In this document: positions 1 to 63,866 of the stretch, in pieces | Layout of the letters: the number at the start of each line of letters is the position of its first letter | Position numbering within the stretch: the first letter of the stretch is position 1 | Origin: a virus | IMG/VR virus record: IMGVR_UViG_3300037421_000079 | Coordinates: 1 to 63,866 of that record | Strand: one strand, 5' to 3' | DNA length: 63,866 nucleotides | Notes under the pieces: model-generated | The model's input: the letters and a program-made list of their open reading frames with translations, nothing else | Databases searched by the model: none | What the model was told of the DNA's origin: nothing | Translations under genes and position numbers: made by a program

Positions 1-127
1 CACCCGGAGCATGAGGTGGACGACCTCGGGCTCGCACCACGTGGTCCCGTTCGCCTGGAACTCGTTGACCATGGCGTCGTCGGCCCAGAAGCCGGGATCG
101 TACGACATGTCGAACTCGACGGTGCGG
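1..127. repeat. Terminal direct repeat, left copy (assembly circularisation overlap)
   Basis: These 127 bases are identical to 63740-63866. A 127-bp exact end overlap is what a de Bruijn assembler run with k=127 leaves on a closed circle, so this is more likely an assembly signature of a circular or circularly permuted molecule than a biological terminal repeat. Unique length is about 63,739 bp. Confidence 0.95.
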
Positions 128-141
128 CCGAGGGCGGTCAT
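1..141 (-). CDS. FkbM-family methyltransferase, 5' portion (continues at 63739 across the circular join)
   Basis: Reading leftward, an ATG at 141 (or GTG at 165) opens a frame that runs through position 1 and, after closing the circle, continues into the gene at 63047-63866. The first in-frame stop upstream is at 175-177. The joined protein is about 277 residues. No clear Shine-Dalgarno sequence distinguishes the ATG at 141, the GTG at 165 or the ATG at 108. See the 63047-63866 entry for function. Confidence 0.8.
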   Translation of the reverse strand, partial: MTALGRTVEFDMSYDPGFWADDAMVNEFQANGTTWCEPEVVHLMLRV

Positions 142-187
142 GGAGACGTGGAGGGAGTCGGTCACGATGGTAATTTACTGATTTACA

Positions 188-607
188 TCAGCCAAACAAT
201 TTCCCGAGCGCCCCCACGATCCTGGCGCGCGACTTCTTGGCGAGGGTTTGAAGTCGCGCGGCGATTATCTGGACGACTGCGGCGTCGTCGGGCGTGAGCC
301 CCGCAAGCGCCGTGATCGCGGACCCGATGTCGAGCTTGACTGTCTGGGGGCCTCGCTTCTTGCGTCGGCCGGTCGGCGCTTCAGCGGCAGGCGCTTGCTT
401 GCGCGGGCGACGTGGCCGCGAGGCATTCTGCTGCTCGACGGCGGCGACCTGCTGAGCAGGCACGCTCTGCGGTTCCCGCTTCTTGCGGCCTTTCTTTGGC
501 GCTCCACCGCGCGTGCGCTTCGTTGGATCGTGCGGCGGGTCGCCGGCTTGCCCGCCAGAGGCGGGGGGCGGGCTGGGCTTGAAGTTCTCGAACAGCGGCT
601 CGTCGGA
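188..607 (-). CDS. Hypothetical protein, basic disordered N-terminus
   Basis: A 139-residue protein of unknown function. The first two thirds are Pro/Arg/Lys/Ala-rich with basic clusters (KKGRKKRE, GRRKKRGPQ). The last about 50 residues look helical (SAITALAGLTPDDAAVVQIIAARLQTL). I chose the GTG at 607 because CAGGAG lies 9 nt upstream; a GTG at 655 is an alternative giving 155 residues. It lies between a truncated gene and the FkbM methyltransferase, co-directional with both. The basic segments suggest nucleic-acid or membrane-surface binding, but this is inference. Confidence 0.6.
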   Translation of the reverse strand, partial: SDEPLFENFKPSPPPASGGQAGDPPHDPTKRTRGGAPKKGRKKREPQSVPAQQVAAVEQQNASRPRRPRKQAPAAEAPTGRRKKRGPQTVKLDIGSAITALAGLTPDDAAVVQIIAARLQTLAKKSRARIVGALGKLFG

Positions 608-664
608 CACTTGGCTGATCTCCTGTTGGCCCCAGAGGGGGATTGTCCTGATCACTACGACACA

Positions 665-796
665 CTACACAGGTTCGGGCGGTTTGCAAGCGCAAAGCCA
701 GTTCATCAGCACGGCCCACGACGAGTGGTGCCCGAGGTCGGGCGTGGCGATGTTCCAGCCAAGCCGCAGATAGTCAAGCACACGATCGTGGGTCAC
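665..796 (-). pseudogene. Small phage gene probably 5'-truncated by the neighbouring cassette insertion
   Basis: An open frame from a GTG at 796 encodes 43 residues (VTHDRVLDYLRLGWNIATP...LMNWLCACKPPEPV). It resembles the small phage proteins of the type 'YVTHxRVxxYLxLGW...WxVLMxWxC' that I recall from proteobacterial phages. The frame is open a few codons further upstream, through residues that fit the family (LYRY), but then meets a TAG in the end of the inserted element at 816. No ribosome-binding site precedes the GTG. I infer that the 273-bp insertion cut off the original start, leaving a fragment that may or may not be translated. Confidence 0.5.
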
Positions 797-856
797 GTAT
801 CGGTAGAGTATGTGGCATGCCTATCCGGTTTAGACACACAGTCCTACATCTTGTGT

Positions 857-1024
857 TCAGCCGATTTCGCTCTCTCGATAAGCCAGCGCGACTGTTTGAG
901 CGAACAAAGCCAACGCAAGCATGCGACTTACTTCGGATGGCGCGTTAGCCTTTCCATCTTCGGCGATTTCGTGGAGTTTTTCGGCAACGCGCCCCCAAAC
1001 TCTAGCATGGTGTGAGGCATTCAT
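857..1024 (-). CDS. Passenger ORF of cassette copy 1, unknown function
   Basis: A 55-residue protein beginning MNASHHARVWGRVAEKL, mostly helical, with no family I recognise. An upstream ATG at 1045 is rejected because it overlaps the likely -10 box. The ATG at 1024 has GGGAGGTAAGG just upstream and sits at a sensible distance from a promoter in the element end. It fills most of the mobile cassette and reads in the same direction as the host operon. Confidence 0.6.
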   Translation of the reverse strand: MNASHHARVWGRVAEKLHEIAEDGKANAPSEVSRMLALALFAQTVALAYRESEIG

Positions 1025-1045
1025 CGTCCTTACCTCCCTCAACAT

Positions 1046-1075
1046 TTAGTAGGTCTCAGCGTTTGTGTGTGTTAA
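1046..1075 (-). promoter_or_regulatory. Promoter built into the terminal repeat of cassette copy 1
   Basis: Reading leftward, TTAACA at 1075-1070 lies inside the terminal inverted repeat. TACTAA follows at 1051-1046 with 18-bp spacing, and then the ribosome-binding site of the passenger gene. The cassette therefore seems to bring its own -35 element within its end. This is sequence-pattern evidence only. Confidence 0.5.
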
Positions 1076-1325
1076 CCGGATAGGCATGGTATGTGGGATA
1101 TCGCTTCTCGGCTTCCTCGCGCGCCTTTGTCTCGATGTCGACTCTCGCCCGGAACCCAACGAGGTGATCCATCAGCCAAGCAACACCTTCTAAAAAATAT
1201 ATCTGCTCGGCTCTTTGCTTGCTGATTGGCGGCAAAATCTCGCGCGGCGACACTGCACGACCCTCACGAGCATCGAACACATAATCGTCGTCGAGCTTAT
1301 TTCGTTTAAGTCCTTGCTCGCTCAC
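1056..1325 (-). CDS. Small conserved phage-type protein with C-terminus altered by insertion
   Basis: An 89-residue acidic/helical protein (GTG start at 1325 overlapping the polymerase TGA as GTGA). Central residues ILPPISKQRAEQIYFLEGVAWLMDHLVGF suggest a helical hairpin. The last residues (HAYPVNTHKR) are encoded by the terminal repeat of the element ending at 1088. With the insertion removed the reading frame would end four codons beyond the duplicated target site, so the original C-terminus was slightly different. Function unknown. It is translationally coupled to DNA polymerase. Confidence 0.65.
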   Translation of the reverse strand: MSEQGLKRNKLDDDYVFDAREGRAVSPREILPPISKQRAEQIYFLEGVAWLMDHLVGFRARVDIETKAREEAEKRYPTYHAYPVNTHKR

Positions 1326-3190
1326 TTCTCGTACCTTTCTGACAGTTCGCCTTCGCACGCCAGCGGGATACCGGGCAGCCACACGGGCTCCCTGACCATC
1401 TCGGTCTTGCACCGCTCCAGGTTGACCTCGGCATCCGGGCCTTTGGGGATCAGCACCAGCAGCTCGTCGTGCGGGATATTGAGGATGTGGAACCCCATGC
1501 GTTTGATCCGCACGGCCGCCTGGGTGACGATCAGGCGGCTGACGGCCTCGCACAAGTTCTGGGTGAGCTTGCCGGCGTGGAACGTCTTCCAGCCCGCCCG
1601 CGTGCGCACGCGCCAGTAGCCGTCGCGCTCGAACGGCTTGAGCCGCATGGTCTCCAGCTCCTCGGGGGTCGGCACGTGGTACTCCAGCGTGTCGTAGATC
1701 AGCGGGCAGCCGCCCGGCAAGTATACGCGCTTGTCGCGGATGTGGAAGATGCCCCAGTCTGTCGGTGGGCCGCCCGCGATGCGGGCGATCATGCGACCGG
1801 CGGTGCGCCAGAAGTCGGTTATGCGGGGGGACGAATCCCGGTAGGCGTTGCGCCAGCGCAGTGCGGTATCCAGCTCGATCTTGACGGGCGGGCCGTAGAT
1901 GCCGAGTCGGGCAGTCTTCTGGATCGACTCGGCACCCGCCATGTAACCGCACGAGAGCTTCAACTGCTTGCCGGTCCCACGCTCCAGCTTCATGTCGGGC
2001 GTGACCGGGTAGCCGTACGCGATCGACGCGAGGTTGACGTACGGGTCGTCGCCGCGGCGGAACTCCTCCAGGGCGTCCTCCTGGCCGGCGAGCCACGAGA
2101 GCACGCGGTACTCGATCTGGGCGAGGTCGACAGGCGCGAGCCAGTAGCCCTCGGGCGCCATGACGGCGCGTCGCAGGGGCGACGCTTCCTTGGGACTGTC
2201 CTCGTCCTTGCGCTTGAAATTCTGCCAGTTGGTCTTGTCCCCGCCTGAGAATCGAAGAGTGCCGGCACCCGCGTACAGCAGGTAGACGGGCAGCGGGCCG
2301 CGCCGGGCCGCCCACCCGAGCGTCTCGCACCTGGTCTGCAACATCGTTGATTTGAGGCCCAGGCGAGCCTCCGCGAGCCCTCGCACGCGGTCGTCCTCGT
2401 CGTCGAGCAGCGCCTGCATGAACGGGTCGTTCTTGGCGAACGCCGGGATCGGCCCGTTCTTGCCGTCCTTGTACTCGATCTCGACGCCCTCGGCCTCCAG
2501 CAGCGCCTGGAACTTGGCGGCCGACTGCAGCTCTGTTGGGTCGACCCCGATCTGGTCGACGAGGTCGCGCTTGCGGTCGCGCTCGCGCTCCCAGGTCCGG
2601 GCCAGCAGGTCCACGTCGGCCCGCAAAGCCGGTTCGCAGAACATGTCCATGACGATGTCGATGACGGGCAACTCGTCGCGCGGGAAGCCCTGGTTCAGCA
2701 ACAGGCCGAATATCCTCCAGATCGACTCGACCTCGTCGCACGCGCCGGCCGCCACCTGCTCCTGGACCTGCGGGGTCATCTCGTGCCAATGCTTGCCCCT
2801 GAACAAATTGTAGGGCGTCTGTTTGGGCGCGATGCCGAAGTGCTTGCGCACCGCGTCGAGGCTGACTGACAGGTGGTTGCCAAGCAGCAGCCGGGCCATC
2901 GCGAGCGTGCAGCCGCGCATGGCGGGATGGACGCCATAGTGGTGCGACAGCGCGAGGCCGTCGAACTGGTGGTGATGGGCAACGAGGAACACGTCCGACC
3001 AGTCCTCGTCCCGGGCGATCTGCCGCCACTGCGGCTCGGTGTACCAGCGGGCGTCGTGGTCCTTCGACCACTTGACCGCGATCCCGTGCATACAGAAGCG
3101 CGGGTCGCGGATGTAAGATTCAGTCGTCATCTTGCTGAGCGAGAAATCGTCCGAGTAGAACGACTCAAGGTCGGCGACCACGAACCTCAC
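1322..3190 (-). CDS. DNA polymerase, family A (Pol I type) with 3'-5' exonuclease domain
   Basis: A 622-residue replicative polymerase. The N-terminus carries a DnaQ-like exonuclease: VVADLESFY (Exo I, D and E), HHHQFDGLA (Exo II region) and a late ACDEVESIW segment. The C-terminal half is the palm/fingers module, with motif A VDLAQIEYRVLSW near residue 353, a motif B region around RGTGKQLKLSCGYMAG, and motif C HDELLVLIP near residue 573. The GTG at 3190 overlaps the upstream stop (GTGA). The length suits compact phage Pol A enzymes lacking a 5'-3' nuclease. With the primase-helicase across the divergent promoter it forms the replication core. Confidence 0.95.
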   Translation of the reverse strand: MRFVVADLESFYSDDFSLSKMTTESYIRDPRFCMHGIAVKWSKDHDARWYTEPQWRQIARDEDWSDVFLVAHHHQFDGLALSHHYGVHPAMRGCTLAMARLLLGNHLSVSLDAVRKHFGIAPKQTPYNLFRGKHWHEMTPQVQEQVAAGACDEVESIWRIFGLLLNQGFPRDELPVIDIVMDMFCEPALRADVDLLARTWERERDRKRDLVDQIGVDPTELQSAAKFQALLEAEGVEIEYKDGKNGPIPAFAKNDPFMQALLDDEDDRVRGLAEARLGLKSTMLQTRCETLGWAARRGPLPVYLLYAGAGTLRFSGGDKTNWQNFKRKDEDSPKEASPLRRAVMAPEGYWLAPVDLAQIEYRVLSWLAGQEDALEEFRRGDDPYVNLASIAYGYPVTPDMKLERGTGKQLKLSCGYMAGAESIQKTARLGIYGPPVKIELDTALRWRNAYRDSSPRITDFWRTAGRMIARIAGGPPTDWGIFHIRDKRVYLPGGCPLIYDTLEYHVPTPEELETMRLKPFERDGYWRVRTRAGWKTFHAGKLTQNLCEAVSRLIVTQAAVRIKRMGFHILNIPHDELLVLIPKGPDAEVNLERCKTEMVREPVWLPGIPLACEGELSERYEK

Positions 3191-3567
3191 AGTCGCGTCT
3201 CCGCGAGCGGCACCAGTCGGTAGCCACACGAGTACGTGGACTTCACGTCGTAGCCTAATTGCCGAAATGCCTTTCTGGCAAAACACGCATAGGAATGCAG
3301 CACCTTGGCGGGTGCGTCGCCCGCGTACGCCTGTCCCAGGACGCCGACAATCAGGACTTCATAACTAATCACGCTGGGCATCGCGCGCACCAGCATGTGG
3401 GCCATCTCGGCCACCCTCGGCATCGTCTTGATCTCGGTGGCGCCGTCCGAGATCAGGTTGTTGTTGAGATCGACCAGCAGGCGGGAAGCCGGCAGGAGTT
3501 GGCGGCAACAGGGGCAGCGGGCGACCTTCGGGGGTCGCGCGGCAGTCACGACGGCGCGCGCGAGCAC
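3187..3567 (-). CDS. OmpR/PhoB-type winged-helix protein with N-terminal CxxC motif
   Basis: A 126-residue protein. Around residues 20-25 is a CPCC motif that may bind zinc. Residues about 35-125 match the C-terminal DNA-binding winged helix of response regulators: an opening beta segment (LLVDLNNNLISDG), a helical core (MPRVAEMAHMLVRAMPSVISYEVL) and the closing recognition-wing pattern (HSYACFARKAFRQLGYDVKS, then GYRLVPL). There is no receiver domain. The GTG at 3567 has GGGGGGAG upstream and starts one base after the preceding small gene. It is the second gene from the leftward promoter and immediately precedes DNA polymerase, so an early transcriptional regulator is likely. Confidence 0.75.
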   Translation of the reverse strand: MLARAVVTAARPPKVARCPCCRQLLPASRLLVDLNNNLISDGATEIKTMPRVAEMAHMLVRAMPSVISYEVLIVGVLGQAYAGDAPAKVLHSYACFARKAFRQLGYDVKSTYSCGYRLVPLAETRL

Positions 3568-3568
3568 G

Positions 3569-3655
3569 TCACTCCCCCCTGAGCGCCCGCGGAGAGAGGC
3601 GCCAGACCAGCAGGCCAATGATGGCGCCCGTCGCGATGGCAGCCAAGATGCTCAT
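3569..3655 (-). CDS. 28-residue single-span membrane peptide
   Basis: ATG at 3655, preceded by GGAGAGGAC, encodes MSILAAIATGAIIGLLVWRL followed by eight more residues and a TGA. The hydrophobic stretch of about 18 residues would span the membrane once, with an Arg-rich cytoplasmic tail. It is the first gene after the leftward promoter and abuts the winged-helix gene. Function unknown. Confidence 0.6.
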   Translation of the reverse strand: MSILAAIATGAIIGLLVWRLSPRALRGE

Positions 3656-3687
3656 GAGTCCTCTCCGTGTAGTAGACGGTAGTATCA

Positions 3688-3717
3688 TTATTAGCAAAAT
3701 CTAAAGCGCCGCGTCAA
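3688..3717 (-). promoter_or_regulatory. Leftward sigma70-type promoter of the replication/modification arm
   Basis: On the minus strand TTGACG (3717-3712) and TAATAA (3693-3688) are separated by 18 bp, about 30 bp upstream of the 28-residue membrane peptide gene. Immediately downstream is a repeated TACTAC/TCTACTAC sequence that recurs near the promoter at 8866 and could be an operator. Confidence 0.6.
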
Positions 3718-3750
3718 GGGGGTCGGCGGGAAACCGCAAAACAAATCGTA

Positions 3751-3852
3751 TTGACGGGCGGGCGGCGCGGGCGCAACATGGTTTCGCCGTTGCGAAACGG
3801 AAAAGCCCCCGCTCGATGGTGCGAGCGAGGGCGGGTCCGGCACGGAGCCGGA
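3751..3852 (+). promoter_or_regulatory. Rightward promoter and hairpin-rich leader of the primase-helicase gene
   Basis: TTGACG (3751-3756) and CAACAT (3774-3779) are spaced 17 bp. Three inverted repeats follow: GTTTCGC/GCGAAAC at 3781-3798, which sits over the expected start site and so may be an operator; an imperfect GC stem at 3805-3834 with loop ATGGTG; and TCCGGC/GCCGGA at 3836-3852. The gene begins only at 3923, so a structured leader of over 130 nt is predicted. Confidence 0.5.
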
Positions 3853-3922
3853 AGGCGGTTTCCGAGGTGGTGCGAACAGCCCCAAGGTAGCCGCTCGGGC
3901 AGCGAGCGTCAAGGGGCAGCAG

Positions 3923-6184
3923 GTGCCTACAGCCGACAATCCACTGCTTGAAGCCGCGCTCCAGTACGCCGCTCGCGGCTGGAAAATTTTTCCTCTAGTT
4001 CCGCGCACCAAGCGGCCCGCCATCCGGGGGTGGCGGCAGAAGGCTACCAGCGACCCGGACCAGATCGAGCGGTGGTGGGGCGCGCGGCCGGACTACAACG
4101 TCGGGCTGGCGACCGGCGAGTCGTGCCTGGTGGTGCTCGACCCGGACGGCCCCGAGGGGCTGGCCGAGTTGCACCGGCTGGTGGGCCTGCACGGGCGCCT
4201 GCCGCGCACGCTGGCGAGCCGGACGCCCGGGGGCCATCACTTGCTGTTCCGCGGGTCCGGCGTGCGCTCCACGGCGCGCGGAGACCTGCACGTGCGGGGC
4301 GAGGGCGGGCTGGTGGCGCTGCCGCCGTCGATCCACCCGAGCGGAGTGGCGTACCGGTGGGTCGACGCCAGCTGTCCGATCGCCGACCTGCCGGCCTGGG
4401 TGGGGGCGTGGCGGGCGAGCCTGGGCGGCAGGGTCGAGACGGGACCGGACCTGGGCGCCTTACCGGCTCACCTCGTAGGGCTGCAACGCCGATCGCCCGC
4501 CCGGATCGGTGGAATGTGGTCGCTCCACGAAGAAAGTCGAATACGATCGGCGCTGCAAAGAGTTCCGGCCGATTCCTATCAATCGTGGCTCGAAGTCGGA
4601 ATGGCGCTGCACAGCCTCGGATGGAGTCGGTCAGACGGCACCGATATAGGCTTGGAAATCTTCGACAATTGGTCCGCGACGTGCAGCGAGAAATACAGCC
4701 AGGCGGCAGCCGAGGAAAAGTGGAGCTCATTCGAGCAATCCGGCAGGAGCGGCATACAGATAGGCACTTTGTTTCATCTCGCCGAGGCGCATGGGTGGCG
4801 AGGTGAAGTATTAGTTGATAATAATGGTCACAAGCCATTGAGCCAACAACAAGAAAGCGAGGTGATCCCACATGACCGAATCGGGTCGCATAATGCCCAG
4901 CCCCACGGAGGAGTGCCGCCCCCCGTGGGGCTCTTCGCTGGGGCGCAGGAGGCCGCTGGCGCGCTCGAGCCGGCAGGGGCACTCAACGGGGCGCACGCGC
5001 TGCCGGCCGAACTGGCGGCCGCGCCAGCGGCGGGAATCGTGTTCCCGGACGTGACCCAGAAGGGGAAGCCGGCTGGGACGCGCCACAACGCCATGCTGGC
5101 GATCGAGGGGCTGGGGATCGAGTGCGAAGAGGACACGTTCCACGAGGCGTTCGTGGTGGGCGGGCACTCGCTCGGGCGCCTAGTGGGGGAGATCAGCGAC
5201 AAGGCCATCCACCAGCTGCGCGACCTGATCCGGCGCGTGTTCGGCTTCGAGCCGGGCGCCCAGAACGTCCGGGACGCGGCCGAGACCCTGTGCGTGCAAA
5301 ACCCGTTCGACCCGGTGCTGGACTACCTCGACTGCCTGCGGTGGGACGGGGTGCGGCGCATCGACGCGTGGATGGCGGACTATCTCGGGGCGCCACGGGA
5401 CGAGTGGAGCGCGGCGGTCGGGCGGTTGATGCTGGTCGCCGCGGTCAGGCGCGCGCGCCAGCCCGGCGCCAAGTGGGACCACGTAGTAGTGTGGGAGGGG
5501 CCGCAGGGCGCCGGCAAGTCCCACGTGCTGGAGACGCTGGCAGGCGAGGAGAATTTCAGCGACATGCGGATACTGGGGCGGTCGGAGGAGCGCCAGCACG
5601 AGGCAGTGCGGGGGGTGTGGATATACGAGATCGCGGAACTCGCGGGGATGAAGCGGGCCGAGGTCGAGCACATCAAGGCCTTCGTGACGCGGAAGAAGGA
5701 GAGCACCAGGACGGCCTACGCGCACTACAAGACCCACGACCGGCGCCGCTGCATATTCGTGGCGACCACGAACGAACTGCACTACCTGAAAGACGACACC
5801 GGCAACCGACGATTCTTGCCGATCCGCACGGGAGTCATAGATTGGGCCGCAGTAGCGCGCGACCGCGACCAGCTGTGGGCGGAAGCGGTCGAGGCCGAGC
5901 AGGGATACGGGCCGCTGGTGCTGCCGCACGACGTGCGTTCGCGGGCGAGCGCCGAGCAGGAATCGCGGCTCGTGCTGGACGATTGGCGGGACGTAATCGA
6001 AAGGTGGATAGGGGATAAAACAGAGACCTCGATCGGCGAAACGGTGGTCGGCGCGCTCCACATGCAGGTGCGGGAAATCGACCAGATTTGTTCCACGAGG
6101 ACCGGAAGGATTTTACGGCAACTCGGATTCACGCAATATCGCAAACGCGACGGGGAAAGCCTGTCGTGGCGGTTTAGGCGCTAA
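3923..6184 (+). CDS. Primase-polymerase / VapE-like helicase fusion
   Basis: A 753-residue replication protein. Residues about 5-190 form a bifunctional primase-polymerase domain (GWKIFPLVPRTKRP, then VVLDPDGPEGL, GGHHLLFRGSG and the late GGLVALPPSIHPSG). Residues about 195-300 resemble a PriCT-type linker domain (ALQRVPADSYQSWLEVGMALHSLGW). Residues about 450-690 form a virulence-associated-E/SF3-like helicase with Walker A EGPQGAGKSH near residue 525 and the IYEIAEL and IFVATTNE segments. The GTG start is weakly supported by AAGGGG. It probably primes and unwinds at the repeat region that directly follows it. Confidence 0.92.
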   Translation: MPTADNPLLEAALQYAARGWKIFPLVPRTKRPAIRGWRQKATSDPDQIERWWGARPDYNVGLATGESCLVVLDPDGPEGLAELHRLVGLHGRLPRTLASRTPGGHHLLFRGSGVRSTARGDLHVRGEGGLVALPPSIHPSGVAYRWVDASCPIADLPAWVGAWRASLGGRVETGPDLGALPAHLVGLQRRSPARIGGMWSLHEESRIRSALQRVPADSYQSWLEVGMALHSLGWSRSDGTDIGLEIFDNWSATCSEKYSQAAAEEKWSSFEQSGRSGIQIGTLFHLAEAHGWRGEVLVDNNGHKPLSQQQESEVIPHDRIGSHNAQPHGGVPPPVGLFAGAQEAAGALEPAGALNGAHALPAELAAAPAAGIVFPDVTQKGKPAGTRHNAMLAIEGLGIECEEDTFHEAFVVGGHSLGRLVGEISDKAIHQLRDLIRRVFGFEPGAQNVRDAAETLCVQNPFDPVLDYLDCLRWDGVRRIDAWMADYLGAPRDEWSAAVGRLMLVAAVRRARQPGAKWDHVVVWEGPQGAGKSHVLETLAGEENFSDMRILGRSEERQHEAVRGVWIYEIAELAGMKRAEVEHIKAFVTRKKESTRTAYAHYKTHDRRRCIFVATTNELHYLKDDTGNRRFLPIRTGVIDWAAVARDRDQLWAEAVEAEQGYGPLVLPHDVRSRASAEQESRLVLDDWRDVIERWIGDKTETSIGETVVGALHMQVREIDQICSTRTGRILRQLGFTQYRKRDGESLSWRFRR

Positions 6185-6391
6185 TGTTCCACGGTTTTGC
6201 GTGGAACAAGCTGAGATATGGAACGCCGTAACCCCTTGATGCTCCATGGTTGTTCTATGTGTTCTATGTGTTCTATGCTTTTAGGATATAAAGTAGAGAG
6301 TAGAGAGAAATACGTAGTAGGTAGTGCATATTATTACAGTGGAGGGGCCTCCCTGGAATCGCCCTGGAACACACGGAACACGTGGAACAAG
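6185..6391. repeat. Candidate replication origin: hairpin plus 9-bp direct repeats around an AT-rich core
   Basis: Directly after the primase-helicase lies an inverted repeat TGTTCCACG/CGTGGAACA (6185-6193, 6200-6208). Three exact tandem copies of TGTTCTATG follow (6251-6277), then an AT-rich purine tract (6278-6340), then three tandem 9-mers with GGAACA cores (6365-6391) in inverted orientation. An extra TGTTCCACG occurs at 6089-6097 inside the gene. The arm sequence resembles half of a proteobacterial parS site. The arrangement fits iterons flanking an unwinding element, but no origin function is proven. Confidence 0.55.
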
Positions 6392-6393
6392 GG

Positions 6394-6603
6394 CTAGGAT
6401 CGCCAGCCCCATTGCCCCACGATCTCGGCGCCGCGGTGGCGCACGTTGTGGTCCGCGCAGGCGGCGCACACGCGGATCGCCGGATCGTTGCGGCCCTTCC
6501 AGCGGATTATGCGTACGGCAGGCTCGTTGCACGGTGCATAGAACGGAATCCCGAGCGCGGCTTCCTCGCAACAACCTTCCTTCGCTTTTAGATTCGGGTT
6601 CAT
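6394..6603 (-). CDS. Small cysteine-containing protein (possible zinc ribbon)
   Basis: A 69-residue protein starting at the ATG at 6603, which overlaps the upstream TGA (ATGA). Cysteine pairs GCCEEA, APCNEP and VCAACADH could bind zinc, in the manner of small phage proteins describing 'CxxCADHNV' segments. It is last in a five-gene coupled leftward operon (7497 to 6394) and ends beside the candidate origin. Function unknown. Confidence 0.6.
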   Translation of the reverse strand: MNPNLKAKEGCCEEAALGIPFYAPCNEPAVRIIRWKGRNDPAIRVCAACADHNVRHRGAEIVGQWGWRS

Positions 6604-6854
6604 TTGGTCCAACTCCATTGGTCGACGGACGGGACGTTGTGGCGGCGCAGGACCGTCGCGGCCAGGCAGGCGAGCTTGTAGCGGCGCCAGGCGTAGGGGG
6701 CGTGCGGGCGGTTGAGGGAGTTGCGGCCGCGCTCGAACAGGTGGACGGCCTCGCGGCTGTAGCCAGTGAGGGCGGCCAGCTCGTCGAGGGTGAGTCCGAG
6801 GGAGCGGCGCCAAGCCTTTGCCTTTTCGCTTTCCGTAGTCATGGGTTTAGGCAA
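6600..6854 (-). CDS. XRE-like helix-turn-helix protein
   Basis: An 84-residue protein with a Cro/C1-type HTH: SLGLTLDELAALTGYSREAVHLFERGRNSLN at residues about 18-48. The start could be TTG at 6854 (AGGAG six bases upstream) or ATG at 6842. Its end overlaps the next gene by ATGA. Likely a small DNA-binding regulator of this accessory operon or of the adjacent origin region; the target is not known. Confidence 0.7.
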   Translation of the reverse strand: MPKPMTTESEKAKAWRRSLGLTLDELAALTGYSREAVHLFERGRNSLNRPHAPYAWRRYKLACLAATVLRRHNVPSVDQWSWTK

Positions 6855-6863
6855 GGGTTACTC

Positions 6864-7046
6864 CTACACGCGGACCAGTATGCGGTGGACGTTGCCGTCC
6901 TGGGCCACGATCAGCAGGCGGCGGTTCTGCTCCAGGCAGGTCAGCTCCAGCTCGTCGATCGAGCGGGGGAGCGCGTCGAGGTCGGCGCGGGACGCGGGCT
7001 CGTCGAGGCGCAGGACTGAGTCGATGTAGACGCGGAGGCGGGTCAT
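6864..7046 (-). CDS. Small hypothetical protein
   Basis: A 60-residue protein, MTRLRVYIDSVLRLDEPA..., ending GNVHRILVRV. The pattern of short beta strands and one helix is compatible with a compact alpha/beta fold. The ATG at 7046 overlaps the preceding stop by ATGA. I do not recognise the family. Confidence 0.6.
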   Translation of the reverse strand: MTRLRVYIDSVLRLDEPASRADLDALPRSIDELELTCLEQNRRLLIVAQDGNVHRILVRV

Positions 7047-7255
7047 TTCGCGTGCTCCGCCCAATAGCGCAACGTGAGTTCGTCGGGCGGCACGTAGCGC
7101 ACTACCTTGTAGCGCGAACCCTCCCCGTTGCGGTTCATGCGCTTGGCGATGCTGGTTAGCTCCAAGTAGGGATATCCGATCGACGATTCGATGTAGTTGT
7201 GGCCGGGGAGCTGGCCGGCTTGATACCAGGCGATGGCCCATTTGCGTTTGGTCAT
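7043..7255 (-). CDS. Small hypothetical protein
   Basis: A 70-residue protein beginning MTKRKWAIAWYQAGQLPG, rich in Tyr/Arg. It is coupled by ATGA overlaps on both sides in the five-gene leftward operon. No family recognised. Confidence 0.6.
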   Translation of the reverse strand: MTKRKWAIAWYQAGQLPGHNYIESSIGYPYLELTSIAKRMNRNGEGSRYKVVRYVPPDELTLRYWAEHAK

Positions 7256-7497
7256 ACGCTGCCCTCCACGGCGTAGCGCGTGCCGCCGTCGATCGTGGTC
7301 AGGCGCTCACCCGGCTTGAGCGTCGGCGGGCCTATGTGGATCGAGCCTTCCGACAGCTTGCGCTCCACGGCGGCGCGCGCGTCGACCTCGCACTCTCGAT
7401 AGTAGCGCACGGCCTTCGCCTTGCTGACGAAGTGCGCGGTCCCGACTCGCTTGCGCAGGTTCGCGAAGGCTTCCGCCTTTTCGGTTTTCGTCGTCAT
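7252..7497 (-). CDS. Small hypothetical protein, first gene of accessory operon
   Basis: An 81-residue protein with a basic helical N-terminal half (TKTEKAEAFANLRKRVG) and a short beta-rich C-terminus. The ATG at 7497 is preceded by AAAGGAGAG, the best ribosome-binding site of this operon. It probably marks the first cistron; transcription may read through from the gene ending at 7626. Confidence 0.6.
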   Translation of the reverse strand: MTTKTEKAEAFANLRKRVGTAHFVSKAKAVRYYRECEVDARAAVERKLSEGSIHIGPPTLKPGERLTTIDGGTRYAVEGSV

Positions 7498-7625
7498 AGC
7501 AGTCTCTCCTTTGTGGGACTTGCTGGTTGCGGCTTAAGATTGCCAAACAGCTCGCCAGCGGCGGGCAAAAATAGCCTGAGGGAAAAAGTCCGCCGCGCAT
7601 TGGCGCACGGCGGCAGGTTGGGGGT

Positions 7626-8264
7626 TCAGGAAAGGTTGCCGTATTCGTCAAATTCGTATTCATTGCAGCGAATGGATTCGTCCACTTGCGCATCCGCGTC
7701 GACCCATTCGTACTCGGCTTCGAGCTGTTTATAAATCCAGTCCGCGAAGTCGCGCATGAGCTGCGTTACCGCGTCCTCAATCTCGCGCCAATCCTTGGCG
7801 TGCGATTCGGCATCATCGACGGAAACCTCCATGCATCCCGAATGGTAGTAGTGGCCGCGGTGCCGCATGGTGGCGGTAAGCCGATAGAAGGATTTGCGCT
7901 GCAAAGCCTGCAATTTGTCGGCAATGCGGTGCAGTTCGGTATCCTTCGGCGCGTAGTCGCGGATTTTCTTGGCCGCGCCCTTGGCATAGCGATAGTTGCC
8001 CTCGAAGCACGCGCCATCTCCCTGTGACCAAAAGCCCGAATAGTAGATGCAGGGATTATGGCGCGTTCCACCACCCATGAGTTTTACCGGGCGCGTGCAC
8101 AGGTCGATACCGAGAATGTCGGCGCACGTTGCCGCATCGTCATAGGTGCAGCTTGTGTCGTGATCCTGCGTCTCGCAGTCGCGCCACCACTGGCGCGCTT
8201 TTTCCTTGGCCTGGTCCGACAATTCGTCGAACGTGTAGACCGTTCTTTCCTGAATGTGCGGCAT
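7626..8264 (-). CDS. Conserved phage/plasmid protein of the 'YTFDELSDQAKEKAR' family
   Basis: A 212-residue protein with N-terminal YTFDELSDQAKEKARQWW. It belongs to a family common on phages and plasmids and often annotated, without strong evidence, as part of a toxin-antitoxin stability system. The middle holds conserved CxYYSGFWSQGDGACFEG and HRGHYYHSG segments. I chose the ATG at 8264 because GGGGGTTCAC precedes it, exactly as for the gene at 8935; an ATG at 8300 would sit at the transcription start. Biochemical role unknown. Confidence 0.75.
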   Translation of the reverse strand: MPHIQERTVYTFDELSDQAKEKARQWWRDCETQDHDTSCTYDDAATCADILGIDLCTRPVKLMGGGTRHNPCIYYSGFWSQGDGACFEGNYRYAKGAAKKIRDYAPKDTELHRIADKLQALQRKSFYRLTATMRHRGHYYHSGCMEVSVDDAESHAKDWREIEDAVTQLMRDFADWIYKQLEAEYEWVDADAQVDESIRCNEYEFDEYGNLS

Positions 8265-8306
8265 GTGAACCCCCGTCGCTGGCCCGCGCCGTGCGGGCAT
8301 GGGTTA

Positions 8307-8335
8307 CGTATGACAGGATACTATGAGGGCGTCAA
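8307..8335 (-). promoter_or_regulatory. Leftward promoter
   Basis: On the minus strand TTGACG (8335-8330), 17 bp, then CATACG (8312-8307) preceded by TGT, an extended -10. The short leader contains a GCCCGC/GCGGGC hairpin (about 8283-8299) before the start at 8264. Confidence 0.6.
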
Positions 8336-8368
8336 GGGGGGCGATGAAATTTATTTTTGGGGGAGGGG

Positions 8369-8398
8369 TTGACTCGTGGGCTGGGGATATAGTATAGG
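8369..8398 (+). promoter_or_regulatory. Rightward promoter
   Basis: TTGACT (8369-8374) followed at 18 bp by TATAGG (8393-8398) within an AT-rich stretch, about 50 bp upstream of the DUF6197-like gene. It diverges from the leftward promoter at 8307-8335. Confidence 0.65.
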
Positions 8399-8445
8399 AT
8401 AATATATGCCTGCGGTGGTCGTGGGCGGAGAGGTAGGGGGAAGTT

Positions 8446-8802
8446 ATGAAAACGGTGGCAGACATACTCCGCGAGGCGCGCGCCTTAATCGCGGACCCGG
8501 AACATTGGACGCAAGGCCACTACGCCGAGTCGTTTGATGGCTGCGAGGTTCCGGCCACTGACCCGATGGCGTTTCGATTTTGCCCGCTCGGTGCTGTGCG
8601 CCACGTGGTCAACGTTTCGTGGGGCGAGGAATGCACCGAATATGCCGACGCGGAGATTGAGCTGCACGTTGCAGCCCACACTGTTGATAGCGATTTCGAG
8701 ACAATCGCGGAGCTGAATGATTTTTTCTATAGCGATGCCGGGCATCGCTACGTTATGCGGGCTTTTGATATCGCGATCGACAACGCAATGGGCGGTCGTT
8801 GA
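8446..8802 (+). CDS. DUF6197-like protein
   Basis: A 118-residue protein. The opening VADILREARALIADPEHWTQGHYAES and the FCPLGAVRHVV segment match what I know of the DUF6197 family found in actinobacterial and proteobacterial genomes and phages. AGGGGGAAGTT precedes the ATG. The gene is monocistronic, with its own promoter (8369) and terminator (8828-8855), which is the architecture of an independently expressed accessory gene. Function unknown. Confidence 0.75.
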   Translation: MKTVADILREARALIADPEHWTQGHYAESFDGCEVPATDPMAFRFCPLGAVRHVVNVSWGEECTEYADAEIELHVAAHTVDSDFETIAELNDFFYSDAGHRYVMRAFDIAIDNAMGGR

Positions 8803-8827
8803 TTCGCGACACGCCGCGCTAGACTTC

Positions 8828-8855
8828 GCCTGCCTCGCGGCGGGCTTTTTCTTTT
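8828..8855 (+). terminator. Rho-independent terminator
   Basis: Stem GCCTGC/GCGGGC with a six-base loop, followed by TTTTTCTTTT. Ends the DUF6197-like transcription unit. Confidence 0.85.
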
Positions 8856-8865
8856 CGCTAGGGAC

Positions 8866-8902
8866 TTGACTCGTTAGTCGCGTTCGTAGTAGACAATACT
8901 AC
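8866..8902 (+). promoter_or_regulatory. Promoter with overlapping palindromic operator
   Basis: TTGACT (8866-8871) with a -10 around 8889-8895 (TAGACA or GTAGAC). The perfect inverted repeat GTAGTA-gacaa-TACTAC at 8886-8902 covers the -10, so a repressor could block the site. A related TCTACTAC sequence lies downstream of the leftward promoter at 3688-3717. Confidence 0.55.
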
Positions 8903-8934
8903 AGCGCAATGGAGCGCGGTTTATGGGGGTTCAC

Positions 8935-9189
8935 ATGACGCGGCAGGAAATCGAGCAGGAATACAAAGTCGAGGGCGGCAGGATCGTTTCGCCTGGCAAG
9001 TTCGAGGGTGAAGCGGTCTACGTGCCGTATTTCTGGGGAGCGTTCTTAGACGGCATGGCCGATCGGGATGACGGCACAGTGCTGGGTTTCGACGTGAGCG
9101 CCGAGGACAAGGCGCAATTCCCGGAGCTGAAGCGGCGCCGCACTGTCAGGCTTTTGCAACGGGATGACGGTTTCGTTTGCGAGTGCTGA
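8935..9189 (+). CDS. Small hypothetical protein
   Basis: An 84-residue protein, MTRQEIEQEYKVEGGRIVSPG..., with a central YVPYFWGAFLDGMAD segment. The second ATG (8935) is chosen because GGGGGTTCAC lies just upstream, the same initiation context as the gene starting at 8264. It has its own promoter and terminator. No family recognised. Confidence 0.65.
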   Translation: MTRQEIEQEYKVEGGRIVSPGKFEGEAVYVPYFWGAFLDGMADRDDGTVLGFDVSAEDKAQFPELKRRRTVRLLQRDDGFVCEC

Positions 9190-9209
9190 TTCGTTCTTCG
9201 CGCCCTCGA

Positions 9210-9593
9210 CTATGGCCCGCCTTGTTGGCGGGCTTTTTCTTTTTGCCGTCGGATAGGTGTCAGTTTGCGCGCGCTCTCGGATCGCGTTGGCCCGCGCTCG
9301 ACTCGTTCGCGCGTTATGGCTAGGTCGCGCTCGGCGCGCTCGGCGAGTTGCTGGCGTACGGTGTCGATCGCCCATTGAGGTGGTTCGCGCCGGCCGGTTA
9401 GCCAATTGTAGACGGTTGTGCGGTGGGCTCGATTGCCGAGTAGCGCGGCGATCTTGTTGGCGTGCAGCGTGCCGAGTAGTGATTGGAGTGCGCGCCGGAA
9501 GTGCAGCGTTGCATCCGTAGCGTTGAGGATTTCGATGGCATCGGAGCGCGCAATTGTCTCGCGCCCGCCCGCCTCTCGTGGCGCCTGGTACAT
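9210..9593 (-). CDS. Helix-turn-helix protein, candidate repressor
   Basis: A 127-residue protein. Residues about 40-85 (LLGTLHANKIAALLGNRAHRTTVYNWLTGRREPP) form a convincing HTH, followed by a basic tail (IRRQKEKARQQGG). It stands alone and divergent from the 10-kb rightward block, with two palindromes (9690-9713, 9831-9849) in the gap. That layout is typical of an autoregulated repressor. The ATG at 9593 lacks a clear ribosome-binding site, so a different or leaderless start is possible. Its 3' end overlaps the terminator of the opposing gene. Confidence 0.65.
   Translation of the reverse strand: MYQAPREAGGRETIARSDAIEILNATDATLHFRRALQSLLGTLHANKIAALLGNRAHRTTVYNWLTGRREPPQWAIDTVRQQLAERAERDLAITRERVERGPTRSESARKLTPIRRQKEKARQQGGP
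9215..9244 (+). terminator. Rho-independent terminator
   Basis: Stem GCCCGCC/GGCGGGC with loop TTGTT, followed by TTTTTCTTTTT. Ends the 8935-9189 transcription unit. Confidence 0.9.
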
Positions 9594-10001
9594 GGGCCGA
9601 CAATCTACCGGCCGGCGCCGCTCGGCGCACCCCTGCTCGAGCGCCAGCTCGGCGCCGCGACTTGGTTTCCCTAACCCTTTCAGTGCTCGGTAACGGTCTT
9701 ACAAGGCCGTTACTAAACCTAATAAAATCAATGGTGATTTTGGTGATTGGTAGAAAAATACCACACTCCAATATGGGATTGGCGCTCGGCTCGACCGGGC
9801 ATGCGTCGGTTTGTCACACCCCTCTAACCAGCGTTCATGCCGTGAACGCGACCGGTCGTCGGGTTCTTGCGAGTATAATTAAAAGTCACACCACTCAGTT
9901 GCTCCCCCAAAAAATCCCAAAAACGCCCCCACCTCTGCGTGCATTATATTTTTCTTCCCAAGCCTGGCCTCCGCGCTCCCGATGCACTACAGTCCTCAAT
10001 C
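9594..10001. promoter_or_regulatory. 408-bp regulatory intergenic region with two operators and a TATAAT box
   Basis: No gene is supported here. A near-perfect 24-bp palindrome (arms GTAACGG/CCGTTAC, 9690-9713) lies about 100 bp upstream of the HTH gene. A second palindrome, GCGTTCA-tgccg-TGAACGC, occupies 9831-9849. A perfect TATAAT is at 9874-9879 with no good -35, so activation or repression at the adjacent palindrome is plausible. GGTGATTTTGGTGATT direct repeats lie at about 9732-9748. The sequence 9880-9990 is C-rich with poly-A patches. Confidence 0.55.
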
Positions 10002-10619
10002 ATGATCGCCGCCCTGTTCGTCGAGACTGATGGTGTCTACTTCGGCCTGCCGCACGTCGAGCCCTACGACGCGACCAGGGACGCGCGCACCTACGCCGGC
10101 CCCTGGCGTGTAGTCGCGCATCCGCCGTGCGAACGGTGGGGCAGGTTCTGGCACGGCTCGACGCGCAAGCCGCACCAATTCAAGCTCGGCGATGACGGCG
10201 GCGCGTTCGCCGCAGCTCTGCGGGCTGTGCGCGATTTCGGCGGCGTGCTCGAACACCCGGCCGACAGTCACGCGTGGCGCGCGTTCAACCTGCACGCTCC
10301 GCCGCGCACGGGCGGCTGGATCACCGCGGACCTACATGGCGGGCGCACCTGTTGCGTCGAACAAGGTCACTACGGCCACATGAGTCGCAAGGCGACGTGG
10401 CTGTACGCCTGTGGCGTTGCACTTCCCGAACTGATCTGGGGCCGGTGCGAGCAGAGGCTTCATCCGGTCGCGCTCGCCCGCCACGGATACGCGAAAGCCA
10501 GGCGCATCGGCATGATGGCGATGGTGGGTGGGAAGGACAAGAAGCGCATCCGCAACACCACTCCGATCCAGTTTCGCGATCTGCTGATTTCCCTGGTTGA
10601 CTCTCCCCCTCCTGCGTAG
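10002..10619 (+). CDS. Conserved phage protein with HPPC motif, possibly DNA-methylase related
   Basis: A 205-residue protein starting at ATG 10002. The sequence ALFVETDGVYFGLPHVEPYD and VVAHPPCERWGRFW marks a family found in many proteobacterial phages. The HPPC segment resembles the Pro-Cys motif IV of cytosine-C5 methyltransferases, and it precedes a DPPY-type methyltransferase gene, but the SAM-binding FxGxG motif is not evident. A DNA-modification role is inference. No strong ribosome-binding site is visible. Confidence 0.65.
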   Translation: MIAALFVETDGVYFGLPHVEPYDATRDARTYAGPWRVVAHPPCERWGRFWHGSTRKPHQFKLGDDGGAFAAALRAVRDFGGVLEHPADSHAWRAFNLHAPPRTGGWITADLHGGRTCCVEQGHYGHMSRKATWLYACGVALPELIWGRCEQRLHPVALARHGYAKARRIGMMAMVGGKDKKRIRNTTPIQFRDLLISLVDSPPPA

Positions 10620-10625
10620 TACGCT
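10597..10625 (+). promoter_or_regulatory. Rightward promoter inside the end of the previous gene
   Basis: TTGACT (10597-10602), 17 bp, TACGCT (10620-10625), eight bases before the ATG at 10633. The closeness suggests a leaderless or nearly leaderless transcript, which would explain the missing ribosome-binding site. Confidence 0.45.
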
Positions 10626-10632
10626 CGACTAC

Positions 10633-11190
10633 ATGTCGATCGACGTGGAAAACTGCAATCGCGCCTTCCCGAAATACCCGGTGACCGTCTCAGACAAGGG
10701 GTGGGTCTACGGCGTGTGGTACTGCGGCACGAGCTGGGACAAGGTTCGCCTGCACGGGCAGTACCCGCCGACATTTCTCAAGCGCGCCCTGTCGCTGTTC
10801 CCGAACGAGCGCGCGGTGCTTCAGTGCCCTAGTGGGACCGTCACGACTCCCGGCTTGTGCGTCGATGCGGTCAGAGACGAGGTTCGCAAGCCCCACGTCA
10901 TCGCCGACGCTGCGGCGCTCCCGCTCCCCGATAATTGCTGCGATCTCATCCTGAGCGACCCGCCGTATACGCCTGCCGACTCGGCAAAGTACGGCTGCGC
11001 GCCGTTTCCCTTAGTTGGGTTCATGCGCGAGGCGCATCGGCTGCTCAGGCCGGGCAAGTACCTCGGCGTGCTGCACACGTACTACCCGCCTTACCGGCGG
11101 AAGAACTGGCGTCTGAGAGGACTGATCGCCGTAGTGACTGGGTTCCAGCGGGCGACCCGCATGTTCTCGATATTCGAGGTGGTGAAGTGA
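10633..11190 (+). CDS. Class I SAM-dependent methyltransferase with DPPY motif
   Basis: A 185-residue protein. VIADAAALPLPDNCCDLILSDPPYTPADSAKYG combines the acidic motif II/III region with DPPY, the catalytic signature of amino-DNA methyltransferases. FMREAHRLLRPGKYLGVLHTYYPP is the usual methyltransferase strand-5/6 region. The classical SAM-binding GxG motif is not obvious, so the enzyme may be divergent or need a partner. DNA adenine/cytosine methylation is likely but not certain. The next gene overlaps by GTGA. Confidence 0.7.
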   Translation: MSIDVENCNRAFPKYPVTVSDKGWVYGVWYCGTSWDKVRLHGQYPPTFLKRALSLFPNERAVLQCPSGTVTTPGLCVDAVRDEVRKPHVIADAAALPLPDNCCDLILSDPPYTPADSAKYGCAPFPLVGFMREAHRLLRPGKYLGVLHTYYPPYRRKNWRLRGLIAVVTGFQRATRMFSIFEVVK

Positions 11191-11420
11191 TCCGCCTCCG
11201 CCTTCCCGCCATCCTCGGCTTCAGCCTGATGGCCATGTACCTCTCTGGTTTCTGGCTTTGGACCGGCCACTCGGCCATATGGGCTCGATCGCCGGCACCG
11301 TCCTGGAGTTCGTCCTCTTCCTGCTGCTGGGCTGGCGCGTGTACGGCGCCCCGGTGCACGAGTAATTTAAGCGGTCTGAAATTTTTCTTCGGACCCCCCT
11401 TGCTTTCTGTGGGGCCGTAG
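11187..11420 (+). CDS. Possible small membrane protein overlapping another reading frame
   Basis: GTG at 11187 overlaps the methyltransferase stop (GTGA) and encodes LRLPAILGFSLMAMYLSGFWLW, a convincing membrane span. The remaining residues are Ser/Cys/Trp-rich and look like a shadow of the better -1 frame at 11279-11365. Either the real product is short and frameshifts near 11278, or two small membrane proteins overlap. Confidence 0.35.
   Translation: MIRLRLPAILGFSLMAMYLSGFWLWTGHSAIWARSPAPSWSSSSSCCWAGACTAPRCTSNLSGLKFFFGPPLLSVGP
11279..11365 (+). CDS. 28-residue single-span membrane peptide
   Basis: ATG at 11279 encodes MGSIAGTVLEFVLFLLLGWR, then VYGAPVHE and TAA. One hydrophobic span with a short tail, similar in style to the 28-residue peptide at 3569-3655. 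It lies in the -1 frame relative to the ORF beginning at 11187. No clear ribosome-binding site. Confidence 0.4.
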   Translation: MGSIAGTVLEFVLFLLLGWRVYGAPVHE

Positions 11421-11494
11421 TGCTATGTAGTCCCCGTCCCGGCGAAGACCCCCCATCCGGCCGGGACAGCCCGGTCGTCCAGCCGCGGGCGGCC

Positions 11495-11548
11495 AAGCCG
11501 GCGACCCTTTCGCACCTCCCTTTCCCGAGTGGGGTCGCCGGCTTTTCT
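11495..11548 (+). terminator. Strong hairpin with T-tract
   Basis: A 13-bp perfect stem (11495-11507 with 11532-11544, AAGCCGGCGACCC arm) is followed by TTTTC. It is preceded by a second stem GTCCCGG/CCGGGAC (about 11437-11467) and by a possible promoter (TTGCTT about 11399, CTATGT about 11422). It separates the methyltransferase unit from the Acb2-like gene, and could end a roughly 125-nt leader RNA. Confidence 0.7.
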
Positions 11549-11579
11549 CCTGCCTCTTGGCAGGCGCAAAGGAGTCTCC

Positions 11580-11801
11580 ATGCACCCCTCGACGTACGAA
11601 TTTCTCAAGCCGACCGAGGCCCAGATCGAGCAGCTGGCCGCCGTCCGCAAGGCTGCCAAACAGTACAACGACGTGCTCGACCAAGTGCTGCCGGAAGGCC
11701 CCGACAAGACCTTCGTGATTCGCAACCACCGCTCCAACGCCATGTGGGCCAACGTCGCGATCACGCGCCTGCCGGACGGGACGCCGCGGCAAGACGCCTG
11801 A
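11580..11801 (+). CDS. Acb2/Tad1-type anti-CBASS cyclic-nucleotide sponge (probable)
   Basis: A 73-residue protein beginning MHPSTYEFLKPTEAQIEQL and ending near SNAMWANVAITRLPDG. The layout (helical hairpin, LPEG turn, then an xAMWANxAITR helix) matches my knowledge of the Acb2/Tad1 hairpin family. Those proteins form hexamers that sequester the cyclic oligonucleotide messengers of CBASS and related defences. AAAGGAG precedes the ATG. It is followed by a one-base overlap with an RHH gene. The family call rests on motif recognition only. Confidence 0.75.
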   Translation: MHPSTYEFLKPTEAQIEQLAAVRKAAKQYNDVLDQVLPEGPDKTFVIRNHRSNAMWANVAITRLPDGTPRQDA

Positions 11802-11998
11802 TGGCCGACGAAATCCAGCCCACCAGCATCCGCCTCCCGGTCGACCTCAAGCAGGAGCTTGAGCGGGCGGCTGTTGCCGAGCAGCGCACCACCAGCTGGC
11901 TCATCGTTGAAATCTGCCGCATGTGGCTCAAGTGGCGCGAGCAGAACCGGGACGCGAAGTTGGGGTCGGAGACGGAGATCAAGAGGGCGAAGAAGTGA
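11801..11998 (+). CDS. Ribbon-helix-helix protein
   Basis: A 65-residue protein with TSIRLPVDLKQELERAAVAEQRTTSWLIVEICRMWL, a standard Arc/MetJ-like RHH domain, followed by a basic tail. TGATG overlap with the Acb2-like gene and GTGA overlap with the next gene show translational coupling. Probably a small DNA-binding regulator, possibly acting on this operon. Confidence 0.75.
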   Translation: MADEIQPTSIRLPVDLKQELERAAVAEQRTTSWLIVEICRMWLKWREQNRDAKLGSETEIKRAKK

Positions 11999-12450
11999 GC
12001 AAGCAGAAGTCTGATCAGTGCGACGAGGGCGTCATCGTCAGGCAGTTGCAGGAGCGCGTCACGGCGCTCGTCGAGGAGTGCAGGCACAAGGCGGCGCGCT
12101 GTGACGAGCTGTACGCCGCGACGCAGAAGCTGGGCGCGAGCGAGAAGGAAGCGCGCGCGCAGTTCGCCGACCTCAAGCAGCGCCTGCAAGCGGCCGAGAC
12201 CTCCAACCAGTTCATGCGCGGCTACCTGGCGCGCGTCCAGGAGGACGACGCGGTGCGCGAGGAGTTGGTCGTGATTGGCGAGCCAGGCGGCGAGCAGCTG
12301 GCGCCGAAGCGCGAGCCCGCGCAGTTCTTGCGCCCTGATGATTTCATGGCGCCCGATCAAGATCGAAGCCATGGGCTAATGGGCTACGAGGACCATGGCT
12401 GCCTGCGCGCCAAGCGGCGACCGCGTAAAAAGGCGCGGAGGCGCAAGTGA
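11995..12450 (+). CDS. Coiled-coil hypothetical protein
   Basis: A 151-residue protein from a GTG overlapping the RHH stop. Residues about 15-80 form a long amphipathic helix with heptad-like spacing (VIVRQLQERVTALVEECRHKA ...). The C-terminus is strongly basic (KRRPRKKARRRK). Basic tail plus coiled coil suggests nucleic-acid binding, but no family is recognised. It is coupled (GTGA) to the glycosyltransferase that follows. Confidence 0.65.
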   Translation: MSKQKSDQCDEGVIVRQLQERVTALVEECRHKAARCDELYAATQKLGASEKEARAQFADLKQRLQAAETSNQFMRGYLARVQEDDAVREELVVIGEPGGEQLAPKREPAQFLRPDDFMAPDQDRSHGLMGYEDHGCLRAKRRPRKKARRRK

Positions 12451-13481
12451 AAGTCGCTCTCGTCACCACGACCATCCACGTCCCGGCGGTTCTCGCCCTC
12501 TACCGGCGCCTCGACCCGTCGGTCGAGTTTTTCGTCGCCAAAGACCTCAAGACTCCCACTGGCGCCATCGGGTTTTGCGCGGGCCTGCCCAACTGCCACG
12601 TCATCGAGGGAGACGAGTGGGCGTGTTCCGAGCTGATCGGATGGAATACCTGCGGTCGCCGTAACATCGCCTTCCTCGAAGCCCTGAAGTGGGGCGCTGA
12701 TGTGGTCGTCACGGTGAATGATGACGACCTCCCAATCGACGAAGATTACTTCCGCAATTTTAGAGCGATATGGGACCCGACGTTGATATTTCACCGCTGC
12801 CCGTTTAACGGCATCGAGGTCTCTTCCCAGACCGGTTGGTTCGACCCCGGTTCTCTCCTGATCCCGTCCGCGCGCCACCGTGGCTTTCCCATCACGCACC
12901 AGTCGTCTCTTCACTGCGCCCCCGTCATCGACGCCAAGGTCGGGGTGGCGGTCGGTCTTCTCGTCGGCATGCCGGACGTGGACGCCACCACCCGGATCGA
13001 GAACCCTGGCCTGCGCGTCCACCAGACCAGCAAGCTCCTCGACGCTGGCGTGGTCGTGGCCCCGTCTACCCGCACCGTCTTTAACAGCGAGAACACTGCC
13101 CTGCTGCGCGAGTTCGTTCCCGCCTTCTTTCACATGCCGGGTGTCGGTCGCCACGACGACATCCTCGCCTCCCTAGTGGTCCAGCGGGTGATGCGCGACC
13201 GCGGCTATCGCGTACACCTGGGGCAGCCGTACTGTTGGCAGGAGCGCAATCCCCATTCCTTGCTGGTCGACCTCAAGTCGGAAATCTTCGGCATGGAGCG
13301 CACGGTCGAGTTTGCCGACTGGCTTGACGCCCAGATCGCCTACCAGGGTGGCACAGTGCTCGGGGATGTTCGCATTATTTATCAGGCGATGCGCGACGAA
13401 CTTACGTGGATGCCCGAGATTGCCTGGCGGGCAGGTCTCGCATTTTTGGACGATTGCGAGAGGATCGAGAGGATGCTGTGA
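12447..13481 (+). CDS. GT-A glycosyltransferase, RGP/GT75- or STELLO-like
   Basis: A 344-residue protein. VALVTTTIHVPAVLALYRR opens a nucleotide-sugar fold, VVVTVNDDDLPID carries the DxD-like metal motif near residue 95, and GRHDDILASLVVQRVM near residue 232 matches the second conserved acidic region of reversibly glycosylated polypeptide/STELLO-type enzymes. It probably transfers or isomerises a sugar on host or virion glycan, or on DNA. It sits in an uninterrupted GTGA/ATGA-coupled block with another glycosyltransferase at 13962. Confidence 0.75.
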   Translation: MKVALVTTTIHVPAVLALYRRLDPSVEFFVAKDLKTPTGAIGFCAGLPNCHVIEGDEWACSELIGWNTCGRRNIAFLEALKWGADVVVTVNDDDLPIDEDYFRNFRAIWDPTLIFHRCPFNGIEVSSQTGWFDPGSLLIPSARHRGFPITHQSSLHCAPVIDAKVGVAVGLLVGMPDVDATTRIENPGLRVHQTSKLLDAGVVVAPSTRTVFNSENTALLREFVPAFFHMPGVGRHDDILASLVVQRVMRDRGYRVHLGQPYCWQERNPHSLLVDLKSEIFGMERTVEFADWLDAQIAYQGGTVLGDVRIIYQAMRDELTWMPEIAWRAGLAFLDDCERIERML

Positions 13482-13636
13482 AAGTGACTTTGCGGTCGGA
13501 TAACCAGCCGGATGTTTTTATTGAAGCTGACGAACCTGTCAGCTTGAACCGCTTAGAGCAGCATATTCGCACTCTTGTGGTTGCGCGAAATTGGCTGAAG
13601 AAAGAGTTGTCGCGGCGGACAGCGGCACCGAAATGA
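13478..13636 (+). CDS. Small hypothetical protein
   Basis: A 52-residue protein, VKVTLRSDNQPDVFIEADEP..., starting at a GTG that overlaps the glycosyltransferase stop. A beta-rich N-terminus is followed by a basic helix (LVVARNWLKKELSRR). Coupled to the next gene by ATGA. Unknown function. Confidence 0.6.
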   Translation: MKVTLRSDNQPDVFIEADEPVSLNRLEQHIRTLVVARNWLKKELSRRTAAPK

Positions 13637-13965
13637 CCTGGAAAGTACACCTTCAGGACATGTTGCGCTGGGGTGCTCCTGGTTATCGCATGTACGTCAT
13701 GCGGGAGGAGCATGATCAGAGACTCACGATGCTGACCAACCCGATACTGCACTCGCACGAGCGCAACGAGTTTATCCCCGACACCGAGTTCTTCATGAGT
13801 GACGAGTTGCCGGGCGTCAGCGTGAAGAATTTTCTTCAGGCGATGTCCGACGCGGCTTGGGAGATCGGCATCCGGCCGAAGCAATTGGAGGATCACACCA
13901 ATGAATTGAAGGCGACGCGCTACCACCTTGAGGACATGCGCGTGCTCGCGAAGGTCAAGACGTGA
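13633..13965 (+). CDS. Hypothetical protein
   Basis: A 110-residue soluble protein beginning MTWKVHLQDMLRWGAPG and containing TNPILHSHERNEFIPDTEFFMSD. I recall similar small proteins next to other phage glycan genes but cannot name a family. ATGA and GTGA overlaps on either side place it in the glycosyltransferase operon. Confidence 0.65.
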   Translation: MTWKVHLQDMLRWGAPGYRMYVMREEHDQRLTMLTNPILHSHERNEFIPDTEFFMSDELPGVSVKNFLQAMSDAAWEIGIRPKQLEDHTNELKATRYHLEDMRVLAKVKT

Positions 13966-15230
13966 GCAAGATCGCCATCTCGTTCATGTGCAAGGACCTC
14001 GTGGAGCAGTCCGCCCGTTCCCTGCCTCCCCTGACTGAGACTCGCGGCATCGACGTTTTCATCATTGACGGCTCAAAGACCCAGGAGGGCCACGATTGCT
14101 ACAAGGCCCTGCTGAAGACCGGCAACGTGACAGAGGTGCACCAGCACATCGGCGGTGGTCCCGACGCCGCGGCAGCCTATGCCTTTACGATGATGCTCAA
14201 CCATCCGAATAAGTACGACTTCGTGGGTCTGTACGAGCAGGATGTGCTTCTTGAATCTGACTGGCTCAATCGCACCATGGAGCTGTTCGAGATCGGCCGG
14301 CGTGACGGCCTGGAAGTCGGAATGGTCAGCGCTCGTTGCTACGAGGATCGCATTCTCTGTCAGCGCGACGGTTACGCCTTGGCTCATAATACCGGCTACG
14401 GAATGACGATCTACACGCGAGAAGCTGCGCGAATTTGGCTTCGCAACAAGCGCACCGGTTGGACAACAGAAAATCGCCGGCTATTCGCCCAACTCGTGGA
14501 TCGAGATATTGGGGCTTGGTGGGCTTTCCGTTATGGCGAACACCATCTTGGCAGTGACTGGTCGGCCGATCGTGTCATTGCCGCCCACGGCCTCGCCAGC
14601 CTCGCCCTCACCCCGACCGCCTGCACGGACATGCTCGATAACGACCTCGCCTACCAGCAACTGACCCTCGCTCGCCACCCCGTCGAGGCCCTGCGCGACG
14701 ACATCGGCTTCGCCAAGTTCGTCGAGCGCACCCGCATGATCCGGTCAGGCGAGTGGAGCCCCGGCCACCCTGGCGCCCGCCAGCACGCCCCGGACGGCCA
14801 CGAGGTGATCTTCCCGCACCACTGTGGCGGCCTGGGGGCCGCTTACTCCGGGCGCTGGCGCCTCAAGGCTAGCATCGGGTGGGGGCCGTTCCTGTGGGAG
14901 GCCGCGGAGCCGGGCGCCACTGTGGTGCTGTCGCTGCTCGGTTCCTGCCAGATCATGGTGACGCGCCCTGACGCGAGCGCCGGCATGGTGGAGATCGAGG
15001 CGCCTGGCGATGGCTACGGCCGCGCGGGCGTCTTCTGGCAGAACACGCTGGCGGCCACGCCTACCTGCGACATCCAGGCGATCGAGCTGAAGGGGGACTG
15101 CCAGTTCAGGCCCGTCCGGTTCACCGCCTTGACCGAGGGGGTGCGGTTTTGCGGTGTGCGCTGTCGAGATCGGCAGCCCGTGGTCGAGACCTATTCGTTC
15201 GATCATTCGATCTTGCCTCCAGTGCAATGA
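13962..15230 (+). CDS. GT2-like glycosyltransferase with C-terminal beta domain
   Basis: A 422-residue protein. Residues 1-230 have a GT-A fold: ISFMCKDLVEQSARSLPPL, GGGPDAAAAYAFTMM and DFVGLYEQDVLLESDWLN, where EQDV probably replaces DxD. Residues about 285-400 form a beta-rich domain (HCGGLGAAYSGRWRLKASIG ...) of unknown role, perhaps substrate binding. The GTG start overlaps the previous stop. With the GT75-like gene it suggests modification of a surface glycan or of phage components. Confidence 0.75.
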   Translation: MSKIAISFMCKDLVEQSARSLPPLTETRGIDVFIIDGSKTQEGHDCYKALLKTGNVTEVHQHIGGGPDAAAAYAFTMMLNHPNKYDFVGLYEQDVLLESDWLNRTMELFEIGRRDGLEVGMVSARCYEDRILCQRDGYALAHNTGYGMTIYTREAARIWLRNKRTGWTTENRRLFAQLVDRDIGAWWAFRYGEHHLGSDWSADRVIAAHGLASLALTPTACTDMLDNDLAYQQLTLARHPVEALRDDIGFAKFVERTRMIRSGEWSPGHPGARQHAPDGHEVIFPHHCGGLGAAYSGRWRLKASIGWGPFLWEAAEPGATVVLSLLGSCQIMVTRPDASAGMVEIEAPGDGYGRAGVFWQNTLAATPTCDIQAIELKGDCQFRPVRFTALTEGVRFCGVRCRDRQPVVETYSFDHSILPPVQ

Positions 15231-15258
15231 CGGTGATTATCAAACACCGGGACAAGAC

Positions 15259-15435
15259 ATGAGCGAAATAAGCCTGCGTCCGACAGCTACCGACGATTGG
15301 GAATTGTGCTTACAGGAAGGCGATCGTCTTGCTGTTCATCGAATCACATTAGACCAAATGGTGTTTCTCGCAGAGTGCAGCACTAGAATCGTATTGCAAA
15401 AGTTCGCGGGGCTCCGTAGGCCGGGCAAGGAGTGA
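15259..15435 (+). CDS. Small hypothetical protein
   Basis: A 58-residue protein, MSEISLRPTATDDWELCLQE..., ending GLRRPGKE. It starts 29 nt after the glycosyltransferase stop. No family recognised. Confidence 0.55.
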   Translation: MSEISLRPTATDDWELCLQEGDRLAVHRITLDQMVFLAECSTRIVLQKFAGLRRPGKE

Positions 15436-15441
15436 TCGAAA

Positions 15442-15702
15442 ATGGGCCAATATCAATACGAGGATGATGAGTTGCGATCTGGCCCAGGTATTGGCGGGAA
15501 ATACGTGCAGGCAAGGATTCCCAATCCGCGCCCATGGACTATTTATCGGAACAGGCGCGGATAGCCGTGCTGGTATCAGCGGTGGTTTGAAGCTTGGTGG
15601 ATACTGACGGGCAAGTGGTCGCTTCATCGCGTATGGCAAGCGGGCCATGACCACGGAACGCAGATGGAATATCACCGAACTGTCGTAAATCACGGGCGGT
15701 GA
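15442..15702 (+). pseudogene. Small phage gene interrupted by an in-frame TAG
   Basis: ATG at 15442 (GGAG about 10 nt upstream) opens a frame for 40 residues (...PNPRPWTIYRNRRG), meets TAG at 15562, and continues open without a frame change for 45 more residues (CWYQRWFEAWWILTG ... EYHRTVVNHGR) to TGA at 15700. Both halves are well composed and resemble a single intact small phage protein family (PRPWTIYRNR..CWYQRW). It is therefore either a recent nonsense allele, a readthrough gene, or a sequencing error. TAG ends other genes here (17152, 22287), so the codon is not generally reassigned. Confidence 0.65.
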
Positions 15703-15746
15703 CGATGACTGACTGTACGGCGACGTGACGATCAGGGAGAGAAATT

Positions 15747-16271
15747 GTGGCAAATGTCGATAGCGCCGATCTGGTGTTCCAAAAGTGGATGTTCCCGCTG
15801 CCAATGCAGCAACAGTCCGTTTTGGTTCTCGCGTGTCGCGGCCCGGATGGCGTCGGCAAGTTCCATCCGACGAAGGAGATCGTTTGTCGCTACCGCGCCA
15901 CTGTTCTTAAGGCCGCCTATCTTGGGCGCCCAATGGGCATAGACGAGGGCGACGACACTACGTTCATGACGTTGCTTCAATTCAGCGACGCCGCACACTG
16001 GCACTCGATCGTTCGGGTTTTCTTTGACCACGTCGATGAGATCGAGCATCACTATTTCATGCACCTTGCGCACGGCGCGGAGATCATCGGCTACAAGCAC
16101 CCTGGCGAGTTGTTCCGCCGTCGCTGGCTTTCGTTCTATCTCGCCTGTTGCCACAATCTGCATATGTTTCCTGAGACTGAGGCGGACCTTGATGCACGCC
16201 TTGCCGACTGGAATCGGGAACACTGGGATTGGCTCAAGATCGGTAAGTCGGCGTCCGCTGACGGTGAGTGA
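15747..16271 (+). CDS. Conserved phage-type hypothetical protein
   Basis: A 174-residue protein from a GTG with GGGAGAG upstream. The segment DEIEHHYFMHLAHGAEIIGYKHP is distinctive and His-rich, and FRRRWLSFYLACCHNLHM follows. It resembles proteins I have seen near terminase genes of rhizobial-type phages, but no function is established. Confidence 0.65.
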   Translation: MANVDSADLVFQKWMFPLPMQQQSVLVLACRGPDGVGKFHPTKEIVCRYRATVLKAAYLGRPMGIDEGDDTTFMTLLQFSDAAHWHSIVRVFFDHVDEIEHHYFMHLAHGAEIIGYKHPGELFRRRWLSFYLACCHNLHMFPETEADLDARLADWNREHWDWLKIGKSASADGE

Positions 16272-16286
16272 GCGTGAGATGGTTTG

Positions 16287-16739
16287 ATGGACGACTACGG
16301 CCACGACATCCCGACCGTCGCGACCCAGACCGGTCGCCGCTACCTGCCGACCTTTGCGGACCTCGTCGACCGCATGAGCATCGTGCAGCTCAAGATGATC
16401 TTCATCCCGAAGAACCGGGAGGCGTACGCGCGGGAATTGGCTGCCATCCAGCACGATATCGACCTGCTTGTTGCCGGCCGGCCGCTGAGCGCCAAGGCGG
16501 TACACGCCATCACGGTCGTCATGCTGGCGAACCGGTACATCTGGGAGAACGAGGCGCGGGCGAGGCTCGGGAGCGACGAGCAGAATCACCTGCTGCGAGC
16601 GACGCACGCGATCAACGGTGTTCGGAACCAAGCCAAGAACGTGCTGTCGCGCGAGCTGGGCGAGCGGGTAGACCTGAAGGTCGACTGCTTGGCGGCGGAT
16701 TTGCCGGCCGATATGGGAAACTGGAGGATTTGGGAATGA
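16287..16739 (+). CDS. Hypothetical helical protein
   Basis: A 150-residue protein. The TTG immediately before ATG 16287 is an alternative start. FADLVDRMSIVQLKMIFIPKN is followed by long helices through NGVRNQAKNVLSRE. Ends with an ATGA overlap into the HAD-like gene. No family recognised. Confidence 0.65.
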   Translation: MDDYGHDIPTVATQTGRRYLPTFADLVDRMSIVQLKMIFIPKNREAYARELAAIQHDIDLLVAGRPLSAKAVHAITVVMLANRYIWENEARARLGSDEQNHLLRATHAINGVRNQAKNVLSRELGERVDLKVDCLAADLPADMGNWRIWE

Positions 16740-17152
16740 GCAAGCCAATTCTTTGCTTGGACTTCGACGGCGTTCTGAACAGCTACAAGAGCGGTTGGGT
16801 CGAACACGATTTCATTCCTGACCCGCCTGTGCCGGGCGCCATGCAGTTTCTCGCGGGAGCGATCGAGCACTTCGACGTGAAGATTTACTCGTCGCGCTCG
16901 GCCAAGAAATATGACGGCGGCAAGCGTGCGATGCTCACGTGGATACGCTACTGGGCCGAGCGGGAACTGCCCAACGACGAGCCGAACTATGTGCGCAACT
17001 CGGTGCTCAACGCCATATGTTACAATGGCGAGGCGTGGCCGGACGAGAAGCCCACGGCGTTCTTGACGATCGACGATCGCGCGCTGACGTTCGACGGGAC
17101 GTGGCCCGACATCGAGACCCTCAAGGCGTTCCGGCCCTGGAACAAGAAGTAG
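16736..17152 (+). CDS. HAD-superfamily hydrolase-like protein
   Basis: A 138-residue protein. LCLDFDGVLNSY is HAD motif I (nucleophile Asp 8 and Asp 10), IYSSRSAKK is a motif II-like Ser region with a following Lys, and FLTIDDRALTFDG is motif IV. The small size and absence of a large cap suggest a nucleotide or polynucleotide phosphatase of the kind found in phages. GGAGG lies upstream of the ATG. Confidence 0.8.
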   Translation: MSKPILCLDFDGVLNSYKSGWVEHDFIPDPPVPGAMQFLAGAIEHFDVKIYSSRSAKKYDGGKRAMLTWIRYWAERELPNDEPNYVRNSVLNAICYNGEAWPDEKPTAFLTIDDRALTFDGTWPDIETLKAFRPWNKK

Positions 17153-17191
17153 TTGCCTTTCGGCCTGTTCAGCGATTAGGAGAGTTGTTTC

Positions 17192-17488
17192 ATGGGAACC
17201 AGCTATTTTTCGTCGGCACGAGAGCGTAAAGATTACATGGCTGAAATGGCTAAACAGGCGGATGCGAGAAATGCTAAAGAAGCAGCGCGCATCAAGGACG
17301 AGCGTGACAAGCTCGCGGCAAAAATCGTCATGGCCGTGGTGGACAAGATCGTGAAGGACATCATCCGCCCTGGCCCAGACCCAGAGGAACGCGAGTGTTA
17401 CGAAATGGCTGGAGAGGTTCGCGCGATCGTCCCGGACCTCGAAAAGCTCGCCAAGCGCATCATCGACGCGAACGACGGCGTCGAATAA
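17192..17488 (+). CDS. Helical hypothetical protein upstream of terminase
   Basis: A 98-residue, Lys/Glu/Ala-rich, largely helical protein (MGTSYFSSARERKDYMAEM ...). TTAGGAGAG precedes the ATG. Its position just before the large terminase subunit makes a small-terminase role conceivable, but no HTH or other signature supports it. Confidence 0.6.
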   Translation: MGTSYFSSARERKDYMAEMAKQADARNAKEAARIKDERDKLAAKIVMAVVDKIVKDIIRPGPDPEERECYEMAGEVRAIVPDLEKLAKRIIDANDGVE

Positions 17489-17528
17489 GCCGCGTTGATT
17501 TCGCCCGCAATCCGGGTATGCTGCCAGC

Positions 17529-19445
17529 ATGGCAGGCTGGTCGCACCAGAAGCGGGTCGCGTTCGAGAAGTCGTTCTACGCGTTCCTCGGGTCCTGCTGG
17601 ATCAATTCGAAGAACCAGGGGTTCATTTGCCTCGGGGAGCACCTGTACTATGGGCAGCGACTCTTCATCACCGCCATCCTCGATGGCCTCGAAGCCGACA
17701 AGCACAAGTTTTATTGTCTCAAGTCCCGTCAATTGGGCATCACCACTATCATCCGGGTTCTATGCGCTTTTTATCTCGGATTGCACCGCGGACTCAAGGG
17801 TTGCCTCGTGTTCGATACCGGTGAGAATCGCAACGAGGCCCGCAAGGAGCTGACCACCCTCATCAAGGACCTGCCCGTCAAACTCAAGTTTCCTGAGATC
17901 GCCAAGGGGGGTGACAACCGCGAGGGCCTCACCCTTACCAACAACGCCCGCATCCTGTTCAAGTCGGCTGGCGTCCGCAAGTCGAAATCATCGGGCGGCC
18001 TCGGCCGATCGGTGGGCCTCACGCTCGCGCACCTGTCCGAGCTTTGCTCTTACGATGATCCTGCCGGCCTCGAAGCGTTTGAGAACTCACTGTCGGAGGA
18101 GCATCCCGATCGATTGTATATTTATGAAAGTACCGCTAGAGGTTTTAACCTTTGGTTCAAAATTTGGGAGCAGGCCAAGCTCGACGATTTGCACTGCGTG
18201 ACGGTCTTCCTCGGCTGGTGGTCGCATCCCAGCCAGCGCATCCCGCGCGACCATCCCGACTTCGCGCGCTACGGTGTCTACGAGCCGACTCCGAAAGAGC
18301 AGGAGAAGATCGACGCGGTCAAGCGTCAGTACGGCTTCGAGGTCGACCAGGAGCAGCTCGCGTGGGTCAGGCGAAAGCTCGACCCGGCCGCGCAGGCGCA
18401 GGGCGACGCCGACCCCGAGTTCGAGGGCAACTCGGAGAAGGTGCAGGAGCAGCCCTGGACCGAGGAGGAGGCGTTCCAGCAGACCGGCGCCATCTTCTTC
18501 TCGTCCGAGAAGCTGACCGAGCAGGCGCACAAGTGGGGCAGCGACAAGTTCAACGCCTACATGTACTCGGTCGGGGCCGAGTTTCAGGACACGATCATCC
18601 TGCGGGCGCAGAACACCAAGGTGATGGACCTGCGGGTGTGGGAGGAGCCCGACCCGAACAGCGGCGTCTACGCGATCGGGGCAGACCCGGCGTACGGCGA
18701 GAACGAGAAGAACGACCGGTCGTCCATCCAGGTGCTGCGCTGCTACTCGGACGGCGTCGACCAGGTGGCCGAGTACGCGTCCCCGCTGGTGTCCACCCAG
18801 CAGTTCGCCTGGGTGATCGCCAGCCTGCTCGGCTGGTACGGCAGCGGGAAGGCCGAGGTTCGCTACATCCTCGAACTCAACGGCCCTGGTATGGCCGTCT
18901 GGAACGAGTTGAAGCAGTTGCGCGCCCGGATCGACGCGGGCTACCAGCTGCCCGAGATCGAGGACAAGGGCCTGCGCGACGTGTTCCGCAACGTCCGCAC
19001 CTACATCTACAGCCGGCCGGACGCGGTCGGCCCCGGCACCAACGTGCACTTCAAGACGCACACCGCCCAGAAGGTGATGCTGATGGAGCGGCTGCGCGAC
19101 TTCACGAATTACATGATGCGCGTCCACTCGTTCGACACCATCAAGGAGATGGCGACCGTTGCGCGCGACGGCGACTCGATCTCGGCGCCGTCCGGCATGC
19201 ACGACGACAAGACGTTTGCGCTTGCGCTTGCGTCGCATTGCTGGGAGACCAAGATACGGCCCGGCCTGATCGTCGCCCGCCGGTCGCGTGACGCCGAGGC
19301 TGCGCGCACGCGCCTGAGCATCACCGACCAGGTGGCCCTGTTCCAGGGCAACATGTTGGAGCAGTTCTTTGCGTCCAAGAAGGCGCAGCGAGTTCAAGAT
19401 TTGCGGCAGGCGCGGAGGCAGCAGTGGCGATACGGTCGGCGCTGA
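17529..19445 (+). CDS. Terminase large subunit
   Basis: A 638-residue DNA-packaging motor. The ATPase domain has a Walker A-like KSRQLGITT near residue 64 and a Walker B-type LTLAHLSELCSY. The nuclease domain has YAIGADPAYGENEKND near residue 383, YILELNGPGM and the HDDKTFALALA segment. These acidic residues fit the RNase H-like terminase nuclease that cuts concatemers. A TTGATT/TATGCT promoter-like pair (about 17494-17521) lies just before the ATG. Terminal type cannot be read from this contig. Confidence 0.95.
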   Translation: MAGWSHQKRVAFEKSFYAFLGSCWINSKNQGFICLGEHLYYGQRLFITAILDGLEADKHKFYCLKSRQLGITTIIRVLCAFYLGLHRGLKGCLVFDTGENRNEARKELTTLIKDLPVKLKFPEIAKGGDNREGLTLTNNARILFKSAGVRKSKSSGGLGRSVGLTLAHLSELCSYDDPAGLEAFENSLSEEHPDRLYIYESTARGFNLWFKIWEQAKLDDLHCVTVFLGWWSHPSQRIPRDHPDFARYGVYEPTPKEQEKIDAVKRQYGFEVDQEQLAWVRRKLDPAAQAQGDADPEFEGNSEKVQEQPWTEEEAFQQTGAIFFSSEKLTEQAHKWGSDKFNAYMYSVGAEFQDTIILRAQNTKVMDLRVWEEPDPNSGVYAIGADPAYGENEKNDRSSIQVLRCYSDGVDQVAEYASPLVSTQQFAWVIASLLGWYGSGKAEVRYILELNGPGMAVWNELKQLRARIDAGYQLPEIEDKGLRDVFRNVRTYIYSRPDAVGPGTNVHFKTHTAQKVMLMERLRDFTNYMMRVHSFDTIKEMATVARDGDSISAPSGMHDDKTFALALASHCWETKIRPGLIVARRSRDAEAARTRLSITDQVALFQGNMLEQFFASKKAQRVQDLRQARRQQWRYGRR

Positions 19446-19618
19446 CCGAGGCGGGCTTGATCGCCCGGGTCAAGCACATGATGCGGTGCCAGGACGGCGG
19501 CGCCTACCCGGAGGTGGACGCCGCCATCGAGGATGCGCTACGCTGCGGCCACGACAACGCCTGGGACATCGCCAACCACGCATGGGCCAAGCTCGGTTAT
19601 AGGGCGCACGAGAGATGA
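19424..19618 (+). CDS. Small hypothetical protein
   Basis: A 64-residue protein starting at a GTG inside the terminase 3' end. MAIRSALTEAGLIARVKHMM and the cysteines at MRCQDG and LRCGHD are visible. ATGA overlap with the HNH gene. Function unknown. Confidence 0.5.
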   Translation: MAIRSALTEAGLIARVKHMMRCQDGGAYPEVDAAIEDALRCGHDNAWDIANHAWAKLGYRAHER

Positions 19619-20097
19619 CGCAAGATTATGGCTATAACCGTTTTTCTCGGCGCTGCCCAAAAAGGACGCCGGTCGAAGAAAGAATTCTAGCGTGGGTTTC
19701 CCCGGAACCCAATTCGGGGTGTTGGATTTGGATGGGGAATCTTAGTCCAGAAGGTTACGGACGAATAGGTATAAATCGACGGAAAATGTATGCGCATAGA
19801 ATTTCGTACGAGTGTTTTGTTGGGGTCATTCCATCCGGTTTAGAGCTAGATCATAAGTGTCGAATGCGTTGCTGCGTTAATCCTGAGCATCTTGAGCCTG
19901 TAACCCATCGAGAAAATGGGTTACGTGGCATAAGCCCGCTAGCAGAAAATGCGAGAAAAACGAGTTGTGTAAATGGACACGCGTTTACGCCTGAAAATAC
20001 ACATGTTGGCAAGAGCGGAAGAAAATGCAAAGCTTGTCGGGCTGCTACTATGAAGAGGTTGCGCTATGAGACTCGTATGTCCCGGATGCAAGGGTAA
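19615..20097 (+). CDS. HNH homing endonuclease (free-standing)
   Basis: A 160-residue protein of the HNH_3 type. CWIWMGNLSPEGYGRIGI, YAHRISYECFVG, ELDHKCRMRCCVNPEHLEPVTHREN is the His-Asn-His core with its cysteine pair, and SCVNGHAFTPENTHV is the C-terminal zinc-type motif. The gene is clearly less GC-rich than its neighbours, and overlaps the next gene by 32 bp. It lies between terminase and portal, a classic site for homing genes, and is probably a recent mobile arrival. Confidence 0.92.
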   Translation: MTQDYGYNRFSRRCPKRTPVEERILAWVSPEPNSGCWIWMGNLSPEGYGRIGINRRKMYAHRISYECFVGVIPSGLELDHKCRMRCCVNPEHLEPVTHRENGLRGISPLAENARKTSCVNGHAFTPENTHVGKSGRKCKACRAATMKRLRYETRMSRMQG

Positions 20098-20566
20098 ATT
20101 TCCCTGGGATACAAAGCTTCCTTGGCCTGAGCGATGCCCATTGCCTGGCTGTGGGTTTGACACGAGTTTGCCGGACGACAACGTGATCTCAATGCCGGCC
20201 CTGCGCAGTGCGGTGACGAGCGCCAACGACAAGCTCTATCGCGACATGGAGAAGGGCAGTGAGCATCGCATGCACTTGGCCGCCGAGGCCGCGGGCGTGC
20301 CGGCGTCCGAGATGTCGCACCTCAAGATCACCAACATGCGGGACAACACCCGGCCGGGCGAGATCGCCGCGATGGAGGACCCGGCGCCCGCGCAGCGCCT
20401 CGGGCTGCGGTCCAGCATGGACGCGTTCAAGGGCGGTGAGGGGTTCGAGTTGGGAGCCGGCATCGCGTCCGGGGCCGTCAACGTGAACGGTCAGGTCTTC
20501 CAGGGCGTGGAGCCGCGCGCTGGCGCGAACGCGATGAGTCGCATCAAGCGGCAGTTTGGTGCTTGA
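20066..20566 (+). CDS. Zinc-ribbon N-terminal hypothetical protein
   Basis: A 166-residue protein. The N-terminus LVCPGCKGKF...ERCPLPGCGF forms a four-cysteine zinc ribbon. The rest is Gly/Ala-rich with little predicted structure. GAGG lies upstream of the ATG, inside the HNH gene. It immediately precedes the portal gene (one-base overlap), suggesting a virion-assembly or head-completion role, by position only. Confidence 0.65.
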   Translation: MRLVCPGCKGKFPWDTKLPWPERCPLPGCGFDTSLPDDNVISMPALRSAVTSANDKLYRDMEKGSEHRMHLAAEAAGVPASEMSHLKITNMRDNTRPGEIAAMEDPAPAQRLGLRSSMDAFKGGEGFELGAGIASGAVNVNGQVFQGVEPRAGANAMSRIKRQFGA

Positions 20567-22287
20567 TGCTCCCCGTCCCGGACAAAGAACGCGACATTCT
20601 GGCGTTTGCCAACGAGCTGATCGAGCAGTGCCGGGTCAGTGTGGGGATGCGGTCGGCCTATTACCGGCTGATGAACGCCATCGCGGAGACCGGCCGGTAC
20701 GACGGCACCAAGTCGCTCATAAACTTGCTGTTCAGGCACCTCGATCGCACCGCCTCGCACCTGTACAGCCCGGTCGAGCTGAAGTTCACCATGGACTTCG
20801 AGCGGCCGTACCCGAAGTTCGTGTACGACCGGGCCTCCGAGGTCGGCAAGGTGGTCACCCGCCAGTGGGAGCGTTCCAACACCGACATCCTGTTTGGTCG
20901 CGGGGTGTTTGAGGCGCTCAAGTACGGGGCTTGCATCCCCAAGCAGTGGCCCGAGTTGGATCACACCGAGCGGGATGGCACCGAGGTCTTCAAGTACAAG
21001 GCCAAGCTGGTGATGCCGTGGAATTTCGGCGTCTACCGGGAGGACGAGAACGACATCAACGAGCAGGAAGCCCTGTGTGAGACGATGACCCTCACACTCC
21101 CGGAAGTGTGGCGGCGCATCTGGCGGCTGCCGAAGGCCGAGAAGCTGATGGAGCGCATCAGGGCGCACGCCCGGCGGGGCGAGGCCGGGTCCGAGCCCAC
21201 CAGTTTCTTCCACCAGGTGCTGTCGACCTCGCAGATCAACACGGGCGTGCAGGGCATGACCCAGCCGGTGCCGGGCGGCATCGTGCAGCTCAACAACGAC
21301 CCTAACTACGCCATCATGGGGCCGGTGGTGGCTGCCGACGTGGTGCAGATGCACGAGCTGTGGGTCAAGGACGAGCACGACTATACGACCATCCAGCTTA
21401 TTGAACCAGATATATTGATAGCGCCCTTGATGAAGCGGTCCAACCTGCTGATCAAGGATAGCCGCCTGCAGCCGTATCGGCTCATTCAGCCCAACGAGGT
21501 TACCAACTGGTTCTGGGGGCGCAGCGAGCTGGTTGATATGATCGAGCCGCAGGGTCTGCTGTCGGCGTGGTGCGACGACTTCCGGCGCCTTGTCGGCATG
21601 CAGGTCGACAAGCTCATAGGATTCACGGGCGAGACTGGGATCACGGACGAGCTGTACGCGCAATTTCGGTTGGTCGGGTATTTGAACCTCGGGGCGGGGG
21701 CGGACATCAAGGACGTGACGCCCAAGATTCCGTCCGAGCTTTTGCCCGCCATCAAGTGGCTGATCGAGACTGTTAACCAGCTGGGCGGTTTCCCCAACAT
21801 CATGCAGGGGCAGGGCGAGCAGGGCGTGCGAGCGGGCGTGCACGCGTCGACCTTGCTCAAGACCGCCTCGCCGACGCTGCGCGACCGCGCCCTGCTGGTG
21901 GAGCGGCAGTGCGCCATCATGGCGGACCTCACTCTGCAGATACGCGAGGCCAAGGACGCTTCGCACTATTGGATCAAGGCCGACCAGCCGATCAAGGACG
22001 TGGAGGACACCAAGTTCCTGCTGTCCGAGTTGCCGGATGATTGGCGCATCACGGTCGACAGTCACTCGTCGAGCCCGATCTTCTCGGACGAGAACCAGCA
22101 ACTGGTGTTCGGCGCGCATGCGCGCGGGGTGGTGGATGCCGAGTACGTGATCGACAACACCAACCTGCCCAACAAGGAAGTCGCCAAGCTGCGGCTGCGC
22201 GAGAAGGAGAAGAAGCAGGCCGAGCTGCTGGCCGCGCATCCCGAACTGCTGCACGACATCTTCAAGCACAAGGGTGGGAAAAAATAG
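20566..22287 (+). CDS. Portal protein
   Basis: A 573-residue protein in the canonical place after terminase. It has the size and composition of podovirus-type head-tail connectors: an N-terminal helical wing (RDILAFANELIEQCRVSVG), a long central domain, and a charged helical C-terminus (KLRLREKEKKQAELLAAHP). VTNWFWGRSELVDMIEPQGLL matches a stem/crown-proximal helix region of such portals. Called from context, length and pattern. Confidence 0.85.
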   Translation: MLPVPDKERDILAFANELIEQCRVSVGMRSAYYRLMNAIAETGRYDGTKSLINLLFRHLDRTASHLYSPVELKFTMDFERPYPKFVYDRASEVGKVVTRQWERSNTDILFGRGVFEALKYGACIPKQWPELDHTERDGTEVFKYKAKLVMPWNFGVYREDENDINEQEALCETMTLTLPEVWRRIWRLPKAEKLMERIRAHARRGEAGSEPTSFFHQVLSTSQINTGVQGMTQPVPGGIVQLNNDPNYAIMGPVVAADVVQMHELWVKDEHDYTTIQLIEPDILIAPLMKRSNLLIKDSRLQPYRLIQPNEVTNWFWGRSELVDMIEPQGLLSAWCDDFRRLVGMQVDKLIGFTGETGITDELYAQFRLVGYLNLGAGADIKDVTPKIPSELLPAIKWLIETVNQLGGFPNIMQGQGEQGVRAGVHASTLLKTASPTLRDRALLVERQCAIMADLTLQIREAKDASHYWIKADQPIKDVEDTKFLLSELPDDWRITVDSHSSSPIFSDENQQLVFGAHARGVVDAEYVIDNTNLPNKEVAKLRLREKEKKQAELLAAHPELLHDIFKHKGGKK

Positions 22288-22405
22288 TTGCCAGGATCGC
22301 CGCCCTTGAACGGTGTACGCTGCAGCCCGATCCAGGCCCGCAGAGCGGCTTTCTTTGACCCGACCTCCTGGCTGGCCGAGCGCGTTGCGCCCGGAGGGGC
22401 AACCA
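22288..22405. other. Convergent intergenic gap
   Basis: This 118-bp gap lies between the portal stop and the stop of the opposing gene. A short CCGC-aga-GCGG stem followed by CTTTCTTT (about 22338-22356) could be a weak terminator for the portal transcript. Nothing else is evident. Confidence 0.3.
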
Positions 22406-22771
22406 TCAATTCCGCGGGAACGGCCCGTTTCCCATTGGGGATATCATCGACGGGCCTTGTGCCATGGCGGCGGTGCGCAGCACCGGGTCGGCGTGCGCGT
22501 CCTGCTGGGCCTTGGCGCGGGTGCGCGCTTCGTGCAGGTAGCGCTCGATGTGGGCCAGACGGGTGAGGCTCAGGTCTTCGAGCACGGCGCCGATGAATTT
22601 TGCTAATGTGAGCAACACGCGCTGACCGAAGTCGTCACTGATTACGACGACATTGCCGGGATCAGCATTCAGCATCGCTATGCTGTTCCACGCCTTTTCG
22701 GCTGCCTCTTTGGTCTTGAACATCAGCGCCCAGATGACCGGGCCGTCGAGCGCGACAGACAGACTGAACAT
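22406..22771 (-). CDS. Hypothetical protein in antisense island
   Basis: A 121-residue protein starting at an ATG that overlaps the HTH gene stop (TGATG). FSLSVALDGPVIWALMFKTKEAAEKAWN looks like a ferredoxin-like alpha/beta fold, followed by a helical region and a Met/Pro-rich tail. With the HTH gene it forms a two-gene leftward operon inside the rightward late region. Function unknown. Confidence 0.6.
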   Translation of the reverse strand: MFSLSVALDGPVIWALMFKTKEAAEKAWNSIAMLNADPGNVVVISDDFGQRVLLTLAKFIGAVLEDLSLTRLAHIERYLHEARTRAKAQQDAHADPVLRTAAMAQGPSMISPMGNGPFPRN

Positions 22772-22983
22772 CAGAGCTCTCCTTGGTCTCGTTCGCGTTT
22801 CCATTCCATGAATTTGTCGGCCGGAAATCGCAGACAGTTACGACTGAATCGGCGGACGGGCGGGCGCTGTTTTTTGTCGGGGTGGCGCAGCCAGCGATAG
22901 AGAGTTTGCACGTGCACTCTGGCGATGTCGGCGGCTTCCTTCGCGACGAGGAATTGCTGACCGTTCGGGCCGTTTGGCGCCAT
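22771..22983 (-). CDS. Excisionase-family (MerR-like) helix-turn-helix protein
   Basis: A 70-residue protein. FLVAKEAADIARVHVQTLYRWLRHP is the HTH_17/excisionase-type recognition element, followed by the RRFSRNCLRFPADKFMEWKRER wing. The start is taken at ATG 22983; a GTG at 22998 is an alternative. It is transcribed against the late genes and faces palindromes at 23015-23024 and 23104-23120, so it may regulate the divergent capsid operon. Confidence 0.75.
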   Translation of the reverse strand: MAPNGPNGQQFLVAKEAADIARVHVQTLYRWLRHPDKKQRPPVRRFSRNCLRFPADKFMEWKRERDQGEL

Positions 22984-23014
22984 GAGGTTTAAGCCCACAT
23001 AGTGAAGTCTCTGC

Positions 23015-23120
23015 CTGTATACAGACGCTTAATCGGGATTGCAAGTCCGTTGTGGCGCCGTGGATTGCAAGGGTGAAAGGATGTCCCTGCGAACGTCAAC
23101 TAGGCGACCAAGCTGGTCGC
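23015..23120. promoter_or_regulatory. Operator-rich divergent region upstream of the capsid operon
   Basis: A perfect palindrome CTGTATACAG at 23015-23024, two direct copies of GGATTGCAAG 26 bp apart (23036-23045 and 23062-23071), and an inverted repeat GCGACCA-agc-TGGTCGC (23104-23120) lie between the HTH gene and the rightward genes. These look like binding sites, plausibly for the HTH protein. No confident -35/-10 pair was assigned. Confidence 0.5.
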
Positions 23121-23137
23121 ACAACCAGGAGGCTATC

Positions 23138-23179
23138 ATGACTCGCAATCGCAAGTCCCGGCGCGGTCGCCGGCACTGA
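23138..23179 (+). CDS. 13-residue Arg-rich peptide
   Basis: ATG at 23138 with an excellent AGGAGG ribosome-binding site six bases upstream encodes MTRNRKSRRGRRH and stops at TGA 23177. Nine of its 13 residues are Arg, Lys, His or Asn. It could be a leader peptide or an RNA-binding arginine-rich peptide. The strong initiation signal is the main evidence. Confidence 0.45.
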   Translation: MTRNRKSRRGRRH

Positions 23180-23197
23180 CGGCCCGGTTCGCTAATC

Positions 23198-23572
23198 GTG
23201 CCCATTCAGTCCCCAGCCGCTGCTGGCCAGCCGCCCTCCCCTGGCGGGCAACCGACTCAGCCCCCGTTCGGTTCGTCTGGCGCCACCCAGGCGACGCCCA
23301 ACAAGGGCTACGAGGCGGCCGGCTTGCAGCGGCTGGGGATGGTCATCAAGCAGATCGAGCAGCTCATCCCGATGCTCGGGTCGGGCAGCGAGGTCGGCAA
23401 GGACGTGCTCAAGGCGCTCAACATGCTGGTCAAGCACGTGCCCCCGGGCGGCGCCTCGCCGGCCGCCGAGAAGAACAACATCGAGCAGATGGCGATGCGC
23501 AGCGCGCAGCAGTCCCAGCAGGCGCAGCAGATGCGACAGCCGGGCGGCCAGCAGCAGGCGGCAGCCGCATGA
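23198..23572 (+). CDS. Hypothetical virion-assembly protein
   Basis: A 124-residue protein from a GTG. It has a Pro/Gly/Gln-rich N-terminus, a central helix (LQRLGMVIKQIEQLIPMLG) and a Gln-rich C-terminus. It overlaps the following gene by ATGA and begins the head-assembly operon. Function unknown; position suggests a head-related or scaffold-associated role. Confidence 0.6.
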   Translation: MPIQSPAAAGQPPSPGGQPTQPPFGSSGATQATPNKGYEAAGLQRLGMVIKQIEQLIPMLGSGSEVGKDVLKALNMLVKHVPPGGASPAAEKNNIEQMAMRSAQQSQQAQQMRQPGGQQQAAAA

Positions 23573-23748
23573 GCAAGCGAATTTTCGAGGACCCGACGAA
23601 GGACATGCCCGACTGGTGGGAGAAGCCCGCCCGGACCATGCTGGACTCGTCCGAGACCCTCAACATGGCGAAGCTGCCCGGCCAGCAGAAGCTGCCGGGT
23701 CGCGCCGTCGAGAACGTGGAGCGCCCGCGGCGCGGCCACGGGTACTAA
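23569..23748 (+). CDS. Small hypothetical protein
   Basis: A 59-residue protein, MSKRIFEDPTKDMPDWWEKP..., ending RRGHGY. The ATG overlaps the upstream TGA. Charged and without membrane segments. Position between portal and scaffold suggests head assembly. Confidence 0.6.
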   Translation: MSKRIFEDPTKDMPDWWEKPARTMLDSSETLNMAKLPGQQKLPGRAVENVERPRRGHGY

Positions 23749-23776
23749 GGCGCGTCTCGCGCCCGAGGAGAGCATC

Positions 23777-23962
23777 ATGTCGAACGTCAACATCTTCCAG
23801 AACTCGGCGAAGTCGATTCCGACCTCGGACGAGCAGATCATCCGGGTCAACATGGAAGAGGAGGAGATCGGCGGTCGCAAGAGCCACCTGCCCGCGAAGC
23901 AGATGGCGAGCGGCATGGCGGTCTCGCACGTCCCGAACGCCGGCTCGACGGTGGGCAAGTAA
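23777..23962 (+). CDS. Small hypothetical protein
   Basis: A 61-residue protein, MSNVNIFQNSAKSIPTSDEQ..., with an acidic stretch (NMEEEEIGG). GAGGAGAG precedes the ATG. One base separates it from the scaffold-like gene. Confidence 0.6.
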   Translation: MSNVNIFQNSAKSIPTSDEQIIRVNMEEEEIGGRKSHLPAKQMASGMAVSHVPNAGSTVGK

Positions 23963-23963
23963 G

Positions 23964-24554
23964 ATGCCCAAGATCGAGGTCGACGAGGAAGAGTATCAGC
24001 GCACCCAGCGCGTGATGGCGTCGCTGCGCAAGATCGCCGACAACCCGGCGACGCGCCTCAAGCTGCAGGCGCTCCACAAGGAGGTGGAGCCGACCGCCCC
24101 GACGCCCGAACTCGACCAGGCGAAGATTCTCCAGGAGCCGCTCACCAAGCTCCAGAAGGACTTCGACGACTACAAGGCGAAGCAGGAGACCGAGCAGGCC
24201 GAGCGCGAGAAGAAAGAGAAGCTCGCTGCCCTGACTGGCAACTGGGAAGCCGGCCGCAACGCGCTCAAGCGCGCCGGCTACACCGAAGAGGGCATCAAGA
24301 ATCTCGAAAAGTTTATGGAGGAGCGCGGCCTGATCGACCACGAGCTGGCCGCCGCCGCCCACGAGAAGATGTTCCCGCTCCCGCCGCCCGCGACCCCGTC
24401 AGGCGTTGGCGCCTGGAACTTCCTCGAAGTGCCGGACGACTCGGACGCCGACATCAAGAGGCTGATCGAGACGCGCGGGCAGAGCGAGGCGCTCGCCGAC
24501 CGCATGGCCCACAAGGCGCTCAACGAAGTACGCGCGGGCCAGCCCCGTCGCTGA
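23964..24554 (+). CDS. Scaffolding-like protein
   Basis: A 196-residue, highly charged, helical protein. A long coiled coil (LQKDFDDYKAKQETEQAERE then KKEKLAAL) is followed by a basic C-terminus (LNEVRAGQPRR). Location immediately before the major capsid gene, composition and length are all typical of phage scaffolds. No protease is present, so the scaffold may be released intact. Confidence 0.75.
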   Translation: MPKIEVDEEEYQRTQRVMASLRKIADNPATRLKLQALHKEVEPTAPTPELDQAKILQEPLTKLQKDFDDYKAKQETEQAEREKKEKLAALTGNWEAGRNALKRAGYTEEGIKNLEKFMEERGLIDHELAAAAHEKMFPLPPPATPSGVGAWNFLEVPDDSDADIKRLIETRGQSEALADRMAHKALNEVRAGQPRR

Positions 24555-24577
24555 TCAGTTAATTATAGGAGGCTGAC

Positions 24578-25639
24578 TTGCCGTTGCCAGGTCTAGGTGT
24601 CGCGCCCGCCGCGGGGAGTTTGTATACCGAGCTAGCGTCCGTCACGAGAAGGGCGTTCGTTCCTCGTTTGTTCGTCCAAATGTACTTTGCCAGCCCGAGT
24701 CTGTTCTACATGACCGGGAATGCGCAGCGCGCAGCGGGTGGTCTCAATCAAGTGACCATCCCGATGCAAGGCTCAAGCATGGTGCAAGGTCAGTTCACCG
24801 GCTACGGTGGTGGATTCAACAGCCCCGTCATCACTCCCGGCATCCAGAACGGCCAGTGGAACCTCGCCTACTGGGTGGTGCCCGTCCCGCTGCCGTTCGG
24901 CGAGACCGTCATCCAGGCGACCGATCGCGAGATCAGCCTGCTCAAGGCGCGCATGAACGACGTGTACGCGGTCACGCGCCAGAACATGGCGCGGCTGCAG
25001 TTCACCAACAACTCGGCAAACCCGCTGCTCCCCAACAGCTTCCTGGACGCCTTCGATTCCGGCACCAACTTCCCGACCTACGGGGGCATCAACCGCAACG
25101 CGGCCGGCAACGCGAACTTCCAGGGCCAGTACCTCAACACGAACGGGTCCGGCACCGGCCCGACCGGCGCCACCACGTTCTCGTTCACGACCGGCCTCAC
25201 GCGCGCCGCCATGGCGGTGCTGCTGCAGTACATCACCGACAACGCGGGCGGCGAGGCGCCGACCTTCGTGGTGATGGCGCCGGGCGACTACGCGACTCTC
25301 AACAAGGACTTCCAGGCGATCGAGACCCAGTACGTCAACCCCGGCCAGACGTACACGATGGACACCGCGGTGCGGTCGAGCTTCCCGAACTGCGTGGTGT
25401 CCGGCATCCCGATCTTCGCCGACCACTTCTGCCCGAAGGGCACTGCCATCGCCTGCAACGTCAAGTACACCACGTGGTATCTGTCGGAGGACGCCGCGTT
25501 CGACTTCAGCGGCTTCTACTCGCTGGTGCCGCTCGGCCAGATCGGCCAGCAGGGCGTGGTGGTCGTCGGCTACAACGTGATCTCGTCCAAGTCGATCTCG
25601 GGCGCGGTCCTGTACAACATCGCCAGTCCGCAGTTCTGA
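24578..25639 (+). CDS. Major capsid protein
   Basis: A 353-residue protein with TAGGAGG upstream of a TTG start. Gly/Ala/aromatic-rich beta sequence without long disorder (FVPRLFVQMYFASPSLFYMT, LPFGETVIQATDREISLLKA, VVSGIPIFADHFCPKG, VVVVGYNVISSKS) and position after the scaffold indicate the HK97-fold shell protein. Called from context and composition. Confidence 0.8.
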   Translation: MPLPGLGVAPAAGSLYTELASVTRRAFVPRLFVQMYFASPSLFYMTGNAQRAAGGLNQVTIPMQGSSMVQGQFTGYGGGFNSPVITPGIQNGQWNLAYWVVPVPLPFGETVIQATDREISLLKARMNDVYAVTRQNMARLQFTNNSANPLLPNSFLDAFDSGTNFPTYGGINRNAAGNANFQGQYLNTNGSGTGPTGATTFSFTTGLTRAAMAVLLQYITDNAGGEAPTFVVMAPGDYATLNKDFQAIETQYVNPGQTYTMDTAVRSSFPNCVVSGIPIFADHFCPKGTAIACNVKYTTWYLSEDAAFDFSGFYSLVPLGQIGQQGVVVVGYNVISSKSISGAVLYNIASPQF

Positions 25640-25649
25640 GGAGAACCAG

Positions 25650-26822
25650 ATGCCTCCGTTCCTTTCGGGTCCCGGACTCGGCCTTCCGCTGCCGACGAAC
25701 CTCTATCCCTCCGGGTTGCAGAACGCCCCGATCGACATCTCGTCGAACCAGCTCTGCCTGGCGCCCGCGCAGCAGATTCCGCTGCCGGCCGGCGACTGGT
25801 ACGTGACGCTCGGGCTCTACACGATTTTGCAGTTCCTCGACCCGGTCACCGGCACCTGGTACACGCCCACGGGCGCGGCCTGGAACCGCGGCTGCATCCA
25901 CGTCACCAGCGACGGCTTCAACGTTCGCATCGCCAACATCACGGGTGCGCCGGTTGGCGCGGTCGTGACCAACTATGGGGCGGGCGGCTACGTGCAGGGC
26001 TCGACCGCCATTACGGTGACGGGCGGCACTGCCACCTACCAGCCGATCATCGGCGGTGCGCTCGCCACGCTCTCGATCACCAATGCGGGTGCCGGCTACG
26101 GGGTCGCCCCGATCGTATTCGTGCCGCCTCCGCCGCCGCCGGCCAACAATCCGAACGGGGTTGGGGGCGTGCAGGCGGTTGCGTACGCGGCGATCTCGTC
26201 CGGCACCGTCTCGGGCATCACGTTCATCAACCAGGGGGCCGGCTACCCGACCGCCCCGGTGCCGGTGATCCTGCCGAACCCGACCGATCCGAACATCGCG
26301 TCCGGCATCACCCAGGCGACCGCCACCTTCTCGGTGGTGGCGTCCGGCTCGCTCACGGGCGTGCTTCTGACGAACCCGGGCGTCGCCATCACGCCCGCCA
26401 ACACGACCCTGGCGGTGACGGGCGCCGGAACCCAGGCGTCGTGCTCGGCTGTCGTCGGCCAGACGCTCAAGACCGCCAGCGTGACGGGCGGCGGCGCCGG
26501 CTTCGGCACCGTGGCGGCGATGCTCACGACGGTGGGGGGTACGCCCCCGACCGGCGCCATCGCGGCCAGCCCGTACTCGCTCGGGCTCGCCTGGATACCG
26601 CGGCCCGCCCAGGTCGGCCTCGCGGTTACGGGCGCCCCGACGCTGGGGTCGATCGCCGCCCAGAACGGCACCATCTACGACGGCGGCTTGTTTCTGGGCG
26701 CTCCGACCGCCGTCCTGGGCTTCCCGGGCAACGCCGGCACGGTCGGCAGCATCGTGGGTCCGACTCTCGCGCTCACGATGGGCTCCCAGCAGGACTTCGT
26801 GGTCATCCAGCCGGCCCCATGA
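25650..26822 (+). CDS. Virion protein with GxGY beta repeats (decoration/fibre-like)
   Basis: A 390-residue protein with GAGGAG before its ATG. After a compact N-terminal domain it contains short repeats of the form 'SITNAGAGYGVAP', 'TFINQGAGYPTAP', separated by Thr/Gly/Ala-rich strands. The same repeat type occurs in the proteins at 27894 and 29687. It lies directly after the capsid gene, so a capsid decoration or head-fibre role is possible. Confidence 0.65.
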   Translation: MPPFLSGPGLGLPLPTNLYPSGLQNAPIDISSNQLCLAPAQQIPLPAGDWYVTLGLYTILQFLDPVTGTWYTPTGAAWNRGCIHVTSDGFNVRIANITGAPVGAVVTNYGAGGYVQGSTAITVTGGTATYQPIIGGALATLSITNAGAGYGVAPIVFVPPPPPPANNPNGVGGVQAVAYAAISSGTVSGITFINQGAGYPTAPVPVILPNPTDPNIASGITQATATFSVVASGSLTGVLLTNPGVAITPANTTLAVTGAGTQASCSAVVGQTLKTASVTGGGAGFGTVAAMLTTVGGTPPTGAIAASPYSLGLAWIPRPAQVGLAVTGAPTLGSIAAQNGTIYDGGLFLGAPTAVLGFPGNAGTVGSIVGPTLALTMGSQQDFVVIQPAP

Positions 26823-27079
26823 CGTACACGCTCGCAACAGTCGGCTGGAACGCCAACCATCGGTTTCCGCCGACCGCGATCACGAACGTATCGACGACGG
26901 TCGGCCTGCAGGACGTGACGTTGTCGGACGCGAACGCCAGAGCACCGGGTGCTCAGCAGAACGCCATGATGCTGGGCACCCAGATTCTGTGTCAGACCCC
27001 GTCAGGTGGGCAGGCTTGGTTCACGATCGACGCCGAGCGGTCAATTCCGGGCTACCCGCCGGTCATGAGGCGCGTGTAG
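26819..27079 (+). CDS. Small virion-region protein
   Basis: An 86-residue protein starting at the ATG overlapping the previous stop (ATGA). MTYTLATVGWNANHRFPPTA is followed by beta-type sequence. Function unknown. A GC-rich hairpin CCGGCG-aag-CGCCGG (27085-27099) follows before the next gene. Confidence 0.6.
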   Translation: MTYTLATVGWNANHRFPPTAITNVSTTVGLQDVTLSDANARAPGAQQNAMMLGTQILCQTPSGGQAWFTIDAERSIPGYPPVMRRV

Positions 27080-27123
27080 TATAGCCGGCGAAGCGCCGGG
27101 GGGCCGGCGCGAGGAGCTTCGCC

Positions 27124-27894
27124 GTGCTTAACGCATACCTCGCCAATCTGGCCAATCTCCTTCAGTCGCCCGGAGCGCCTGTATCGTTGTACTCGACCGC
27201 AAATTTGACCTTGTGGGTCAATATTGCGCGGGGACAGGTTGCGGGGGAATCAGAAGCCATCAGGGTGATCGGGACTGTCCCGACGATCATCGGCCAGCGC
27301 AACTACAATTTCAGCAGCATCAACATCGGTACCCCGTCCGTGACGGGCGCGCAGGGCGCGATTCACGTGCGGCGCATCAACTACGGGGTGGCGTCCGGGC
27401 AGAAGTGGGTGGTTCCTCGATCTTGGGAGTGGTTCGACCAGTTCGGCCTGAACAACCCGGTGCCGGTGAACGGCCCGCCCAAGATGTGGGCGCAGCTCGG
27501 CCAGGGGTCAGCGGGGCTCGGGTCGATTACCGGGATCGGGACCGGTTCGATGTCGTCAGGATCGTTTTACATCGACCCGCCCCCTGATGCGATTTATACT
27601 TTGTACTGCGATGTTGCTTGCTACCCGCAAGCGCTCGCGGCCGACACCGACGTGGAGGCGCTGCCGTACCTGTGGACCGACGCAGTCCCGTTCTTCGCGG
27701 CCTATTACGCGTTTCTGTCGTCGCAGACCTCGGCCCGTCAGGCGGATGCCGAGCGCATGATGACGCACTACCGCACGTTTGTGGATCGGGCGCGGCAGGC
27801 CGCTAACCCGAGTGTGCTTCGACCGCAGTACGAGCAGGCGGCTGATCCGGTGCAGGCCGCCAAGCTGGGCATGCAGCAGAAGGTGGCTGGCTGA
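27124..27894 (+). CDS. Tail-tubular-A/adaptor-like protein, copy 1
   Basis: A 256-residue protein; GTG start preceded by GAGGAG. The order is a helical N-terminus, a beta region (YNFSSINIG), and a C-terminal helix pair in EALPYLWTDAVPFFAAYYAF. It parallels the next gene (FSSINLS; EVLPYPWVDCVPFLACMFGF), so the two are tandem paralogues. Podovirus gp11-type head-tail connectors have this size, place and acidic/aromatic C-terminal helix pattern. Confidence 0.65.
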   Translation: MLNAYLANLANLLQSPGAPVSLYSTANLTLWVNIARGQVAGESEAIRVIGTVPTIIGQRNYNFSSINIGTPSVTGAQGAIHVRRINYGVASGQKWVVPRSWEWFDQFGLNNPVPVNGPPKMWAQLGQGSAGLGSITGIGTGSMSSGSFYIDPPPDAIYTLYCDVACYPQALAADTDVEALPYLWTDAVPFFAAYYAFLSSQTSARQADAERMMTHYRTFVDRARQAANPSVLRPQYEQAADPVQAAKLGMQQKVAG

Positions 27895-28820
27895 TGGCTC
27901 TCAACGACTATCTCAAACAGGTCCAGAGGCTGTGTCGGGAGCAACGGCAGCAGTACCTTAATCCGGAGGACTGCATCGATTACATAAACAGAGCGCGGCG
28001 CGAGGTTGCCAACTTGACGCAGTGCGTGCGCGTGACGCCGCCGATCAGCGGCCAGATCATGTCGGCGTCGGTCATCACGGCGGGGGCCGGGTACTCGGCG
28101 ACCCCAACCGTCTCGATCACGCCTCCCGACTTCCCGTCCGGGCAACTGCCCGCCCCCAACGGGTCGCAGGCGACTGCGGGCGCGATCGTGAGTTCCGGGA
28201 CGATCTCGTCAGTCACAATCGGGTTTGGGGGCTACGGGTACTTCCAGCCACAGATCAACATTACGGATGCGACCGGGGTTGGGGCGACTGTGACGCCGAA
28301 CTTGACGCCGATGAATTTGTTGAAACAGGCACAAGAGCGGTACGACTTCTCAAGTATAAACCTTTCAACTTTTCCAGGTGTAACTGCTATTACAAGTGTT
28401 CGTTCAGTATCTATAATTTATGCTAACTATAGATACTCGCTTCCACAGTATAGTTGGACCACTTACCAAAGTATGATAAGGTCTTTTCCATATCAATACC
28501 AATATGTACCTGCGATGTGCTGTCAGTTCGGGCAAGGCGAGAATGGAAGTATGTTTTTTTACCCACTTCCGTCACAGACTTACCAGATGGAGTGGGATTG
28601 TGCGTGTCGACCACAGAATTTGATCGACGATCAGAGCGTTGAAGTCTTGCCTTATCCGTGGGTTGACTGTGTCCCGTTTCTTGCCTGTATGTTCGGCTTT
28701 CAAGAATTACAAAATTACAACGTGGCCAAGTACTACGAAGATCAATTCAAGCGCTATTTAATTAGCGAGAGCAATGCAGCCAGAATATCGAGGGCCGTGA
28801 ATCCGTACGGGCGTTACTGA
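27894..28820 (+). CDS. Tail-tubular-A/adaptor-like protein, copy 2, with inserted GxGY repeat
   Basis: A 308-residue paralogue of the preceding gene (one-base overlap). MALNDYLKQVQRLCREQRQQ is the helical opening. Residues about 50-130 carry an inserted repeat region (VITAGAGYSATPTVSI), absent from copy 1. The codon composition changes abruptly near 28330: the 3' half is AT-rich like the opposing homing-endonuclease module, whose end it overlaps by 7 bp. The C-terminal part may have been replaced during homing. Confidence 0.7.
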   Translation: MALNDYLKQVQRLCREQRQQYLNPEDCIDYINRARREVANLTQCVRVTPPISGQIMSASVITAGAGYSATPTVSITPPDFPSGQLPAPNGSQATAGAIVSSGTISSVTIGFGGYGYFQPQINITDATGVGATVTPNLTPMNLLKQAQERYDFSSINLSTFPGVTAITSVRSVSIIYANYRYSLPQYSWTTYQSMIRSFPYQYQYVPAMCCQFGQGENGSMFFYPLPSQTYQMEWDCACRPQNLIDDQSVEVLPYPWVDCVPFLACMFGFQELQNYNVAKYYEDQFKRYLISESNAARISRAVNPYGRY

Positions 28821-29521
28821 GAAGGTTCAGGCATGTTTTCGATAATAGCCTTGGCAATGAAATACATGTCGAAATCAGTCCCTATTCCTTTGGTGGCGTT
28901 ACACCCCCACAAAATAAAACGTGTATTAGTTTGCGTATATCCAATTTTAGAATCTATTCGATCTACGCTCGGAGAAAAAGGATGTGGGCCATGCCCTTTA
29001 TATCCCGCAGCGAATGGCAATTTTGTTATTTCACAAAATCCAGTCCAGCGGCTGCGCGCCCAATCATCATCTAGCTCATACGTTATATTTTTCTCTTTAG
29101 CCCGGCTTCTTGCCGAAAGAAGTAAATACGCCCAAGGTTTGGAGGATTCTAATTTTGACCGGTGACGACTGCTATAAATCGGCTCTCGTTCGCGATACCA
29201 CTCAGGCTTTAAGTGCCTGCGCGCTCGAACTCGCGCGTTGTGTTCTTCACGATGTTTATGCCTCCAGCTTCGCCCAAAACAAATCCTGGAGCAGTATTTT
29301 TGTGATCTTTTTGTTTTCAAAAAAGGAGTGCTACAAATTTCACAGGTGGCTTCTTTTCTTGTGTATTTTGTATCGTCGGGATGTCGATCGTAGGCGCGAG
29401 AATAACATTCTCGCGAGCAAAATCTCTTGGGGCGCCCTCCTTGTAATTTACGAACGAATGGTTTTTCGCACTCTTCGCAAGCAACGACGATTGCACCGGG
29501 AGGAAGTGTCAGGTCATCCAC
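28814..29521 (-). CDS. HNH-type homing endonuclease, antisense
   Basis: A 235-residue protein. Two zinc-finger-like cysteine clusters (CEECEKPF...FCSRECYSR; CEICSTPF...YCSRICFGR) precede a catalytic region with FCEITKLPF, PSVDRIDSKIGYTQTNTRFI and CNATKG, characteristic of HNH-like phage endonucleases. The gene is AT-rich compared with the virion genes and lies on the opposite strand. The GTG at 29521 has GGGAGACGG upstream and overlaps the RHH gene. Mobile genetic parasite by family knowledge. Confidence 0.88.
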   Translation of the reverse strand: MDDLTLPPGAIVVACEECEKPFVRKLQGGRPKRFCSRECYSRAYDRHPDDTKYTRKEATCEICSTPFLKTKRSQKYCSRICFGRSWRHKHREEHNARVRARRHLKPEWYREREPIYSSRHRSKLESSKPWAYLLLSARSRAKEKNITYELDDDWARSRWTGFCEITKLPFAAGYKGHGPHPFSPSVDRIDSKIGYTQTNTRFILWGCNATKGIGTDFDMYFIAKAIIENMPEPSQ

Positions 29522-29651
29522 GTTCCGTCTCCCGGTATTTATCCACAATTCGCCGGACTAAGTCCGACACGGTAATCCCGAGTCGCTTCGCTTCCTTCTT
29601 GAGGAACTGGAGCTGCGGGTCGGTGAAGACGACAGATTGCTTCGTGCTCAT
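29514..29651 (-). CDS. Ribbon-helix-helix protein coupled to the homing endonuclease
   Basis: A 45-residue protein, MSTKQSVVFTDPQLQFLKKE then AKRLGITVSDLVRRIVDKYR, a minimal CopG-type RHH. Its stop overlaps the endonuclease start by 8 bp, so the two are co-translated. It may repress the endonuclease module or the flanking late genes. Too short to show more. Confidence 0.65.
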   Translation of the reverse strand: MSTKQSVVFTDPQLQFLKKEAKRLGITVSDLVRRIVDKYRETERG

Positions 29652-29686
29652 GGGCACCCTATTAGCACCCTTTGCGGAGGCTGTCA

Positions 29687-31981
29687 ATGCCCATTGACGC
29701 CCCCCGCCCTCCCACCGAGCAGGAAAATCCGTTCCTCCCCGCTGGGCCTCCTCCCAACATCCTGGAGGACTTCGCCGGCATCAACACGTCCACGACCCGG
29801 GCCGGCGTCGACGACAAGCAGATGTGGTGGTGCGACGGGTTTTACCCGATCGACCGGCGCAACTTGCGGACCATGTACGGGGTGGGGCCGGCGCTCTACA
29901 CGGCGACCGGCGGGCTCACGATCGTCATGTACGCGTTTGCCAACATCGGGGCGACCCCGTACGCGATCGTGTTCCTGTCGGACGGCTCCGTCGTGGCCGT
30001 CAACACCAATACGGCGGCGGTCACGACCGTGATGACGGCGGGGACCATCGTCAGTTCGAGCATCCAGACGATCGGCGTCTCTCAGTGGGGCCGGCAATTC
30101 GTCATCATCGTCTCGGGCTCGGTCGGAAACCCGAATGGGTATTGGCTGTGGGATGGCTCGCTTCTCTACGGTCCCGGCGCGCTCGGGCCGATTGTCACGC
30201 TCACCAATACGGGCACGTCTTACGTATCTGCACCAGGCGTTCTTGTTTCGGGCGGGCACGGCATGGGGGCCACCTTTGCGGCGGCTATCGCCAATGGCGT
30301 TGTGACGAGCGTGACTATCACCAACCCGGGCTCAGGCTATTTGGCGGGTGACAGCGTCAGCCTTGTGTTTTCTGGCGGCAACTCGACCGGATCGGGTGCG
30401 TCGATAACGGCGGCACTCGGCCACGCGGCAGGAAGTGGCGCTTCGCTTACCGCGCTCACCAGCTTGGTTCCGGCAGGGTTCAATAGTCACTACACGGTTT
30501 ACAGCGTCAGCATCGTCAATGGCGGGTCAGGCTACAGCGCGTTCGCGGCGGCGACGTGTTCGAGTGGCAACTCTGTCGGTGGGCAGCAGGCAGCCTTGGG
30601 GCTGACAATTTCAGGTGGCGTCATTACTGGCGTCAGCATCGCCAATGGCGGCGTGTATTCCACCAGCACGGTGCCGACCGTGGCGGTTAACGATACCGGG
30701 CTCTACTACGTGGCGTCGACCAGCATCGTTGCGCCTGGTTCAGGGTACAGCAATGCCGTGAAGATAACTGCGTCTGGCGGCGGTGGTCCAGTGACGCAAG
30801 CGACGTTTCAGGCGGGACTGACGAACGGTTCGATCACGTCGGTCTTGATAACGAATCCGGGCGTTTATGGGAGCAACAGCGCCCCGACTCTCGCGATCAG
30901 CGACACGTTCGTGACCGCCGCCGGTACTGTCCAACTGATGCCGTTCGGCATCCAGGGCACGGCGGTGCAGACGTACGCGGGGCGGGTGTGGGTCGCGAAT
31001 GGCGCCAGTGTGTTCTTCACCGCGCCGGGCTCGCAGATCGACTTTGCCACCAGCGACGGTGGCGGCAACTTCATCTCGTCCGATTCATTCCTGCGGGTGT
31101 TTTACTCGCAACTCATTCAGACCAACGGGTTCCTGTACCTGATTGGGGATTCCTCGCTCAACTATATCTCAGGCGTTTCGGTCTCAGGCTCGCCTCCGAC
31201 CACGACATTCACCAACCAGAACGCCGACCCGCAGGTAGGGACGCCCTACGCGTCGACCGGCGACCTGTTTGGCCGCAACATCGTGTTCGCCAACAGCTTC
31301 GGGGTGCACGTCAGTTACGGGGCGGCCGTCACCAAGATCAGCGAAGCGCTCGACGGAGTCTGGAATACAGTCGCTAATTTCGGCGGCCTGCAGCTGTCGG
31401 CCGCCAACGCGACGGTGTTCGGCAAGCGCATCTGGATGGTGCTCAGCCAGATCATCGACCCAGTCACGCTCGCGACCGTCAACCGGCTGTTCTGCTGGGA
31501 CGGCAAGAAGTGGTTCGCGACCCACCAGGATCACGCCCTCACGTTCATCCAGCACCAGGAGATCAACTCGGTGTTCATCGCCTACGGGACGGACGGCACC
31601 ACTATCTGGCCGCTGTTCCAGAGTCCGTCGTCGGGCTTTACCAAGGTGGTGCAGTCGCGCCTGTGGGACGCGCCCGGCGGCTATCTGTTCAACAAGACCG
31701 AGACTCGATTCTGGGCACTGGCGCAGTATTACTCTGCGTCTTCGCCCGACCTGACGGTCGACATCGACAACGAGCAGAATGCCTACCCGTACGCGACTCA
31801 GACCGGGAGCGCTCACGTGACGATCACGGGTCCGGCCGGGGCGGGCTACTTCGTGACGCCCCCGCAGGCGGTCGGGCAGGCGGGCGTGCTGTCCGGCATG
31901 ACCATCAGGACGACGGCGGCCGACATGTCGCTGATCAGCGCGATGCTGGGCGGCTACGCGGTCGCGGCTTACAGGGGCTGA
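29687..31981 (+). CDS. Large tail protein (tail-tubular-B-like position) with GxGY repeats
   Basis: A 764-residue protein; GGAGG precedes ATG 29687. The first 170 and last 350 residues look like a continuous nozzle-type tail protein (VDDKQMWWCDGFYPIDRRNL; LFCWDGKKWFATHQDH). Residues about 170-410 hold at least five repeats of the type 'VTITNPGSGYLAGD', 'SIVNGGSGYSAF', 'SIVAPGSGYSNA'. It follows the tail-tubular-A-like pair, matching podovirus gp12 order. Confidence 0.7.
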   Translation: MPIDAPRPPTEQENPFLPAGPPPNILEDFAGINTSTTRAGVDDKQMWWCDGFYPIDRRNLRTMYGVGPALYTATGGLTIVMYAFANIGATPYAIVFLSDGSVVAVNTNTAAVTTVMTAGTIVSSSIQTIGVSQWGRQFVIIVSGSVGNPNGYWLWDGSLLYGPGALGPIVTLTNTGTSYVSAPGVLVSGGHGMGATFAAAIANGVVTSVTITNPGSGYLAGDSVSLVFSGGNSTGSGASITAALGHAAGSGASLTALTSLVPAGFNSHYTVYSVSIVNGGSGYSAFAAATCSSGNSVGGQQAALGLTISGGVITGVSIANGGVYSTSTVPTVAVNDTGLYYVASTSIVAPGSGYSNAVKITASGGGGPVTQATFQAGLTNGSITSVLITNPGVYGSNSAPTLAISDTFVTAAGTVQLMPFGIQGTAVQTYAGRVWVANGASVFFTAPGSQIDFATSDGGGNFISSDSFLRVFYSQLIQTNGFLYLIGDSSLNYISGVSVSGSPPTTTFTNQNADPQVGTPYASTGDLFGRNIVFANSFGVHVSYGAAVTKISEALDGVWNTVANFGGLQLSAANATVFGKRIWMVLSQIIDPVTLATVNRLFCWDGKKWFATHQDHALTFIQHQEINSVFIAYGTDGTTIWPLFQSPSSGFTKVVQSRLWDAPGGYLFNKTETRFWALAQYYSASSPDLTVDIDNEQNAYPYATQTGSAHVTITGPAGAGYFVTPPQAVGQAGVLSGMTIRTTAADMSLISAMLGGYAVAAYRG

Positions 31982-32358
31982 TGATGGCCAGTCTAGCCGC
32001 ACTTTGGAATATCCCTCAGTCGCCGGCCGAGTTCGCCATGTGGACCTTCAACCATGCGGCCACCCACCAGGACATCAACCGGTTCATCAGCCAGCAGTTC
32101 GCCCCGAACGGGCAGCCGGGCAGCGGACTGGTGCTGCCGTCCTATGTGCTCGACCCGACCGACCCCAAGGACCCGAACGCGACGCTGACCTGGGCCTATC
32201 AGCACGCGATTATGCACCAGAATCAGAATGCCGTATTGGGCATTGCCGGGCAGGACCTCACTGAGTTAGACTGGCAGGACGCAGAAGCCATGGCGGGCTG
32301 GTTCCAGGATCACGTTTTCGAGCACGTGCAGGCCGCCCAGAAGCTAGGAATCCCCTGA
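31981..32358 (+). CDS. Hypothetical virion-region protein
   Basis: A 125-residue protein, MMASLAALWNIPQSPAEFAM..., rich in His/Gln/Trp, mainly helical. It overlaps both neighbours by TGATG-type junctions. Unknown function, probably structural by position. Confidence 0.65.
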   Translation: MMASLAALWNIPQSPAEFAMWTFNHAATHQDINRFISQQFAPNGQPGSGLVLPSYVLDPTDPKDPNATLTWAYQHAIMHQNQNAVLGIAGQDLTELDWQDAEAMAGWFQDHVFEHVQAAQKLGIP

Positions 32359-32522
32359 TGCGCGACGAAGATTTTATTACTCTTCGAGAAACGGTGAAGT
32401 GCACGTTCGTCTACCTCTCGGATGAGCCGCTGCTGCCGATCACGCACTATGTCGGGTTCGTACCCGTAGTGAACTCGGCTGAGCCCGAGCCGAAGCGATA
32501 CCAGTTCCGAAGGAGTGATTGA
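32358..32522 (+). CDS. Small hypothetical protein
   Basis: A 54-residue protein (MRDEDFITLRETVKCTFVYL ...). It fills the gap exactly, with a TGATG overlap on each side, and supplies the AGGAG ribosome-binding site of the next gene inside its last codons. Unknown function. Confidence 0.6.
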   Translation: MRDEDFITLRETVKCTFVYLSDEPLLPITHYVGFVPVVNSAEPEPKRYQFRRSD

Positions 32523-33004
32523 TGGCCCAGCCCGCCCGCAAGCCAGACGAGCCCGTTGCCGCCGCTGGCGGCCACCAGTCCGTCATCCGCCGGTTCGACC
32601 TCGCGGACCTGCAGGAGCACGGCGGCTGGATCATCCCGCGCCTGCGCGAGGCGTACCCGAGCGTGCGCGAGGGCGCGCTCGCCGGCTGGCTCAAGAGCGC
32701 GATCTACTCCAACGAGCACATGTTCCTCTACTGCCCGGACGGGGTCGCGATGGCGCAGGTGCTGCGCAACATCAGCCTGGAGGCCGCCCCGTTCGTGCAG
32801 GAGCGGTTCGTCTGGGTGCGGGACAAGAGCGACCCCGAGCAGGTGCGGTCGTGCGCGCGTTTCTACGAGGAGTTCCACCGCTGGGCCAAGCAGCTCGGCT
32901 GCGAGGTCATGTTCGTGGAGGAGTCGTCCGACGTGCCGCACGAGATGGTCAAGGAGAAGGTCGGCCGGGTGTTCACTCGCACGCAGCAGTTTGTGAGGAT
33001 GTAG
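32522..33004 (+). CDS. GNAT-like protein in virion operon
   Basis: A 160-residue protein with a disordered N-terminus then LREAYPSVREGALAGWLKSA, MFLYCPDGVAMAQVLRNISL and CARFYEEFHRWAKQLGCEVM. It follows the alternation of helix and strand of GNAT-fold proteins that podophages encode in this position. A specific acceptor cannot be assigned. Confidence 0.55.
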   Translation: MAQPARKPDEPVAAAGGHQSVIRRFDLADLQEHGGWIIPRLREAYPSVREGALAGWLKSAIYSNEHMFLYCPDGVAMAQVLRNISLEAAPFVQERFVWVRDKSDPEQVRSCARFYEEFHRWAKQLGCEVMFVEESSDVPHEMVKEKVGRVFTRTQQFVRM

Positions 33005-33005
33005 C

Positions 33006-33485
33006 GTGTCGATCATCTACCGGCGAGTGAAGTACGAGGAGGCGCGTGGTGTCATCGACGCGCTGCTGCCCGCGCACCACGCCGAGTTCGGCGATGCTGA
33101 CCTCCCGCTCGCGATGAACTGGGACTTCTACTGCGCTCTGGAGAAGCTGGGCCACATGTTCTGGGTGGTGGCGAGCGAAGACGAAAGGCCAATCGGGTAC
33201 GCGTTCGCGTTCGTGCACCCACACCCGTCCTCGATCGGCAGTCTCGTCGGCACCGTGGCGATATTCTTCGTGGAGGAACGGCCGGGACGAGCGCTTCTCG
33301 TGCGCTCGCTGCTCGGGCATACGATCTGGCTGCTCAAGAGCTATCCGATCCGTCGCGTATACGTTCGCACCGATTACGAGCGCAGCGTCGGCCGCCTGTT
33401 GGAGCCTATCGGCTTCGAGCCTATCGATGTAGGCTACGGCATGGTGGTCGAGACCAGGGAGGCGGCTCATGCCAGAGCTTCTTGA
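33006..33485 (+). CDS. GNAT-family acetyltransferase-like protein
   Basis: A 159-residue protein from a GTG. FWVVASEDERPIGYAFAFVHPHP and GTVAIFFVEERPGRALLVRSLLGH form the beta4-alpha3 acetyl-CoA region with an RPGRALL pyrophosphate loop. YVRTDYERSVGRLLEPIGFE is the closing motif. Two consecutive GNAT-fold genes between tail and internal virion proteins suggest a virion or host-modification role. Confidence 0.7.
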   Translation: MSIIYRRVKYEEARGVIDALLPAHHAEFGDADLPLAMNWDFYCALEKLGHMFWVVASEDERPIGYAFAFVHPHPSSIGSLVGTVAIFFVEERPGRALLVRSLLGHTIWLLKSYPIRRVYVRTDYERSVGRLLEPIGFEPIDVGYGMVVETREAAHARAS

Positions 33486-34518
33486 CCTTGCCCCGGCGTT
33501 CGGGGAGGCCCTCACTGGCCTGTTCGGGGCGGGTGAGGCCGCAGCGCCGGACTTGGCGGCGGGCGCGCTCAGCGGCGCGGCGACCGGCACGGCGAGCGCT
33601 GGCTTGGACCTCGCGTCGATGGCGGCTCCCGCAGGCGCTGCGGGTCTCTCGGCGGGCAACTTCGCGGCGGCCGATAGTGCGCTGCCGATGAATGCCTCGC
33701 TGACCTCTGGTACCGGCAACCTGACCGACATGGCGATGACCGGGCCGGGCATCAACCTGCCGGCCCTCGACCCGAATACCGGCATGCCGCTCTCGTCGCC
33801 CGGCACGTTCGACGCGACCTCCGGGGCGTCCGGCGGCTGGGGTGGAACAATGACCAGCGGGACTGCGCCGTCGATCACGCCAGCGGCCGACCCGCTGGCG
33901 TCGCTCGACGTGACGGGCGCGGCAGGTCAGGCGACCGGCGCGGCGACCGGCGCCACATCCGCACTGCCCGCCGACCAGAGCCTGCTCAGCAGTCTCCTGT
34001 CCGGCGCGACCAAACAGGTGACCGGCAACCCGGTCGGCCTCGCGGCGGCTACGGGCGGCCTGGCGCTCAACTTGCTCAAGGGCAACCAGACCGACCCGGC
34101 GCTCGCCCAAGAGGCCCAGCTTGCCAACTCGGCCAACGCGCAGGCCGCCCAGATGACCAAGTACCTGCAGACCGGCACCCTGCCGCCGGGCTTGCAGACG
34201 GCGGTCGACCAAGCGGTGGCGGCCCAGAAGGCCAGGATCATCTCCAATCACGCCGCGCAGGGCCAGAGTACGGACCCGACCCAGAACAGCGCGCTCGCCC
34301 AGGAATTGTCGAGCATCGATCTTCAGGCGACCGCCCAGATCGCCCAGATCGCCACCAGCCTCTACACGCAGGGCATCAACATGATGCAGATCGACGCCAG
34401 CCTGCTCAACAACATCTACCAGGCCGACGTGGCGCAGAACAAACAGGTTGGCGACGCGCTGACGAACTTCGCGAAGGCGCTCGCGCCTTCCACCAACTTG
34501 AACTTGGTCAAGGTGTGA
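33469..34518 (+). CDS. Internal virion protein A (gp14-like)
   Basis: A 349-residue protein. It has an Ala/Gly/Thr-rich low-complexity N-terminal 170 residues, then helical Gln/Ala-rich sequence (EAQLANSANAQAAQMTKYLQ) and SLLNNIYQADVAQNKQVGDA near the end. Composition and place ahead of two very large proteins match the smallest ejection-core protein of podoviruses. Overlaps the GNAT gene by 17 bp. Confidence 0.65.
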   Translation: MPELLDLAPAFGEALTGLFGAGEAAAPDLAAGALSGAATGTASAGLDLASMAAPAGAAGLSAGNFAAADSALPMNASLTSGTGNLTDMAMTGPGINLPALDPNTGMPLSSPGTFDATSGASGGWGGTMTSGTAPSITPAADPLASLDVTGAAGQATGAATGATSALPADQSLLSSLLSGATKQVTGNPVGLAAATGGLALNLLKGNQTDPALAQEAQLANSANAQAAQMTKYLQTGTLPPGLQTAVDQAVAAQKARIISNHAAQGQSTDPTQNSALAQELSSIDLQATAQIAQIATSLYTQGINMMQIDASLLNNIYQADVAQNKQVGDALTNFAKALAPSTNLNLVKV

Positions 34519-34519
34519 C

Positions 34520-36214
34520 GTGGCCGACGGCGACGCCACCACCCTGGAGCGGACGGACGACCAGCCGGTCGACATCGCGGCTGAGGCGGCCCCGCGCTTG
34601 GGCGTTCCCAGCCTGACGGCCGACATCCCGCCGGACGTGTCCGAGGGACTTGCGGGCCTGCAGCGCGATAAGCTCGCCAGGACCGAGGCGGTCGCCGAGC
34701 GCACGTTCGCGGGTCTCGACCAGGATCGCACCCGGGCGCTGCGCGCCTATGAGGCGTCGGGCGTTGGCCCCAACGACGTGCGGCCGTGGAACGCCGAGGC
34801 CGAGTGGAAGGACCGCAACTCCGACCCACTGGAGCGGTTCGGCTCGCTTGCGTCCGTGGTCGGTATCCTGGGGGCGGCCTTCACCCACCAGCCGCTGACC
34901 AACTCGCTCAACGCGTCGGCCGCCGCCATGGAGGCCATCAAGGCGGGAGACGCGGAGAGCTACAAGCGCGCGCACGAGGCCTGGAAGGACAACAGCGAAC
35001 TCGTCATCAAGCGCGCCCAGATGATGCACCAGCACTACCAGGACGCCGTCGAGCTGATGAAGACCGACATGGTGGCGGGCGAGGCTAAGATGAGGGTGGT
35101 GGCCAACCAGTTCGGCGACAAGCAGGCGCTGTTCTTGACCGAGCACGGCATGAACGCCGACCTGATGACGCTGATCGAGAAGCGCAACAAGGCGAATCTC
35201 GACTACGCGGAGCACATGCCGGCCGCCATGCAGGCGGCCGAGAAGACCGCCGACCTGATGGAGAGCACCCGGGACATCCCCAAGGGCAGCCCCGAGTACG
35301 CGCAGGCGGTACACGAGTGGAACGCCCGCTGGGACCCGTACGCGACGCGTCGGGCGGGACAGACTGGTGCCGACCAGGAATTTATTCGGCATTACTATGC
35401 CGAGAAACCGAACTCCACCACGGAAGAATTTACTCAGGCGTTCGGCGAGTTCAAGCGGGGCCAGAAGCCCGAGAAGACGCTCACGCCCGACCAGGAGTTC
35501 GTGCAGCGGTTCTTCGCCGAGCACCCAGACGCCAACACGGTAGACTTCGCCAAGGCGTACGACGACTTCAAGGCGAAGCAGAAGCCGGCCGGGAACGCGC
35601 CCGTGCGCACGCCCGGCCGTGCCCAGCAGGAGGAGATCGACCGGCGCACGAAGGAGTACGAGGCTGCCGGCATGGACCACCAGGCAGCGTTCAACCGGGC
35701 CACCAAGGAGGTGAAGACCGTCAGCGCGCCGCCGATCACCGGCAACAAGCGCGAGCAGCTCGAAGGCCACGTCCAGCAGTACGACAACGCGGTCGACATC
35801 ATCGACAAGTCCACCAAGGTGCTGGAGAAGTACGTGGGCGCCGCCGGCATCGCGGGCCGCATCACCCGCACCAAGGAGCGGATCGGCAACATCTTCGGCT
35901 CGAACGACACCGACCGGGTGCAGTTCATGCGCGACATCGAGCGCCTGCAGGCGATGGCCCCGCAGTTGTTGCTCGACCGGGCCGGCCGCCCGCTGTCTGC
36001 CGAGGCCGCCAAGATCACCGACATCGTGGCGGGCATCAACGCGGGCGACACCACTGCCAACACCATGCGGGCGCTCCGGGACCTCAAGGCGGTGCTGCGC
36101 AAGATGCAGGGTGATGCGAAGGGCCGGCTGGACGGCAAGACCGAGGCGCCCGCGGCTGAGCCCGCGCCGCCCTCGAATGCCGAGGCTCCGTGGCTCAATG
36201 ACCCGGTGAAGTGA
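34520..36214 (+). CDS. Internal virion protein B with internal duplication
   Basis: A 564-residue, largely helical protein from a GTG. Two adjacent related segments, DQEFIRHYYAEKPNSTTEEF (from about 35377) and DQEFVQRFFAEHPDANTVDF (from about 35490), each continue to a KxxQKP turn, so the unit of about 37 residues is duplicated. It probably belongs to the ejectosome. Context-based call. Confidence 0.65.
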   Translation: MADGDATTLERTDDQPVDIAAEAAPRLGVPSLTADIPPDVSEGLAGLQRDKLARTEAVAERTFAGLDQDRTRALRAYEASGVGPNDVRPWNAEAEWKDRNSDPLERFGSLASVVGILGAAFTHQPLTNSLNASAAAMEAIKAGDAESYKRAHEAWKDNSELVIKRAQMMHQHYQDAVELMKTDMVAGEAKMRVVANQFGDKQALFLTEHGMNADLMTLIEKRNKANLDYAEHMPAAMQAAEKTADLMESTRDIPKGSPEYAQAVHEWNARWDPYATRRAGQTGADQEFIRHYYAEKPNSTTEEFTQAFGEFKRGQKPEKTLTPDQEFVQRFFAEHPDANTVDFAKAYDDFKAKQKPAGNAPVRTPGRAQQEEIDRRTKEYEAAGMDHQAAFNRATKEVKTVSAPPITGNKREQLEGHVQQYDNAVDIIDKSTKVLEKYVGAAGIAGRITRTKERIGNIFGSNDTDRVQFMRDIERLQAMAPQLLLDRAGRPLSAEAAKITDIVAGINAGDTTANTMRALRDLKAVLRKMQGDAKGRLDGKTEAPAAEPAPPSNAEAPWLNDPVK

Positions 36215-39192
36215 TGCCCGAAGCCGCCCTCGACATGGACGCTGCTTCTGCGGGACTGACGGCCGATCCGGCTGTCGCGGCGTTCGTCGGGACCCCCAAG
36301 GAGCTGCCCCGGATCGCGACGCCGCGCGAGTACGAGCTGCTGCCGCAGGGGTCCGACTACCTGGACCCGGAGGGGCAGAAGCGCCTCAAGCCCTGGTCGG
36401 TCACGTCCGCCAAGGACTACGAGGAGGTGCCCGAGGGGTCCGAGTACCGCGACCCGACCGGCACGACCCGGCTCAAGCCTCGCTACCAGGGCGTCGGCAT
36501 GACGGCCCAGACCCTCTACGACATGGCCCTGACCGACCGCGAGCGCGAGAAGGTCCTGGAGCGGTCCTACCCGGGCAAGGTCAGGAAGGCGGAGGGAGGC
36601 GACTACTACGTCGACGACGAAGGCACTTTGCGCAAGCCGGGCAGGGGTGTGGAGCGCGTGTTTGGCGCCGTCGCGGCGATGACAGCCCCTACCGGTTTGG
36701 GCGCCCTGGGCGCCCTGGGGGGCGGTGCGGTGGGCACGCTGGGGGGTCCCGGCGGCACCGTGGTGGGCACGATGGCAGGTGGGGCGTCCGGCTCGCTCCT
36801 GGGGCAGTCGTTCAACGACCTCGTGCTCCAGCTCGCGGGCGTGTACGACCGCACCCCCGGCGAGGAGCTGACCAACCTGGGGCTGTCGGCGGCAGCCGGC
36901 GCGTCGGGCGCGGGCGTCGGGCGCGGGATCGCCACTGTGGTGCGGGGCGCGGGTGGCGCGAGCGCGCTCGGGCAGGCGCTTCCCCAGCTCGGTGCCAAGT
37001 TCGTGGGCGCGGAGGCCGAGGGCCTGCGCACCGCACGTTCACTCGCCGACAAGGGCGTGCTGCCGCCCCCGTCCGGCTGGGCCAAGGAGGCGCCGCACAT
37101 TCAGAACATCGTCGAGGTGTTCGACTCGGCGTTCCACACCCAGGAGCCGCTGCTGCAGTCGGCCACCGAGCACTATGAGAAGGGCGCCCAGGGTATCTTG
37201 CGCGATCTCGGCGTCGAGAAGCCGGGGCCGGTTGTCAAGCCGACCGCCGCCCCGTCGACCGAGGAGGCGGGCGTCAAACTTTTGGCAAAAGCCCGCGAAG
37301 AATCCACCGCCGCGGACGCCCGTTTGCGGGCCGCGCTCGACGCCCGCAAGGTCGAGGCGGCGGCCGGCACGGCCGAGCGGCAGGGCGCGCACGAGGCCCA
37401 GACCGAGACCCTGCGGGCGGCCGAGCACGAGGCCAGGGAGAAGGCTCAGGGGCTGATCGACGCCGGGTTCGCGGACATCCAGCGCGACGCCGACGAGGCC
37501 ATGCGGGCCACGAAGGCGGGTCACAACAGCGGCGACCTGTGGTGGCGGGTGGGCGAGAAGCTCAAGGCAATCAAGCAGGGCATCTCCGAGCGCGCCCGCA
37601 CCATGTACGACCGGGCCGACGAGCTGGCGGGCGAGCACCGGCCCGACATCGGCGGCCTGCCCGAGAGCGCGAGCGCCTTCCTGGAGCAGCTGCCCGAGGG
37701 GTTCGAGAGCAAGTACCCGACGATCGTCCGCCAACTGCGCGACCTTGCGGGCGTCGAGAAGGTCGATCCCAAGACCGGGCTGCCGACCGGCGAGTGGGAG
37801 AAGCCGCCCGTGCAGCCGACGTTCGGGCAACTGCATAACCTGCGCTCGATCCTGCGGGCCAACTACAGCAGTCTCGACCTGACGCCCGACATCAAGCAGG
37901 GCACGTTCAAGTATTTTGCCCACAAGGTCGACAACATTTTAAGTGATCCGGGCGCGACGCCCGAGCTGCAGGAGGCGGCGCGCGCGCTTAGGTCGGCGGA
38001 CGACTTCTACCGCGAGTCGATGGGGCCGCTCACCGACCGGCACATCCAGGCGGTCATGAACGGCCTGGAGTCCGGGATGCCGGCCGACCCCAAGGTGCTG
38101 TTCTCGACCCTGGTGAAGGAAGGTCGTTCGGACCTGACCGCCAAGGTGCGCGAAATGGTCGGCCCGAACCTGTGGGCCGGCGTCAAGGCTGCGGACACGC
38201 AGGAGATGCTCGACGCGTCCAAGACCCTGGTGCCCGGCCAGATCGACGGGCGCGCGTTCGCCCGGCAAGTCCTGGAGCGGCACCGCGGCAACATGCTGGA
38301 GGCCGTGCACGGCCGAGAAGCGTCAGCGAAGCTGCTCAAGCAAGCGCAGGACATCGAGATGCTGGACGGGCGCCTCGACGTGAGCGTGCGGCCGAACGAC
38401 ACCGTGTCGGACGTGATCCGCAAGGCGAGCGAGGCCGCCCAGGCCGTCAAGGAGGCCGCCCGGCTCGATCCGATCGGCGCGTTCAAGAAAGAAATGAAGC
38501 AGATCGAGACCGAGCACCGCGCCCAGGTCGGCAAGATGCGGGCCGAGCGCAAGTCCGATCCGCTCGGCTTCCTGTACGAGCCCTCGACGCTCGCGAGTCA
38601 GGCTGTCGATAAAATTCTTGGCAGCGAGGACCTGATCCTGGCCGCCGCCGCCAAGTTTGGCGAGCAGTCGCCCGAGTTCGGCCTGATGCGGCAGCTGTGG
38701 GCGCAGCGGGTGCTGGAGAACACGTTGCGGCCGGGCGAGCGGCTCGCCAAGGTGTCCGAGGAAGTCCAGCGGGTGATGTTCCCGGGCGTGACTCTCAAGC
38801 AGATGCAGACACTGGCCAAGGAGATGGACTTCCTGCTGGACACCCGGCGGGCCGCCAAGGGGACCGCGCAGGGCATGAGCGCCATGGCCAAGGTCGAGCA
38901 CCCGTGGTCGCACATCCTCGGGGGCGGGGGCCTCGTCGGCAAGGTGCTCTCGGCCCCCACCAAGGTGATCCCGGGCAGCGACGCCATGGGGCGCTTCATC
39001 CTGGGCGGCTACTACGGCCTGATCAGGAAGATGGCGACCTCGCCCGCGACCCTGCGCTGGTTCGAGAAGGGCCTGACGGGCAGCCCCGAGGAGAAGGCGG
39101 CGGTCAGGGCGGTGATCAGCAAGACCCTGCAGAAGGGCGGCGCGGTCGGGGCGGGGGCCGGCGAGGCGGCGGAGCAGCAGGGGCTGCAGTGA
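36214..39192 (+). CDS. Large internal virion / ejection protein
   Basis: A 992-residue protein, the largest gene. It has an N-terminal region with repeated short units (YELLPQGSDYLDPEGQKRLK and YEEVPEGSEYRDPTGTTRLK), a Gly-rich hydrophobic segment at about 150-200 (GLGALGALGGGAVGTLGGPG) that could insert in a membrane, and long charged helices to the end. Size, order and a membrane-active glycine segment fit gp15/gp16-type DNA-ejection proteins. No transglycosylase motif was seen. Confidence 0.7.
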   Translation: MPEAALDMDAASAGLTADPAVAAFVGTPKELPRIATPREYELLPQGSDYLDPEGQKRLKPWSVTSAKDYEEVPEGSEYRDPTGTTRLKPRYQGVGMTAQTLYDMALTDREREKVLERSYPGKVRKAEGGDYYVDDEGTLRKPGRGVERVFGAVAAMTAPTGLGALGALGGGAVGTLGGPGGTVVGTMAGGASGSLLGQSFNDLVLQLAGVYDRTPGEELTNLGLSAAAGASGAGVGRGIATVVRGAGGASALGQALPQLGAKFVGAEAEGLRTARSLADKGVLPPPSGWAKEAPHIQNIVEVFDSAFHTQEPLLQSATEHYEKGAQGILRDLGVEKPGPVVKPTAAPSTEEAGVKLLAKAREESTAADARLRAALDARKVEAAAGTAERQGAHEAQTETLRAAEHEAREKAQGLIDAGFADIQRDADEAMRATKAGHNSGDLWWRVGEKLKAIKQGISERARTMYDRADELAGEHRPDIGGLPESASAFLEQLPEGFESKYPTIVRQLRDLAGVEKVDPKTGLPTGEWEKPPVQPTFGQLHNLRSILRANYSSLDLTPDIKQGTFKYFAHKVDNILSDPGATPELQEAARALRSADDFYRESMGPLTDRHIQAVMNGLESGMPADPKVLFSTLVKEGRSDLTAKVREMVGPNLWAGVKAADTQEMLDASKTLVPGQIDGRAFARQVLERHRGNMLEAVHGREASAKLLKQAQDIEMLDGRLDVSVRPNDTVSDVIRKASEAAQAVKEAARLDPIGAFKKEMKQIETEHRAQVGKMRAERKSDPLGFLYEPSTLASQAVDKILGSEDLILAAAAKFGEQSPEFGLMRQLWAQRVLENTLRPGERLAKVSEEVQRVMFPGVTLKQMQTLAKEMDFLLDTRRAAKGTAQGMSAMAKVEHPWSHILGGGGLVGKVLSAPTKVIPGSDAMGRFILGGYYGLIRKMATSPATLRWFEKGLTGSPEEKAAVRAVISKTLQKGGAVGAGAGEAAEQQGLQ

Positions 39193-39488
39193 GCAAGCAC
39201 AAGACCATCGACGACCTCGTCGCCCGGGTGATCGAGGACGCCCTCGACAAGGGCTGCAAGCTGGCCGACCGGGTCGAGGCCCTCAAGGTCGTGACTACCT
39301 ACCACGCCCTCACCCTCAAGCACCGCCGGCACGACGACGGCGGGGGCGGCTTGACCTGGGAGGACATTCAGCGCGAAGTACACGGCGCTGGCGACTTGCC
39401 AGCCACGGAGGCCCAGAATGGCACCGAAGTTCGAGGTCGTGCAGGACGACGAATTGACCGACCGACCGGCGGCACGCACAGCGCCTGA
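39189..39488 (+). CDS. Small hypothetical protein
   Basis: A 99-residue protein from a GTG overlapping the ejection gene stop. The first 50 residues form helices (HKTIDDLVARVIEDALDKG). The C-terminal third overlaps the next gene by 71 bp and is low-complexity, so the protein may have extended recently. Function unknown. Confidence 0.55.
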   Translation: MSKHKTIDDLVARVIEDALDKGCKLADRVEALKVVTTYHALTLKHRRHDDGGGGLTWEDIQREVHGAGDLPATEAQNGTEVRGRAGRRIDRPTGGTHSA

Positions 39489-39699
39489 CGAAGTCGGCAC
39501 CAGCCTGCTGCTGCTCGGCCTCCAGACGGTCGGCAAGCGGTTCGTGGCCGCGCTCGCGGACCTGTTCTGCCTGGTGACGGTCGCGAGCGCGTTCTTCCTG
39601 TGGAACGCCATCCCGAGCCCTAATGTCTACCAGATCGTCAGCCTGACGATCTACGCGGTGTTCGTGCTGGCCGCGAACTGGATCGTGAGGAAGTCATGA
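39418..39699 (+). CDS. Two-span membrane protein
   Basis: A 93-residue protein; GGAGG precedes the ATG. Two hydrophobic spans (FCLVTVASAFFLWNAI; YQIVSLTIYAVFVLAANWIV) follow a soluble acidic N-terminus. It could be a holin-like or inner-membrane protein. Overlaps the next gene by ATGA. Confidence 0.6.
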   Translation: MAPKFEVVQDDELTDRPAARTAPDEVGTSLLLLGLQTVGKRFVAALADLFCLVTVASAFFLWNAIPSPNVYQIVSLTIYAVFVLAANWIVRKS

Positions 39700-40085
39700 G
39701 GAAGTTTTTTTGGATCGTTGCGTCGGTTTGTGGGCTTGCATGGGCGCAACCGGCTCGGTCTCAGCCGCTGATGATTCCTTGCTACCCGGCAACGTCACCT
39801 ACATCCGGGTGCGTGGGGGTGAAGATTTACGCAGCGCTCGGGTATCAGCAAATCACGTCGGTGTCGGCCGCTACTGGCCTGACGGTTCCAACCGGAGCCA
39901 TCATCGCCGAGATATGTGTCGAGACCCAGGCGATCCGTTATCGCGATGACGGTACAAACCCGACCGCGACCGTTGGAATGCCGATCCCGGCCGCCACCTG
40001 CTTTCAATACGCGGGGCCGTTGGGGGCCATAAAGATCATCGAGCAAACTCCGAGCGCGACCATCGACGTGAGCTATTATAAATGA
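39696..40085 (+). CDS. Exported small protein
   Basis: A 129-residue protein with a Sec signal peptide: MRKFFWIVASVCGLAWAQPA, cleavage probably after ARS or WAQ. The mature part is beta-rich with four cysteines (PCYPATSPTSGCVG, EICVETQ, TCFQYAG). Unknown function; first in a run of signal-peptide proteins extending to 46947. Confidence 0.65.
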   Translation: MRKFFWIVASVCGLAWAQPARSQPLMIPCYPATSPTSGCVGVKIYAALGYQQITSVSAATGLTVPTGAIIAEICVETQAIRYRDDGTNPTATVGMPIPAATCFQYAGPLGAIKIIEQTPSATIDVSYYK

Positions 40086-41662
40086 CCCGCATTATCGCAA
40101 TTTCGCTCGTATGGCTGTTTGCGCTCACAAGCGCATTCGCGCAGATCGGCCCGCCGTACGACAACCCAATTGGTCCGGGTGGACAAAGCGGCGGCGGTGG
40201 CGGAACGCCAGGGGGCACCAGCGGCCAACTCCAATACAACAATGCCAGTACGTTCGGCGGCTTCACGCTCGGCGGTGACTGCACCCTATCGCAGCCGAAT
40301 ATCACTTGTACCAAAACAAATGGAACATCTTTCGGCGCCCTCGCCACTGCTACTCCCGGCACTGGAGTTGCTACCGCGCTGGGCGTCAATGTCGGTACGG
40401 CCGGCGCCTTTATCGTCAACGGTGGCACGTTGGGTACGCCATCGGCGGGCACGCTGACGAATGCGACCGGTCTGCCAATCTCGACTGGTGTTTCCGGCCT
40501 CGGCACTGGCGTTGCGGTGGCGCTAGGCAATACGGCGGGTGGATCAGGCGGGTTCGCGCTGCAATCAAGCCTTGGGTCCTATCTCCTAGCCGCGAACAAT
40601 CTTTCCGATCTTACCAACGCCAGCACTGCACGGACGAATCTCGGACTAGGCACCGCTGCGACGCAGAACACCGGTACGTCCGGCGGAACCCTTTGCCTGC
40701 TCAATGCGGCATGCACGTACAGTGGCAATCTGATGGTATCTTCCGCGAGCTTCGGGCTCAGCGGAAACATTTCGGCTCCTGCCTGGACTACGTCCGGCAT
40801 CCGCTACCAGAATGTCGCCGCGACGCTAACCGACACGACGTCGAGCGGGACCGTCGCGCTTGCCTACACCGATGTATGGGGCGGGAACACAGTCGCGGCC
40901 TCGGCCGCTGCGACCTTCACCAATTATTACGGCAGCTTCTTCAAAAATCCGATTGCCGGAACGAACGTCACCCTCACGAACCGCTACGCGCTGGGCGCGG
41001 ATTCGATCAACACGACGACGCTCGCTATTGGCGGGACGGTGACGGGGCCGGATGGTGGGACGTGGACTAGCGCGGGCATAAATCTATCGGCCGGCTCAGT
41101 CGGCGCGCCGTCGCTGACGTTCGGCGGTGACACGACGACAGGATGGTTCCGGCCTGCGGCTAACCAACTTGAAGTTTCGATCAGTGGCGTAAAGAAATTT
41201 GACTATGGTGTGACCAATTCCGGCGCGTGGACCTTTTCGGCTGCGGTTAACTTCGCGGGGAATGTGGGCAGCAATGTTCTTAATACCGGTAACCCATTTT
41301 CTGTAGGGCTTTCTGGCTCTAATCCGCAGTTGCAATTCAACTTCAACGGCGTAAAGACAATATCCACGTCAAACATCGGAATGTTTGCATTTGGAGGAAC
41401 CACAAGCTCTTTTCCCGGGCTTAAGCAATCGGGTACTAACCTTTTGGTGAGGCTTGCAGACGACAGCGGGGATGCAAATATTTCCGCCAATCTTTTGCAA
41501 CCGCATGGGTTTACTGTATCTACTCTGCCGGCGTCGCCAACAACTGGCTCGATTGCTTATGTGACTGATGCGGTGGCATGCACATTCTTGGCTACGTTGA
41601 CGGGGGGCGGAACAACGTATTGCCCGGTGACTTACAACGGAACTGCATGGGTGGGCGGATGA
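40082..41662 (+). CDS. Fibre-like protein with N-terminal signal peptide
   Basis: A 526-residue protein beginning TRIIAISLVWLFALTSAFA, a clear signal peptide, then a Gly-rich linker (GGQSGGGGGTPGGTSGQLQY). The body is Gly/Thr/Ser/Asn-rich beta sequence with repeated TNATGLPISTGVSGLGTGVA-like and LSDLTNASTARTNLGLG units. The latter is a well-known phage tail-fibre motif. A signal peptide on a fibre is unusual. It may be exported or displayed rather than built into the tail in the usual way. Confidence 0.7.
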   Translation: MTRIIAISLVWLFALTSAFAQIGPPYDNPIGPGGQSGGGGGTPGGTSGQLQYNNASTFGGFTLGGDCTLSQPNITCTKTNGTSFGALATATPGTGVATALGVNVGTAGAFIVNGGTLGTPSAGTLTNATGLPISTGVSGLGTGVAVALGNTAGGSGGFALQSSLGSYLLAANNLSDLTNASTARTNLGLGTAATQNTGTSGGTLCLLNAACTYSGNLMVSSASFGLSGNISAPAWTTSGIRYQNVAATLTDTTSSGTVALAYTDVWGGNTVAASAAATFTNYYGSFFKNPIAGTNVTLTNRYALGADSINTTTLAIGGTVTGPDGGTWTSAGINLSAGSVGAPSLTFGGDTTTGWFRPAANQLEVSISGVKKFDYGVTNSGAWTFSAAVNFAGNVGSNVLNTGNPFSVGLSGSNPQLQFNFNGVKTISTSNIGMFAFGGTTSSFPGLKQSGTNLLVRLADDSGDANISANLLQPHGFTVSTLPASPTTGSIAYVTDAVACTFLATLTGGGTTYCPVTYNGTAWVGG

Positions 41663-41664
41663 TC

Positions 41665-42030
41665 CTACTTCCCGCACTCCCGGTACTCCATCGCGATCAG
41701 GTCGCGCCCGCGCAGGTAGACCATGGCGTCGGTCAGTTCGCCGAGGCGGGCTTGCAGCGGGGCGGAATACCCCGCCCACAGTGCGGCCGTGGCGTCCTCG
41801 GTGGACTTCGCATCGAGCCGGCCCCAGGCATAGCCCTTGGGCTTGTGGAACCCGAGCCACGCCTGCGGGGCGACGCACAATTGATCCTCCGGCAGGCCGA
41901 GCCAAAGCGTGCAGGCACTCTTGCACGATCCGATGATGGCGACGTACTGGCCGTGATCCCGGTAGGAATGGAAATAGCCGCCTTCGTCGGTCATGACGCG
42001 GACGATGGCGGGCGGGGCATCAAGGGGCAT
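41665..42030 (-). CDS. ClpP-like serine protease-fold protein, antisense
   Basis: A 121-residue protein on the opposite strand to all its neighbours. VAIIGSCKSACTLWLGLPED then CVAPQAWLGFHKPKGYAWG closely follows the periplasmic ClpP-like family common in alphaproteobacteria (SxCxSACTL...GFH). The catalytic Ser is expected in SACT and the His in GFH. AGGAG lies upstream of ATG 42030. A separately acquired gene is likely. No terminator was found on either side. Confidence 0.75.
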   Translation of the reverse strand: MPLDAPPAIVRVMTDEGGYFHSYRDHGQYVAIIGSCKSACTLWLGLPEDQLCVAPQAWLGFHKPKGYAWGRLDAKSTEDATAALWAGYSAPLQARLGELTDAMVYLRGRDLIAMEYRECGK

Positions 42031-42033
42031 GGC

Positions 42034-42288
42034 ATGAAACTCCTATGGGCGGCGGTCTGTGCCTTGGCATTGTGGCCCATGTCGGCCCTCGCCGACAAGG
42101 CCCCGAAGTGGACAGCGCAAGAGGAGACCGGGCTGTACTACTTGCTCGACACCCTGATCTCGACCAAGGCGTGCGGCAACGGTTGCATCGCCGATGCGCA
42201 GTATTTCCGCAACAAGCTGATCCAGGCGCCGCAGGTCGAGGATAAGCCGCCGGCCGTTAAGCCGAGCGAGGGGGCGCCAGAGCAATGA
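42034..42288 (+). CDS. Small exported protein
   Basis: An 84-residue protein with signal peptide MKLLWAAVCALALWPMSALA and a short mature domain holding a CGNGC motif (TKACGNGCIADAQYF), followed by a Pro/Lys tail. It starts three bases from the divergent ClpP-like gene and overlaps the next gene by ATGA. Function unknown. Confidence 0.6.
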   Translation: MKLLWAAVCALALWPMSALADKAPKWTAQEETGLYYLLDTLISTKACGNGCIADAQYFRNKLIQAPQVEDKPPAVKPSEGAPEQ

Positions 42289-43883
42289 GGCGACTTCTAC
42301 CCGCCCTCTTCGCCCTTGCGCTGCTGGCCTCCCCGGCTGGCGGTCAGCCTGTGCAGCAATCGGGAAGCGTGACACCTGGCCACGTAAGTACGTGGGTCAC
42401 GAATGGCGTCATCGGAGACGGCGGCGCTGTCACGGCCAACGACTCCCTGTCGGGCGGTTCCACGACCTCAATCGCGTCCGGCAGCACGTACTACTGCGCC
42501 ACCGCCGGCTGCGCCACCTCGGCGGCGATTGCGTCCACGGTGCCGTTTACCGGGACGGCGGTTAACCTGAACGTCGCCGTAAGCACCGCACCGGGCGCTG
42601 GTCAAACCGTCACCGCGACGCTGATGGCCGGCCCGTATGGCGCGCTGATCGCTACCAGCGTGATTTGCCAGATTTCCGGCACGGCCACGTCATGCCAGGA
42701 CACGACGCATCAAGTTAACATCGTCGCGGGACAAGCGTGGTCTGTCCGTCTTGTCACCAGCGGTTCGGCTATGGGCACTGGCGGAGAGACGTTCGGTTTG
42801 CAGTTCATCAGCGCTGTCCCACCGCAGCCCACTTCACCGTATGTGCTGCAATCGGGTAACATAACGTCGGGCCACTTGACGGCGTGGATTACAAATGGCG
42901 TCGTGGGCGATAGTGGCATTGCACTTCCGTCTCTCCCGGGTTCTCTACTCGCAACGCTCACGTCCCCGCCCGCGTTCGTAATCGGTGATGCCGCATGCTT
43001 CGCCAATACGCTAGGAGTGCTTCAGGATTGTGGAGTGCCTAACGGAAACGTGCGCGGTCCAAATAGCTCTGTCAACGGCAACCTTGCATCGTTCAACGGT
43101 ACGGGTGGAGCGACTATCCAAGACAGCGGCATACCCAGCACCCTGGCGGGGTCCTACATTGTAGGTCCAAACTCTGTTACTGGAACTAACAATTCCTCAT
43201 TTAGTTGCGCAACAATTACGAATCGATCCAACACTGGTAGCGCTATGAGTGATACGCTGCCGACATCTCCATCGGCAAATGGATGCGTCTATTTCATCAG
43301 GAACAATGATGCATCAGCATTTTATATCATAGCCGCTAGTGGCGCGCCTCAGTTAGATGGTGTGACTAATGGCTCCTTCGGTCTTAGCCCCGGTCAGCAG
43401 GCCGCAATCCAATCTAATGGAACAAACTATACCACTGTCTTTAAACCAATACAGGTAGCCCCGCCATTTGATCCAACTTGCGTTCCATGGGTCGCACACG
43501 CTTTTACCATGTTTCCTGCGGATAGCGTTAACATTACCAACCCCACTCCGCAAACAAACGGTTTGGTTGGAGAAATTAGCAGTCTGCCGTACACGGTGCC
43601 CAGCAGTAAGAAGTTGGTTCTAAATTATCTCTCAATCCAAGGCAACACGGGCGCGGCTATGTTCCCGTGGGTAGGTTCCGGATCATTTGTGGCCAACGTG
43701 GTCATCCAAACCTTTACCGCTCCGACAGTTACTACATCAGGTACCTTGCCTGGTACTAGGGAATGGAAACCAAATTTTATATTTCCAGCGGGAGTTATTT
43801 TGAACTTAACCATGGAGCAATTTGGACAACCAGCCAATACAGTCTACGGCTGGACCATGGGAGGCATGTTATGCGCGCTCTGA
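42285..43883 (+). CDS. Fibre/adhesin-like protein with signal peptide and C-terminal binding domain
   Basis: A 532-residue protein. Signal peptide MRRLLPALFALALLASPAGG, then two related units (VTPGHVSTWVTNGVIGDGGA and ITSGHLTAWITNGVVGDSGI), low-complexity Ser/Thr/Gly sequence, and a C-terminal domain of about 135 residues beginning CVPWVAH. That last domain is repeated as the whole mature part of the next gene. Phage tail fibres often have such repeats. The signal peptide argues for export before assembly. Confidence 0.7.
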   Translation: MRRLLPALFALALLASPAGGQPVQQSGSVTPGHVSTWVTNGVIGDGGAVTANDSLSGGSTTSIASGSTYYCATAGCATSAAIASTVPFTGTAVNLNVAVSTAPGAGQTVTATLMAGPYGALIATSVICQISGTATSCQDTTHQVNIVAGQAWSVRLVTSGSAMGTGGETFGLQFISAVPPQPTSPYVLQSGNITSGHLTAWITNGVVGDSGIALPSLPGSLLATLTSPPAFVIGDAACFANTLGVLQDCGVPNGNVRGPNSSVNGNLASFNGTGGATIQDSGIPSTLAGSYIVGPNSVTGTNNSSFSCATITNRSNTGSAMSDTLPTSPSANGCVYFIRNNDASAFYIIAASGAPQLDGVTNGSFGLSPGQQAAIQSNGTNYTTVFKPIQVAPPFDPTCVPWVAHAFTMFPADSVNITNPTPQTNGLVGEISSLPYTVPSSKKLVLNYLSIQGNTGAAMFPWVGSGSFVANVVIQTFTAPTVTTSGTLPGTREWKPNFIFPAGVILNLTMEQFGQPANTVYGWTMGGMLCAL

Positions 43884-44332
43884 GTCTAATGACATTATTA
43901 TTTCTATTGTACTCACCAGCGGCACTTGCCTCTTGTGTTCCTTGGATTGCGCATGGCGAAACTTTACTGACCGCCAACACGCTCCTAACTAACCCAGCTC
44001 CGCAATTGAACGGCTTGCAAGGAGAGTTTGCGAGTCTCCCTTACACGGTCCCGTCGAATAAGAAACTAACGGTGAATTACTTAAGCCTCGAAGGCATCAC
44101 CGGAGCGACTATATATGTGTGGGTAGGGTCCGGTTCGTTCGCCGCGAACGTAGTCATTCAGGGATTTACAGCTCCTGCGATTACAGGAGGGGCAGGCACC
44201 GGTCCTGGAACCCCAGAATGGGGGCCAACTTTTGTATTCCCAGTATCTACAATAGTTAACATAGAATTGCTTGGTTCTCAATCTCTTGTTTACGGATGGG
44301 TTATAAGTGGTACCCTGTGTGATGTGCCATAG
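43871..44332 (+). CDS. Exported paralogue of the preceding C-terminal domain
   Basis: A 153-residue protein: signal peptide MRALSLMTLLFLLYSPAALA then CVPWIAHGETLLTANTLLTN. The mature chain aligns from end to end with the C-terminus of the upstream protein (LPYTVPSNKKLTVNYLS versus LPYTVPSSKKLVLNYLS; WVGSGSFAANVVIQ versus WVGSGSFVANVVIQ; VYGWVISGTLC versus VYGWTMGGMLC). A free-standing copy of a putative receptor-binding domain, probably by duplication. Confidence 0.75.
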   Translation: MRALSLMTLLFLLYSPAALASCVPWIAHGETLLTANTLLTNPAPQLNGLQGEFASLPYTVPSNKKLTVNYLSLEGITGATIYVWVGSGSFAANVVIQGFTAPAITGGAGTGPGTPEWGPTFVFPVSTIVNIELLGSQSLVYGWVISGTLCDVP

Positions 44333-44349
44333 GTGGGCGACCTTAGATT

Positions 44350-44646
44350 ATGACAGACTGGAACGCCGCCCTAGACGCCGCCAAAGAGGCGGTCCCATTC
44401 GCGGCTGAGCAACTCGACGCGCTGAAAAGGCGACCGCCCGCGTGTCTGCACCCGGAACTGACGTTCGACTCGGGCGACTACTACGTCCTATGTCACACCT
44501 GCAACTCCCGATGGGTGCGGGTAAAGATCGGCGGCCTGGAGTCGGGAACTGACCGTGAGGGACGGCAGGTCGGCGGTGACTCGTCCGCGGCAAATATCGG
44601 CCAGGCGTCCGGGCTGTCGGGACACAGGAGAGTGGAGCCGAAATGA
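44350..44646 (+). CDS. Small zinc-ribbon-like protein
   Basis: A 98-residue protein. CLHPELTF...YVLCHTCNSRWV contains one possible Cys-His/Cys-Cys metal site. Ends with ATGA overlap onto the amidase. Unknown function. Confidence 0.55.
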   Translation: MTDWNAALDAAKEAVPFAAEQLDALKRRPPACLHPELTFDSGDYYVLCHTCNSRWVRVKIGGLESGTDREGRQVGGDSSAANIGQASGLSGHRRVEPK

Positions 44647-45263
44647 TGGCATGGACCCCAATCGTCGGCCGAAAGTTTTCGGCAGCCGAGTTCGACGCCT
44701 ACCTGCGGACGTTAAAGTTCAATTCGTGGCGCCCAGCATTTGTAACCGTCCACAACACCAGCTCGCCGACGCGCGCACTCTATACCGCGTGGCAGCAGCG
44801 CAACCCACCGGTGACGATGGAGCGCTGGCTGCAGAACCTCGTCGGCTACTACCGCGACCAGCAGCACTGGAGCGCGGGACCGCATTGGTTCGTGGCCAAC
44901 GACGGCATCGGGGTGTTCACGCCGCCGACGCATCCCGGCGTACACACGCCGTCATGGAACGCGATCAGCCTGGGCGTGGAGACCATCGGGGAGTTCGAGA
45001 CCGAGCCGTTTGACGGCGCCGTGCGCGATAACTTGATCTCCTCGCTCGCCTCGATCCACTCCGCGCTCGGCCTCAACCCGGCCGACTACGCGCTCGGCCG
45101 CCACGGCCTGCACTTCCACAAGGAGGATAGGCGCACCACGCACCGGACCTGCCCCGGTCGGCACATGGTCAAGGCGGACCTCGTCGCCGCCGTGGTGGCG
45201 AAGATGGCGGAACTTCACCCCGGCGATCACGACCCGGCAAGACCCGCGGAGCCAGCGGCATGA
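44643..45263 (+). CDS. N-acetylmuramoyl-L-alanine amidase (endolysin)
   Basis: A 206-residue lysin of the amidase_2/PGRP type. FVTVHNTSSPTRA contributes the first zinc His, HWFVANDGIGVFTP and GVETIGEFE are core strands, and HRTCPGRHM contains the second His and the Cys ligand. It has no signal peptide, so it needs the holin. GTGGAG is upstream of the ATG. First of a tightly coupled lysis cassette. Confidence 0.92.
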   Translation: MMAWTPIVGRKFSAAEFDAYLRTLKFNSWRPAFVTVHNTSSPTRALYTAWQQRNPPVTMERWLQNLVGYYRDQQHWSAGPHWFVANDGIGVFTPPTHPGVHTPSWNAISLGVETIGEFETEPFDGAVRDNLISSLASIHSALGLNPADYALGRHGLHFHKEDRRTTHRTCPGRHMVKADLVAAVVAKMAELHPGDHDPARPAEPAA

Positions 45264-45358
45264 CTTGGTGGAACATCGTTTGGTTCGCGCTTGGGTTCGG
45301 CGCCGTTCTCGGGTTCCTAGTTGGCTTCGTTATCGGTAGGCTGACCAGGAAACGGTAA
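45260..45358 (+). CDS. 32-residue membrane peptide in lysis cassette
   Basis: MTWWNIVWFALGFGAVLGFL followed by VGFVIGRLTRKR. One long hydrophobic span with a basic C-terminus. Overlaps the amidase by ATGA and the next gene by TAATG. Could be a pinholin or a holin accessory peptide. Confidence 0.65.
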   Translation: MTWWNIVWFALGFGAVLGFLVGFVIGRLTRKR

Positions 45359-45705
45359 TGCCAGATTACCAGTTTCGCTCTGACGGATGTTCGTTCCTGC
45401 TTTCGTGGTCGTGGTGGACGCTGTTCGGTCACGGACCACCGTGGGAGGGTTGCTGCGACGCGCACGACAAGATGTACTGGATGGGCGGCACGCGGGATGA
45501 TCGTAGGAATGCCGATAAGCAGCTTCGCCTCTGTGCTGAACGTTACGGGCATCCCTGGTGGGGTGCCGTGATGGAATGGAGCGTTTGGGTCGGAGGCGTG
45601 CCGTGGCTGCCGACCCGCTACCGCTGGGGCTACGGTTGGCGCTTCCGATGGCTCAACGGCTATGGTAAGTTGGCCCGCAGAATTCAACAGGAGAGAACAC
45701 CGTGA
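45358..45705 (+). CDS. Phospholipase A2-like protein
   Basis: A 115-residue protein. FRSDGCSF provides the calcium-loop-like segment and EGCCDAHDKMYWMGGTRDDR carries the CCxxHD active-site signature of secreted phospholipase A2 (His/Asp dyad), followed by ADKQLRLC for a second disulphide. It lies between the amidase and the holin, and may help disrupt host membranes or act on entry. No signal peptide, so access to lipid depends on lysis. Confidence 0.75.
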   Translation: MPDYQFRSDGCSFLLSWSWWTLFGHGPPWEGCCDAHDKMYWMGGTRDDRRNADKQLRLCAERYGHPWWGAVMEWSVWVGGVPWLPTRYRWGYGWRFRWLNGYGKLARRIQQERTP

Positions 45706-46076
45706 ACCTCCCAACCGTTGACGAGGCTCTAGCCTCGGGGCGCCATGTCGTTTCAGTCGCGATGGGTGCCGCTACTGCGTTCGGCATCATGAAGGTGCAG
45801 GGCGTAGACCTCTCGGTGGTGAGCACTTCGCTCGACCACATCTTCAACGGCATCAAGGAAATCAGCGTCGGCCTAGGGCCGCTGATCGCGATCGGCATGG
45901 CTTGGTGGGCTTCGCGTAAACAGAGCGCGGTTGCGCAGATTACGGCTGCTGGAAATGTTCCAGGCGTCAGCGTCAATGTTGGCCCAACTGCGCCTGTTGA
46001 GGTTAAGGCGGTGGCCGCTGATCCTTCGCAGCCGAAAGTGGTCAGCGTTGATCGCGCAGGCAACCCTGCGACATAA
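45702..46076 (+). CDS. Holin
   Basis: A 124-residue protein from a GTG with AACAGGAGAG upstream. Two hydrophobic segments (VVSVAMGAATAFGIM; LGPLIAIGMAWWASR) and a soluble C-terminal tail fit class II/III holins. Translationally coupled to the PLA2-like gene in the lysis cassette. Confidence 0.7.
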   Translation: MNLPTVDEALASGRHVVSVAMGAATAFGIMKVQGVDLSVVSTSLDHIFNGIKEISVGLGPLIAIGMAWWASRKQSAVAQITAAGNVPGVSVNVGPTAPVEVKAVAADPSQPKVVSVDRAGNPAT

Positions 46077-46173
46077 AAGTCACACTTCAAAAGAATTTGC
46101 GTTTGCGGGTTGCGCCAGCGCTGAATCGCGGCTTCAAATCCCCATGCCGCCAAGGGGGCGGATGGAGGACACC

Positions 46174-46947
46174 ATGAAACGCTATCTACTCACTGGAATG
46201 GCCTTGCTGGCCCTAGTCGCGCCCGCCTATGCGGCCGATTTGCCGCCGCCTATCCTGAAGGCCCCGCCCATCGTGGGCTATCCCTACACCGGCTCTGGCG
46301 TCTACGCGGGCATCGGCGCCGTAGGGGCGGTCGCCAACGTCGGGACGGCCGACGCGCTAGGCAATACGCAGCTTGCCGCGCTTGGGGCCGCGCTCGAACT
46401 GACCGCCGGATATCAGTTCGGCCTTGGGGCCAATTGGGCGGCGGTTGAAGTCGGGCTGCAATACACAAACATTGGGGCGACGACCGTCGTTCCGGGCATT
46501 CTGCCGGGGTCTACGGCGGTGGGCTCCGTCAACTCGAAGTGGGGATTTGAGGAACGGGCGATGTTCGGCTTCCCGATCCAATCCGTCCTGGCAGTCTTGC
46601 CGAATCTCAACGTTGTGTTTCCGGGTTTGCCCGCCTTGCCGGCCGGCGTCACTCCCGCCAACACTACGCAACACCCGTACATCTACGCCTTCCTGCGGGA
46701 GGACGACGTGACAGCGGTCCTCGCCATGGCAAACGGAGCGGCGTCGTTCTCAGGCCAAGCTTGGCAAATTCAGCCCGGCATCGGTGCAGGCATTCGGCAG
46801 CAGTGGACAAATGGCCTCGTGGTCGACACGTCAGCCGGCTGCACCTTCGCAGGAACCGGGTTTACCCTTGGCGGGCCTCCTGGTATGGGTGGGGCCTCAG
46901 CCAATCTCGGGCGCGATTGCCGGGCAAAGGTCGGATTCCTGTACTGA
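46174..46947 (+). CDS. Outer-membrane beta-barrel protein of alphaproteobacterial type
   Basis: A 257-residue protein. Signal peptide MKRYLLTGMALLALVAPAYA, mature start ADLPPPILKAPP, then alternating beta-strand sequence with Gly and aromatics (YAGIGAVGAVANVGTADALG; TAGYQFGLGANWAAVEVGLQ) ending CRAKVGFLY, an aromatic C-terminus as in barrel proteins. It resembles the small outer-membrane proteins abundant in Bradyrhizobium relatives. GGAGGACACC precedes the ATG. Followed by two strong terminators, so it behaves as a moron. It may block superinfection or change the host surface. Confidence 0.85.
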   Translation: MKRYLLTGMALLALVAPAYAADLPPPILKAPPIVGYPYTGSGVYAGIGAVGAVANVGTADALGNTQLAALGAALELTAGYQFGLGANWAAVEVGLQYTNIGATTVVPGILPGSTAVGSVNSKWGFEERAMFGFPIQSVLAVLPNLNVVFPGLPALPAGVTPANTTQHPYIYAFLREDDVTAVLAMANGAASFSGQAWQIQPGIGAGIRQQWTNGLVVDTSAGCTFAGTGFTLGGPPGMGGASANLGRDCRAKVGFLY

Positions 46948-46957
46948 TTATCCCCAT

Positions 46958-46982
46958 CACTGTTTCGGCCCCCCGAACAGTG
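46958..46982 (+). terminator. Hairpin after the outer-membrane protein gene
   Basis: CACTGT-t-TCGG / CCGA-ACAGTG, loop CCCC, 11 bases after the stop codon. No T-run of its own; the second hairpin follows within 6 bases. Confidence 0.6.
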
Positions 46983-46987
46983 ACAAA

Positions 46988-47027
46988 CTACGGGCGCCAA
47001 ATCCCACGTTGGCGCCCGTAGCCATTT
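46988..47027 (+). terminator. Strong terminator closing the outer-membrane protein unit
   Basis: A 13-bp perfect stem (arm CTACGGGCGCCAA, 46988-47000 with 47009-47021) and loop ATCCCACG, followed by CCATTTT. On the minus strand the stem is followed by a mixed sequence, so it mainly acts rightward. Confidence 0.8.
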
Positions 47028-47090
47028 TGACAAATCTTTATTCGTTGGCTATATGGGTTGAATGCCGACGCGGACGCGATCAGGGTGAAG

Positions 47091-47474
47091 ATGGCCCTCA
47101 ACTGGCGAGCATGGCGTCGCGGGTTCGGCCTATTCCTCGCATGGTCGGCCGTGATACTCCTGATCGCGTGGGGCTTGGCGTCGTGCAGCATGTGGCTGTG
47201 GCCGGCGGATGCGGCAGCGCGGCGCCAGTGCTGGTTTTGCTACGTGCCCCCGCATGCCGCTCGGCATCATCAGCATCGGCTGCGGCGTGACCGTCGCGAA
47301 GAGCCGGTGAATTGCGACCAGATACGCAAGGACTTTGGTATTCTTGCGGCGGACCCCGACCCTAAAAGATTGCCGGGTGTTGTAAGAAGCCTGGGCTCGG
47401 CGCGGTGCGCGGCAGTTGCCCAGTGCATCGATCAGAACGAGGCGATCTTTTGCCGCCCGAAAGACGCTCCATGA
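47091..47474 (+). CDS. Membrane-anchored or lipoprotein, spanin candidate
   Basis: A 127-residue protein starting at ATG 47091 (AGGGTGA upstream); TTG 47058 is an alternative. LFLAWSAVILLIAWGLASC is a hydrophobic segment ending in LASC, a lipobox-like sequence. The rest is soluble with several cysteines (QCWFCYV; VNCDQ; ARCAAVAQCIDQ). Position after endolysin and holin suggests an outer-membrane spanin or similar envelope protein. Coupled to the next gene by ATGA. Confidence 0.5.
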   Translation: MALNWRAWRRGFGLFLAWSAVILLIAWGLASCSMWLWPADAAARRQCWFCYVPPHAARHHQHRLRRDRREEPVNCDQIRKDFGILAADPDPKRLPGVVRSLGSARCAAVAQCIDQNEAIFCRPKDAP

Positions 47475-47731
47475 GCGCAGTCAACGGGGTGCCCGGGAAG
47501 TGGAGCACGATCAACATAACGGTTGCGGCGTTGACCGCGCTCAGCGCAAGCCTCGTCATCATTACGGGCGTGGTGGCCTTCATCGGTGGAGCGATGATGT
47601 CGGCTGTGGATCGGCAGCACATCGAGGCGCTCCAAAGCAGCTACTACAGCTTGGCAAATAGTTTCACGGAAATGAAGGGCGACGTTAAACGCATGCAGGG
47701 CGACATCAGCGAAATGAGGCAGAAGAGGTAA
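47471..47731 (+). CDS. Membrane protein with C-terminal coiled coil
   Basis: An 86-residue protein. One strong span (VAALTALSASLVIITGVVAF) continues into an amphipathic helix (SLANSFTEMKGDVKRMQGDI). The layout fits an inner-membrane spanin or an anchored lysis accessory protein. The ATG overlaps the previous stop. Confidence 0.6.
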   Translation: MSAVNGVPGKWSTINITVAALTALSASLVIITGVVAFIGGAMMSAVDRQHIEALQSSYYSLANSFTEMKGDVKRMQGDISEMRQKR

Positions 47732-47733
47732 AC

Positions 47734-47934
47734 ATGGATCAGCTCGTCATTGCCGCACTCGCGGTGAACGCTCTGGCGACTGTCGGCGTGCTGCTCCTGG
47801 AGTGGAGAAATTCCCGCAACATCCAAACCATTCATCTCGCTACCAACAGCATGCGCGAGGAATTGGTCAAGGTCACCGCATCGGACTCGTTCCAGAAGGG
47901 CGAGGCGCATGAACGGGCTCAATCACGTCCGTAA
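47734..47934 (+). CDS. Small membrane protein
   Basis: A 66-residue protein; AAGAGG precedes the ATG. N-terminal span (MDQLVIAALAVNALATVGVL) followed by a charged helix. Last gene of the rightward late block; it meets the leftward block tail to tail at 47938. Confidence 0.6.
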   Translation: MDQLVIAALAVNALATVGVLLLEWRNSRNIQTIHLATNSMREELVKVTASDSFQKGEAHERAQSRP

Positions 47935-47937
47935 TTT

Positions 47938-48072
47938 TCAGCGCCGCAACCCGGCTCCCAACAGCACCAAATAGACGCTCGCGGCGCACAGCAGCCCGAG
48001 GCCGACCGGGACGATCAGCGGCAGCAGCACGGCGACGTGGTGCATGAGGGCGTCGAGGTCGGCCGGTGGCAT
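47938..48072 (-). CDS. 44-residue membrane peptide
   Basis: MPPADLDALMHHVAVLLPLI followed by VPVGLGLLCAASVYLVLLGAGLRR. Two adjacent hydrophobic stretches make one long or two short spans. The ATG overlaps the upstream stop by one base (TGATG). Last gene of the leftward operon. Function unknown. Confidence 0.6.
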   Translation of the reverse strand: MPPADLDALMHHVAVLLPLIVPVGLGLLCAASVYLVLLGAGLRR

Positions 48073-48410
48073 CACGACCCGTGCCTCGCCTGCACGGCCC
48101 TGGCGATCTCCCGGATGGACTCGGACTTGGCGAGCGCGTCCGTGACCATGTCGAGCAGCCCGTCCCCCTCCCGCCGGAACGCGTCGGTCACGACCTTCAT
48201 GGACGCCTGGGACGCCAGCGCGTGGTCGACCGCCCGCTGGGCCTCCTCGCGGAACGGGCGCCCCACGTCCTCGATCAGCTTCTCGATGTCCTGCTGGGTC
48301 TGCTGAGCAGTGGCCACCGCCCTGGCCGCCAGGGCGTCCAGCTCGTCGGCGGTGAGATAGTGCGAGTGTTTCGCGGCTGCCGCCACGGTGTCGGCTGTCA
48401 GGTCGTTCAT
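48072..48410 (-). CDS. Helical hypothetical protein
   Basis: A 112-residue all-helical protein (LTADELDALAARAVATAQQT; VVTDAFRREGDGLLDMVTDA). Overlaps the HTH gene by ATGA. Function unknown. Confidence 0.6.
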   Translation of the reverse strand: MNDLTADTVAAAAKHSHYLTADELDALAARAVATAQQTQQDIEKLIEDVGRPFREEAQRAVDHALASQASMKVVTDAFRREGDGLLDMVTDALAKSESIREIARAVQARHGS

Positions 48411-48724
48411 GCTTGCATCACCTTCTGACGCACCTCCGCCAGCTTCCTGGCTCGCTCAGCCGCCGACAGGCGGGGCAGCGGGAAAGCGATACGGCGGGCG
48501 ATCATGCGCTCAAGCAGGGCCAGCATCTGGTGCGCGTGCTCCACGTCCATCGGAGCCCCGCTGGGCTCCGTCCCGAGCGTCCAGCACCGCACCGTCGCGT
48601 GCGGGCGATCGAGCCAGCGAGCGAGGTCGGCAACCGTGAGGTTGCCGCCCCGCATCGCTCTCTTCAAGCGGGCCGAAAACGAGGCCCCGCCCGCCGAAGC
48701 CCTCTTGGGGCGAAGGCGGGTCAT
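48407..48724 (-). CDS. Helix-turn-helix protein
   Basis: A 105-residue protein. LKRAMRGGNLTVADLARWLDRPHATVRCW is an HTH in a basic context (RLRPKRASAGG), followed by a helical dimerisation-like C-terminus. Coupled by ATGA to the ssDNA-binding-like gene upstream. Likely a DNA-binding regulator. Confidence 0.65.
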   Translation of the reverse strand: MTRLRPKRASAGGASFSARLKRAMRGGNLTVADLARWLDRPHATVRCWTLGTEPSGAPMDVEHAHQMLALLERMIARRIAFPLPRLSAAERARKLAEVRQKVMQA

Positions 48725-49833
48725 CTTCCGGCAGCCGGTCCGAACAGGCCGTCCAGCTCCCGGTCCAGATCGGCGCCGGGTGCCGCGCCGTCCTGCATGC
48801 CGAACTGGGGCTGGGCGCCGGTCGGAGGCTCGCTCGGCCGGAAGGGAGCAGCCCCGCCTGCGGCGGGCTGGCCACCGCTGGCAGCCGCCATCTCGGCAGC
48901 CGTCCTGCGGCGACGGCGCTGCCCGCCCTGCGGGCCGGGCGGGTCAGAAGGGGATGCAGCCTGAGCAGGGTGGGCGGCTGTCGTTGAGTGGGAAGGCATC
49001 GCCGCGTTGGTCGACTGGCTGACCGCACTCTGGGCAGATTCCCGCGGAGGCAAAGGGCGCGGCTGCTCCTGGGCCTGCTGCGGGGCCGGCAGGGCGGCTC
49101 CCGCGGGCGCCAGCGCGATCGGCTGGTCGTTGCGGCCCACCAGGTTGTCGGTGGCCTTGTCGGCCCGCAGCTTCTTCTGCACCCCGGCCATCGCCTCGTC
49201 GATGTAGTTGACGGCCGAGAAATTGAGGGTGCCCTGGCTGACGAACCAGATGCGGGTGACGACGTGCTCGGGGCCGACATCGCCCTTGAACTTGGCCAGG
49301 TACGCCTGCAGGTTAGACAGGCTGTTGGGCGGCACCCGCAGCAGGAACGCCATCTCGTCCCCGACCGGCACCACCGCGAGCTTCTGGTACTTGCCGCACG
49401 CCGGCACGCCCTTGCCGGACACCTTGCTGGTGGCCGAGCCCCACACGGCCCACTTGCAGCCAAACTGGCCGGTCGGGTCGGGCGTGCAGGTGCGCGCCTG
49501 CGGCTCGCCGGCCTGCCGGCTGGGCGCTACGCCGTTGTCCGACCAGCACTTGGGCGGCGGCCAGCTCGTCGCGTTGGGGTCGAACGCGGCCCCGAAGTAA
49601 ATCTTGGACTCGTGGTCGCCCACGTCCACGACGCAGCAGTCGAGGTAGACGCCGAGCTTGGGGTCGTGCGTGGTGACCTGCTCGTCGGTCCCGACCGCGT
49701 CCACGAGCGTGAAGCGGTTGCCCATCAGGCTGACGATGGGCGGGGAGCCGGCTCCGATGTTGGCGAGGGCACGCTGGGCGAGCCCGCGCGACGGGAGGTC
49801 GCGCAGGTGGGCGGGGAGCTGGTATTCGGTCAT
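48721..49833 (-). CDS. Conserved phage protein, probable ssDNA-binding/replication factor
   Basis: A 370-residue protein. The N-terminal 230 residues (YQLPAHLRDLPSRGLAQRAL, IVSLMGNRFTLVDAVGTDE, DCCVVDVGDHESKIYFG, WGSATSKVSGKGVPACGKYQ) belong to a family I know from many phages, always beside recombination genes. A cysteine cluster is visible. The last 130 residues are disordered and Pro/Ala/Gln-rich with an acidic tip (LDRELDGLFG), as in SSB proteins. Role inferred from context. Confidence 0.65.
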   Translation of the reverse strand: MTEYQLPAHLRDLPSRGLAQRALANIGAGSPPIVSLMGNRFTLVDAVGTDEQVTTHDPKLGVYLDCCVVDVGDHESKIYFGAAFDPNATSWPPPKCWSDNGVAPSRQAGEPQARTCTPDPTGQFGCKWAVWGSATSKVSGKGVPACGKYQKLAVVPVGDEMAFLLRVPPNSLSNLQAYLAKFKGDVGPEHVVTRIWFVSQGTLNFSAVNYIDEAMAGVQKKLRADKATDNLVGRNDQPIALAPAGAALPAPQQAQEQPRPLPPRESAQSAVSQSTNAAMPSHSTTAAHPAQAASPSDPPGPQGGQRRRRRTAAEMAAASGGQPAAGGAAPFRPSEPPTGAQPQFGMQDGAAPGADLDRELDGLFGPAAGR

Positions 49834-49834
49834 C

Positions 49835-50296
49835 TTAGGCTTCTCCTGCTAGTTCATGGATGAGCTTGGCCGCCGCCTGGCGGTTGCCGGGGACGTTGTA
49901 CCAGCGATTCAGGCCGCTGGGGTGGGGGACGCGGTGCCACTCGGTGCCGAGGCACTCTCGGTGCGCGCCCAGGACCGGCACGTCGGCGGGGAGCCGCAGT
50001 GCCCGCCACACCTGCGCGCCCAGGACGATCGTAACGCGGCCCGTGGCGACTCGGTGGAACTCTGCCGCCGCCTCGCGCGCCGCCGCGGCGCTCCAGGCTC
50101 GTCCCGCCACCAGGTTGCGCCGGTCGTACGCGTTCAGGTAGTCGTGCGCGCAGTCGGCTTCCCAGCGCGCGTCGTGCTCGCACAGCATCGAGTAGATTCG
50201 GTGGCCGGTGCACCCGTCGGGCCACGGCACGAGCGCGTCGTCCGGGTTGCTCGACAGCGGGTTGTTCATGCCTAGGAGGATGGGCCTAGCGCTCAC
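49835..50296 (-). CDS. Uracil-DNA glycosylase-superfamily-like protein
   Basis: A 153-residue protein from a GTG overlapping the upstream stop. PILLGMNNPLSSNPDDALVP resembles UDG motif 1 and VPHPSGLNRWYNVPG resembles the motif 2 HPSxxNR loop; VTIVLGAQVWRAL is the core strand. The catalytic Asp/His of classic UDG is not clear, so activity could be altered. Fits a role in base excision or protection of phage DNA. Confidence 0.7.
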   Translation of the reverse strand: MSARPILLGMNNPLSSNPDDALVPWPDGCTGHRIYSMLCEHDARWEADCAHDYLNAYDRRNLVAGRAWSAAAAREAAAEFHRVATGRVTIVLGAQVWRALRLPADVPVLGAHRECLGTEWHRVPHPSGLNRWYNVPGNRQAAAKLIHELAGEA

Positions 50297-50697
50297 GTCC
50301 GCCTCACGTTTACGCGCTGGAACCACCCGATGGTGACGCCGGGGGGCGGTGCGCCGGCATGGTCCTGCATGTACTGTCGCGTTGCCTCTTTCTGTATCGA
50401 TGCCAGCAGCATCTCGTTGCCGTAGGTGTCCCAGTTCTCGTTGACGAAGTCGAGGTACTTCTCGCGGTCCTCGATCTTGAGGTTCATGATGGTCGAGATG
50501 TAGGCGGTCCCCGAGTCGGCCCGCACGCTGTCGATCTTCTGCTGCAGCATGAACGCCTGCAGCTGGTCCTCGATCTCGGACAGCCGGTCCTTGGCGCCCT
50601 TGAGGTGCTCGCCGAACCGCTTGGTCTCGGCCTTGACCCAGTCATCGAGACGGATGTGCTCGGCCACGAGGGAGTCGGCGGTCGGTTCGTTGCTCAT
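50293..50697 (-). CDS. Coiled-coil replication/recombination accessory protein
   Basis: A 134-residue protein. A long helix (WVKAETKRFGEHLKGAKDRL, then SEIEDQLQAFMLQQ) is followed by a compact domain (SVRADSGTAYISTIMNLKIE) that resembles phage proteins adjacent to ssDNA-binding factors. ATGA overlap with the zinc-finger gene. Exact function unknown. Confidence 0.65.
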   Translation of the reverse strand: MSNEPTADSLVAEHIRLDDWVKAETKRFGEHLKGAKDRLSEIEDQLQAFMLQQKIDSVRADSGTAYISTIMNLKIEDREKYLDFVNENWDTYGNEMLLASIQKEATRQYMQDHAGAPPPGVTIGWFQRVNVRRT

Positions 50698-50900
50698 CGT
50701 CGCAGCACCGCTTCGACTAGCTGTTTCGCTTCTGGTTTAGCCGGCCAGCTTCCAGGCCAGATTAGTTTATACTCGTCGATCAGGCGCTCGCATGCCATAT
50801 CGACTGTCCATTTACAAAACTTGCATTGGACATAATCCTGATCTTTGCAGTGCTTTGGGCCAATACAATAAAATATCACGTGCTTATCCGGTTGACACAT
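50694..50900 (-). CDS. Small zinc-finger protein whose start is now inside the mobile cassette
   Basis: A 68-residue protein. YCIGPKHCKDQDYVQCKFCKW provides four cysteines for zinc. Its present ATG (50900) lies in the terminal repeat of the element at 50879-51195, so MCQPDKH is encoded by the element. Without the insertion the frame would start MIFYCIGPKHC at an ATG overlapping the helicase stop (ATGA). The cassette has thus replaced the native start with an in-frame one; the target-site copy also leaves GTG-ATA-TTT in frame. Confidence 0.7.
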   Translation of the reverse strand: MCQPDKHVIFYCIGPKHCKDQDYVQCKFCKWTVDMACERLIDEYKLIWPGSWPAKPEAKQLVEAVLRR

Positions 50901-51195
50901 ACAGCCCTACATCTTGTGTCAGCGAATGCGCCACGCGATGACCATGCATCGCCAGCCCAGCCGCAGCATTTCTCTAGCGTTCATGCGGAATTGGACGTGA
51001 GTTTCGGGATTGAGGCTCGAAACTTTGAACATTCCGCCGCCGTAGCTGATTTTTGGGCCAGTAGGGTGCCAAAAAAGCGTCGCATCCTTCGGCCACGGAA
51101 TGTCATGCTCAGCGAAAGCGGCTCTGAGGTTTGCTTCCCGTTGCGTCAACATCTAGTGGGTCTCCCTGTTTGTGTGTGTCAACCGGATAAGCACG
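50879..51195. mobile_element. 317-bp non-autonomous IS1595-type cassette (MITE-like), copy 2
   Basis: Ends begin CGTGCTTATCCGGTTGACACA and match as inverted repeats at 24 of 25 positions. The flanks are a perfect 8-bp duplication AAATATCA (50871-50878 and 51196-51203). The element carries one small ORF (50919-51152) and no transposase. About 45 bp at each end resemble cassette copy 1 (for example CCTACATCTTGTGT near the left end). It split the coupled helicase/zinc-finger junction. Confidence 0.93.
50919..51152 (-). CDS. Passenger ORF of cassette copy 2, unknown function
   Basis: A 77-residue protein, MLTQREANLRAAFAEHDIPW..., ending MVIAWRIR. It has no relation to the ORF of copy 1 except the identical start context (TGTTGA at the ATG). 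GGGAG lies about 9 nt before the ATG. It would be transcribed with the helicase operon; the TTGACA of the element end (51182-51177) is too close to the ATG to give a normal leader. Confidence 0.6.
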   Translation of the reverse strand: MLTQREANLRAAFAEHDIPWPKDATLFWHPTGPKISYGGGMFKVSSLNPETHVQFRMNAREMLRLGWRCMVIAWRIR

Positions 51196-51200
51196 AAATA

Positions 51201-52805
51201 TCATATCTCCCCCTTCCTGACCATCTCCAGCAGGACGCCCTGCATCGACGTGTTGGTCTCCAGCCGCCGGTATATCTCGCGCTCCAGGGGATTGCTGACG
51301 ATCTGGTATATCGTCGTCGGGTACTTCTGACCTGGTCGATGTACGCGCTTGTTCCCCTGTATCCACAACTCGCCCTTCTCGGTCGGCCCCGCCCAGATCA
51401 CTGTATCGGCTACCACGAACTCGTTGATGCCGTGCGCGGTGGTCTGAGGGTCACACAGGATAACGCGTATCTTGTCATCGTTGGCGAATCGCTGGATTAC
51501 ATCGGGTCTCTCCTTGGCGGGGATTGCGCCGTTGATCGACTCACAGCCCCATCGTTTCGATAATCGCATCTTCAAGATATTCAAGACGCTTGTCAAGGGG
51601 ATAAAAATGACCACCTTCCGGGTGGTGCTGTCAATGATGGCCTCGATCTCCCGCATGCGAGGCTCGGCGTCTACGGTGTGGTACGTATGATCGTCATCAT
51701 AGATCGCCCCGAGCGATATTTGCAGGAACTTGCCACGTGCCACCCCCTCGTTGACGGGGTCGATCGTCTTGCCCGACTTGAGGACGATTTGCAGGTCGCG
51801 CTTGAGCGTGGCCATCTGCTGCTTTTGCTCGGCTGTCAGCTCCACCGAGCGCATCTGCATCGTCATTTCTGGCCCTTGCCAGACTTGAGCTATGTCGAAT
51901 CGAATAGCCGGGATCAACAACTGACGTGCTGCCTCATACCCACCTTTTTTGGGGAACCAGCGAAACGAGAACTGATTGGGCTTGAACATTGTCTCTTGTT
52001 GGAATGTCTTGAATGACTTACCGTGTGCGTTGTTCATCAATTTGGCAAGTCCGTAGGCGTCGGTCGGGGCCTGTGGAGTGGGACTGCCGGTGATCTCCCA
52101 CAAATAAGGGCGCTTGCCGATGATCTCGCGCGCCAGGCGGTGCCGCTTGGTGCTGGCGTCGCTATAACCTGATGCCTCGTCGACGATTACCAGCTTGATG
52201 TCCTTGCGCTCGGCCAAGTCCTTGGAGAACCCATCGAGGTCGAAGCGCTTGCGGGTGTGTGCGCCCACGCCCACACCGTCAAAGTTGATGATCGAGAAGT
52301 CGGCCTTCTTGGCCAATAGCGTGCGGCGTTTCTCGGCCGAACCAGTGAGAATCTCGAACGATCGCTTTCCCAGAAAATTTTTCCACAGCGCCTGTGCCCA
52401 CACATCCTCCAGGATCGTGAGCGGCCCGATGATGAGCGCTCGAAAGTCCTTGCCGAAGCCGCGCATCAAGAAGTCGGCGGCCCACAAGGCAGAAAGCGTT
52501 TTCATCGTACCTGGATCGCTAAGGTTGAAACACCTTGGGTGTAAAACCTGAAAATTCGCCATCACCCGCTGGTGCGCCAGAGGCTTGCGGCCGGGCTCGA
52601 TCGGCCAGTCGTAGTTGGCGTCCGTCATCACGGGCGCGACCGGCAGGTCGAAGTGCCTGAGTATCTGGGAATTGCGCAGCGTGCGGGGCACAGCGATGTA
52701 CTGGCCGTTGACGGCCTTCGCCTCCGGGATCGCCTGCAGGACGAAGGGAGACTGGCTCTTATAGATGAGCAGATTCCGAGTCTGGTCGTGGTAAAAGTTA
52801 GACAT
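51201..52805 (-). CDS. SNF2-type DNA helicase/translocase
   Basis: A 534-residue SF2 ATPase. LAHQRVMANFQ (Q-motif region), LSDPGTMKTLSAL (Walker A near residue 97), LVIVDEASGYSD (motif II), WEITGSPTPQAP (motif III), KVVIFIPLTSVLNIL (motif IV), VILCDPQTTAHGINEF (motif V) and NKRVHRPGQKYPTTIYQI (motif VI with RxxRxGQ) all appear in order. ATG 52805 is chosen; it overlaps the methyltransferase end by 8 bp. Probably remodels replication or recombination forks. Confidence 0.9.
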   Translation of the reverse strand: MSNFYHDQTRNLLIYKSQSPFVLQAIPEAKAVNGQYIAVPRTLRNSQILRHFDLPVAPVMTDANYDWPIEPGRKPLAHQRVMANFQVLHPRCFNLSDPGTMKTLSALWAADFLMRGFGKDFRALIIGPLTILEDVWAQALWKNFLGKRSFEILTGSAEKRRTLLAKKADFSIINFDGVGVGAHTRKRFDLDGFSKDLAERKDIKLVIVDEASGYSDASTKRHRLAREIIGKRPYLWEITGSPTPQAPTDAYGLAKLMNNAHGKSFKTFQQETMFKPNQFSFRWFPKKGGYEAARQLLIPAIRFDIAQVWQGPEMTMQMRSVELTAEQKQQMATLKRDLQIVLKSGKTIDPVNEGVARGKFLQISLGAIYDDDHTYHTVDAEPRMREIEAIIDSTTRKVVIFIPLTSVLNILKMRLSKRWGCESINGAIPAKERPDVIQRFANDDKIRVILCDPQTTAHGINEFVVADTVIWAGPTEKGELWIQGNKRVHRPGQKYPTTIYQIVSNPLEREIYRRLETNTSMQGVLLEMVRKGEI

Positions 52806-53964
52806 TGAAAGCTGCCACGCGCCGTCGAATATCATCCTGTGACTTAGAATCATTCTCGGCTACGATAGTCCGAAATCCTTCTTCGTACGCCGCTTGTGCA
52901 GTTGTACCAGTGCCGCCAAAAGGATCGAGCACCACGCCGTTTGGTGGCGTCACTAGGCGCACGAGCCAGCGCATCAGCGCGAGCGGCTTAATAGTCGGGT
53001 GCTTGGAACCGCCGCGCTCTGCCTTGCTAGCCTTCGCGCAGTAATAAAAGCGATCGACGCCGACCAACTCGCGCCGCTGTCCCGGCAGCATCGCGAAATT
53101 AGTACCGCCGTGCTCGGTGTAGCGTGTATCGGCGGTAGCCTCGCCATCGCGAAAAGTATTGAAGAACCGTGCAGCGCTGCCCGCATCCCCGCGCTTAGCG
53201 AACGCCACGCGACCGAACTCGCCGTAGCACGCGGTGTTCTCATCACCCGTGCGCGATGGCTCTGTGCCGCGCACATCACCCTGCTGTCCCTTCGATTTAG
53301 GAAACCCACCCAAAACTTCGTCGCTGCCATCGTGCACGAGGTTCGTGGGCCAGCGACCAAGGTCCGTAGTACCAATCGCTTTTGAGGATTGCAACGAACC
53401 GTCGACACGACCCGAGAAAGCGTTACCAGCGTACTCGACACCATCGCGCAGCGGATGAACTTCTCGCTTCGGACGGCCTTGTGCTTCGACGCGACACGCG
53501 TCGATGTTCAGTGCGCCAACTCCGTGCGTCGCAAGATTATTTTCAAACGTACCATCGAGCGGTTTGCGAGCAAGCGCGATCGGCTCAGACGCCGGTTTGA
53601 GCGTCGTGCCCCACCCGTCCCACGTGCCATCGAAATTCTTGCCCTTCGGCATGCCCTGTCCGTGCAACCACTGCACCATGTCGAATATTTCGAAGCCAGC
53701 ATCTTCAATCGCGCAACCAAGACGGTGGTACGTGCGCGTTCCAGAAAAAGCCAAAAGATATGCGCCGGGTTTCATTGTTCTTAAAATTGCCTTCCAATAA
53801 AGAGCGCTTGGAACGCCGTGATCCCAGAGCTTGCCCATGAAATTTAAGCCGTAAGGAGGATCAGTAATGGTGGCGTCAATACATGCTGGACGCATAGATG
53901 AAAGCATCTCAAGGCAATCTCCTGGATATAGGTAGATGCGATTTTTTATGAGAATCTCAATCAT
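52798..53964 (-). CDS. DNA (N4-cytosine/N6-adenine) methyltransferase, beta class
   Basis: A 388-residue protein. ATITDPPYGLNFMGKLWDHG carries the DPPY catalytic motif near residue 36, and GVVLDPFGGTGTTAQAAYEE the SAM-binding FGGTG motif near residue 345. That order (catalytic before SAM site) defines the beta group. No cognate nuclease is adjacent, so it is an orphan methylase likely protecting phage DNA from restriction. A central target-recognition region spans about 110-280. Confidence 0.92.
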   Translation of the reverse strand: MIEILIKNRIYLYPGDCLEMLSSMRPACIDATITDPPYGLNFMGKLWDHGVPSALYWKAILRTMKPGAYLLAFSGTRTYHRLGCAIEDAGFEIFDMVQWLHGQGMPKGKNFDGTWDGWGTTLKPASEPIALARKPLDGTFENNLATHGVGALNIDACRVEAQGRPKREVHPLRDGVEYAGNAFSGRVDGSLQSSKAIGTTDLGRWPTNLVHDGSDEVLGGFPKSKGQQGDVRGTEPSRTGDENTACYGEFGRVAFAKRGDAGSAARFFNTFRDGEATADTRYTEHGGTNFAMLPGQRRELVGVDRFYYCAKASKAERGGSKHPTIKPLALMRWLVRLVTPPNGVVLDPFGGTGTTAQAAYEEGFRTIVAENDSKSQDDIRRRVAAFNV

Positions 53965-54274
53965 TGCGGCAGTAGCTCGCGCGCCACTTCTCGATCTCGC
54001 TAATAACCTTCTCGGCCGTCCCCCAGAATGCCTTCCCGCCCGCGGCTGTCACCTCGGCCATCCGCCTGTACTGCAGCTTGGTCGGCTCCTTGCCGTCTCG
54101 CTTGACCTCAATGCCGACGAACACACCTTGCTCGCCGCAGACGGACACGCACGCCACGATGTCAGGAACACCTGACTTACCGTAGCCAGCCATCAGGGGC
54201 TTGAAGTACCAGGCACCTATTCGGTCGAGGTACTTCGAGATGTCAGCTTTTTCGTATCCCTCTGGGGTGCGCAT
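53957..54274 (-). CDS. VRR-NUC-domain nuclease
   Basis: A 105-residue protein. LMAGYGKSGVPDIVACVSVC and GVFVGIEVKRDGKEPTKLQY contain the PD...ExK active site of VRR-NUC enzymes (PD-(D/E)XK fold), which cut branched or flap DNA. AGGAAC precedes the ATG. Sits with helicase and PD-(D/E)XK genes in a recombination cluster. Confidence 0.88.
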   Translation of the reverse strand: MRTPEGYEKADISKYLDRIGAWYFKPLMAGYGKSGVPDIVACVSVCGEQGVFVGIEVKRDGKEPTKLQYRRMAEVTAAGGKAFWGTAEKVISEIEKWRASYCRND

Positions 54275-54534
54275 TTTTGTTCCTCGAATGCCGCTCGCAG
54301 TTTTTTCTGCATGGGTGTCGGATTGTCGCCCACCAGCTCTAATGCTCGCTTGAGGATCACGTCAGACCAGCGGCGCACCGCCGTCTCGGGCGAGTCGCCG
54401 ACCGCCAAGTTGGACGCCCGCCCGGCCTCGGCCAGCACCTGGGCCATCGCCTCGGCGTACTCGATGATGCCCCGCTGGGTCTGCACCACCTTGAGGTAGT
54501 GGGCGACCATGTCGTCGGTGAAGGGGCCGCTCAC
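54217..54534 (-). CDS. Hypothetical protein in recombination cluster
   Basis: A 105-residue helical protein from a GTG overlapping the upstream stop (GTGA). VAHYLKVVQTQRGIIEYAEA and RWSDVILKRALELVGDNPTP are prominent. The last about 20 residues overlap the VRR-NUC start. Function unknown. Confidence 0.6.
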   Translation of the reverse strand: MSGPFTDDMVAHYLKVVQTQRGIIEYAEAMAQVLAEAGRASNLAVGDSPETAVRRWSDVILKRALELVGDNPTPMQKKLRAAFEEQKCAPQRDTKKLTSRSTSTE

Positions 54535-55217
54535 TGCTGGCTCCTGTTGTACTCGCAGTCGAGAACAGGACACCATTTGCACAGCGGCCCTTCGACCTTG
54601 TCGAACCACCCCCGCTCGCGGTCGCTCAGGATCAGGGCTACCAGCCGGTTAATCTCGTCCCAGGTGCGCGCCGTATCGGTCAGATCGTACGGCGGCCCCA
54701 GGCGGTTCTCGGCCAGCCACGCATAGCGGCCGACGATCTTCCGCAACTGCGGGAACTTGGCCTTCAGCAGGACCGCGCCGATCTCCAGCTCGAACGCGTC
54801 CTCGCGCGGCTTACCGGACTTCCAGTCGACCATGTAGGCGGTCTCGCCCTCGACGATCGGAGCGTCGATCTTGCCGCGGCCGTAGACGTTGTTGTCGAAG
54901 AACCCGGTGGCCTTGCCGTCACGCGTGATGCCCAGCTTGATCTCGGGGTGCACTTTGCGATTATCGAACGACGAGGCGAAGTGTTCCCAGGGCATGTCGG
55001 CCGGCAGCGGCTGACACTGGCGTCCCAAGCGCCGCTCGAAAGCCTTGTGCACGTCGTCGCCCCGCTTGGTAGCGGCGGTGCCGGTGAACGGGATATGCTT
55101 GTACACGTAGCGCTCGGCTGCCTGGTGGGCGCAGATGTCCCGGTACGTCTTCAGCATCGTGAACGACCAGATAAGCGGTCGGCGGTCCAGGAATGCCGGG
55201 AGTTCGAGAGTGTTCAC
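54531..55217 (-). CDS. PD-(D/E)XK exonuclease (Cas4/RecB-like)
   Basis: A 228-residue protein. GRGKIDAPIVEGETAYMVDW followed by KSGKP gives the Asp...Asp-x-Lys catalytic core; a HxxF-type helix (RGDDVHKAFERRL) precedes it. A late CKWCPVLDCEYN holds three cysteines, possibly part of a metal site, but the full 4Fe-4S set of Cas4 is not evident. GTGA overlap with the TPR glycosyltransferase. Likely a recombination exonuclease. Confidence 0.85.
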   Translation of the reverse strand: MNTLELPAFLDRRPLIWSFTMLKTYRDICAHQAAERYVYKHIPFTGTAATKRGDDVHKAFERRLGRQCQPLPADMPWEHFASSFDNRKVHPEIKLGITRDGKATGFFDNNVYGRGKIDAPIVEGETAYMVDWKSGKPREDAFELEIGAVLLKAKFPQLRKIVGRYAWLAENRLGPPYDLTDTARTWDEINRLVALILSDRERGWFDKVEGPLCKWCPVLDCEYNRSQQ

Positions 55218-56617
55218 TCTGCCGCCTGCCTCTGCTCCGCCCGCACCCGCCTGCGTAGCGCCCGCACGATCTCGTCGAACACGCTCGCCCAGTCCTGCCC
55301 CGGTCCCTGGTTGAACGTCCGGTGCTTCTTGTACCACAGGATTCTCTCCCCGCGCGGACCAAGCCTATAATCTCTGCCGAGGAATGAATACGGTATCCAG
55401 ACTTCCTTGCCGGCTAGCCCGGCGATGTGCCCGAGGGCCGACTCGCAGCATACCACGAGGTCGAGGTCGCGGAGAATGTCGAGCGTCGCCACCACGTCGA
55501 CCAGGTAGCCCGACAGGTCGCGGATCACCGGGGCGGCGCCCGCGTCGTGCAGGTCCTTGGCGCGCTCGCCTGCCTGCAGGCTGTAGAGCTGCACGCCGGG
55601 CGCCCGGTACAGGTCGAGGAACTGCTGCACCGGGATCGACCGGTACTTGTTAATGTCGTTCTGGGTCGAGCCCGCCCACGCGATGCCCACGTGGAGCAGC
55701 CGATCCGGCACCTTCCAGTTGGCGGGCGTCTCGTAGACCGGGTAGTCGATGGCGGGCGCGTTCCTGATCTCCTGGTCGGTCAGCCCGAGCGCGAACGGGA
55801 GGCTGACGAACGTCGTCCAGGCATCCGCCTGCGGGAAGCTGATGCCGGCCTGCGGGACCACGTTGACGTTGGGCAGGTGCGCGAACGCGTGGTTGAACAG
55901 CCGCAGCAGCTCGGACGGGATGCTGACATGGACGTACTTGCAGCGCTCGGCCGCGGTCGCCACGAACCGCGAGTACGACAGCGTGTCGCCCAGCCCCTGG
56001 TCGGCCACCAGGAATACGGTCTTATCGCGCTCGCCCGTCCACTTGGGGTACGGGTAGAGCAGGAAGTTGGTGAGCCGGTAGGGATAGCGAGCCTCGAAGT
56101 GGCGAAGGCCCTTCTGGTACTGACCGTCGAACAGGTAGGCGAACGCCGCCGCCATCCCGACGATCGCGTTGGCGGGCTCCAGTGCATAGGCCCTGTCCGC
56201 GCAGGTGACGCTGGCGCGCTGGTCGCCCAGGATGCCGTGGATCAGGCTCAGGTTCATCCACGCGTACGCCAGCGTCGGGTCGAGGTCGACGGCCTTCTGG
56301 GACCACTCCAGGGCCTCGCGGGTCTCGCCCGCCCGGTGCAGGCACCAGCCGATGTTGCACATCGTCTTGGCGCGCTCGGTCTGGTCGGGGATGTCGCACT
56401 CCAGCGCGCGCCGGTAGCACGCGACGGCGGCCTCCACGAGGCTGAGGTCGGAGTCGTTGTTGCCGGCCTGGTAGAACGGGAGCCAGTAGGTGGGGTCCGC
56501 GTAGCAGGCGGAACTGAATAGTTGGAAGCCGTTGTTGGCCCCCTTCGGGTTGGTCTTGTCGTTGACGCTCGCGACGGCAGCGTTGTAAAGTTGGACGGCA
56601 GTCGGACGGTCACCCAC
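55214..56617 (-). CDS. TPR-repeat glycosyltransferase (GT9/GT41-like)
   Basis: A 467-residue protein. Residues about 5-190 are TPR helices (ALEWSQKAVDLDPTLAYAWM; ADRAYALEPANAIVGMAAAF). The C-terminal half is a GT-B donor domain (VADQGLGDTLSYSRFVATAA; HVGIAWAGSTQNDINKYRSI; VCCESALGHIAGLAGKEVWI) as in heptosyltransferase-like enzymes fused to TPRs. It may glycosylate a virion or host-surface component. The GTG start has CGGAGAA upstream. Confidence 0.85.
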   Translation of the reverse strand: MGDRPTAVQLYNAAVASVNDKTNPKGANNGFQLFSSACYADPTYWLPFYQAGNNDSDLSLVEAAVACYRRALECDIPDQTERAKTMCNIGWCLHRAGETREALEWSQKAVDLDPTLAYAWMNLSLIHGILGDQRASVTCADRAYALEPANAIVGMAAAFAYLFDGQYQKGLRHFEARYPYRLTNFLLYPYPKWTGERDKTVFLVADQGLGDTLSYSRFVATAAERCKYVHVSIPSELLRLFNHAFAHLPNVNVVPQAGISFPQADAWTTFVSLPFALGLTDQEIRNAPAIDYPVYETPANWKVPDRLLHVGIAWAGSTQNDINKYRSIPVQQFLDLYRAPGVQLYSLQAGERAKDLHDAGAAPVIRDLSGYLVDVVATLDILRDLDLVVCCESALGHIAGLAGKEVWIPYSFLGRDYRLGPRGERILWYKKHRTFNQGPGQDWASVFDEIVRALRRRVRAEQRQAAE

Positions 56618-56647
56618 GTCTAAATTCTCCGCTCATTTTGGCGCATG

Positions 56648-56839
56648 TTAGGCAAGAGCGTCGTAACAGTGATCGTTTTTGACCGGTTCCCAACTGCACT
56701 TTTCGCAGATGATTCGATCCTTCCCCTCATTGTCGGTGCACGTCATAATACGCATGCGACCGCAGTTCGGACAATCGTCCCCGGTGTAGTTGCCATAAGC
56801 CCACCAGTGATAATCGAGCATCGGCATGGCACATGTCAT
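56648..56839 (-). CDS. Small zinc-ribbon protein
   Basis: A 63-residue protein. DDCPNCGRMRIMTCTDNEGK...IICEKCSWEP has two CxxC pairs, a standard zinc ribbon. The ATG overlaps the upstream stop by ATGA. Function unknown. Confidence 0.65.
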   Translation of the reverse strand: MTCAMPMLDYHWWAYGNYTGDDCPNCGRMRIMTCTDNEGKDRIICEKCSWEPVKNDHCYDALA

Positions 56840-57138
56840 CTATGTCTGCCGTCAATCGGCTCAAAGTCCAAGCCCATTGACGTTGTGGCTTGGAAGATAA
56901 TTCCAGGCGCCGTCATCGCGCTAGCACATTCTTCGGCGTTGCCTGTTTCCATCCAATAAGTTCGAAACTCGTATAGAGAACAGCCTATTTTGCGAGCGGC
57001 CTCCTTCTGGCTTTTGGCTGCAATGACAGTTCGCACTTGTCCGCCATGCTCGCGGCAGCGCTTCGGATTCATCATTAGTCCACCAAAAACCTTCATGGCT
57101 TTATCCGCTCTTCGCTTATGTCTGCCTACCAAGTCCAT
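56836..57138 (-). CDS. Conserved small phage protein
   Basis: A 100-residue protein. MKVFGGLMMNPKRCREHGGQ and VIAAKSQKEAARKIGCSLYE then YWMETGNAEECASAMTAPG match a family of small phage proteins of unknown function with 'TGNxxE..A...PG'. ATG 57138 is used; ATG 57096, where many family members begin, is an equally good alternative. Confidence 0.7.
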   Translation of the reverse strand: MDLVGRHKRRADKAMKVFGGLMMNPKRCREHGGQVRTVIAAKSQKEAARKIGCSLYEFRTYWMETGNAEECASAMTAPGIIFQATTSMGLDFEPIDGRHR

Positions 57139-57275
57139 CTTTGAATCGGGAAAGCCAATTTGGCCATCCACCGAAAGGGATATGGCCCACGGTGCATGAA
57201 CCATCCCGGCTTTTCAAGGCGACACCACCAGCCACCGTTGCCTGAGAAAACGCTTATCGTTCGGCCTGCGCGCAT
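57126..57275 (-). CDS. Small hypothetical protein
   Basis: A 49-residue Trp/Arg-rich protein (MRAGRTISVFSGNGGWWCRL ... IQRWTW). It fills the gap between two coupled genes and overlaps the next start by 13 bp. No family recognised. It was found by reading the gap in frame. Confidence 0.5.
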   Translation of the reverse strand: MRAGRTISVFSGNGGWWCRLEKPGWFMHRGPYPFRWMAKLAFPIQRWTW

Positions 57276-57283
57276 GGCGGTCT

Positions 57284-57577
57284 CTATTTACATGCGCCGA
57301 GTTCAGCAACGTTTTCTGTCTGAACTACAGGGCGGAATTTATGTGCGTCAAGCGACCACTCCTGTTCATCGCCGTCGCTCCATGGAATAGATGGGTTTGG
57401 AAGCTCAACCAACCGGATACCATAGCCGGGAATGTTCGGCTCTTGATGGATCGACTCAACGGTATAGACCTCGTTCAACTTCGGGCGAAGCGGCATGTAG
57501 GGAGCCGTTTCTGGATTGATCGAATCATCGATGCAGACGACTTTCTGGCCTATTTTGAACATCGGTTCCTCGATCAT
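57284..57577 (-). CDS. Conserved small phage protein (MFKIGQKVVCI type)
   Basis: A 97-residue protein. MFKIGQKVVCIDDSINPETA and YTVESIHQEPNIPGYGIRLV indicate a small SH3-like beta barrel common in phages. ATG 57577 overlaps the upstream stop (ATGA); ATG 57562, preceded by GAGGA, is the other possible start and gives the canonical MFKIG. Confidence 0.7.
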   Translation of the reverse strand: MIEEPMFKIGQKVVCIDDSINPETAPYMPLRPKLNEVYTVESIHQEPNIPGYGIRLVELPNPSIPWSDGDEQEWSLDAHKFRPVVQTENVAELGACK

Positions 57578-57705
57578 TCATCAGCATCTATGGTTGACCC
57601 ATCGTCGGTTTCCAAGCCATCCACATCGCTAATAAAAATCTCAAGCGCGTCAAGGTGAGGTCTGACGCTGTCCGGCAAAGTGCTCCAATCTGTAAAAATC
57701 GTCAT
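57574..57705 (-). CDS. Small acidic hypothetical protein
   Basis: A 43-residue protein (MTIFTDWSTLPDSVRPHLDA ... STIDADE), start preceded by GAGGGACC. ATGA overlap with the next gene supports it as real. Function unknown. Confidence 0.55.
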   Translation of the reverse strand: MTIFTDWSTLPDSVRPHLDALEIFISDVDGLETDDGSTIDADE

Positions 57706-57720
57706 GGTCCCTCGCGATCG

Positions 57721-57840
57721 TCAGGTACATGCGCTACAAAGGTGAGCCCGCCGGCCGGCCGTCCTTACGGGTAGGCCCCACCGCCCATATAGGGCGCTGG
57801 AAAAAGGATCGACGGGCTCGCCTTCATCGCGCTTGTTCAT
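57721..57840 (-). CDS. Small gene beginning in the target duplication of the IS
   Basis: A 39-residue protein (MNKRDEGEPVDPFSSALYGR ...). Its ATG (57840-57838) is part of the 8-bp duplicated target CATCAAGA, so the IS inserted immediately upstream of the start codon, separating it from the operon gene at 59578-59970. Basic and Cys-containing (CSACT) at the end. Coding status is uncertain. Confidence 0.45.
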   Translation of the reverse strand: MNKRDEGEPVDPFSSALYGRWGLPVRTAGRRAHLCSACT

Positions 57841-57861
57841 CAAGACATGCCTATCCGGTTT

Positions 57862-58908
57862 TCACCCATGACCACTAACCGTAGGGTGCTGCCACGTTCC
57901 CTTGTAGAGCCCGTCATAGGTCGGGCTTTCGCCGTTCGCGCCGATGCCGAGCAAGCTGCGAAAGGCGTTGAACGGGTAGAAACGGCGGTTGAAGCGAAAG
58001 GCGAACTCGTTGAGGTAGGCTTGCAGATGCTTCGGGCTGACCGCGCCGTGGTGCGTGCCTTGCAGCCACGCCTTCAGGTTCGAAAAGACCAAGTGGACAA
58101 TGGGCAGATATTCTTCGGCCACGTCGGGCTTGGAGGCTTCGACCACCGGCAGATGCTCGTACCCGCGATCGGCAAGCGAATTGTACCCGCCCCAAGCGTC
58201 CGTGATGACCATCGCGCCGGGGTAGACGGCGGATTCCACAAACTCGCACAATGCCTTGGCGCCCCGGTTCGCGGCGATATCGAGCCGCAGCCGGCCAGCG
58301 TAGCGCCCGCCGCGCCGTTCCGGCTTGTCGCCCTTCTTGGGCGGGCGCTGGCGAACCTCGACGGCTGCGACCACGAGCGTCTTTTCGTCGGCATGGACGC
58401 CCTTGCCTTCGCCCCGGACCACCCCGCCGATGTACGTCTCGTCAATCTCGACGTGGTCGCGCCGGCCAAGGTTGCCGCCGATCATGTCGCGATCCGGCCG
58501 GACCATGCCGGCCCGCAGCTTGTGGAGGATTTGAAAGGCCGTCTCGTACCGGGACAGGCGAAGCTGCCGCTGGAACTGCACCGCCGACAGGCCGGGCGTC
58601 ATGCTCGATACGAGGTAGGCGCCCCAAAACCATACGGCGAGCGGCGTGTGCGTGCGCTCCATGACGCTTGCGGCGGTCAAGGCCGCGTCCCGGCGGCAAG
58701 CCTTGCATCGCAGCACCCCCGGCCGATTTTCGAACCGGTAGGGCTCTCCTTTGACGTGGCACGCCGGGCACGCGAAGCCCTTGGGCCACTTGGCGCTTTC
58801 CAGCCATCGGGCGCAGGCCGCGTCGTTCGGAAAGAGCCGCTGGAACTGCGGCAGCGAACGCGGGAACGGCAGGTGTTCCCATTGGAGCACGTCGGCGTGC
58901 GGGGGCAT
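57862..58908 (-). CDS. IS1595-family transposase
   Basis: A 348-residue protein. The N-terminal zinc ribbon has FACPACHVKG...RCKACRRD (CxxC pairs near residues 47 and 71). The ISXO2-like DDE domain has VEIDETYIGG (first Asp), AMVITDAWGGYNSL (second Asp), then HLVFSNLKAWLQGTHHG and HLQAYLNEFAFRFNRR, the characteristic C-terminal signature of this family. It should recognise the CRTGCYTATCCGGTT ends of its own element, and probably those of the two cassettes. Confidence 0.95.
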   Translation of the reverse strand: MPPHADVLQWEHLPFPRSLPQFQRLFPNDAACARWLESAKWPKGFACPACHVKGEPYRFENRPGVLRCKACRRDAALTAASVMERTHTPLAVWFWGAYLVSSMTPGLSAVQFQRQLRLSRYETAFQILHKLRAGMVRPDRDMIGGNLGRRDHVEIDETYIGGVVRGEGKGVHADEKTLVVAAVEVRQRPPKKGDKPERRGGRYAGRLRLDIAANRGAKALCEFVESAVYPGAMVITDAWGGYNSLADRGYEHLPVVEASKPDVAEEYLPIVHLVFSNLKAWLQGTHHGAVSPKHLQAYLNEFAFRFNRRFYPFNAFRSLLGIGANGESPTYDGLYKGTWQHPTVSGHG

Positions 58909-58912
58909 GTTT

Positions 58913-59245
58913 CTACCGCCCCTTGCGCAAATCGTTCAACTTGGCGGTCGCGGCGGCTAGGTCGTCCCGCAGAACAGCACAATGGCCAACGTCCTCAGCG
59001 ACCGCTAGATCATCCGCAAGCTCGCGGACTAGGCGTTCCTGATTCCCCACAAGCTGCTTCTGATTGCGGATCAAGCTGTGCTCAGCATAGCACTTCGGAT
59101 CGCCGACCGTGCCACAGGTGGGGCATTCCGGGCAAATACAGTCGTCAACCGAAGCGCCGCATATGTCGCATGGCCCCTCGTCCTGATCGGGTGGTCCGCT
59201 GCATCCCGGCGGATATGACCAGCCGAAAACTGATCTTCTTGCCAT
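58913..59245 (-). CDS. IS passenger protein with cysteine clusters
   Basis: A 110-residue protein. CDICGASVDDCICPECPTCG has a dense CxxC array, a likely zinc-binding N-terminus, followed by a coiled coil (RNQKQLVGNQERLVRELADD). The start may be ATG 59245 or GTG 59254 (GTGA overlap with the preceding passenger gene). It lies between the IS ends and is not needed for a standard IS1595. Function unknown. Confidence 0.65.
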   Translation of the reverse strand: MARRSVFGWSYPPGCSGPPDQDEGPCDICGASVDDCICPECPTCGTVGDPKCYAEHSLIRNQKQLVGNQERLVRELADDLAVAEDVGHCAVLRDDLAAATAKLNDLRKGR

Positions 59246-59250
59246 GGCGA

Positions 59251-59481
59251 TCACCACCCGAACTCGTCGCCGCGTTCCAAAATGCGGATGTTCGTGCAGC
59301 CGTTATCGCCAAGCAGCGAGCGGACAGCCTCATCCACCGTGGCAAATTCCTTACCCGAGCCGTAGGGCGAGGCCGTAGCCGAAAACCGGCCTTTCCATTC
59401 GTGAATCCGCACGACCTTCCGGTCGGCTCGATATTGCTCTGCAATATGGTCGGCAGAGACTACACAAAGCTGGTTCGCCAT
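59251..59481 (-). CDS. IS passenger protein, small alpha/beta
   Basis: A 76-residue protein (MANQLCVVSADHIAEQYRAD ... ILERGDEFGW). ATG 59481 is chosen because GGAGAGGAAG lies just upstream; ATG 59493 is possible. It is the first gene downstream of the -35-like TTGACA within the IS right end. Function unknown. Confidence 0.65.
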   Translation of the reverse strand: MANQLCVVSADHIAEQYRADRKVVRIHEWKGRFSATASPYGSGKEFATVDEAVRSLLGDNGCTNIRILERGDEFGW

Positions 59482-59577
59482 CTTCCTCTCCATCAGTGGG
59501 CAGGATCGCCCAATGACGAGACACTAGCACGGGTGGGTGTGGGTGTCAACCGGATAGGCATGCATCAAGACTGCCGC

Positions 59578-59970
59578 CTAAGCGGCCGTTTTCAGTTCAT
59601 CTTCGATACGTCGGATGAACGTGCGAACGTCCTGCATCAGAAAGCCGAGCGCGTCTTCTGGCGTCTGACCTTCAGCGATGAATTGTTTGGCACCCTGGAA
59701 CCAGGCGGTATACCCGCCGCCGCGATTGGGATTGATCTCTAACAGAGCGTCGCCAACCGCGTGCCCATCCAATGCAGTGCCCTTTTCGATCTGCCAGTGC
59801 CAGCCGAGATTTTCCCATACCTTCGGCTGCCACCCGTCGCCCATGCGAGCGGCGAGCGCAGCCGCATCGGTAACGGCGCGATCGTAGTCCACCCTTTTGC
59901 AGCGACCGCCGCAGCGCGGCGAACAATAGATGCCGCCGGGCTGAATTTTAGGGGTCCAATCACAGGCCAT
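59578..59970 (-). CDS. Conserved hypothetical protein with N-terminal cysteine motif
   Basis: A 130-residue protein. GIYCSPRCGGRCKRVDYDRA carries three cysteines. GDGWQPKVWENLGWHWQIEKG and GGGYTAWFQGAKQFIAEGQT resemble phage proteins of a small unknown family seen in alphaproteobacterial phages. AGGAG lies 9 nt before ATG 59970. The IS inserted 8 bp after its stop. Confidence 0.65.
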   Translation of the reverse strand: MACDWTPKIQPGGIYCSPRCGGRCKRVDYDRAVTDAAALAARMGDGWQPKVWENLGWHWQIEKGTALDGHAVGDALLEINPNRGGGYTAWFQGAKQFIAEGQTPEDALGFLMQDVRTFIRRIEDELKTAA

Positions 59971-60012
59971 TCGTTGATCTCCTATCCGATCACTCACCGT
60001 CAGCGCCAACCA

Positions 60013-60219
60013 TCAGGTAGATGATTTGATATGAGTGATGTCAGCGTACTTACTGTTCCTGAGTCCCGTGGCCCAGCAGATCGTGTGCGTGGTCGTGCCC
60101 AGCAGCTTGGTGTCGTGGACCCACTCTTGATTGTCTGATCGCTGGCGCAACGGCGCTCCACATTTGCATGAGGGGCAAATGATTGTGTAAAGTTCTTCCA
60201 GCGAGGCCGTGACGAACAT
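60013..60219 (-). CDS. Small zinc-ribbon-like protein
   Basis: A 68-residue protein. ELYTIICPSCKCGAPLRQRS has a CxxCxC array, followed by HDTKLLGTTTHTICW. The ATG overlaps the upstream stop (TGATG). Function unknown. Confidence 0.6.
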   Translation of the reverse strand: MFVTASLEELYTIICPSCKCGAPLRQRSDNQEWVHDTKLLGTTTHTICWATGLRNSKYADITHIKSST

Positions 60220-60413
60220 CAAACGAACCCCTTATCCTTCGCGAGCCACTCGGGCATCGTCACGTCGACCAACCCTGCGTTCAAGGCATTCGGCGCCTGC
60301 TCTACTTGCGACTTTGGCAGCCACTTCGCGCTTGGACCCTGACCGTCGTCGGAAAACAAGATGGCGCGCTCGGTTTCGTGGTGCACCACACCGGTGATGT
60401 CGATGAGCTTCAT
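60219..60413 (-). CDS. Small hypothetical protein
   Basis: A 64-residue protein (MKLIDITGVVHHETERAILF ... WLAKDKGFV). Beta-rich start with a late helix. ATGA overlap with the recombinase. Resembles small phage proteins of the 'ilfsddg...kWLPkSqve' type, function unknown. Confidence 0.65.
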   Translation of the reverse strand: MKLIDITGVVHHETERAILFSDDGQGPSAKWLPKSQVEQAPNALNAGLVDVTMPEWLAKDKGFV

Positions 60414-61108
60414 GCCCCAACCCTCTCGATCAGCCGCTTGACTTGCGGGACGCGGAACGGAGTGCCGGCCCGACTCAGGTGCCCGCGCGCCCGCAACTCC
60501 TTGACGATCGCGTACGGGTGCTTGAACTCGCGCCGCATCTCCCGCACGCAATCGAGGATCGGGGCCTCGTCCGGGTTGGGCTCGACCACGGCCTCACGCC
60601 CGCGGCCCACGACCCTGTACCCAGTGGGGGCCTCGCCGCCCGCGTGCCCGCCGCGCTCTCGCTTGCCCCGCCGGCCGTCTCCGATGCGCTCGGCGATGCG
60701 GGTGCGCTCCAGCTCCGCCATGGCGGCCAGCAGGGTGAAGAAGAACTTGGCGATGCCGTTGCCGGTCACCGGCTCGGCCCCCATGTCGTACAGGATCAGG
60801 TCGATGCCGCGCGCCTTGAGGTCCTCGGCGTTGCCGAGCGCGTCGATCGCGGAGCGAAACATTCTATCTAGTTTCGCCGCCACGATGGTGTCGCCCGGCT
60901 GGGCCTCGTCCAGCATGCGCTTCCCGGCCGGGCGGTTCCTGAGCGGGATCGAGGCCGACACGCCCGGGTCGGTGTAGAGAGCCACGTCGAACTTGGCGAG
61001 GCCGCGCAGCATCGCGAGCCCGCGCACCACCTGCTCCTGCGACTCCAGGGAGGTGCGGCCGTCCTGGGCCTGCTCCTTAGAGCTGACGCGCAGATAGCCG
61101 AGGAGCAT
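60410..61108 (-). CDS. Serine recombinase (resolvase/invertase type)
   Basis: A 232-residue protein. LLGYLRVSSKEQAQDGRTSL contains the catalytic Ser (SS), and YTDPGVSASIPLRNRPAGKR, VAAKLDRMFRSAIDALGNAE (DRxxR) and FFFTLLAAMAELERTRIAER are the resolvase catalytic-domain motifs. The C-terminus (PYAIVKELRARGHLSRAGTP) is a helix-turn-helix. ATG 61108 has GGAG upstream. Size fits a DNA invertase or multimer resolvase rather than a large phage integrase. No att site is evident. Confidence 0.9.
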   Translation of the reverse strand: MLLGYLRVSSKEQAQDGRTSLESQEQVVRGLAMLRGLAKFDVALYTDPGVSASIPLRNRPAGKRMLDEAQPGDTIVAAKLDRMFRSAIDALGNAEDLKARGIDLILYDMGAEPVTGNGIAKFFFTLLAAMAELERTRIAERIGDGRRGKRERGGHAGGEAPTGYRVVGRGREAVVEPNPDEAPILDCVREMRREFKHPYAIVKELRARGHLSRAGTPFRVPQVKRLIERVGA

Positions 61109-61110
61109 GA

Positions 61111-61326
61111 TCACATTCTCCATTCGCTATAACAACGAACTTCTCTTCCGTCGATAATAGCGTGCCTTTCATATCGCATGACTCCGTTATGGTATTCAAG
61201 AAAGCGAACTTCATACCAACCTAGCCAGCACCAAATTTTATTGCCTGCGCAATCAGTTCCCACTAAAATCGGAACTAGCGCAAATCTTCGTTTCCACTCG
61301 TGTTTTACGCTAGTCTTAAAATACAT
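61111..61326 (-). CDS. Small hypothetical protein
   Basis: A 71-residue basic protein (MYFKTSVKHEWKRRFALVPI ... VRCYSEWRM). GGGAGCGAAGCC precedes the ATG, and a good promoter lies 28 bases upstream. It overlaps the recombinase start region, suggesting co-expression. Function unknown. Confidence 0.6.
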   Translation of the reverse strand: MYFKTSVKHEWKRRFALVPILVGTDCAGNKIWCWLGWYEVRFLEYHNGVMRYERHAIIDGREVRCYSEWRM

Positions 61327-61353
61327 GGCTTCGCTCCCATCCTGTAGTCACAT

Positions 61354-61382
61354 GTAGTACGCTACTCGGCCGCTCGCGTCAA
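61354..61382 (-). promoter_or_regulatory. Leftward promoter of the recombinase unit
   Basis: On the minus strand TTGACG (61382-61377), 17 bp, TACTAC (61359-61354). It overlaps the epimerase 3' end and drives the 61326 to 60013 gene group. Same TTGAC-type -35 as the promoters at 3717, 8335, 8369, 8866 and 10597. Confidence 0.55.
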
Positions 61383-62378
61383 ATGATTTCCACCCGCCTG
61401 TCGGCGGGCACGCAGGAAGTCCGCCACCAGCCCGATCCCCCGGTCCACGTCGATCGACGGCCGCCAGCCCGGCAGCAGGGCCTCCAGACGGTGGGTGTCG
61501 GCCACGCGCGAGAAGACCCCCTGGGGCTTGCTGGCGTCGTTCGCCACCTTGGGCGGGTGCTCCAGGACCATGCAGGCCCACTTGGCTAGCTGCCGGAACG
61601 AGAGCGCTTTGCCGGTCCCGATGTTGAGGGCCTCGCCCGGTTTTAGTTTGTTCATCGTGTCTAAGACGACTGTTACAACGTCCTCGATGTGGATGAAGTC
61701 GCGCTCCTGGTTGCCCGACCCCCACACAGTCACGGGGCTCTCGCCGTCCACCACTCGCTTGACGATGGACGGGAACGGGTAGGTCAGGTCCTGGTCCTCG
61801 CCGTAGCCGCCGAACGGGCGGTAGATCACCACGTCGAGACCGTGCCGCTCCACCGCCACCTTGGCGAGGCGCTCGCCGCTGAGCTTGCTCCACCCGTACG
61901 TCTGGTCGGGCATCCCGATCCGCATGCGGTTGAGGTCGACCAGGCCCTCGGATAATTTGCAGTGAGACTGCTCCTGCTGGAGGTCGACCGGGTAGACGGC
62001 CGATGACGAGAAGTAGACCACCTTCTGGTCTTTTCGACCGGTGCGGGCGAGCCAGCGGAAGAAGTCGCTGTCGATCGCGAGGTTCTGGGCGACAGCAAGC
62101 GGGTCGCCGTCGATGTTCTGCCGGCCGCCCACGACGGCGGCGCAGTGGATGACCAGGTCAAAATGATCGGCACGCTCACACTTAAAATAATCGCGCGTAT
62201 TTTGAAATTCGGATTTGAATGAATATGGGCCTTGAGTGGGACAGAATGCCCAGCCGAGCGGTATTTGCCCGGCGTCCAGGTTGTCCACAGCAGTCACGTT
62301 CCAGCCGTTGTCGACGAGGCGGCGGACGAACCTGCGCCCCACGAACCCGCAGCCGCCGGTCACCAGTGCGCGCTTCAT
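61362..62378 (-). CDS. NAD-dependent sugar epimerase/dehydratase (extended SDR)
   Basis: A 338-residue protein. ALVTGGCGFVGRRFVRRLVD is the NAD-binding TGxxGxxG, VIHCAAVVGG and VVYFSSSAVYPV contain the catalytic Ser region, and TYGWSKLSGERL the YxxxK dyad. The later RPFGGYGEDQDLTYPFPSIV and ERDFIHIEDVV are typical of UDP/GDP-sugar epimerases. It probably makes the nucleotide-sugar donor for the phage glycosyltransferases. Confidence 0.9.
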   Translation of the reverse strand: MKRALVTGGCGFVGRRFVRRLVDNGWNVTAVDNLDAGQIPLGWAFCPTQGPYSFKSEFQNTRDYFKCERADHFDLVIHCAAVVGGRQNIDGDPLAVAQNLAIDSDFFRWLARTGRKDQKVVYFSSSAVYPVDLQQEQSHCKLSEGLVDLNRMRIGMPDQTYGWSKLSGERLAKVAVERHGLDVVIYRPFGGYGEDQDLTYPFPSIVKRVVDGESPVTVWGSGNQERDFIHIEDVVTVVLDTMNKLKPGEALNIGTGKALSFRQLAKWACMVLEHPPKVANDASKPQGVFSRVADTHRLEALLPGWRPSIDVDRGIGLVADFLRARRQAGGNHLTRAAE

Positions 62379-62644
62379 CGCCTCCCCCCGAACTGCTGCT
62401 TCTGCTGCGCGTCCAGCTCCTCGGCCACCAGCTTGATGCGCGCGGACACCGCGCCGAGGAACTGCCCCACGTCGGCGGTCGAGTCCAGCACCAGTATCTC
62501 GATCGTCTTCCGGTTCTGGTCCGGGAGCACCAGCACGCAGGCGCCCCCGAAGCCCGAGGCGGCGTTGTGGTCGATCCGGTCGGCCATCTGGCGGAACTTC
62601 TGGCTGACGGCCTGTTCGGGGCGCTGGATCAGGGGTTCGTTCAT
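62375..62644 (-). CDS. Hypothetical protein
   Basis: An 89-residue protein: helical start (AVSQKFRQMADRIDHNAASG), beta centre (ACVLVLPDQNRKTIEILVLD), helical Gln/Glu end. ATGA overlaps with both neighbours. Function unknown. Confidence 0.65.
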   Translation of the reverse strand: MNEPLIQRPEQAVSQKFRQMADRIDHNAASGFGGACVLVLPDQNRKTIEILVLDSTADVGQFLGAVSARIKLVAEELDAQQKQQFGGRR

Positions 62645-62835
62645 TTTTCGGGCCAGCCCATCAGTTTGTATTTGAAAAAATCGCCGATGCGTGCAGCCAC
62701 CTCGCAGTTGGCTTTATCTACGCCGTAAGTCGTGACGTGCTCACCCTCACCAACCGCTCGGCCAATAATTATGACCTGCGAGTAGCCGAATCGCTTCGCG
62801 ATCATTTTAGCCGAACTGATTGGGATCGACTTCAT
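62641..62835 (-). CDS. Small hypothetical protein
   Basis: A 64-residue protein (MKSIPISSAKMIAKRFGYSQ then VIIIGRAVGEGEHVTTYG). AGGAAG precedes the ATG. It resembles small phage proteins that include 'YGxxxVVIiAR...vTtYG'. Function unknown. Confidence 0.65.
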   Translation of the reverse strand: MKSIPISSAKMIAKRFGYSQVIIIGRAVGEGEHVTTYGVDKANCEVAARIGDFFKYKLMGWPEK

Positions 62836-63044
62836 CTGATCTTCCTGAAGGCGTACTGCCCCTTGATGTCGCTGTTGAGCATCTGGCCGACGCTCGGGGC
62901 GCGGCTGAGCGCGATGGCGGTGCCCTCGTCGACCCCGTCGTACTCGTACACCGACCCGTTGGTGAACGTGACCGTCATGGTGCCGGGCTCCTCCCAGCCG
63001 ACCTCGGACACGTTGGAGCTGAACACGCTTCGGGACCAGCCCAT
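62832..63044 (-). CDS. KTSC-domain protein
   Basis: A 70-residue protein. TMTVTFTNGSVYEYDGVDEG and SVGQMLNSDIKGQYAFRKI match the KTSC domain, a small fold found in phages and near lysyl-tRNA synthetase-related proteins. ATG 63044 (GGAGG five bases upstream) is preferred over the adjacent ATG 63047. The FkbM stop overlaps (TAATG). Confidence 0.75.
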   Translation of the reverse strand: MGWSRSVFSSNVSEVGWEEPGTMTVTFTNGSVYEYDGVDEGTAIALSRAPSVGQMLNSDIKGQYAFRKIR

Positions 63045-63046
63045 CA

Positions 63047-63866
63047 TTACCTCCCGTGCTTGAGCACCCGCTGCTCGGGCCAGGCCGCTCCGACCGCCGC
63101 GACGGTCGAGAACAGCACGTTGACGTTCTTCCACATCGACACCAGCCGAGTATCGTCCGGGACCAGGGTGGGTAGGGCGCCGTCGTCGTGCAGGATGAAC
63201 ATATTATAGTGAAAATTACGCATGCGCTTGCGTAATTTTTCCTTGCTTGATCCCATCGCGACGAGGGCATCCTCGTTCATCTCGCAAGTGATATAAGGAA
63301 CACCTCTGCGAAATCGACAATGATCTTCTAATAGTCCGGCCGCACCAATCATCACGCGTTCTTCTGCGCCTTCTACGTCAAGCTTAATCAACCGCGGTGT
63401 TCGCGGCATGCGTTGACGGCCCGTGTTGCAATAGTTGTCAAGAATCTCGGTCTTCACCACCACGCTGCCGGCCGCCTCGTGGTACTGAGCAAACGAGCAG
63501 GCGCCCGAGTCGTGCCCGTACCAGAACGGCATCTCGGTCTCGGTGCCCCACAGGGCGGTCGGGTGCACCTCGACGTTCTCGATCCCGTTGAGGGCGAGGT
63601 TGCGGTGCAGCTTGGCGAGGTTGACGGCGGCGGGCTCGAACGCCAGCACGCGGCCGGTGGGGCCAACCAGCCTTGACATGAGGCACGAGAAGAACCCCAC
63701 GTTGGCGCCCGCGTCGACCGCCAGGTCGCCCGGCCGCAGCACCCGGAGCATGAGGTGGACGACCTCGGGCTCGCACCACGTGGTCCCGTTCGCCTGGAAC
63801 TCGTTGACCATGGCGTCGTCGGCCCAGAAGCCGGGATCGTACGACATGTCGAACTCGACGGTGCGG
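63047..63866 (-). CDS. FkbM-family methyltransferase (5' end continues at 127-141 across the join)
   Basis: With the 5' part at 1-141 the protein is about 277 residues. LRPGDLAVDAGANVGFFSCL is the SAM-binding motif, RVLAFEPAAVNLAKLHRNLA the acidic loop, and RLIKLDVEGAEERVMIGAAG the FkbM signature. FkbM enzymes O-methylate sugars or small molecules. With the epimerase and three glycosyltransferases it suggests an O-methylated phage-directed glycan. It is first in a TAATG/ATGA-coupled group with the KTSC gene. Confidence 0.88.
   Translation of the reverse strand, partial: RTVEFDMSYDPGFWADDAMVNEFQANGTTWCEPEVVHLMLRVLRPGDLAVDAGANVGFFSCLMSRLVGPTGRVLAFEPAAVNLAKLHRNLALNGIENVEVHPTALWGTETEMPFWYGHDSGACSFAQYHEAAGSVVVKTEILDNYCNTGRQRMPRTPRLIKLDVEGAEERVMIGAAGLLEDHCRFRRGVPYITCEMNEDALVAMGSSKEKLRKRMRNFHYNMFILHDDGALPTLVPDDTRLVSMWKNVNVLFSTVAAVGAAWPEQRVLKHGR
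63740..63866. repeat. Terminal direct repeat, right copy (assembly overlap)
   Basis: Exact copy of 1-127. It lies inside the FkbM gene and marks circular closure of the contig rather than an independent element. Confidence 0.95.

Follow-up and report, generated by a model that had tools for sequence, protein, structure and literature searches.

Probable mobile insertion cassettes with IS1595-type ends in a phage genome

Introduction

Non-autonomous IS derivatives that carry a cargo gene are a named class, the mobile insertion cassettes (MICs), exemplified by MIC231A1 of Bacillus cereus, which is reportedly mobilised in trans by the IS231A transposase, and by mic-qnrD of Proteeae plasmids (PMC3913671). 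Two of the three elements analysed here (E1 and E2) resemble MICs in having a target duplication and inverted repeats that enclose a cargo gene instead of a transposase gene. However, the known MICs belong to other IS families and reside on bacterial plasmids or chromosomes, whereas E1, E2 and their relatives have IS1595-type ends and lie in phage genomes; they also differ in the number of cargo types on near-identical ends (more than 50), in promoterless cargo, in a head that closes reading frames and in cargo drawn from phage genes.

The IS1595 family comprises the groups ISPna2, ISH4, IS1016, IS1595, ISSod11, ISNwi and ISNha5 (PMC8101967), and passenger-carrying "transporter ISs" have been described (PMC3129680). 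The third element (E3) is like these: a single transposase with zinc ribbon and DDE_Tnp_IS1595 domains, 8-bp duplications and passenger ORFs. Its relatives differ in being found in phages, with different passenger ORFs that are often linked by a stop-GCC-ATG junction.

Integron gene cassettes carry an attC site and are inserted by an integrase without target duplication. The phage cassettes are comparable in function, as promoterless single genes and exchangeable modules with standard borders, but not in mechanism, which involves DDE transposon ends, target duplications and scattered sites. MITEs have the same ends and are likewise non-autonomous; the viral copies differ from them in being coding and under selection.

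Results

Three elements with common ends in one phage genome

In the window, that is, the whole stretch of 63,866 nucleotides analysed (IMG/VR record IMGVR_UViG_3300037421_000079), the 15-bp inverted ends CRTGCYTATCCGGTT delimit three elements, each between copies of a perfect 8-bp target duplication (Table 1). The record contains the motif TGCYTATCCGGTT exactly 3 + 3 times and no copy of the reversed control; the variable base of the core is T in E2 and C in E3. E1 and E2 have in common end regions of ~38 bp on one side and ~45 bp on the other, around unrelated interiors, whereas the similarity of the E3 ends to the cassette ends is limited to the 15-bp core and scattered subterminal bases. 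The original prediction had named these elements with coordinates that proved exact, and its cores, separate duplications, homologous ends around unrelated interiors and cargo ORFs of 55 and 77 codons were all recovered.

Table 1. Features of the three elements in the window.
Feature	Position	Strand	Remarks
E1, transposase-less cassette, 273 bp	816..1088	-	15-bp ends CATGCCTATCCGGTT, 816-830 and 1074-1088
E1 target duplication GTATGTGG	808..815 (left copy), 1089-1096 (right copy)		
E1 cargo ORF, 55 aa	857..1024	-	ribosome site GGGAGGTAAGG precedes ATG 1024
E1 head, conserved 43-nt class A leader (IR + ACACACAAACGCTGAGACCTACTAA)	1045..1088	-	all-frame stops adjoin cargo start
E2, transposase-less cassette, 317 bp	50879..51195	-	15-bp ends CGTGCTTATCCGGTT, 50879-50893 and 51181-51195
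E2 target duplication AAATATCA	50871..50878, 51196-51203		
E2 cargo ORF, 77 aa	50919..51152	-	
E3, complete IS1595-family element, 1717 bp	57846..59562	-	15-bp ends CATGCCTATCCGGTT, 57846-57860 and 59548-59562
E3 target duplication CATCAAGA	57838..57845, 59563-59570		
E3 transposase, 348 aa	57862..58908	-	zinc ribbon and DDE_Tnp_IS1595
E3 passenger ORF 2, 114 aa from GTG	58913..59257	-	internal ATG at 59245; no Pfam match
E3 passenger ORF 1, 80 aa	59251..59493	-	MERKMANQLCVV...
Promoter-like sequence in E3 head, reading inwards	59510..59548	-	TTGACA, 17 bp, TAGTGT; spacing by eye

Both cargo ORFs are co-directional with the neighbouring genes. A resident gene of another phage contig (L151), not part of a cassette, shares 84% identity with the E2 cargo at a dN/dS of 0.06; the AlphaFold model of this cargo is of low confidence (pLDDT 58, pTM 0.35). 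The E1 cargo, which would be 62 aa long if begun at the upstream ATG at 1045, had no Pfam family above the cut-off, no PHROG match and no local relative. Beside the paired inverted repeats without an enclosed transposase gene and the target duplication, which E1 and E2 both possess, a MIC has a functional cargo; this is indicated by the dN/dS of E2 and by the cargo of the family at large, E1 being without a homologue. The E2 duplication copy at 51196-51203 includes the stop codon of an SNF2-type helicase gene (51201-52853, minus strand), relatives of which were not found in viral contigs by a degenerate pattern search.

The E3 transposase matches DDE_Tnp_IS1595 (PF12762, E=1.4e-32, residues 151-307) and, at its N-terminus, Zn_ribbon_IS1595 (PF12760, E=1.1e-11). 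This is the single PF12762 match in the whole record, in agreement with the claim that only the longest element encodes a transposase. Catalytic domain, zinc ribbon, inverted repeats and 8-bp duplication place E3 in the IS1595 family, and 11 other phage elements likewise have an 8-bp duplication and terminal inverted repeats of the E3 kind. Its nearest plasmid-borne DNA matches are annotated as ISAcr1-like (~68% identity). Phage IS1595 elements with cassette-type ends also exist, and their passenger genes vary. Both passenger ORFs of E3, an addition to the original description, sit upstream of the transposase.

A family of cassettes in viral contigs

Public contigs were scanned for the end sequence, paired ends were sought and the enclosed ORFs compared, as the original prediction had proposed. 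Viral cassettes were accepted if they measured 260-1400 bp, had 8-bp duplications with at most one mismatch and enclosed no intact IS1595 transposase. At least 64 distinct transposase-less elements were thus found in IMG/VR viral contigs, with lengths from 266 to 1284 bp; among the matches listed, no two of the 58 clearly oriented cassettes have the same duplication, and their paired 15-bp ends differ by at most one mismatch. Nearly all copies are on metagenome contigs, the same elements recurring in contigs from many samples, and one element lies in the Rhodoplanes elegans DSM 11907 genome, next to genes of phage type. In GenBank phages there was no match to E1, E2 or the head, and only transposases below 33% identity were retrieved. 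The original prediction would have been contradicted by relatives devoid of duplications or by one identical degenerate interior; instead, duplications and coding conservation are present, and its interpretation of a mobile cassette with variable cargo is supported.

The heads of the cassettes listed fall into classes A (47), C (7) and B (3), unlike the heads of the ISs. Eight cassettes have an identical 43-nt head, and none of their 28 cargo pairs is related. All three frames are closed in 49 of the 59 heads listed, compared with 7.5% of random 75-mers; these are not 58 independent observations, because the heads are related by descent. The cargo start is fixed within the cassette, usually at element position 44, and there is usually one promoterless gene per cassette. 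An inbuilt promoter in cassette heads was considered and rejected, since a strict promoter-motif scan scored 4/12 IS-size elements and 0/71 shorter ones.

Cargo diversity and capture

Among the matches listed, 82 cargo ORFs sort into 67 clusters by similarity. The unrelated cargo types on near-identical ends number more than 50; DNA-modifying genes are frequent among them, and many types have no recognised function. Those recognised by Pfam or PHROG matches include Mom, Dam, NADAR, N6/N4 and C5 methyltransferases, Api92-like and ASCH-like proteins, radical SAM, PAPS-reductase-like, TnpB and crAss001_48. For most pairs of homologous cargos dN/dS lies between 0.11 and 0.5 (the close pair K029/K030 differs too little for an estimate). 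Homology between cargo and resident phage genes generally ends at the ORF borders: the cargo is an ORF-precise capture of such genes. Cassette K064 is a chimera of two others.

Insertion sites and orientation

Among the matches listed with both flanks callable, 46 of 60 cassettes are co-directional with both neighbours and 5 of 60 are opposed to both, while 19 of 52 listed insertions fall inside a called gene, fewer than the 69% expected; all of these calls rest on a crude gene caller. The claim that cassettes are always oriented with the operon therefore holds for E1 and E2 in the window but not as a universal rule. Uninterrupted sites are present in relatives for two cassettes (K086 and K048). 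The CATG of the element end as start codon of the next gene was tried and dropped, there being no general frame signal (12/51 versus 15/51 for the other frame); the E2 end does create a start, a GTG formed at the junction.

Discussion

E1 and E2 are probably phage mobile insertion cassettes, moved in trans by an IS1595 transposase and serving as exchangeable gene modules of operons. Between its IS1595-type ends, such a cassette has a conserved head, in most cases a single gene that lacks a promoter, and a conserved tail. An IS1595-family transposase of the same end specificity, for instance that of E3, would act in trans on the 15-bp ends, and insertion would generate the 8-bp duplication. Most surviving copies lie at the borders of genes in phage operons and are oriented with transcription. 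As the head closes upstream frames beside the cargo start, the cargo may be translated from the operon mRNA by re-initiation or from its own ribosome site. The phage accessory gene pool supplies the cargo, which is swapped within unchanged ends, possibly to the benefit of the phage.

Trans-mobilisation of E1 and E2 would accord with a co-occurrence: cassette ends are also present on 8 of the 25 contigs that carry an E3-like IS. Against it, only about 8 of 49 other cassette-bearing contigs have an E3-like transposase; contigs are often fragments, but the helper may also be host-derived. The exact partner is uncertain because of the limited similarity between E3 and cassette ends, and E2 differs from E3 in the core variant. 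The C/T core variant is suggestive but does not prove that E3 moved E1, as another phage pairs a C-type IS with T-type cassettes.

Could E1 and E2 be decayed IS1595 copies or MITEs, with small ORFs that are chance openings? Short MITE-like elements (102-255 bp) are common among bacterial genomic elements with these ends (16/23), and the E1 interior, although open, lacks a homologue. However, none of the 64 viral elements listed is shorter than 260 bp (Fisher p=2e-12 against the genomic set), the cargo begins at a fixed place, and the interiors show purifying selection as well as matches to Pfam and PHROG families, which refutes this reading for the family as a whole and for E2, whose cargo is conserved; overall it is improbable. 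Also unlikely, although better founded, is that the cassettes are ordinary derivatives of transporter ISs, left by passenger-carrying IS1595 elements that lost their transposase, with no dedicated exchange of cargo. Such ISs are described (PMC3129680), and unrelated passenger ORFs, two or three per element, are present in each of the nine phage ISs examined in detail, so that loss of the transposase would leave cassettes. Against this, the cassette head classes differ from IS heads, identical heads precede unrelated cargo, cassette cargo has no similarity at E<1e-3 to the passengers of the ISs examined in detail, and the chimera K064 represents exchange inside a cassette.

A stand-alone phage transposase, moving cassettes as an integrase moves those of integrons, was proposed from the K086 insertion site, several cassette-bearing phages having an IS1595-type transposase gene of 309-315 aa, first seen without cassette-type ends. 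Most copies of this gene lie between different inverted ends, GGGAATTATATAC..., with 8-bp duplications of their own, and therefore constitute a second transposon group, so that the proposal, once tested, was essentially refuted and is very improbable. Single-gene modules with fixed borders also look like integron cassettes; yet the inverted 15-bp ends and the distinct 8-bp duplications, which every accepted element has at scattered targets, mark DDE transposition. Integron-like or other site-specific recombination is thus scarcely credible, and so is an assembly artefact, given the uninterrupted sites and the recurrence of the same elements across samples and in R. elegans.

The phage cassette set had been expected to be new. 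The principle is already known, MICs being a named class; the phage setting, the cargo diversity and the standardised coding head are the features for which no description was found. Among the open-access papers searched, none reports IS1595-end cassettes in phages, an absence that is weak evidence given this scope. With E1, E2 and their relatives, MICs are widened from a few bacterial examples to a large and diverse phage family, which offers a system to study gene capture by a transposon.

Phages gain and swap small accessory genes against restriction and other defences, mostly, it is held, by unspecific recombination. Recognisable cassette ends are a direct and searchable route of such exchange, and the cassettes look like plug-in modules that shuffle accessory genes between soil and peat phages. 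As the ends mark recently moved genes, the small unknown ORFs between them can be listed as candidates for anti-defence or host-takeover functions, a list in which Mom, methyltransferases and NADAR already figure. We tentatively propose, as a possibility rather than an expectation, that in phages of soil and peat Proteobacteria promoterless, translation-coupled modules with IS1595 ends repeatedly capture whole phage ORFs and spread between unrelated phages, a gene-cassette economy comparable to integrons but DDE-based. Many captured ORFs would, on that reading, serve DNA modification or host interaction.

Three elements with common ends in one phage genome

The positions predicted for the two short transposase-less cassettes, E1 and E2, and for the longer E3 proved exact, and each element has, as claimed, a perfect 8-bp target duplication and 15-bp inverted ends identical within the element. 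In the whole 63,866-base IMG/VR record, the core TGCYTATCCGGTT was found only at these six ends. That only the longest element would encode a transposase was also confirmed: the single one in the record is that of E3 (348 aa, with the zinc ribbon PF12760 and the DDE domain PF12762). E3 belongs to the IS1595 family and carries passenger ORFs. A terminase large subunit, phage-type structural matches, a DNA polymerase A and a SNF2-type helicase are consistent with a phage.

Positions of elements and genes discussed in the text
Feature	Position	Remark
E1	window, 816-1088	
E2	window, 50879-51195	
E3	window, 57846-59562	complete IS1595-family element
Resident phrog_12600 gene	window, 9939-10619	outside any cassette
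K064, cassette	L099:3599-4233	inside HNH endonuclease gene between helicase gene and next gene
K086, methyltransferase cassette	L170:7632-8915	interrupts transposase gene of second IS1595-type group
Phage IS elements K087-K098	e.g. L067:2392-4090, L125:3979-5875	
TnpB cassettes	L104:1253-2408; L144 about 3713-4860; L159 about 2760-3920	
Second-group elements	L280:2431-4437; L282:2434-4151; L291:1809-3457; others	
Second-group 285-bp form	L011:2223-2507	

E1 interrupts a small ORF that lies downstream of DNA polymerase. It is inserted four codons ahead of the ORF's stop and changes the C-terminus from ...YPTYSTDT-stop to ...YPTYHAYPVNTHKR-stop, the new stop lying within the E1 head. The helicase gene ends where E2 is inserted: the E2 duplication (minus strand TGATATTT) includes the stop codon of that gene, which originally overlapped the next start as ATGA. 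Phage L082 has both flanking genes with no cassette between them, and in contig L099 an HNH endonuclease gene, itself split by cassette K064, stands between the two. The site of cassette K086 is uninterrupted in eight relatives, with a junction overlap of about 8 bp in most, and that of cassette K048 is empty in the window.

A family of cassettes with interchangeable cargo

A first scan with a pattern from one cassette end gave 34 stretches of viral contigs, and most of the complete ones also showed a matching end on the other side and a perfect duplication, features that the pattern did not contain. With a second end pattern and a broader one added, at least 99 distinct elements were obtained (duplication mismatch at most 1): at least 64 viral of 260-1400 bp, at least 12 viral of IS size and, by a separate scan, at least 23 from bacterial genomes. 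Nearly all copies are metagenomic and contigs are often fragments; all family counts are lower bounds. The pattern fixed about 19 bases at one end, and the conservation of these is built in; that does not apply to the duplications, to the opposite end or to the remaining head and tail. Among the matches listed, 58 viral cassettes had a clear orientation, and each of these had a different duplication. Their two 15-bp ends matched perfectly in 40 and differed by one base in 18. Sequence outside the pattern is strongly conserved, with 47 cassettes sharing a class A head. Eight cassettes have an identical 43-nt head, yet none of the 28 pairs among them has related cargo.

Similarity clustering placed 82 cargo ORFs in 67 clusters, the 82 including a few second ORFs or ORFs of cassettes for which our simple picker took the wrong orientation or frame. 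Pfam matches were Mom (E=5e-33), Dam (2e-30), NADAR (3e-25), N6_N4_Mtase (up to 3e-43), Api92-like DUF1281_C (two), crAss001_48 and OrfB/TnpB (6.5e-22), with weak ones to C5-methylase, PAPS-reductase and radical-SAM; PHROGs matches were phage DNA methyltransferase phrog_363 (1e-37) and several phage families of unknown function. The ASCH-like label was assigned by eye, without a profile. For most small cargos, those of E1 and E2 among them, Pfam and PHROGs gave no match. TnpB (OrfB_IS605 / Cas12f1-like) occurs in three separate cassettes (65-68% identity), as sole cargo between IS1595-type ends on three separate phage contigs. The cargos of K069 and K076 belong to the same family as the resident phrog_12600 gene.

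E1 and E2 agree with mobile insertion cassettes (MICs) as defined (PMC3913671) in every feature testable here. The principle is thus already known and the phage family is a variant of it; a phage MIC family with dozens of interchangeable cargos and near-identical, frame-closing ends was not found described and seems new.

With the same pattern and among the matches listed, 16 of 23 bacterial-genome elements were shorter than 260 bp, compared with 0 of 64 viral elements (p=2e-12). The ends occur chiefly in peat and freshwater Alpha- and Gammaproteobacteria. One isolate, Rhodoplanes elegans DSM 11907, has cassette K065 close to phage-type genes. In GenBank phages, the head, E1, E2 and a close transposase relative were all absent. 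MITE-like elements of 172 bp, with the same 15-bp ends, differing sites and distinct 8-bp duplications, were seen in L182, L212 and L229 (Methylobacter MAGs) and in L256.

Orientation, coding constraint and proposed expression

With a codon-usage gene caller, cargo lay on the strand of both neighbours in 46 of 60 viral cassettes and was opposed to both in 5. Only 19 of 52 insertions lay within a called gene, where 69% would be expected for random positions; gene-border copies are therefore favoured, via target choice or via selection.

The class A head reads CATGCTTATCCGGTTGCCACACACAAACGCTGAGACCTACTAG followed by ATGTTG, and the three incoming frames stop around nucleotides 33, 43 and 50, i.e. 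at the cargo ATG (position 44). All frames are closed within 75 nt in 49 of 59 heads, versus 7.5% of random phage 75-mers. Class C heads instead carry GGAG directly ahead of this codon; in some class A cassettes a ribosome site lies deeper within the element. A strict motif found no good promoter in cassette heads. Together with the orientation bias, these features suggest that cargo would be transcribed as part of the host operon, its translation depending on re-initiation or on a ribosome site of its own.

For homologous cargo pairs dN/dS was 0.11-0.52, the exception being K029/K030, which are nearly identical. At the protein level the E2 cargo shares 84% identity with a gene of contig L151 that lacks cassette ends (dN/dS 0.06, synonymous sites being near saturation), and ATGTTG of the head stands in place of the native first codons. 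Cargo-resident gene alignments generally both start and stop near the ORF limits, homology being lost at head and tail. K064 is a composite: its cargo shares 64% identity with the K067 cargo, and its 3' segment and tail are almost the same as in the ASCH-like cassette K054, which is direct evidence that cassettes recombine with one another. Three interchangeable tail forms precede the end (CACAAGATGTAGGG, CACAACATCTAGGG and CACTAGGGGTAGGG), all keeping TAG; an apparent 4-bp inversion (GATG/CATC) distinguishes the first from the second.

Phage IS1595 elements and proposed mobilisation

From the ends, the duplications and the IS1595 elements of phages that share these ends, we infer that the cassettes would move by transposition. 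Of 25 contigs with an element of this kind, 8 also have cassette ends, a rate much higher than that of the collection; shared ecology could account for part of this excess. Each of these ISs has two or three passenger ORFs, which show no relationship from one IS to another and, in K087-K098, are often joined stop-GCC-ATG (TGAGCCATG). Inside elements, TRAGCCATG reaches about five times its density outside (12 in 82 kb versus 41 in about 1.34 Mb, the loci being partly redundant).

A second IS1595-type group in phages has ends GGGAATTATATACTTGACTCCC and 8-bp duplications. Its elements span 1.3-2.8 kb with a transposase of 0.93 kb, leaving room for passengers, and in at least one short transposase-less form a ribosome site lies close to the element's end.

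Follow-up and report, generated by a model that had tools for sequence, protein, structure and literature searches.

Predicted Sec signal peptides on the fibre-like proteins of an uncultivated family of tailed phages

By the established view, tail fibres carry no signal peptide and fold in the cytoplasm, and tailed phages are assembled wholly in that compartment. What, then, is to be made of a phage in which one fibre-like gene after another begins with a predicted export signal? This question is raised by a virus record of 63.9 kb (IMGVR_UViG_3300037421_000079), whose 63,866 nucleotides are referred to here as the window. The phage belongs to an uncultivated soil family in which nearly all of the fibre-like host-recognition proteins carry such a signal, against the textbook account of a virion built entirely in the cytoplasm.

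The signal-peptide module and its surroundings

The genes in question form a compact group, and the features of the window that bear on them are the following.

17529-19445, terminase (TerL)
20563-22287, portal, homologous to annotated portals
25650-31981, conserved structural proteins
33469..39192, plus strand, three large, cysteine-free Ala/Gly-rich proteins upstream of the module and in the same direction; probable ejection or internal virion proteins, judged from position and composition
39418..39699, plus strand, 93-aa product immediately ahead of the module, with two predicted transmembrane segments
39696-44332, the module of five signal-peptide genes, between virion and lysis genes
39696..40085, plus strand, 129-aa protein with a signal peptide followed by four cysteines (29-39, 74-102)
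40082..41662, plus strand, 526-aa fibre-like protein with a signal peptide (predicted cleavage at about residue 20) and the shaft motif LSDLTNASTARTNLGLG
41665..42030, minus strand, 121-aa product without a signal peptide (phrog_19619, E 3.4e-8), inside the module between two fibre genes and not counted in the exported set
42034..42288, plus strand, 84-aa protein with a signal peptide, whose mature part contains a single pair of cysteines (47-51) and a charged tail rich in Pro
42285..43883, plus strand, 532-aa fibre-like protein with a signal peptide, an N-terminal motif (QSGSVTPGHVSTWVTNGVIGDGG) and a C-terminal domain (392-531)
43871..44332, plus strand, 153-aa free-standing tip domain with its own signal peptide and a cysteine at either end of the domain (22 and 150)
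44643..45263, plus strand, N-acetylmuramoyl-L-alanine amidase (endolysin; PF01510, E 1.8e-10), downstream of the module, where the lysis region begins
46174-46947, plus strand, 257-aa signal-peptide protein, OMP-like, outside the 39696-44332 range
60410-61123, minus strand, serine recombinase (PF00239)

The reading frames at 39696, 40082, 42034, 42285 and 43871 were confirmed at the lengths given, and their N-termini are, in gene order, MRKFFWIVASVCGLAWA, MTRIIAISLVWLFALTSAFA, MKLLWAAVCALALWPMSALA, MRRLLPALFALALLASPA and MRALSLMTLLFLLYSPAALA. Genes 39696, 40082 and 42285 begin on an ATGA overlap with the preceding stop, and 43871 shares its first 13 nt with the end of 42285. The 526-aa product matches a PHROG tail fiber protein (E 8.6e-5), the repeat motif of gp92, a phage short tail fiber of solved structure (9zd7), is matched by its residues 166-199 (E 1.9e-9), and its cysteines pair as 67-76, 205-211 and 500-514. 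Residues 164-523 are 38% identical to the signal-peptide fibre of a relative (G006), this distal part being common to one clade. A sequence-only reading of the window had placed a single fibre motif in both long products; LSDLTNASTARTNLGLG is indeed found in the 526-aa product but is missing from the 532-aa product, whose fibre motif is the different one listed above. The 532-aa product has an internal second copy of its own motif (VLQSGNITSGHLTAWITNGVVGDSG) at about residues 187-214 and ten cysteines in five consecutive pairs; it gave no PDB match to fibre shaft repeats of the gp92 kind.

The 43871 product is 57% identical to residues 392-531 of the 42285 product, its C-terminal tip, and has neither the motif nor a shaft; no lipobox was seen in it. 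Its predicted structure is all-beta at low confidence (pLDDT 57), and among the best structural matches of this model, all with poor TM scores, are the central tail fibre of lambda and the baseplate cup of a Klebsiella phage. The 39696..40085 product had no family match above the cut-off, and the 42034..42288 product had no family match. The latter is similar in size and position to two small exported proteins of another relative (L049 702-932 and 4045-4305); all three have 76-86 aa and charged tails and adjoin fibres, and such proteins could be candidate exported assembly chaperones.

Outside the exported set, the 93-aa protein (hydropathy peaks 2.25 and 1.86) has a counterpart at the same place in nearly all relatives, 33-57% identical, and its gene is present also in G004, a relative whose fibres lack signal peptides. 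Conservation of the ejection-type proteins is partial, the 41665-42030 product is absent from the five relatives compared, and the window's amidase was not found in relatives. The 46174-46947 product (start ADLPPPILKAPP) resembles small outer-membrane beta-barrel proteins; proteins 39% and 31% identical to it lie near the same region in L084 and L099, and plasmids searched for it gave no match. The serine recombinase is kept in most relatives at 45-53% identity, whatever their module. Inversion of the module DNA by this enzyme was rejected on that ground and because no convincing inverted repeats were found flanking the module.

Export signals and paired cysteines

Signal peptides were called by our own fixed rule for n-, h- and c-regions, not by SignalP; the rule asks for a positive n-region, an uncharged hydrophobic h-region and small residues at -3/-1. 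The module products show these hallmarks of Sec export and signal peptidase I cleavage, and nearly every fibre-like module gene passes, in the window and in the relatives. The sequence-only reading had ascribed N-terminal signal peptides to 39696, 40082, 42034, 42285 and 43871 and proposed signal-peptide prediction as a check; all five pass our rule-based scan as Sec/SPase-I-type, from well placed starts. The rule also passes 15 of 327 genes outside the module, some of them real lipoproteins or exported proteins, and 1.2% of internal Met starts, giving an overall background of 1.2-4.6%, while about 15% of residue shuffles of the module N-termini pass too. One small protein has diverged far more in its signal peptide (dN 0.106) than in its mature part (0.007), and the diverged segment is still a signal peptide. 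Judged from these features and from the cysteines described next, the module products are very probably exported from the cytoplasm.

The cysteines give independent evidence of export. Counts were made on non-redundant mature products of at least 200 aa and compared with non-exported proteins of the same genomes, the signal-peptide cut of L051 being set at a later AxA-type site, which changes its cysteine count from 9 to 8. The number is even in 19 of 20 exported products, vs 31 of 69 non-exported ones (Fisher 6e-5), and in 14/14 of the signal-peptide motif fibres that are long and of readable length. Spacing follows suit: cysteines 1-2 and 3-4 are at most 30 residues apart in 82% of cases among exported products, compared with 49+-5% under random placement, 47% outside and 25% for the 2-3 and 4-5 gaps. 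The window's six signal-peptide products have 4, 6, 2, 10, 2 and 2 cysteines after the signal peptide, all even, and orthologues differ by two cysteines rather than one (6/8, 14/16). Neighbouring proteins of about 160 aa that share the motif and have no signal peptide contain 0-2 cysteines. The pattern suggests that the exported products fold outside the cytoplasm with hairpin-like disulfides.

There are exceptions. There are 18 cysteines in the motif fibre of G004 and 14 in a tailspike-like protein from the G006 clade, both proteins being without a signal peptide and without a clear order pairing of their cysteines; export is therefore not essential for such proteins. Nonetheless, both the fibre-like nature of the module products and the reality of their export signals are supported, through conservation across the family, paired cysteines, and signal-peptide-free paralogues that are nearly devoid of cysteine.

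Relatives and the variable distal parts

A scan with the portal gene recovered 42 viral contigs, of which some ten measure roughly 62-68 kb, and a scan for the motif QSGN-x-TPGH added further contigs, those of some relatives being partial. The portal and motif scans thus found relatives, whereas a degenerate scan with the 532-aa product found none, tblastn of that product in phages gave nothing, and the phage collection held no near DNA match to the window; in bacterial genomes, the motif scan met unrelated proteins only. The module, behind ejection-protein genes and the gene with two transmembrane segments, is present in about 17 related viral contigs. Relatives that hold the region have the two-segment gene followed by fibre-like genes, nearly all with signal peptides, and each of about 17 distinct phages has one signal-peptide motif fibre, of about 460 to 1320 residues where complete.

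The module of G004 lacks convincing signal peptides, its motif fibre included, and in two distant portal relatives (MW202825 and MW202753) none were present in the fibre-region genes checked. A signal peptide does occur on the 1253-aa fibre of a siphovirus-like temperate phage of a spring metagenome (L111, MW202444, 36356-40476), which is otherwise unrelated to the family; a gene close to this fibre is annotated as a sep15/selm redox domain. Taking this phage together with the distribution among the relatives, the export trait appears to be widely kept in the family, probably derived, and not confined to it.

What is shared within the module is narrow. The compared relatives keep TerL, the portal, the capsid-like and hub proteins and several further structural proteins, mostly near full length; unlike most other virion genes, the module is not conserved. 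In the 42285 product, residues 1-47 are conserved and the remainder mostly is not; the signal peptide and QSGNVTPGHxxxWxTNGVIGDGG are nearly the only part common to the relatives, and 8-21% of the length, mainly the N-terminus, is shared with any of five relatives. This is the conserved N-terminus and variable distal part of the fibre class. Because the other virion genes are conserved and the module is not, we read the exported set as probably being the hypervariable, receptor-recognising part of the phage. Some exported relatives have sugar-active or sugar-binding folds (Sortilin/BNR in L061, GH141-like in L059).

In about nine relatives (including L057 9027-11539, L060, L084, L096, L051, L059 and L099), the motif protein of about 160 aa adjoins the exported motif fibre. 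It is all-beta, has no signal peptide and almost no cysteine, and is absent from the window; its structural matches are phage proteins without a name, together with a weak one to a capsid-shell chain of cyanophage Pam1.

Possible fates and comparison with known systems

The sequence-only reading had offered decoys, surface adhesins and fibres added outside the inner membrane, unranked; the fibre-like nature and the export signals stand, and among the fates one can be favoured. Addition outside the inner membrane is preferred because the N-terminal motif is conserved, each phage has one motif fibre, the genes have a late-operon position and the other virion genes are conserved. The module would encode host-recognition appendages, namely fibres and tip domains with their small accessory proteins, expressed late from a position between the virion and lysis genes. 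Host Sec would move them to the periplasm, where signal peptidase I would cleave them and they would fold with hairpin-like disulfides. Cleavage would place the docking-type motif QSGNVTPGH...GVIGDGG within a few residues of the mature N-terminus, which is where the paralogues without a signal peptide have it. As the inner membrane and wall give way around lysis, the finished fibres would meet the DNA-filled particles from the cytoplasm and attach to them. Late attachment is allowed, since T4 fibres and P22 tailspikes can join finished particles in vitro.

The sequence itself shows the signal peptides and their conservation, the paired cysteines, the motif in forms with and without a signal peptide, and the hypervariability; that the proteins are expressed late, cleaved, oxidised and, most of all, attached to virions is what we infer. 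We give even weight for and against fibres that are exported, cleaved, oxidised in the periplasm and attached to virions around lysis. Attachment of exported fibres, taken by itself, we place at evens or a shade below, and slightly under evens lies the scheme of virions built in two compartments, in which DNA-filled cytoplasmic particles and Sec-exported, disulfide-bonded periplasmic fibres are joined at lysis. Against attachment, the exported fibres would find no intact virions in their compartment before lysis. The free tip encoded by 43871, which lacks motif and shaft, may not be located on the virion, and the conserved structural proteins at 25650-31981 might be the receptor binders instead.

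That last possibility leads to the strongest rival, which we consider unlikely though by no means negligible: the module products are exported decoys or receptor blockers, periplasmic or released at lysis, that bind to the receptor used by the phage itself, or to precursors of that receptor, and so stop superinfection or the loss of progeny on debris, while other proteins bind the receptor on the virion. The 43871 product, a tip domain with its own signal peptide and close likeness to the fibre tip, fits such a role, as do small exported proteins of relatives that resemble isolated C-terminal fibre domains (L057 4830-5084, L061 8980-9228) and the tailspike-like protein without a signal peptide in some relatives. 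However, a decoy has no need of a full-length shaft or of an N-terminal motif that is conserved in one fibre of each phage. A clear fibre-like module gene without a signal peptide is also missing from the window, G009 and G016, so that under this reading host recognition would fall to the conserved structural proteins. Decoy and fibre roles could both be true, for different module members.

The surface adhesins of the earlier list, understood as lysogenic-conversion proteins made in the lysogen, are improbable. The serine recombinase conserved in relatives and the OMP-like signal-peptide protein would suit them, but the recombinase is at most a putative integrase, no outer-membrane export route was recognised in the module, and the genes lie within the virion-to-lysis stretch, overlapping one another and the upstream same-strand gene, an order that argues for late expression. 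Slightly less probable still, the hydrophobic N-termini could be uncleaved membrane anchors or virion-attachment helices of proteins that remain cytoplasmic. Cleavage here is predicted from sequence and some h-regions are long (e.g., MRRLFILSAIAAILLIVKLAIA in G006), yet the small residues at -3/-1 are of cleavage type, and paired cysteines are nearly absent from the motif proteins that lack signal peptides. Wrong start codons or chance hydrophobic N-termini, which the passing shuffles might suggest, were rejected as next to impossible in view of the background rates, the ATGA-coupled starts and conservation across many phages with diverged sequences.

A literature search, with most subscription papers outside its coverage, returned no report of signal peptides on tailed-phage fibres. 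Fibres are known; exported, disulfide-bonded fibres in a tailed phage are new, as far as the literature covered shows. If a whole phage family does export its host-recognition proteins and fold them with disulfides, it would either assemble its virions along a two-compartment path or possess a large arsenal of receptor-directed proteins sent out of the cytoplasm. The recognition of fibre genes in metagenomes would change as well. The usual expectation is seen where the lack of signal peptides in phage DGR target proteins is counted in favour of phage origin (PMC6199706).

Among known systems, tailed-phage fibres with LSDLTN..ARTNLGLG repeats (gp92, 9zd7; PHROG tail fiber families) share the shaft repeat of 40082, and tailed-phage fibres likewise combine a conserved N-terminus with a swapped distal part, as in 42285, and a position near the virion genes. 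The module products differ from them in having signal peptides and paired cysteines, where known fibres are cytoplasmic and signal-free. The coat proteins of filamentous phages (pIII, pVIII) have signal peptides and are exported by the host before assembly; they are anchored in the membrane, and assembly takes place as they extrude through the envelope. The likeness is that of virion proteins exported by host machinery before assembly, virion status being presumptive for the module; the window, in contrast, has the terminase and portal of a tailed dsDNA phage. T5 Llp, a small lipoprotein unrelated to the fibre, is a phage-encoded receptor blocker. It resembles the module as an exported product beside receptor-binding genes that could mask a receptor, whereas 43871 copies the fibre's own tip and shows no lipobox. 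Exported endolysins (Lys44 of Oenococcus phage fOg44, P1 Lyz and R21 of phage 21) reach Sec via a signal peptide or SAR domain (PMC6116005). The Sec route is shared, but those proteins are lysis enzymes, whereas the module encodes fibre-like recognition proteins.

Follow-up and report, generated by a model that had tools for sequence, protein, structure and literature searches.

The 317-bp element E2 lies at positions 50,879 to 51,195 of the window, which is the whole 63,866-nt viral stretch analysed (IMGVR_UViG_3300037421_000079). Judging from its sequence, E2 is very likely a non-autonomous, phage-borne gene cassette that was moved in trans and inserted across the stop/start overlap of two phage genes, translation of the downstream gene then probably restarting by re-initiation.

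E2 is a transposase-less IS1595-type cassette with its cargo on the minus strand. On reading the sequence, its terminal repeats are near-perfect, CGTGCTTATCCGGTTGACACA and its reverse complement being found at 50,879 and 51,195. One repeat is downstream of the cargo (50,879 to 50,902, minus strand) and the other upstream of it (51,172 to 51,195, plus strand). Within the whole window the 18-mer TGTCAACCGGATAAGCAC has two exact copies and two with at most three mismatches, against 0.03 expected, and the repeat pair is not due to chance. The original prediction of a 317-bp element with one duplicated octamer was confirmed base for base: identical copies of AAATATCA (minus strand TGATATTT) occupy positions 50,871–50,878 and 51,196–51,203. 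The helicase is unharmed by the insertion, because its stop codon (TGA, 51,203–51,201) is held intact inside the right copy of the octamer. When E2 and one octamer are removed, the minus strand reads GGGGGAGATATGATATTT, in which the predicted ATGA overlap is restored (GGGGGAG-AT-ATGA-TATTT). In this pre-insertion reading, the helicase TGA overlaps an ATG at 51,204–51,202, which is followed by ATA TTT TAT TGT (MIFYCIGPKHC...). The two replacement start codons that had been proposed are also present. The downstream repeat encodes ATG TGT CAA CCG GAT AAG CAC (MCQPDKH, 50,900–50,880, with the ATG at 50,900–50,898) in frame with the 68-aa ORF at 50,694–50,900, and the GTG created at the junction (50,879–50,877) is in the same frame and stands where the old ATG used to be. 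Translation from the native ATG, with its strong ribosome-binding site, would now yield a 31-aa ORF (51,109–51,204, minus strand), which reads into the cassette and passes over the cargo start in another frame.

Three minus-strand genes make up the interrupted region: an SNF2-type DNA helicase (51,201–52,853; Pfam SNF2-rel_dom and Helicase_C), the putative small CxnC (zinc-finger-like) ORF of 68 aa, which now reads from the ATG of the repeat and whose native start is MIFYC, and a Gp157-like gene (50,293–50,697), a conserved downstream neighbour with a weak Pfam match. At its other end the 68-aa ORF overlaps the start of the Gp157-like gene as ATGA. A single-sequence search found no helicase relatives, and those described here came from an alignment-based search. 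The closest of them, L153 (60%), L154, L034, and L157, have a terminal ATGA shared with the next gene, preceded in L153, L154, and L034 by a G-rich stretch. Because these relatives end in ATGA-type overlaps and the small ORF shows the same arrangement with the Gp157-like gene, the ancestral helicase/small-gene junction was, on sequence comparison, very probably an ATGA overlap. In most relatives the Gp157-like gene and a 370-aa gene follow. Immediately behind the helicase, different relatives have different genes. By the original prediction, uninterrupted relatives should not differ in gene order, and in part they do: the order of helicase, Gp157-like gene, and next gene is kept, but the 68-aa gene, for which our searches found no relatives, is absent from all helicase relatives compared. 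Since the genes found behind the helicase differ and none corresponds to the 68-aa ORF, an exact empty site of E2 is undocumented, and none was found in the viral contigs searched. In L034, a relative of the window phage, an IS1595 element is situated later in the same operon (4,270–6,090), between the Gp157-like gene and the homologue of the 370-aa gene.

The E2 cargo ORF of 77 aa (MLTQREANLRAAFAEH..., 50,919–51,152, minus strand) encodes a conserved phage protein with relatives in five viral contigs (L239–L243). In L239 the gene is free-standing: it lacks terminal repeats and has an N-terminus (MTSSHEQAENLRRAF...) and a ribosome-binding site of its own. Searches of Pfam, PHROGs, and NCBIfam gave no domain match for the cargo, and no match to it was found in isolate phages. 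Together with the small size of the element, the missing domain matches would suit a plain MITE carrying a chance ORF. This explanation is nevertheless highly improbable in view of the cargo relatives, which are 84% (the free-standing L239 copy) and about 50% identical, and of a dN/dS of about 0.04. As judged from these comparisons, the cargo is a genuine captured phage gene under purifying selection, because it stands free in L239, dN is 0.061 and dS 1.39 between the two copies, and 31 of their 39 differences fall at third codon positions. In L240 a related cassette that holds the cargo occupies another insertion site (83% identity over 186 bp from the repeat, the far end being lost), and cassettes of the E2 type have therefore moved.

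E2 would have been moved in trans by a phage-borne IS1595-family transposase, and a likely partner is that of E3, an intact, autonomous element in the same genome (57,846–59,562, minus strand, 1717 bp). E3 has the features of the IS1595 family, namely a DDE transposase with a zinc ribbon, terminal inverted repeats, and the target duplication CATCAAGA on both sides. Its transposase (348 aa, 57,862–58,908, minus strand) matched PF12762 (1.4e-32) and PF12760 (1.1e-11), both above the curated cut-offs, and NF033547 with 182.6 bits (cut-off 75). The ends of the two elements differ by a few bases (CTTATCC and CACG in E2, CCTATCC and CATG in E3), and E3 may therefore not be the helper of E2. E3 also carries two overlapping passenger ORFs of 114 and 80 aa. 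A second cassette, E1 (816–1088, minus strand, 273 bp, target duplication GTATGTGG), shares nearly the same outer 40 bp with E2 and carries an unrelated cargo ORF, 857–1045 or starting from 1024, where a strong Shine-Dalgarno (SD) sequence precedes the ATG.

The repeat was present in at least 119 IMG/VR stretches and the transposase at 25 viral loci. Pairing of facing ends with matching octamers gave at least 90 distinct insertions that share these ends, have 8-bp duplications, and come almost entirely from environmental viral contigs, at least 40 with a transposase and at least 50 without; all viral repeat counts are a sample among the matches listed. Bacteria hardly carry the transposase: a search confined to close relatives covered 84,980 species and found six loci, which lie in MAG contigs. 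In 200 genomes of one host's family, three had close copies, all within the earlier set, and there was one distant match (42%). The transposase search of isolate phages yielded only three distant matches. One 117-kb viral contig, IMGVR_UViG_3300050119_000104 (L001, L008, L009, L011, and L046), contains many copies of elements of 235–241 bp, together with longer elements whose ends match, a transposon load unusual for a phage.

To place the insertions relative to genes, at least 83 with enough flank were compared with matched random sites; genes were called with a simple codon-usage caller, and the start of the 68-aa gene was not exactly placed by it. Among the matches listed, the octamer fell on a gene boundary in 14 of 83 cases, where 4% was expected (p=5e-6), and inside a gene in 28 of 83 (34%), where 59.5% was expected. 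E2 is a typical junction insertion, whether caused by target choice, selection against damage, or both. Pfam recognised four N6_N4_Mtase proteins, one D12 methyltransferase, and one NADAR protein among the 42 cargo proteins of the matches listed, and PHROGs added PAPS reductase and nucleoside deoxyribosyltransferase families. Most cargos in this set, that of E2 included, belong to no known family.

On the sequence, the cargo of E2 would take its start codon from the leader of the cassette, CACTAG-ATG-TTG-ACG (51,144–51,158, minus strand): upstream of the part that E2 and L239 have in common, the ATG and TTG of CACTAGATGTTGACG are the sole start codons. The core of this motif, CTA(A/G)ATGT, 33–43 nt from the end, was found in 18 of 50 cassettes and in none of 40 transposase elements; of 1810 internal windows, 4 hold it, all these counts being among the matches listed. 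In 11 cassettes of this sample an ORF of 62 aa or more begins at its ATG (MLT.., MLM.., MLI.., MLR..), and just one pair of these 11 proteins is similar. As far as the sequence goes, the leader of E2 supplies the ATG of its captured cargo, and we infer that this ATG is used. In other cassettes a stop follows the leader ATG directly, and the motif therefore probably also serves a further purpose, perhaps as a binding site. A ACTAGATGT-like motif stands on both sides of the cargo, in the same orientation, in the cassettes L063, L056, L069, L141, and L064. These copies form imperfect direct repeats around the cargo and could be a putative binding site or the trace of a cargo exchange.

The original prediction also regarded the new in-frame start as something gained by the downstream gene. 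One version of this idea sees in the repeat an adaptation for replacing the lost start, the zinc-finger protein being made with the MCQPDKH extension by direct initiation. Besides the in-frame ATG and GTG of E2, there is the fact that an outward ATG is present in one frame at 167 of 180 ends among the matches listed, nearly always at the tip. Likewise, the closed frame met the gene in only 1 of 13 insertions near gene starts among the matches listed. Outward from the repeat, two of the three frames are open and the third is closed by TAA or TAG, which terminates 9 of the 45 longest ORFs among the matches listed. Another outward frame has an ATG, GTG, or TTG upstream at 119 of 180 ends, while junction-made starts like the GTG of E2 are rarer (3 of 180 ends), both among the matches listed. 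Over the at least 90 elements, an ATG, GTG, or TTG precedes any stop in 312 of 540 end-by-frame combinations (58%), so the in-frame start of E2 is not improbable; with the phase of the gene left to chance, about 58% of insertions would give it one. Close to gene starts, in-frame starts at first seemed to be in excess; this was rejected, as interior insertions have the same frame bias: among the matches listed, frames 0/1/2 were met 5/1/7 times near gene starts and 11/6/8 times inside genes. The deficit of the closed frame near gene starts is not significant, either against the interior of genes (1/13 vs 6/25, p=0.38) or against one third (p=0.07), among the matches listed. Moreover, transposase binding constrains the end sequence anyway, and the SD pairing at the new starts is at background level. 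An adapted repeat is therefore unlikely. Insertion of a cassette at the ATGA junction stands, as do the in-frame starts, whereas the start as a special gain does not: as a sequence feature it is generic to the repeat family, a by-product of the repeat end.

Pairing with the SD sequence, computed over 20 nt upstream, was −10.8 kcal/mol for the lost start and −8.2 for the cargo start, and only −3.4 and −3.3 for the new ATG and GTG. For comparison, a value of −3 is reached by about 46% of random 20-mers, so that ribosomes are expected to initiate only weakly at either codon by themselves. The cargo stop (50,921–50,919) is situated 18 nt upstream of the ATG and 39 nt upstream of the GTG, which makes re-initiation the likelier route. 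The small gene, having lost its strong-SD, helicase-coupled ATG when E2 inserted into this co-directional operon with a staggered 8-bp duplication, would then restart at the repeat ATG or the junction GTG, most likely by ribosomes that have just finished the cargo. The same ribosomes would keep the ATGA-coupled Gp157-like gene translated. The weak pairing at both new starts could also mean that E2 silences the small gene, that the in-frame codons are never used, and that the Gp157-like gene is translated independently. A 68-aa gene for which no relatives were found may indeed be dispensable. However, the small gene keeps an intact frame, and the conserved Gp157-like gene, with its own weak SD sequence (−3.3) and the ATGA overlap, would be expected to be lost to the phage if translation upstream ceased. 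We consider silencing possible but clearly the less probable outcome, and continue to favour re-initiation after the cargo.

Several known systems resemble E2 in part. In the account given in PMC3129680, IS1595 insertion sequences with passenger genes are 'transporter IS' (Siguier et al. 2009), and E3 is like them in its transposase domain, zinc ribbon, 8-bp duplications, and passenger genes beside the transposase. As far as that account goes, E1 and E2 differ in having no transposase, and E3 in that the close relatives of its transposase are mostly in viral contigs. The same source describes mobile insertion cassettes (MIC231 and relatives; De Palmenaer et al. 2004), for which a cognate transposase is presumed to act in trans. 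Like these, E2 has no transposase, has the ends of a known IS family, and carries a gene. Compared with what is described there, E2-type elements have IS1595 rather than IS231 ends, are phage-borne, contain a shared leader motif with the cargo start, and hold single small genes packed about 30–45 nt from each end. The mycobacteriophage elements MPME1 and MPME2 are about 440 bp (439 bp) long, with inverted repeats and a conserved 123-aa ORF, and leave an unusual 6-bp addition at one of their ends (PMC3029335, PMC4351075). E2 is likewise an ultra-small phage mobile element with inverted repeats and one ORF, while E2-type elements make clean 8-bp duplications and carry diverse cargos. Identity with an MPME was ruled out for E2 by its 317 bp, clean 8-bp duplication, and 77-aa cargo. 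In integrons, ORF-11 of attI1 and the short ORFs of attC provide translation signals for the neighbouring gene, a function that has been tested (PMC8876359). E2 is similar in that a recombination-site sequence supplies translation signals to a neighbour and a stop is supplied across the junction; those sites belong to a site-specific integrase system, whereas E2 is a transposon. What is unusual in the present family is the diversity of its one-gene cargos, the leader-supplied start in about 11 cassettes, and the enrichment at gene boundaries.

More tentatively, the transposon parts may form a standard translation adaptor, in which the leader ATG starts the captured gene, the TAA/TAG of the repeat stops it, and the ATG at the tip (TAAGCATG) restarts the host gene; we consider this rather doubtful. 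If true, phage operons could take up single genes at their stop/start junctions and suffer little from it.

Phage genomes are generally regarded as poor in insertion sequences, and a literature search of openly readable papers found no description of IS1595 cassettes in phages. The present data point to one IS1595 lineage with its one-gene cassettes being spread over many uncultured phages of soil and water, widespread and little noticed. Such cassettes would offer a testable route by which small accessory, possibly anti-defence, genes pass between phages, and E2 an opportunity to learn how a phage tolerates an element placed between two translationally coupled genes.
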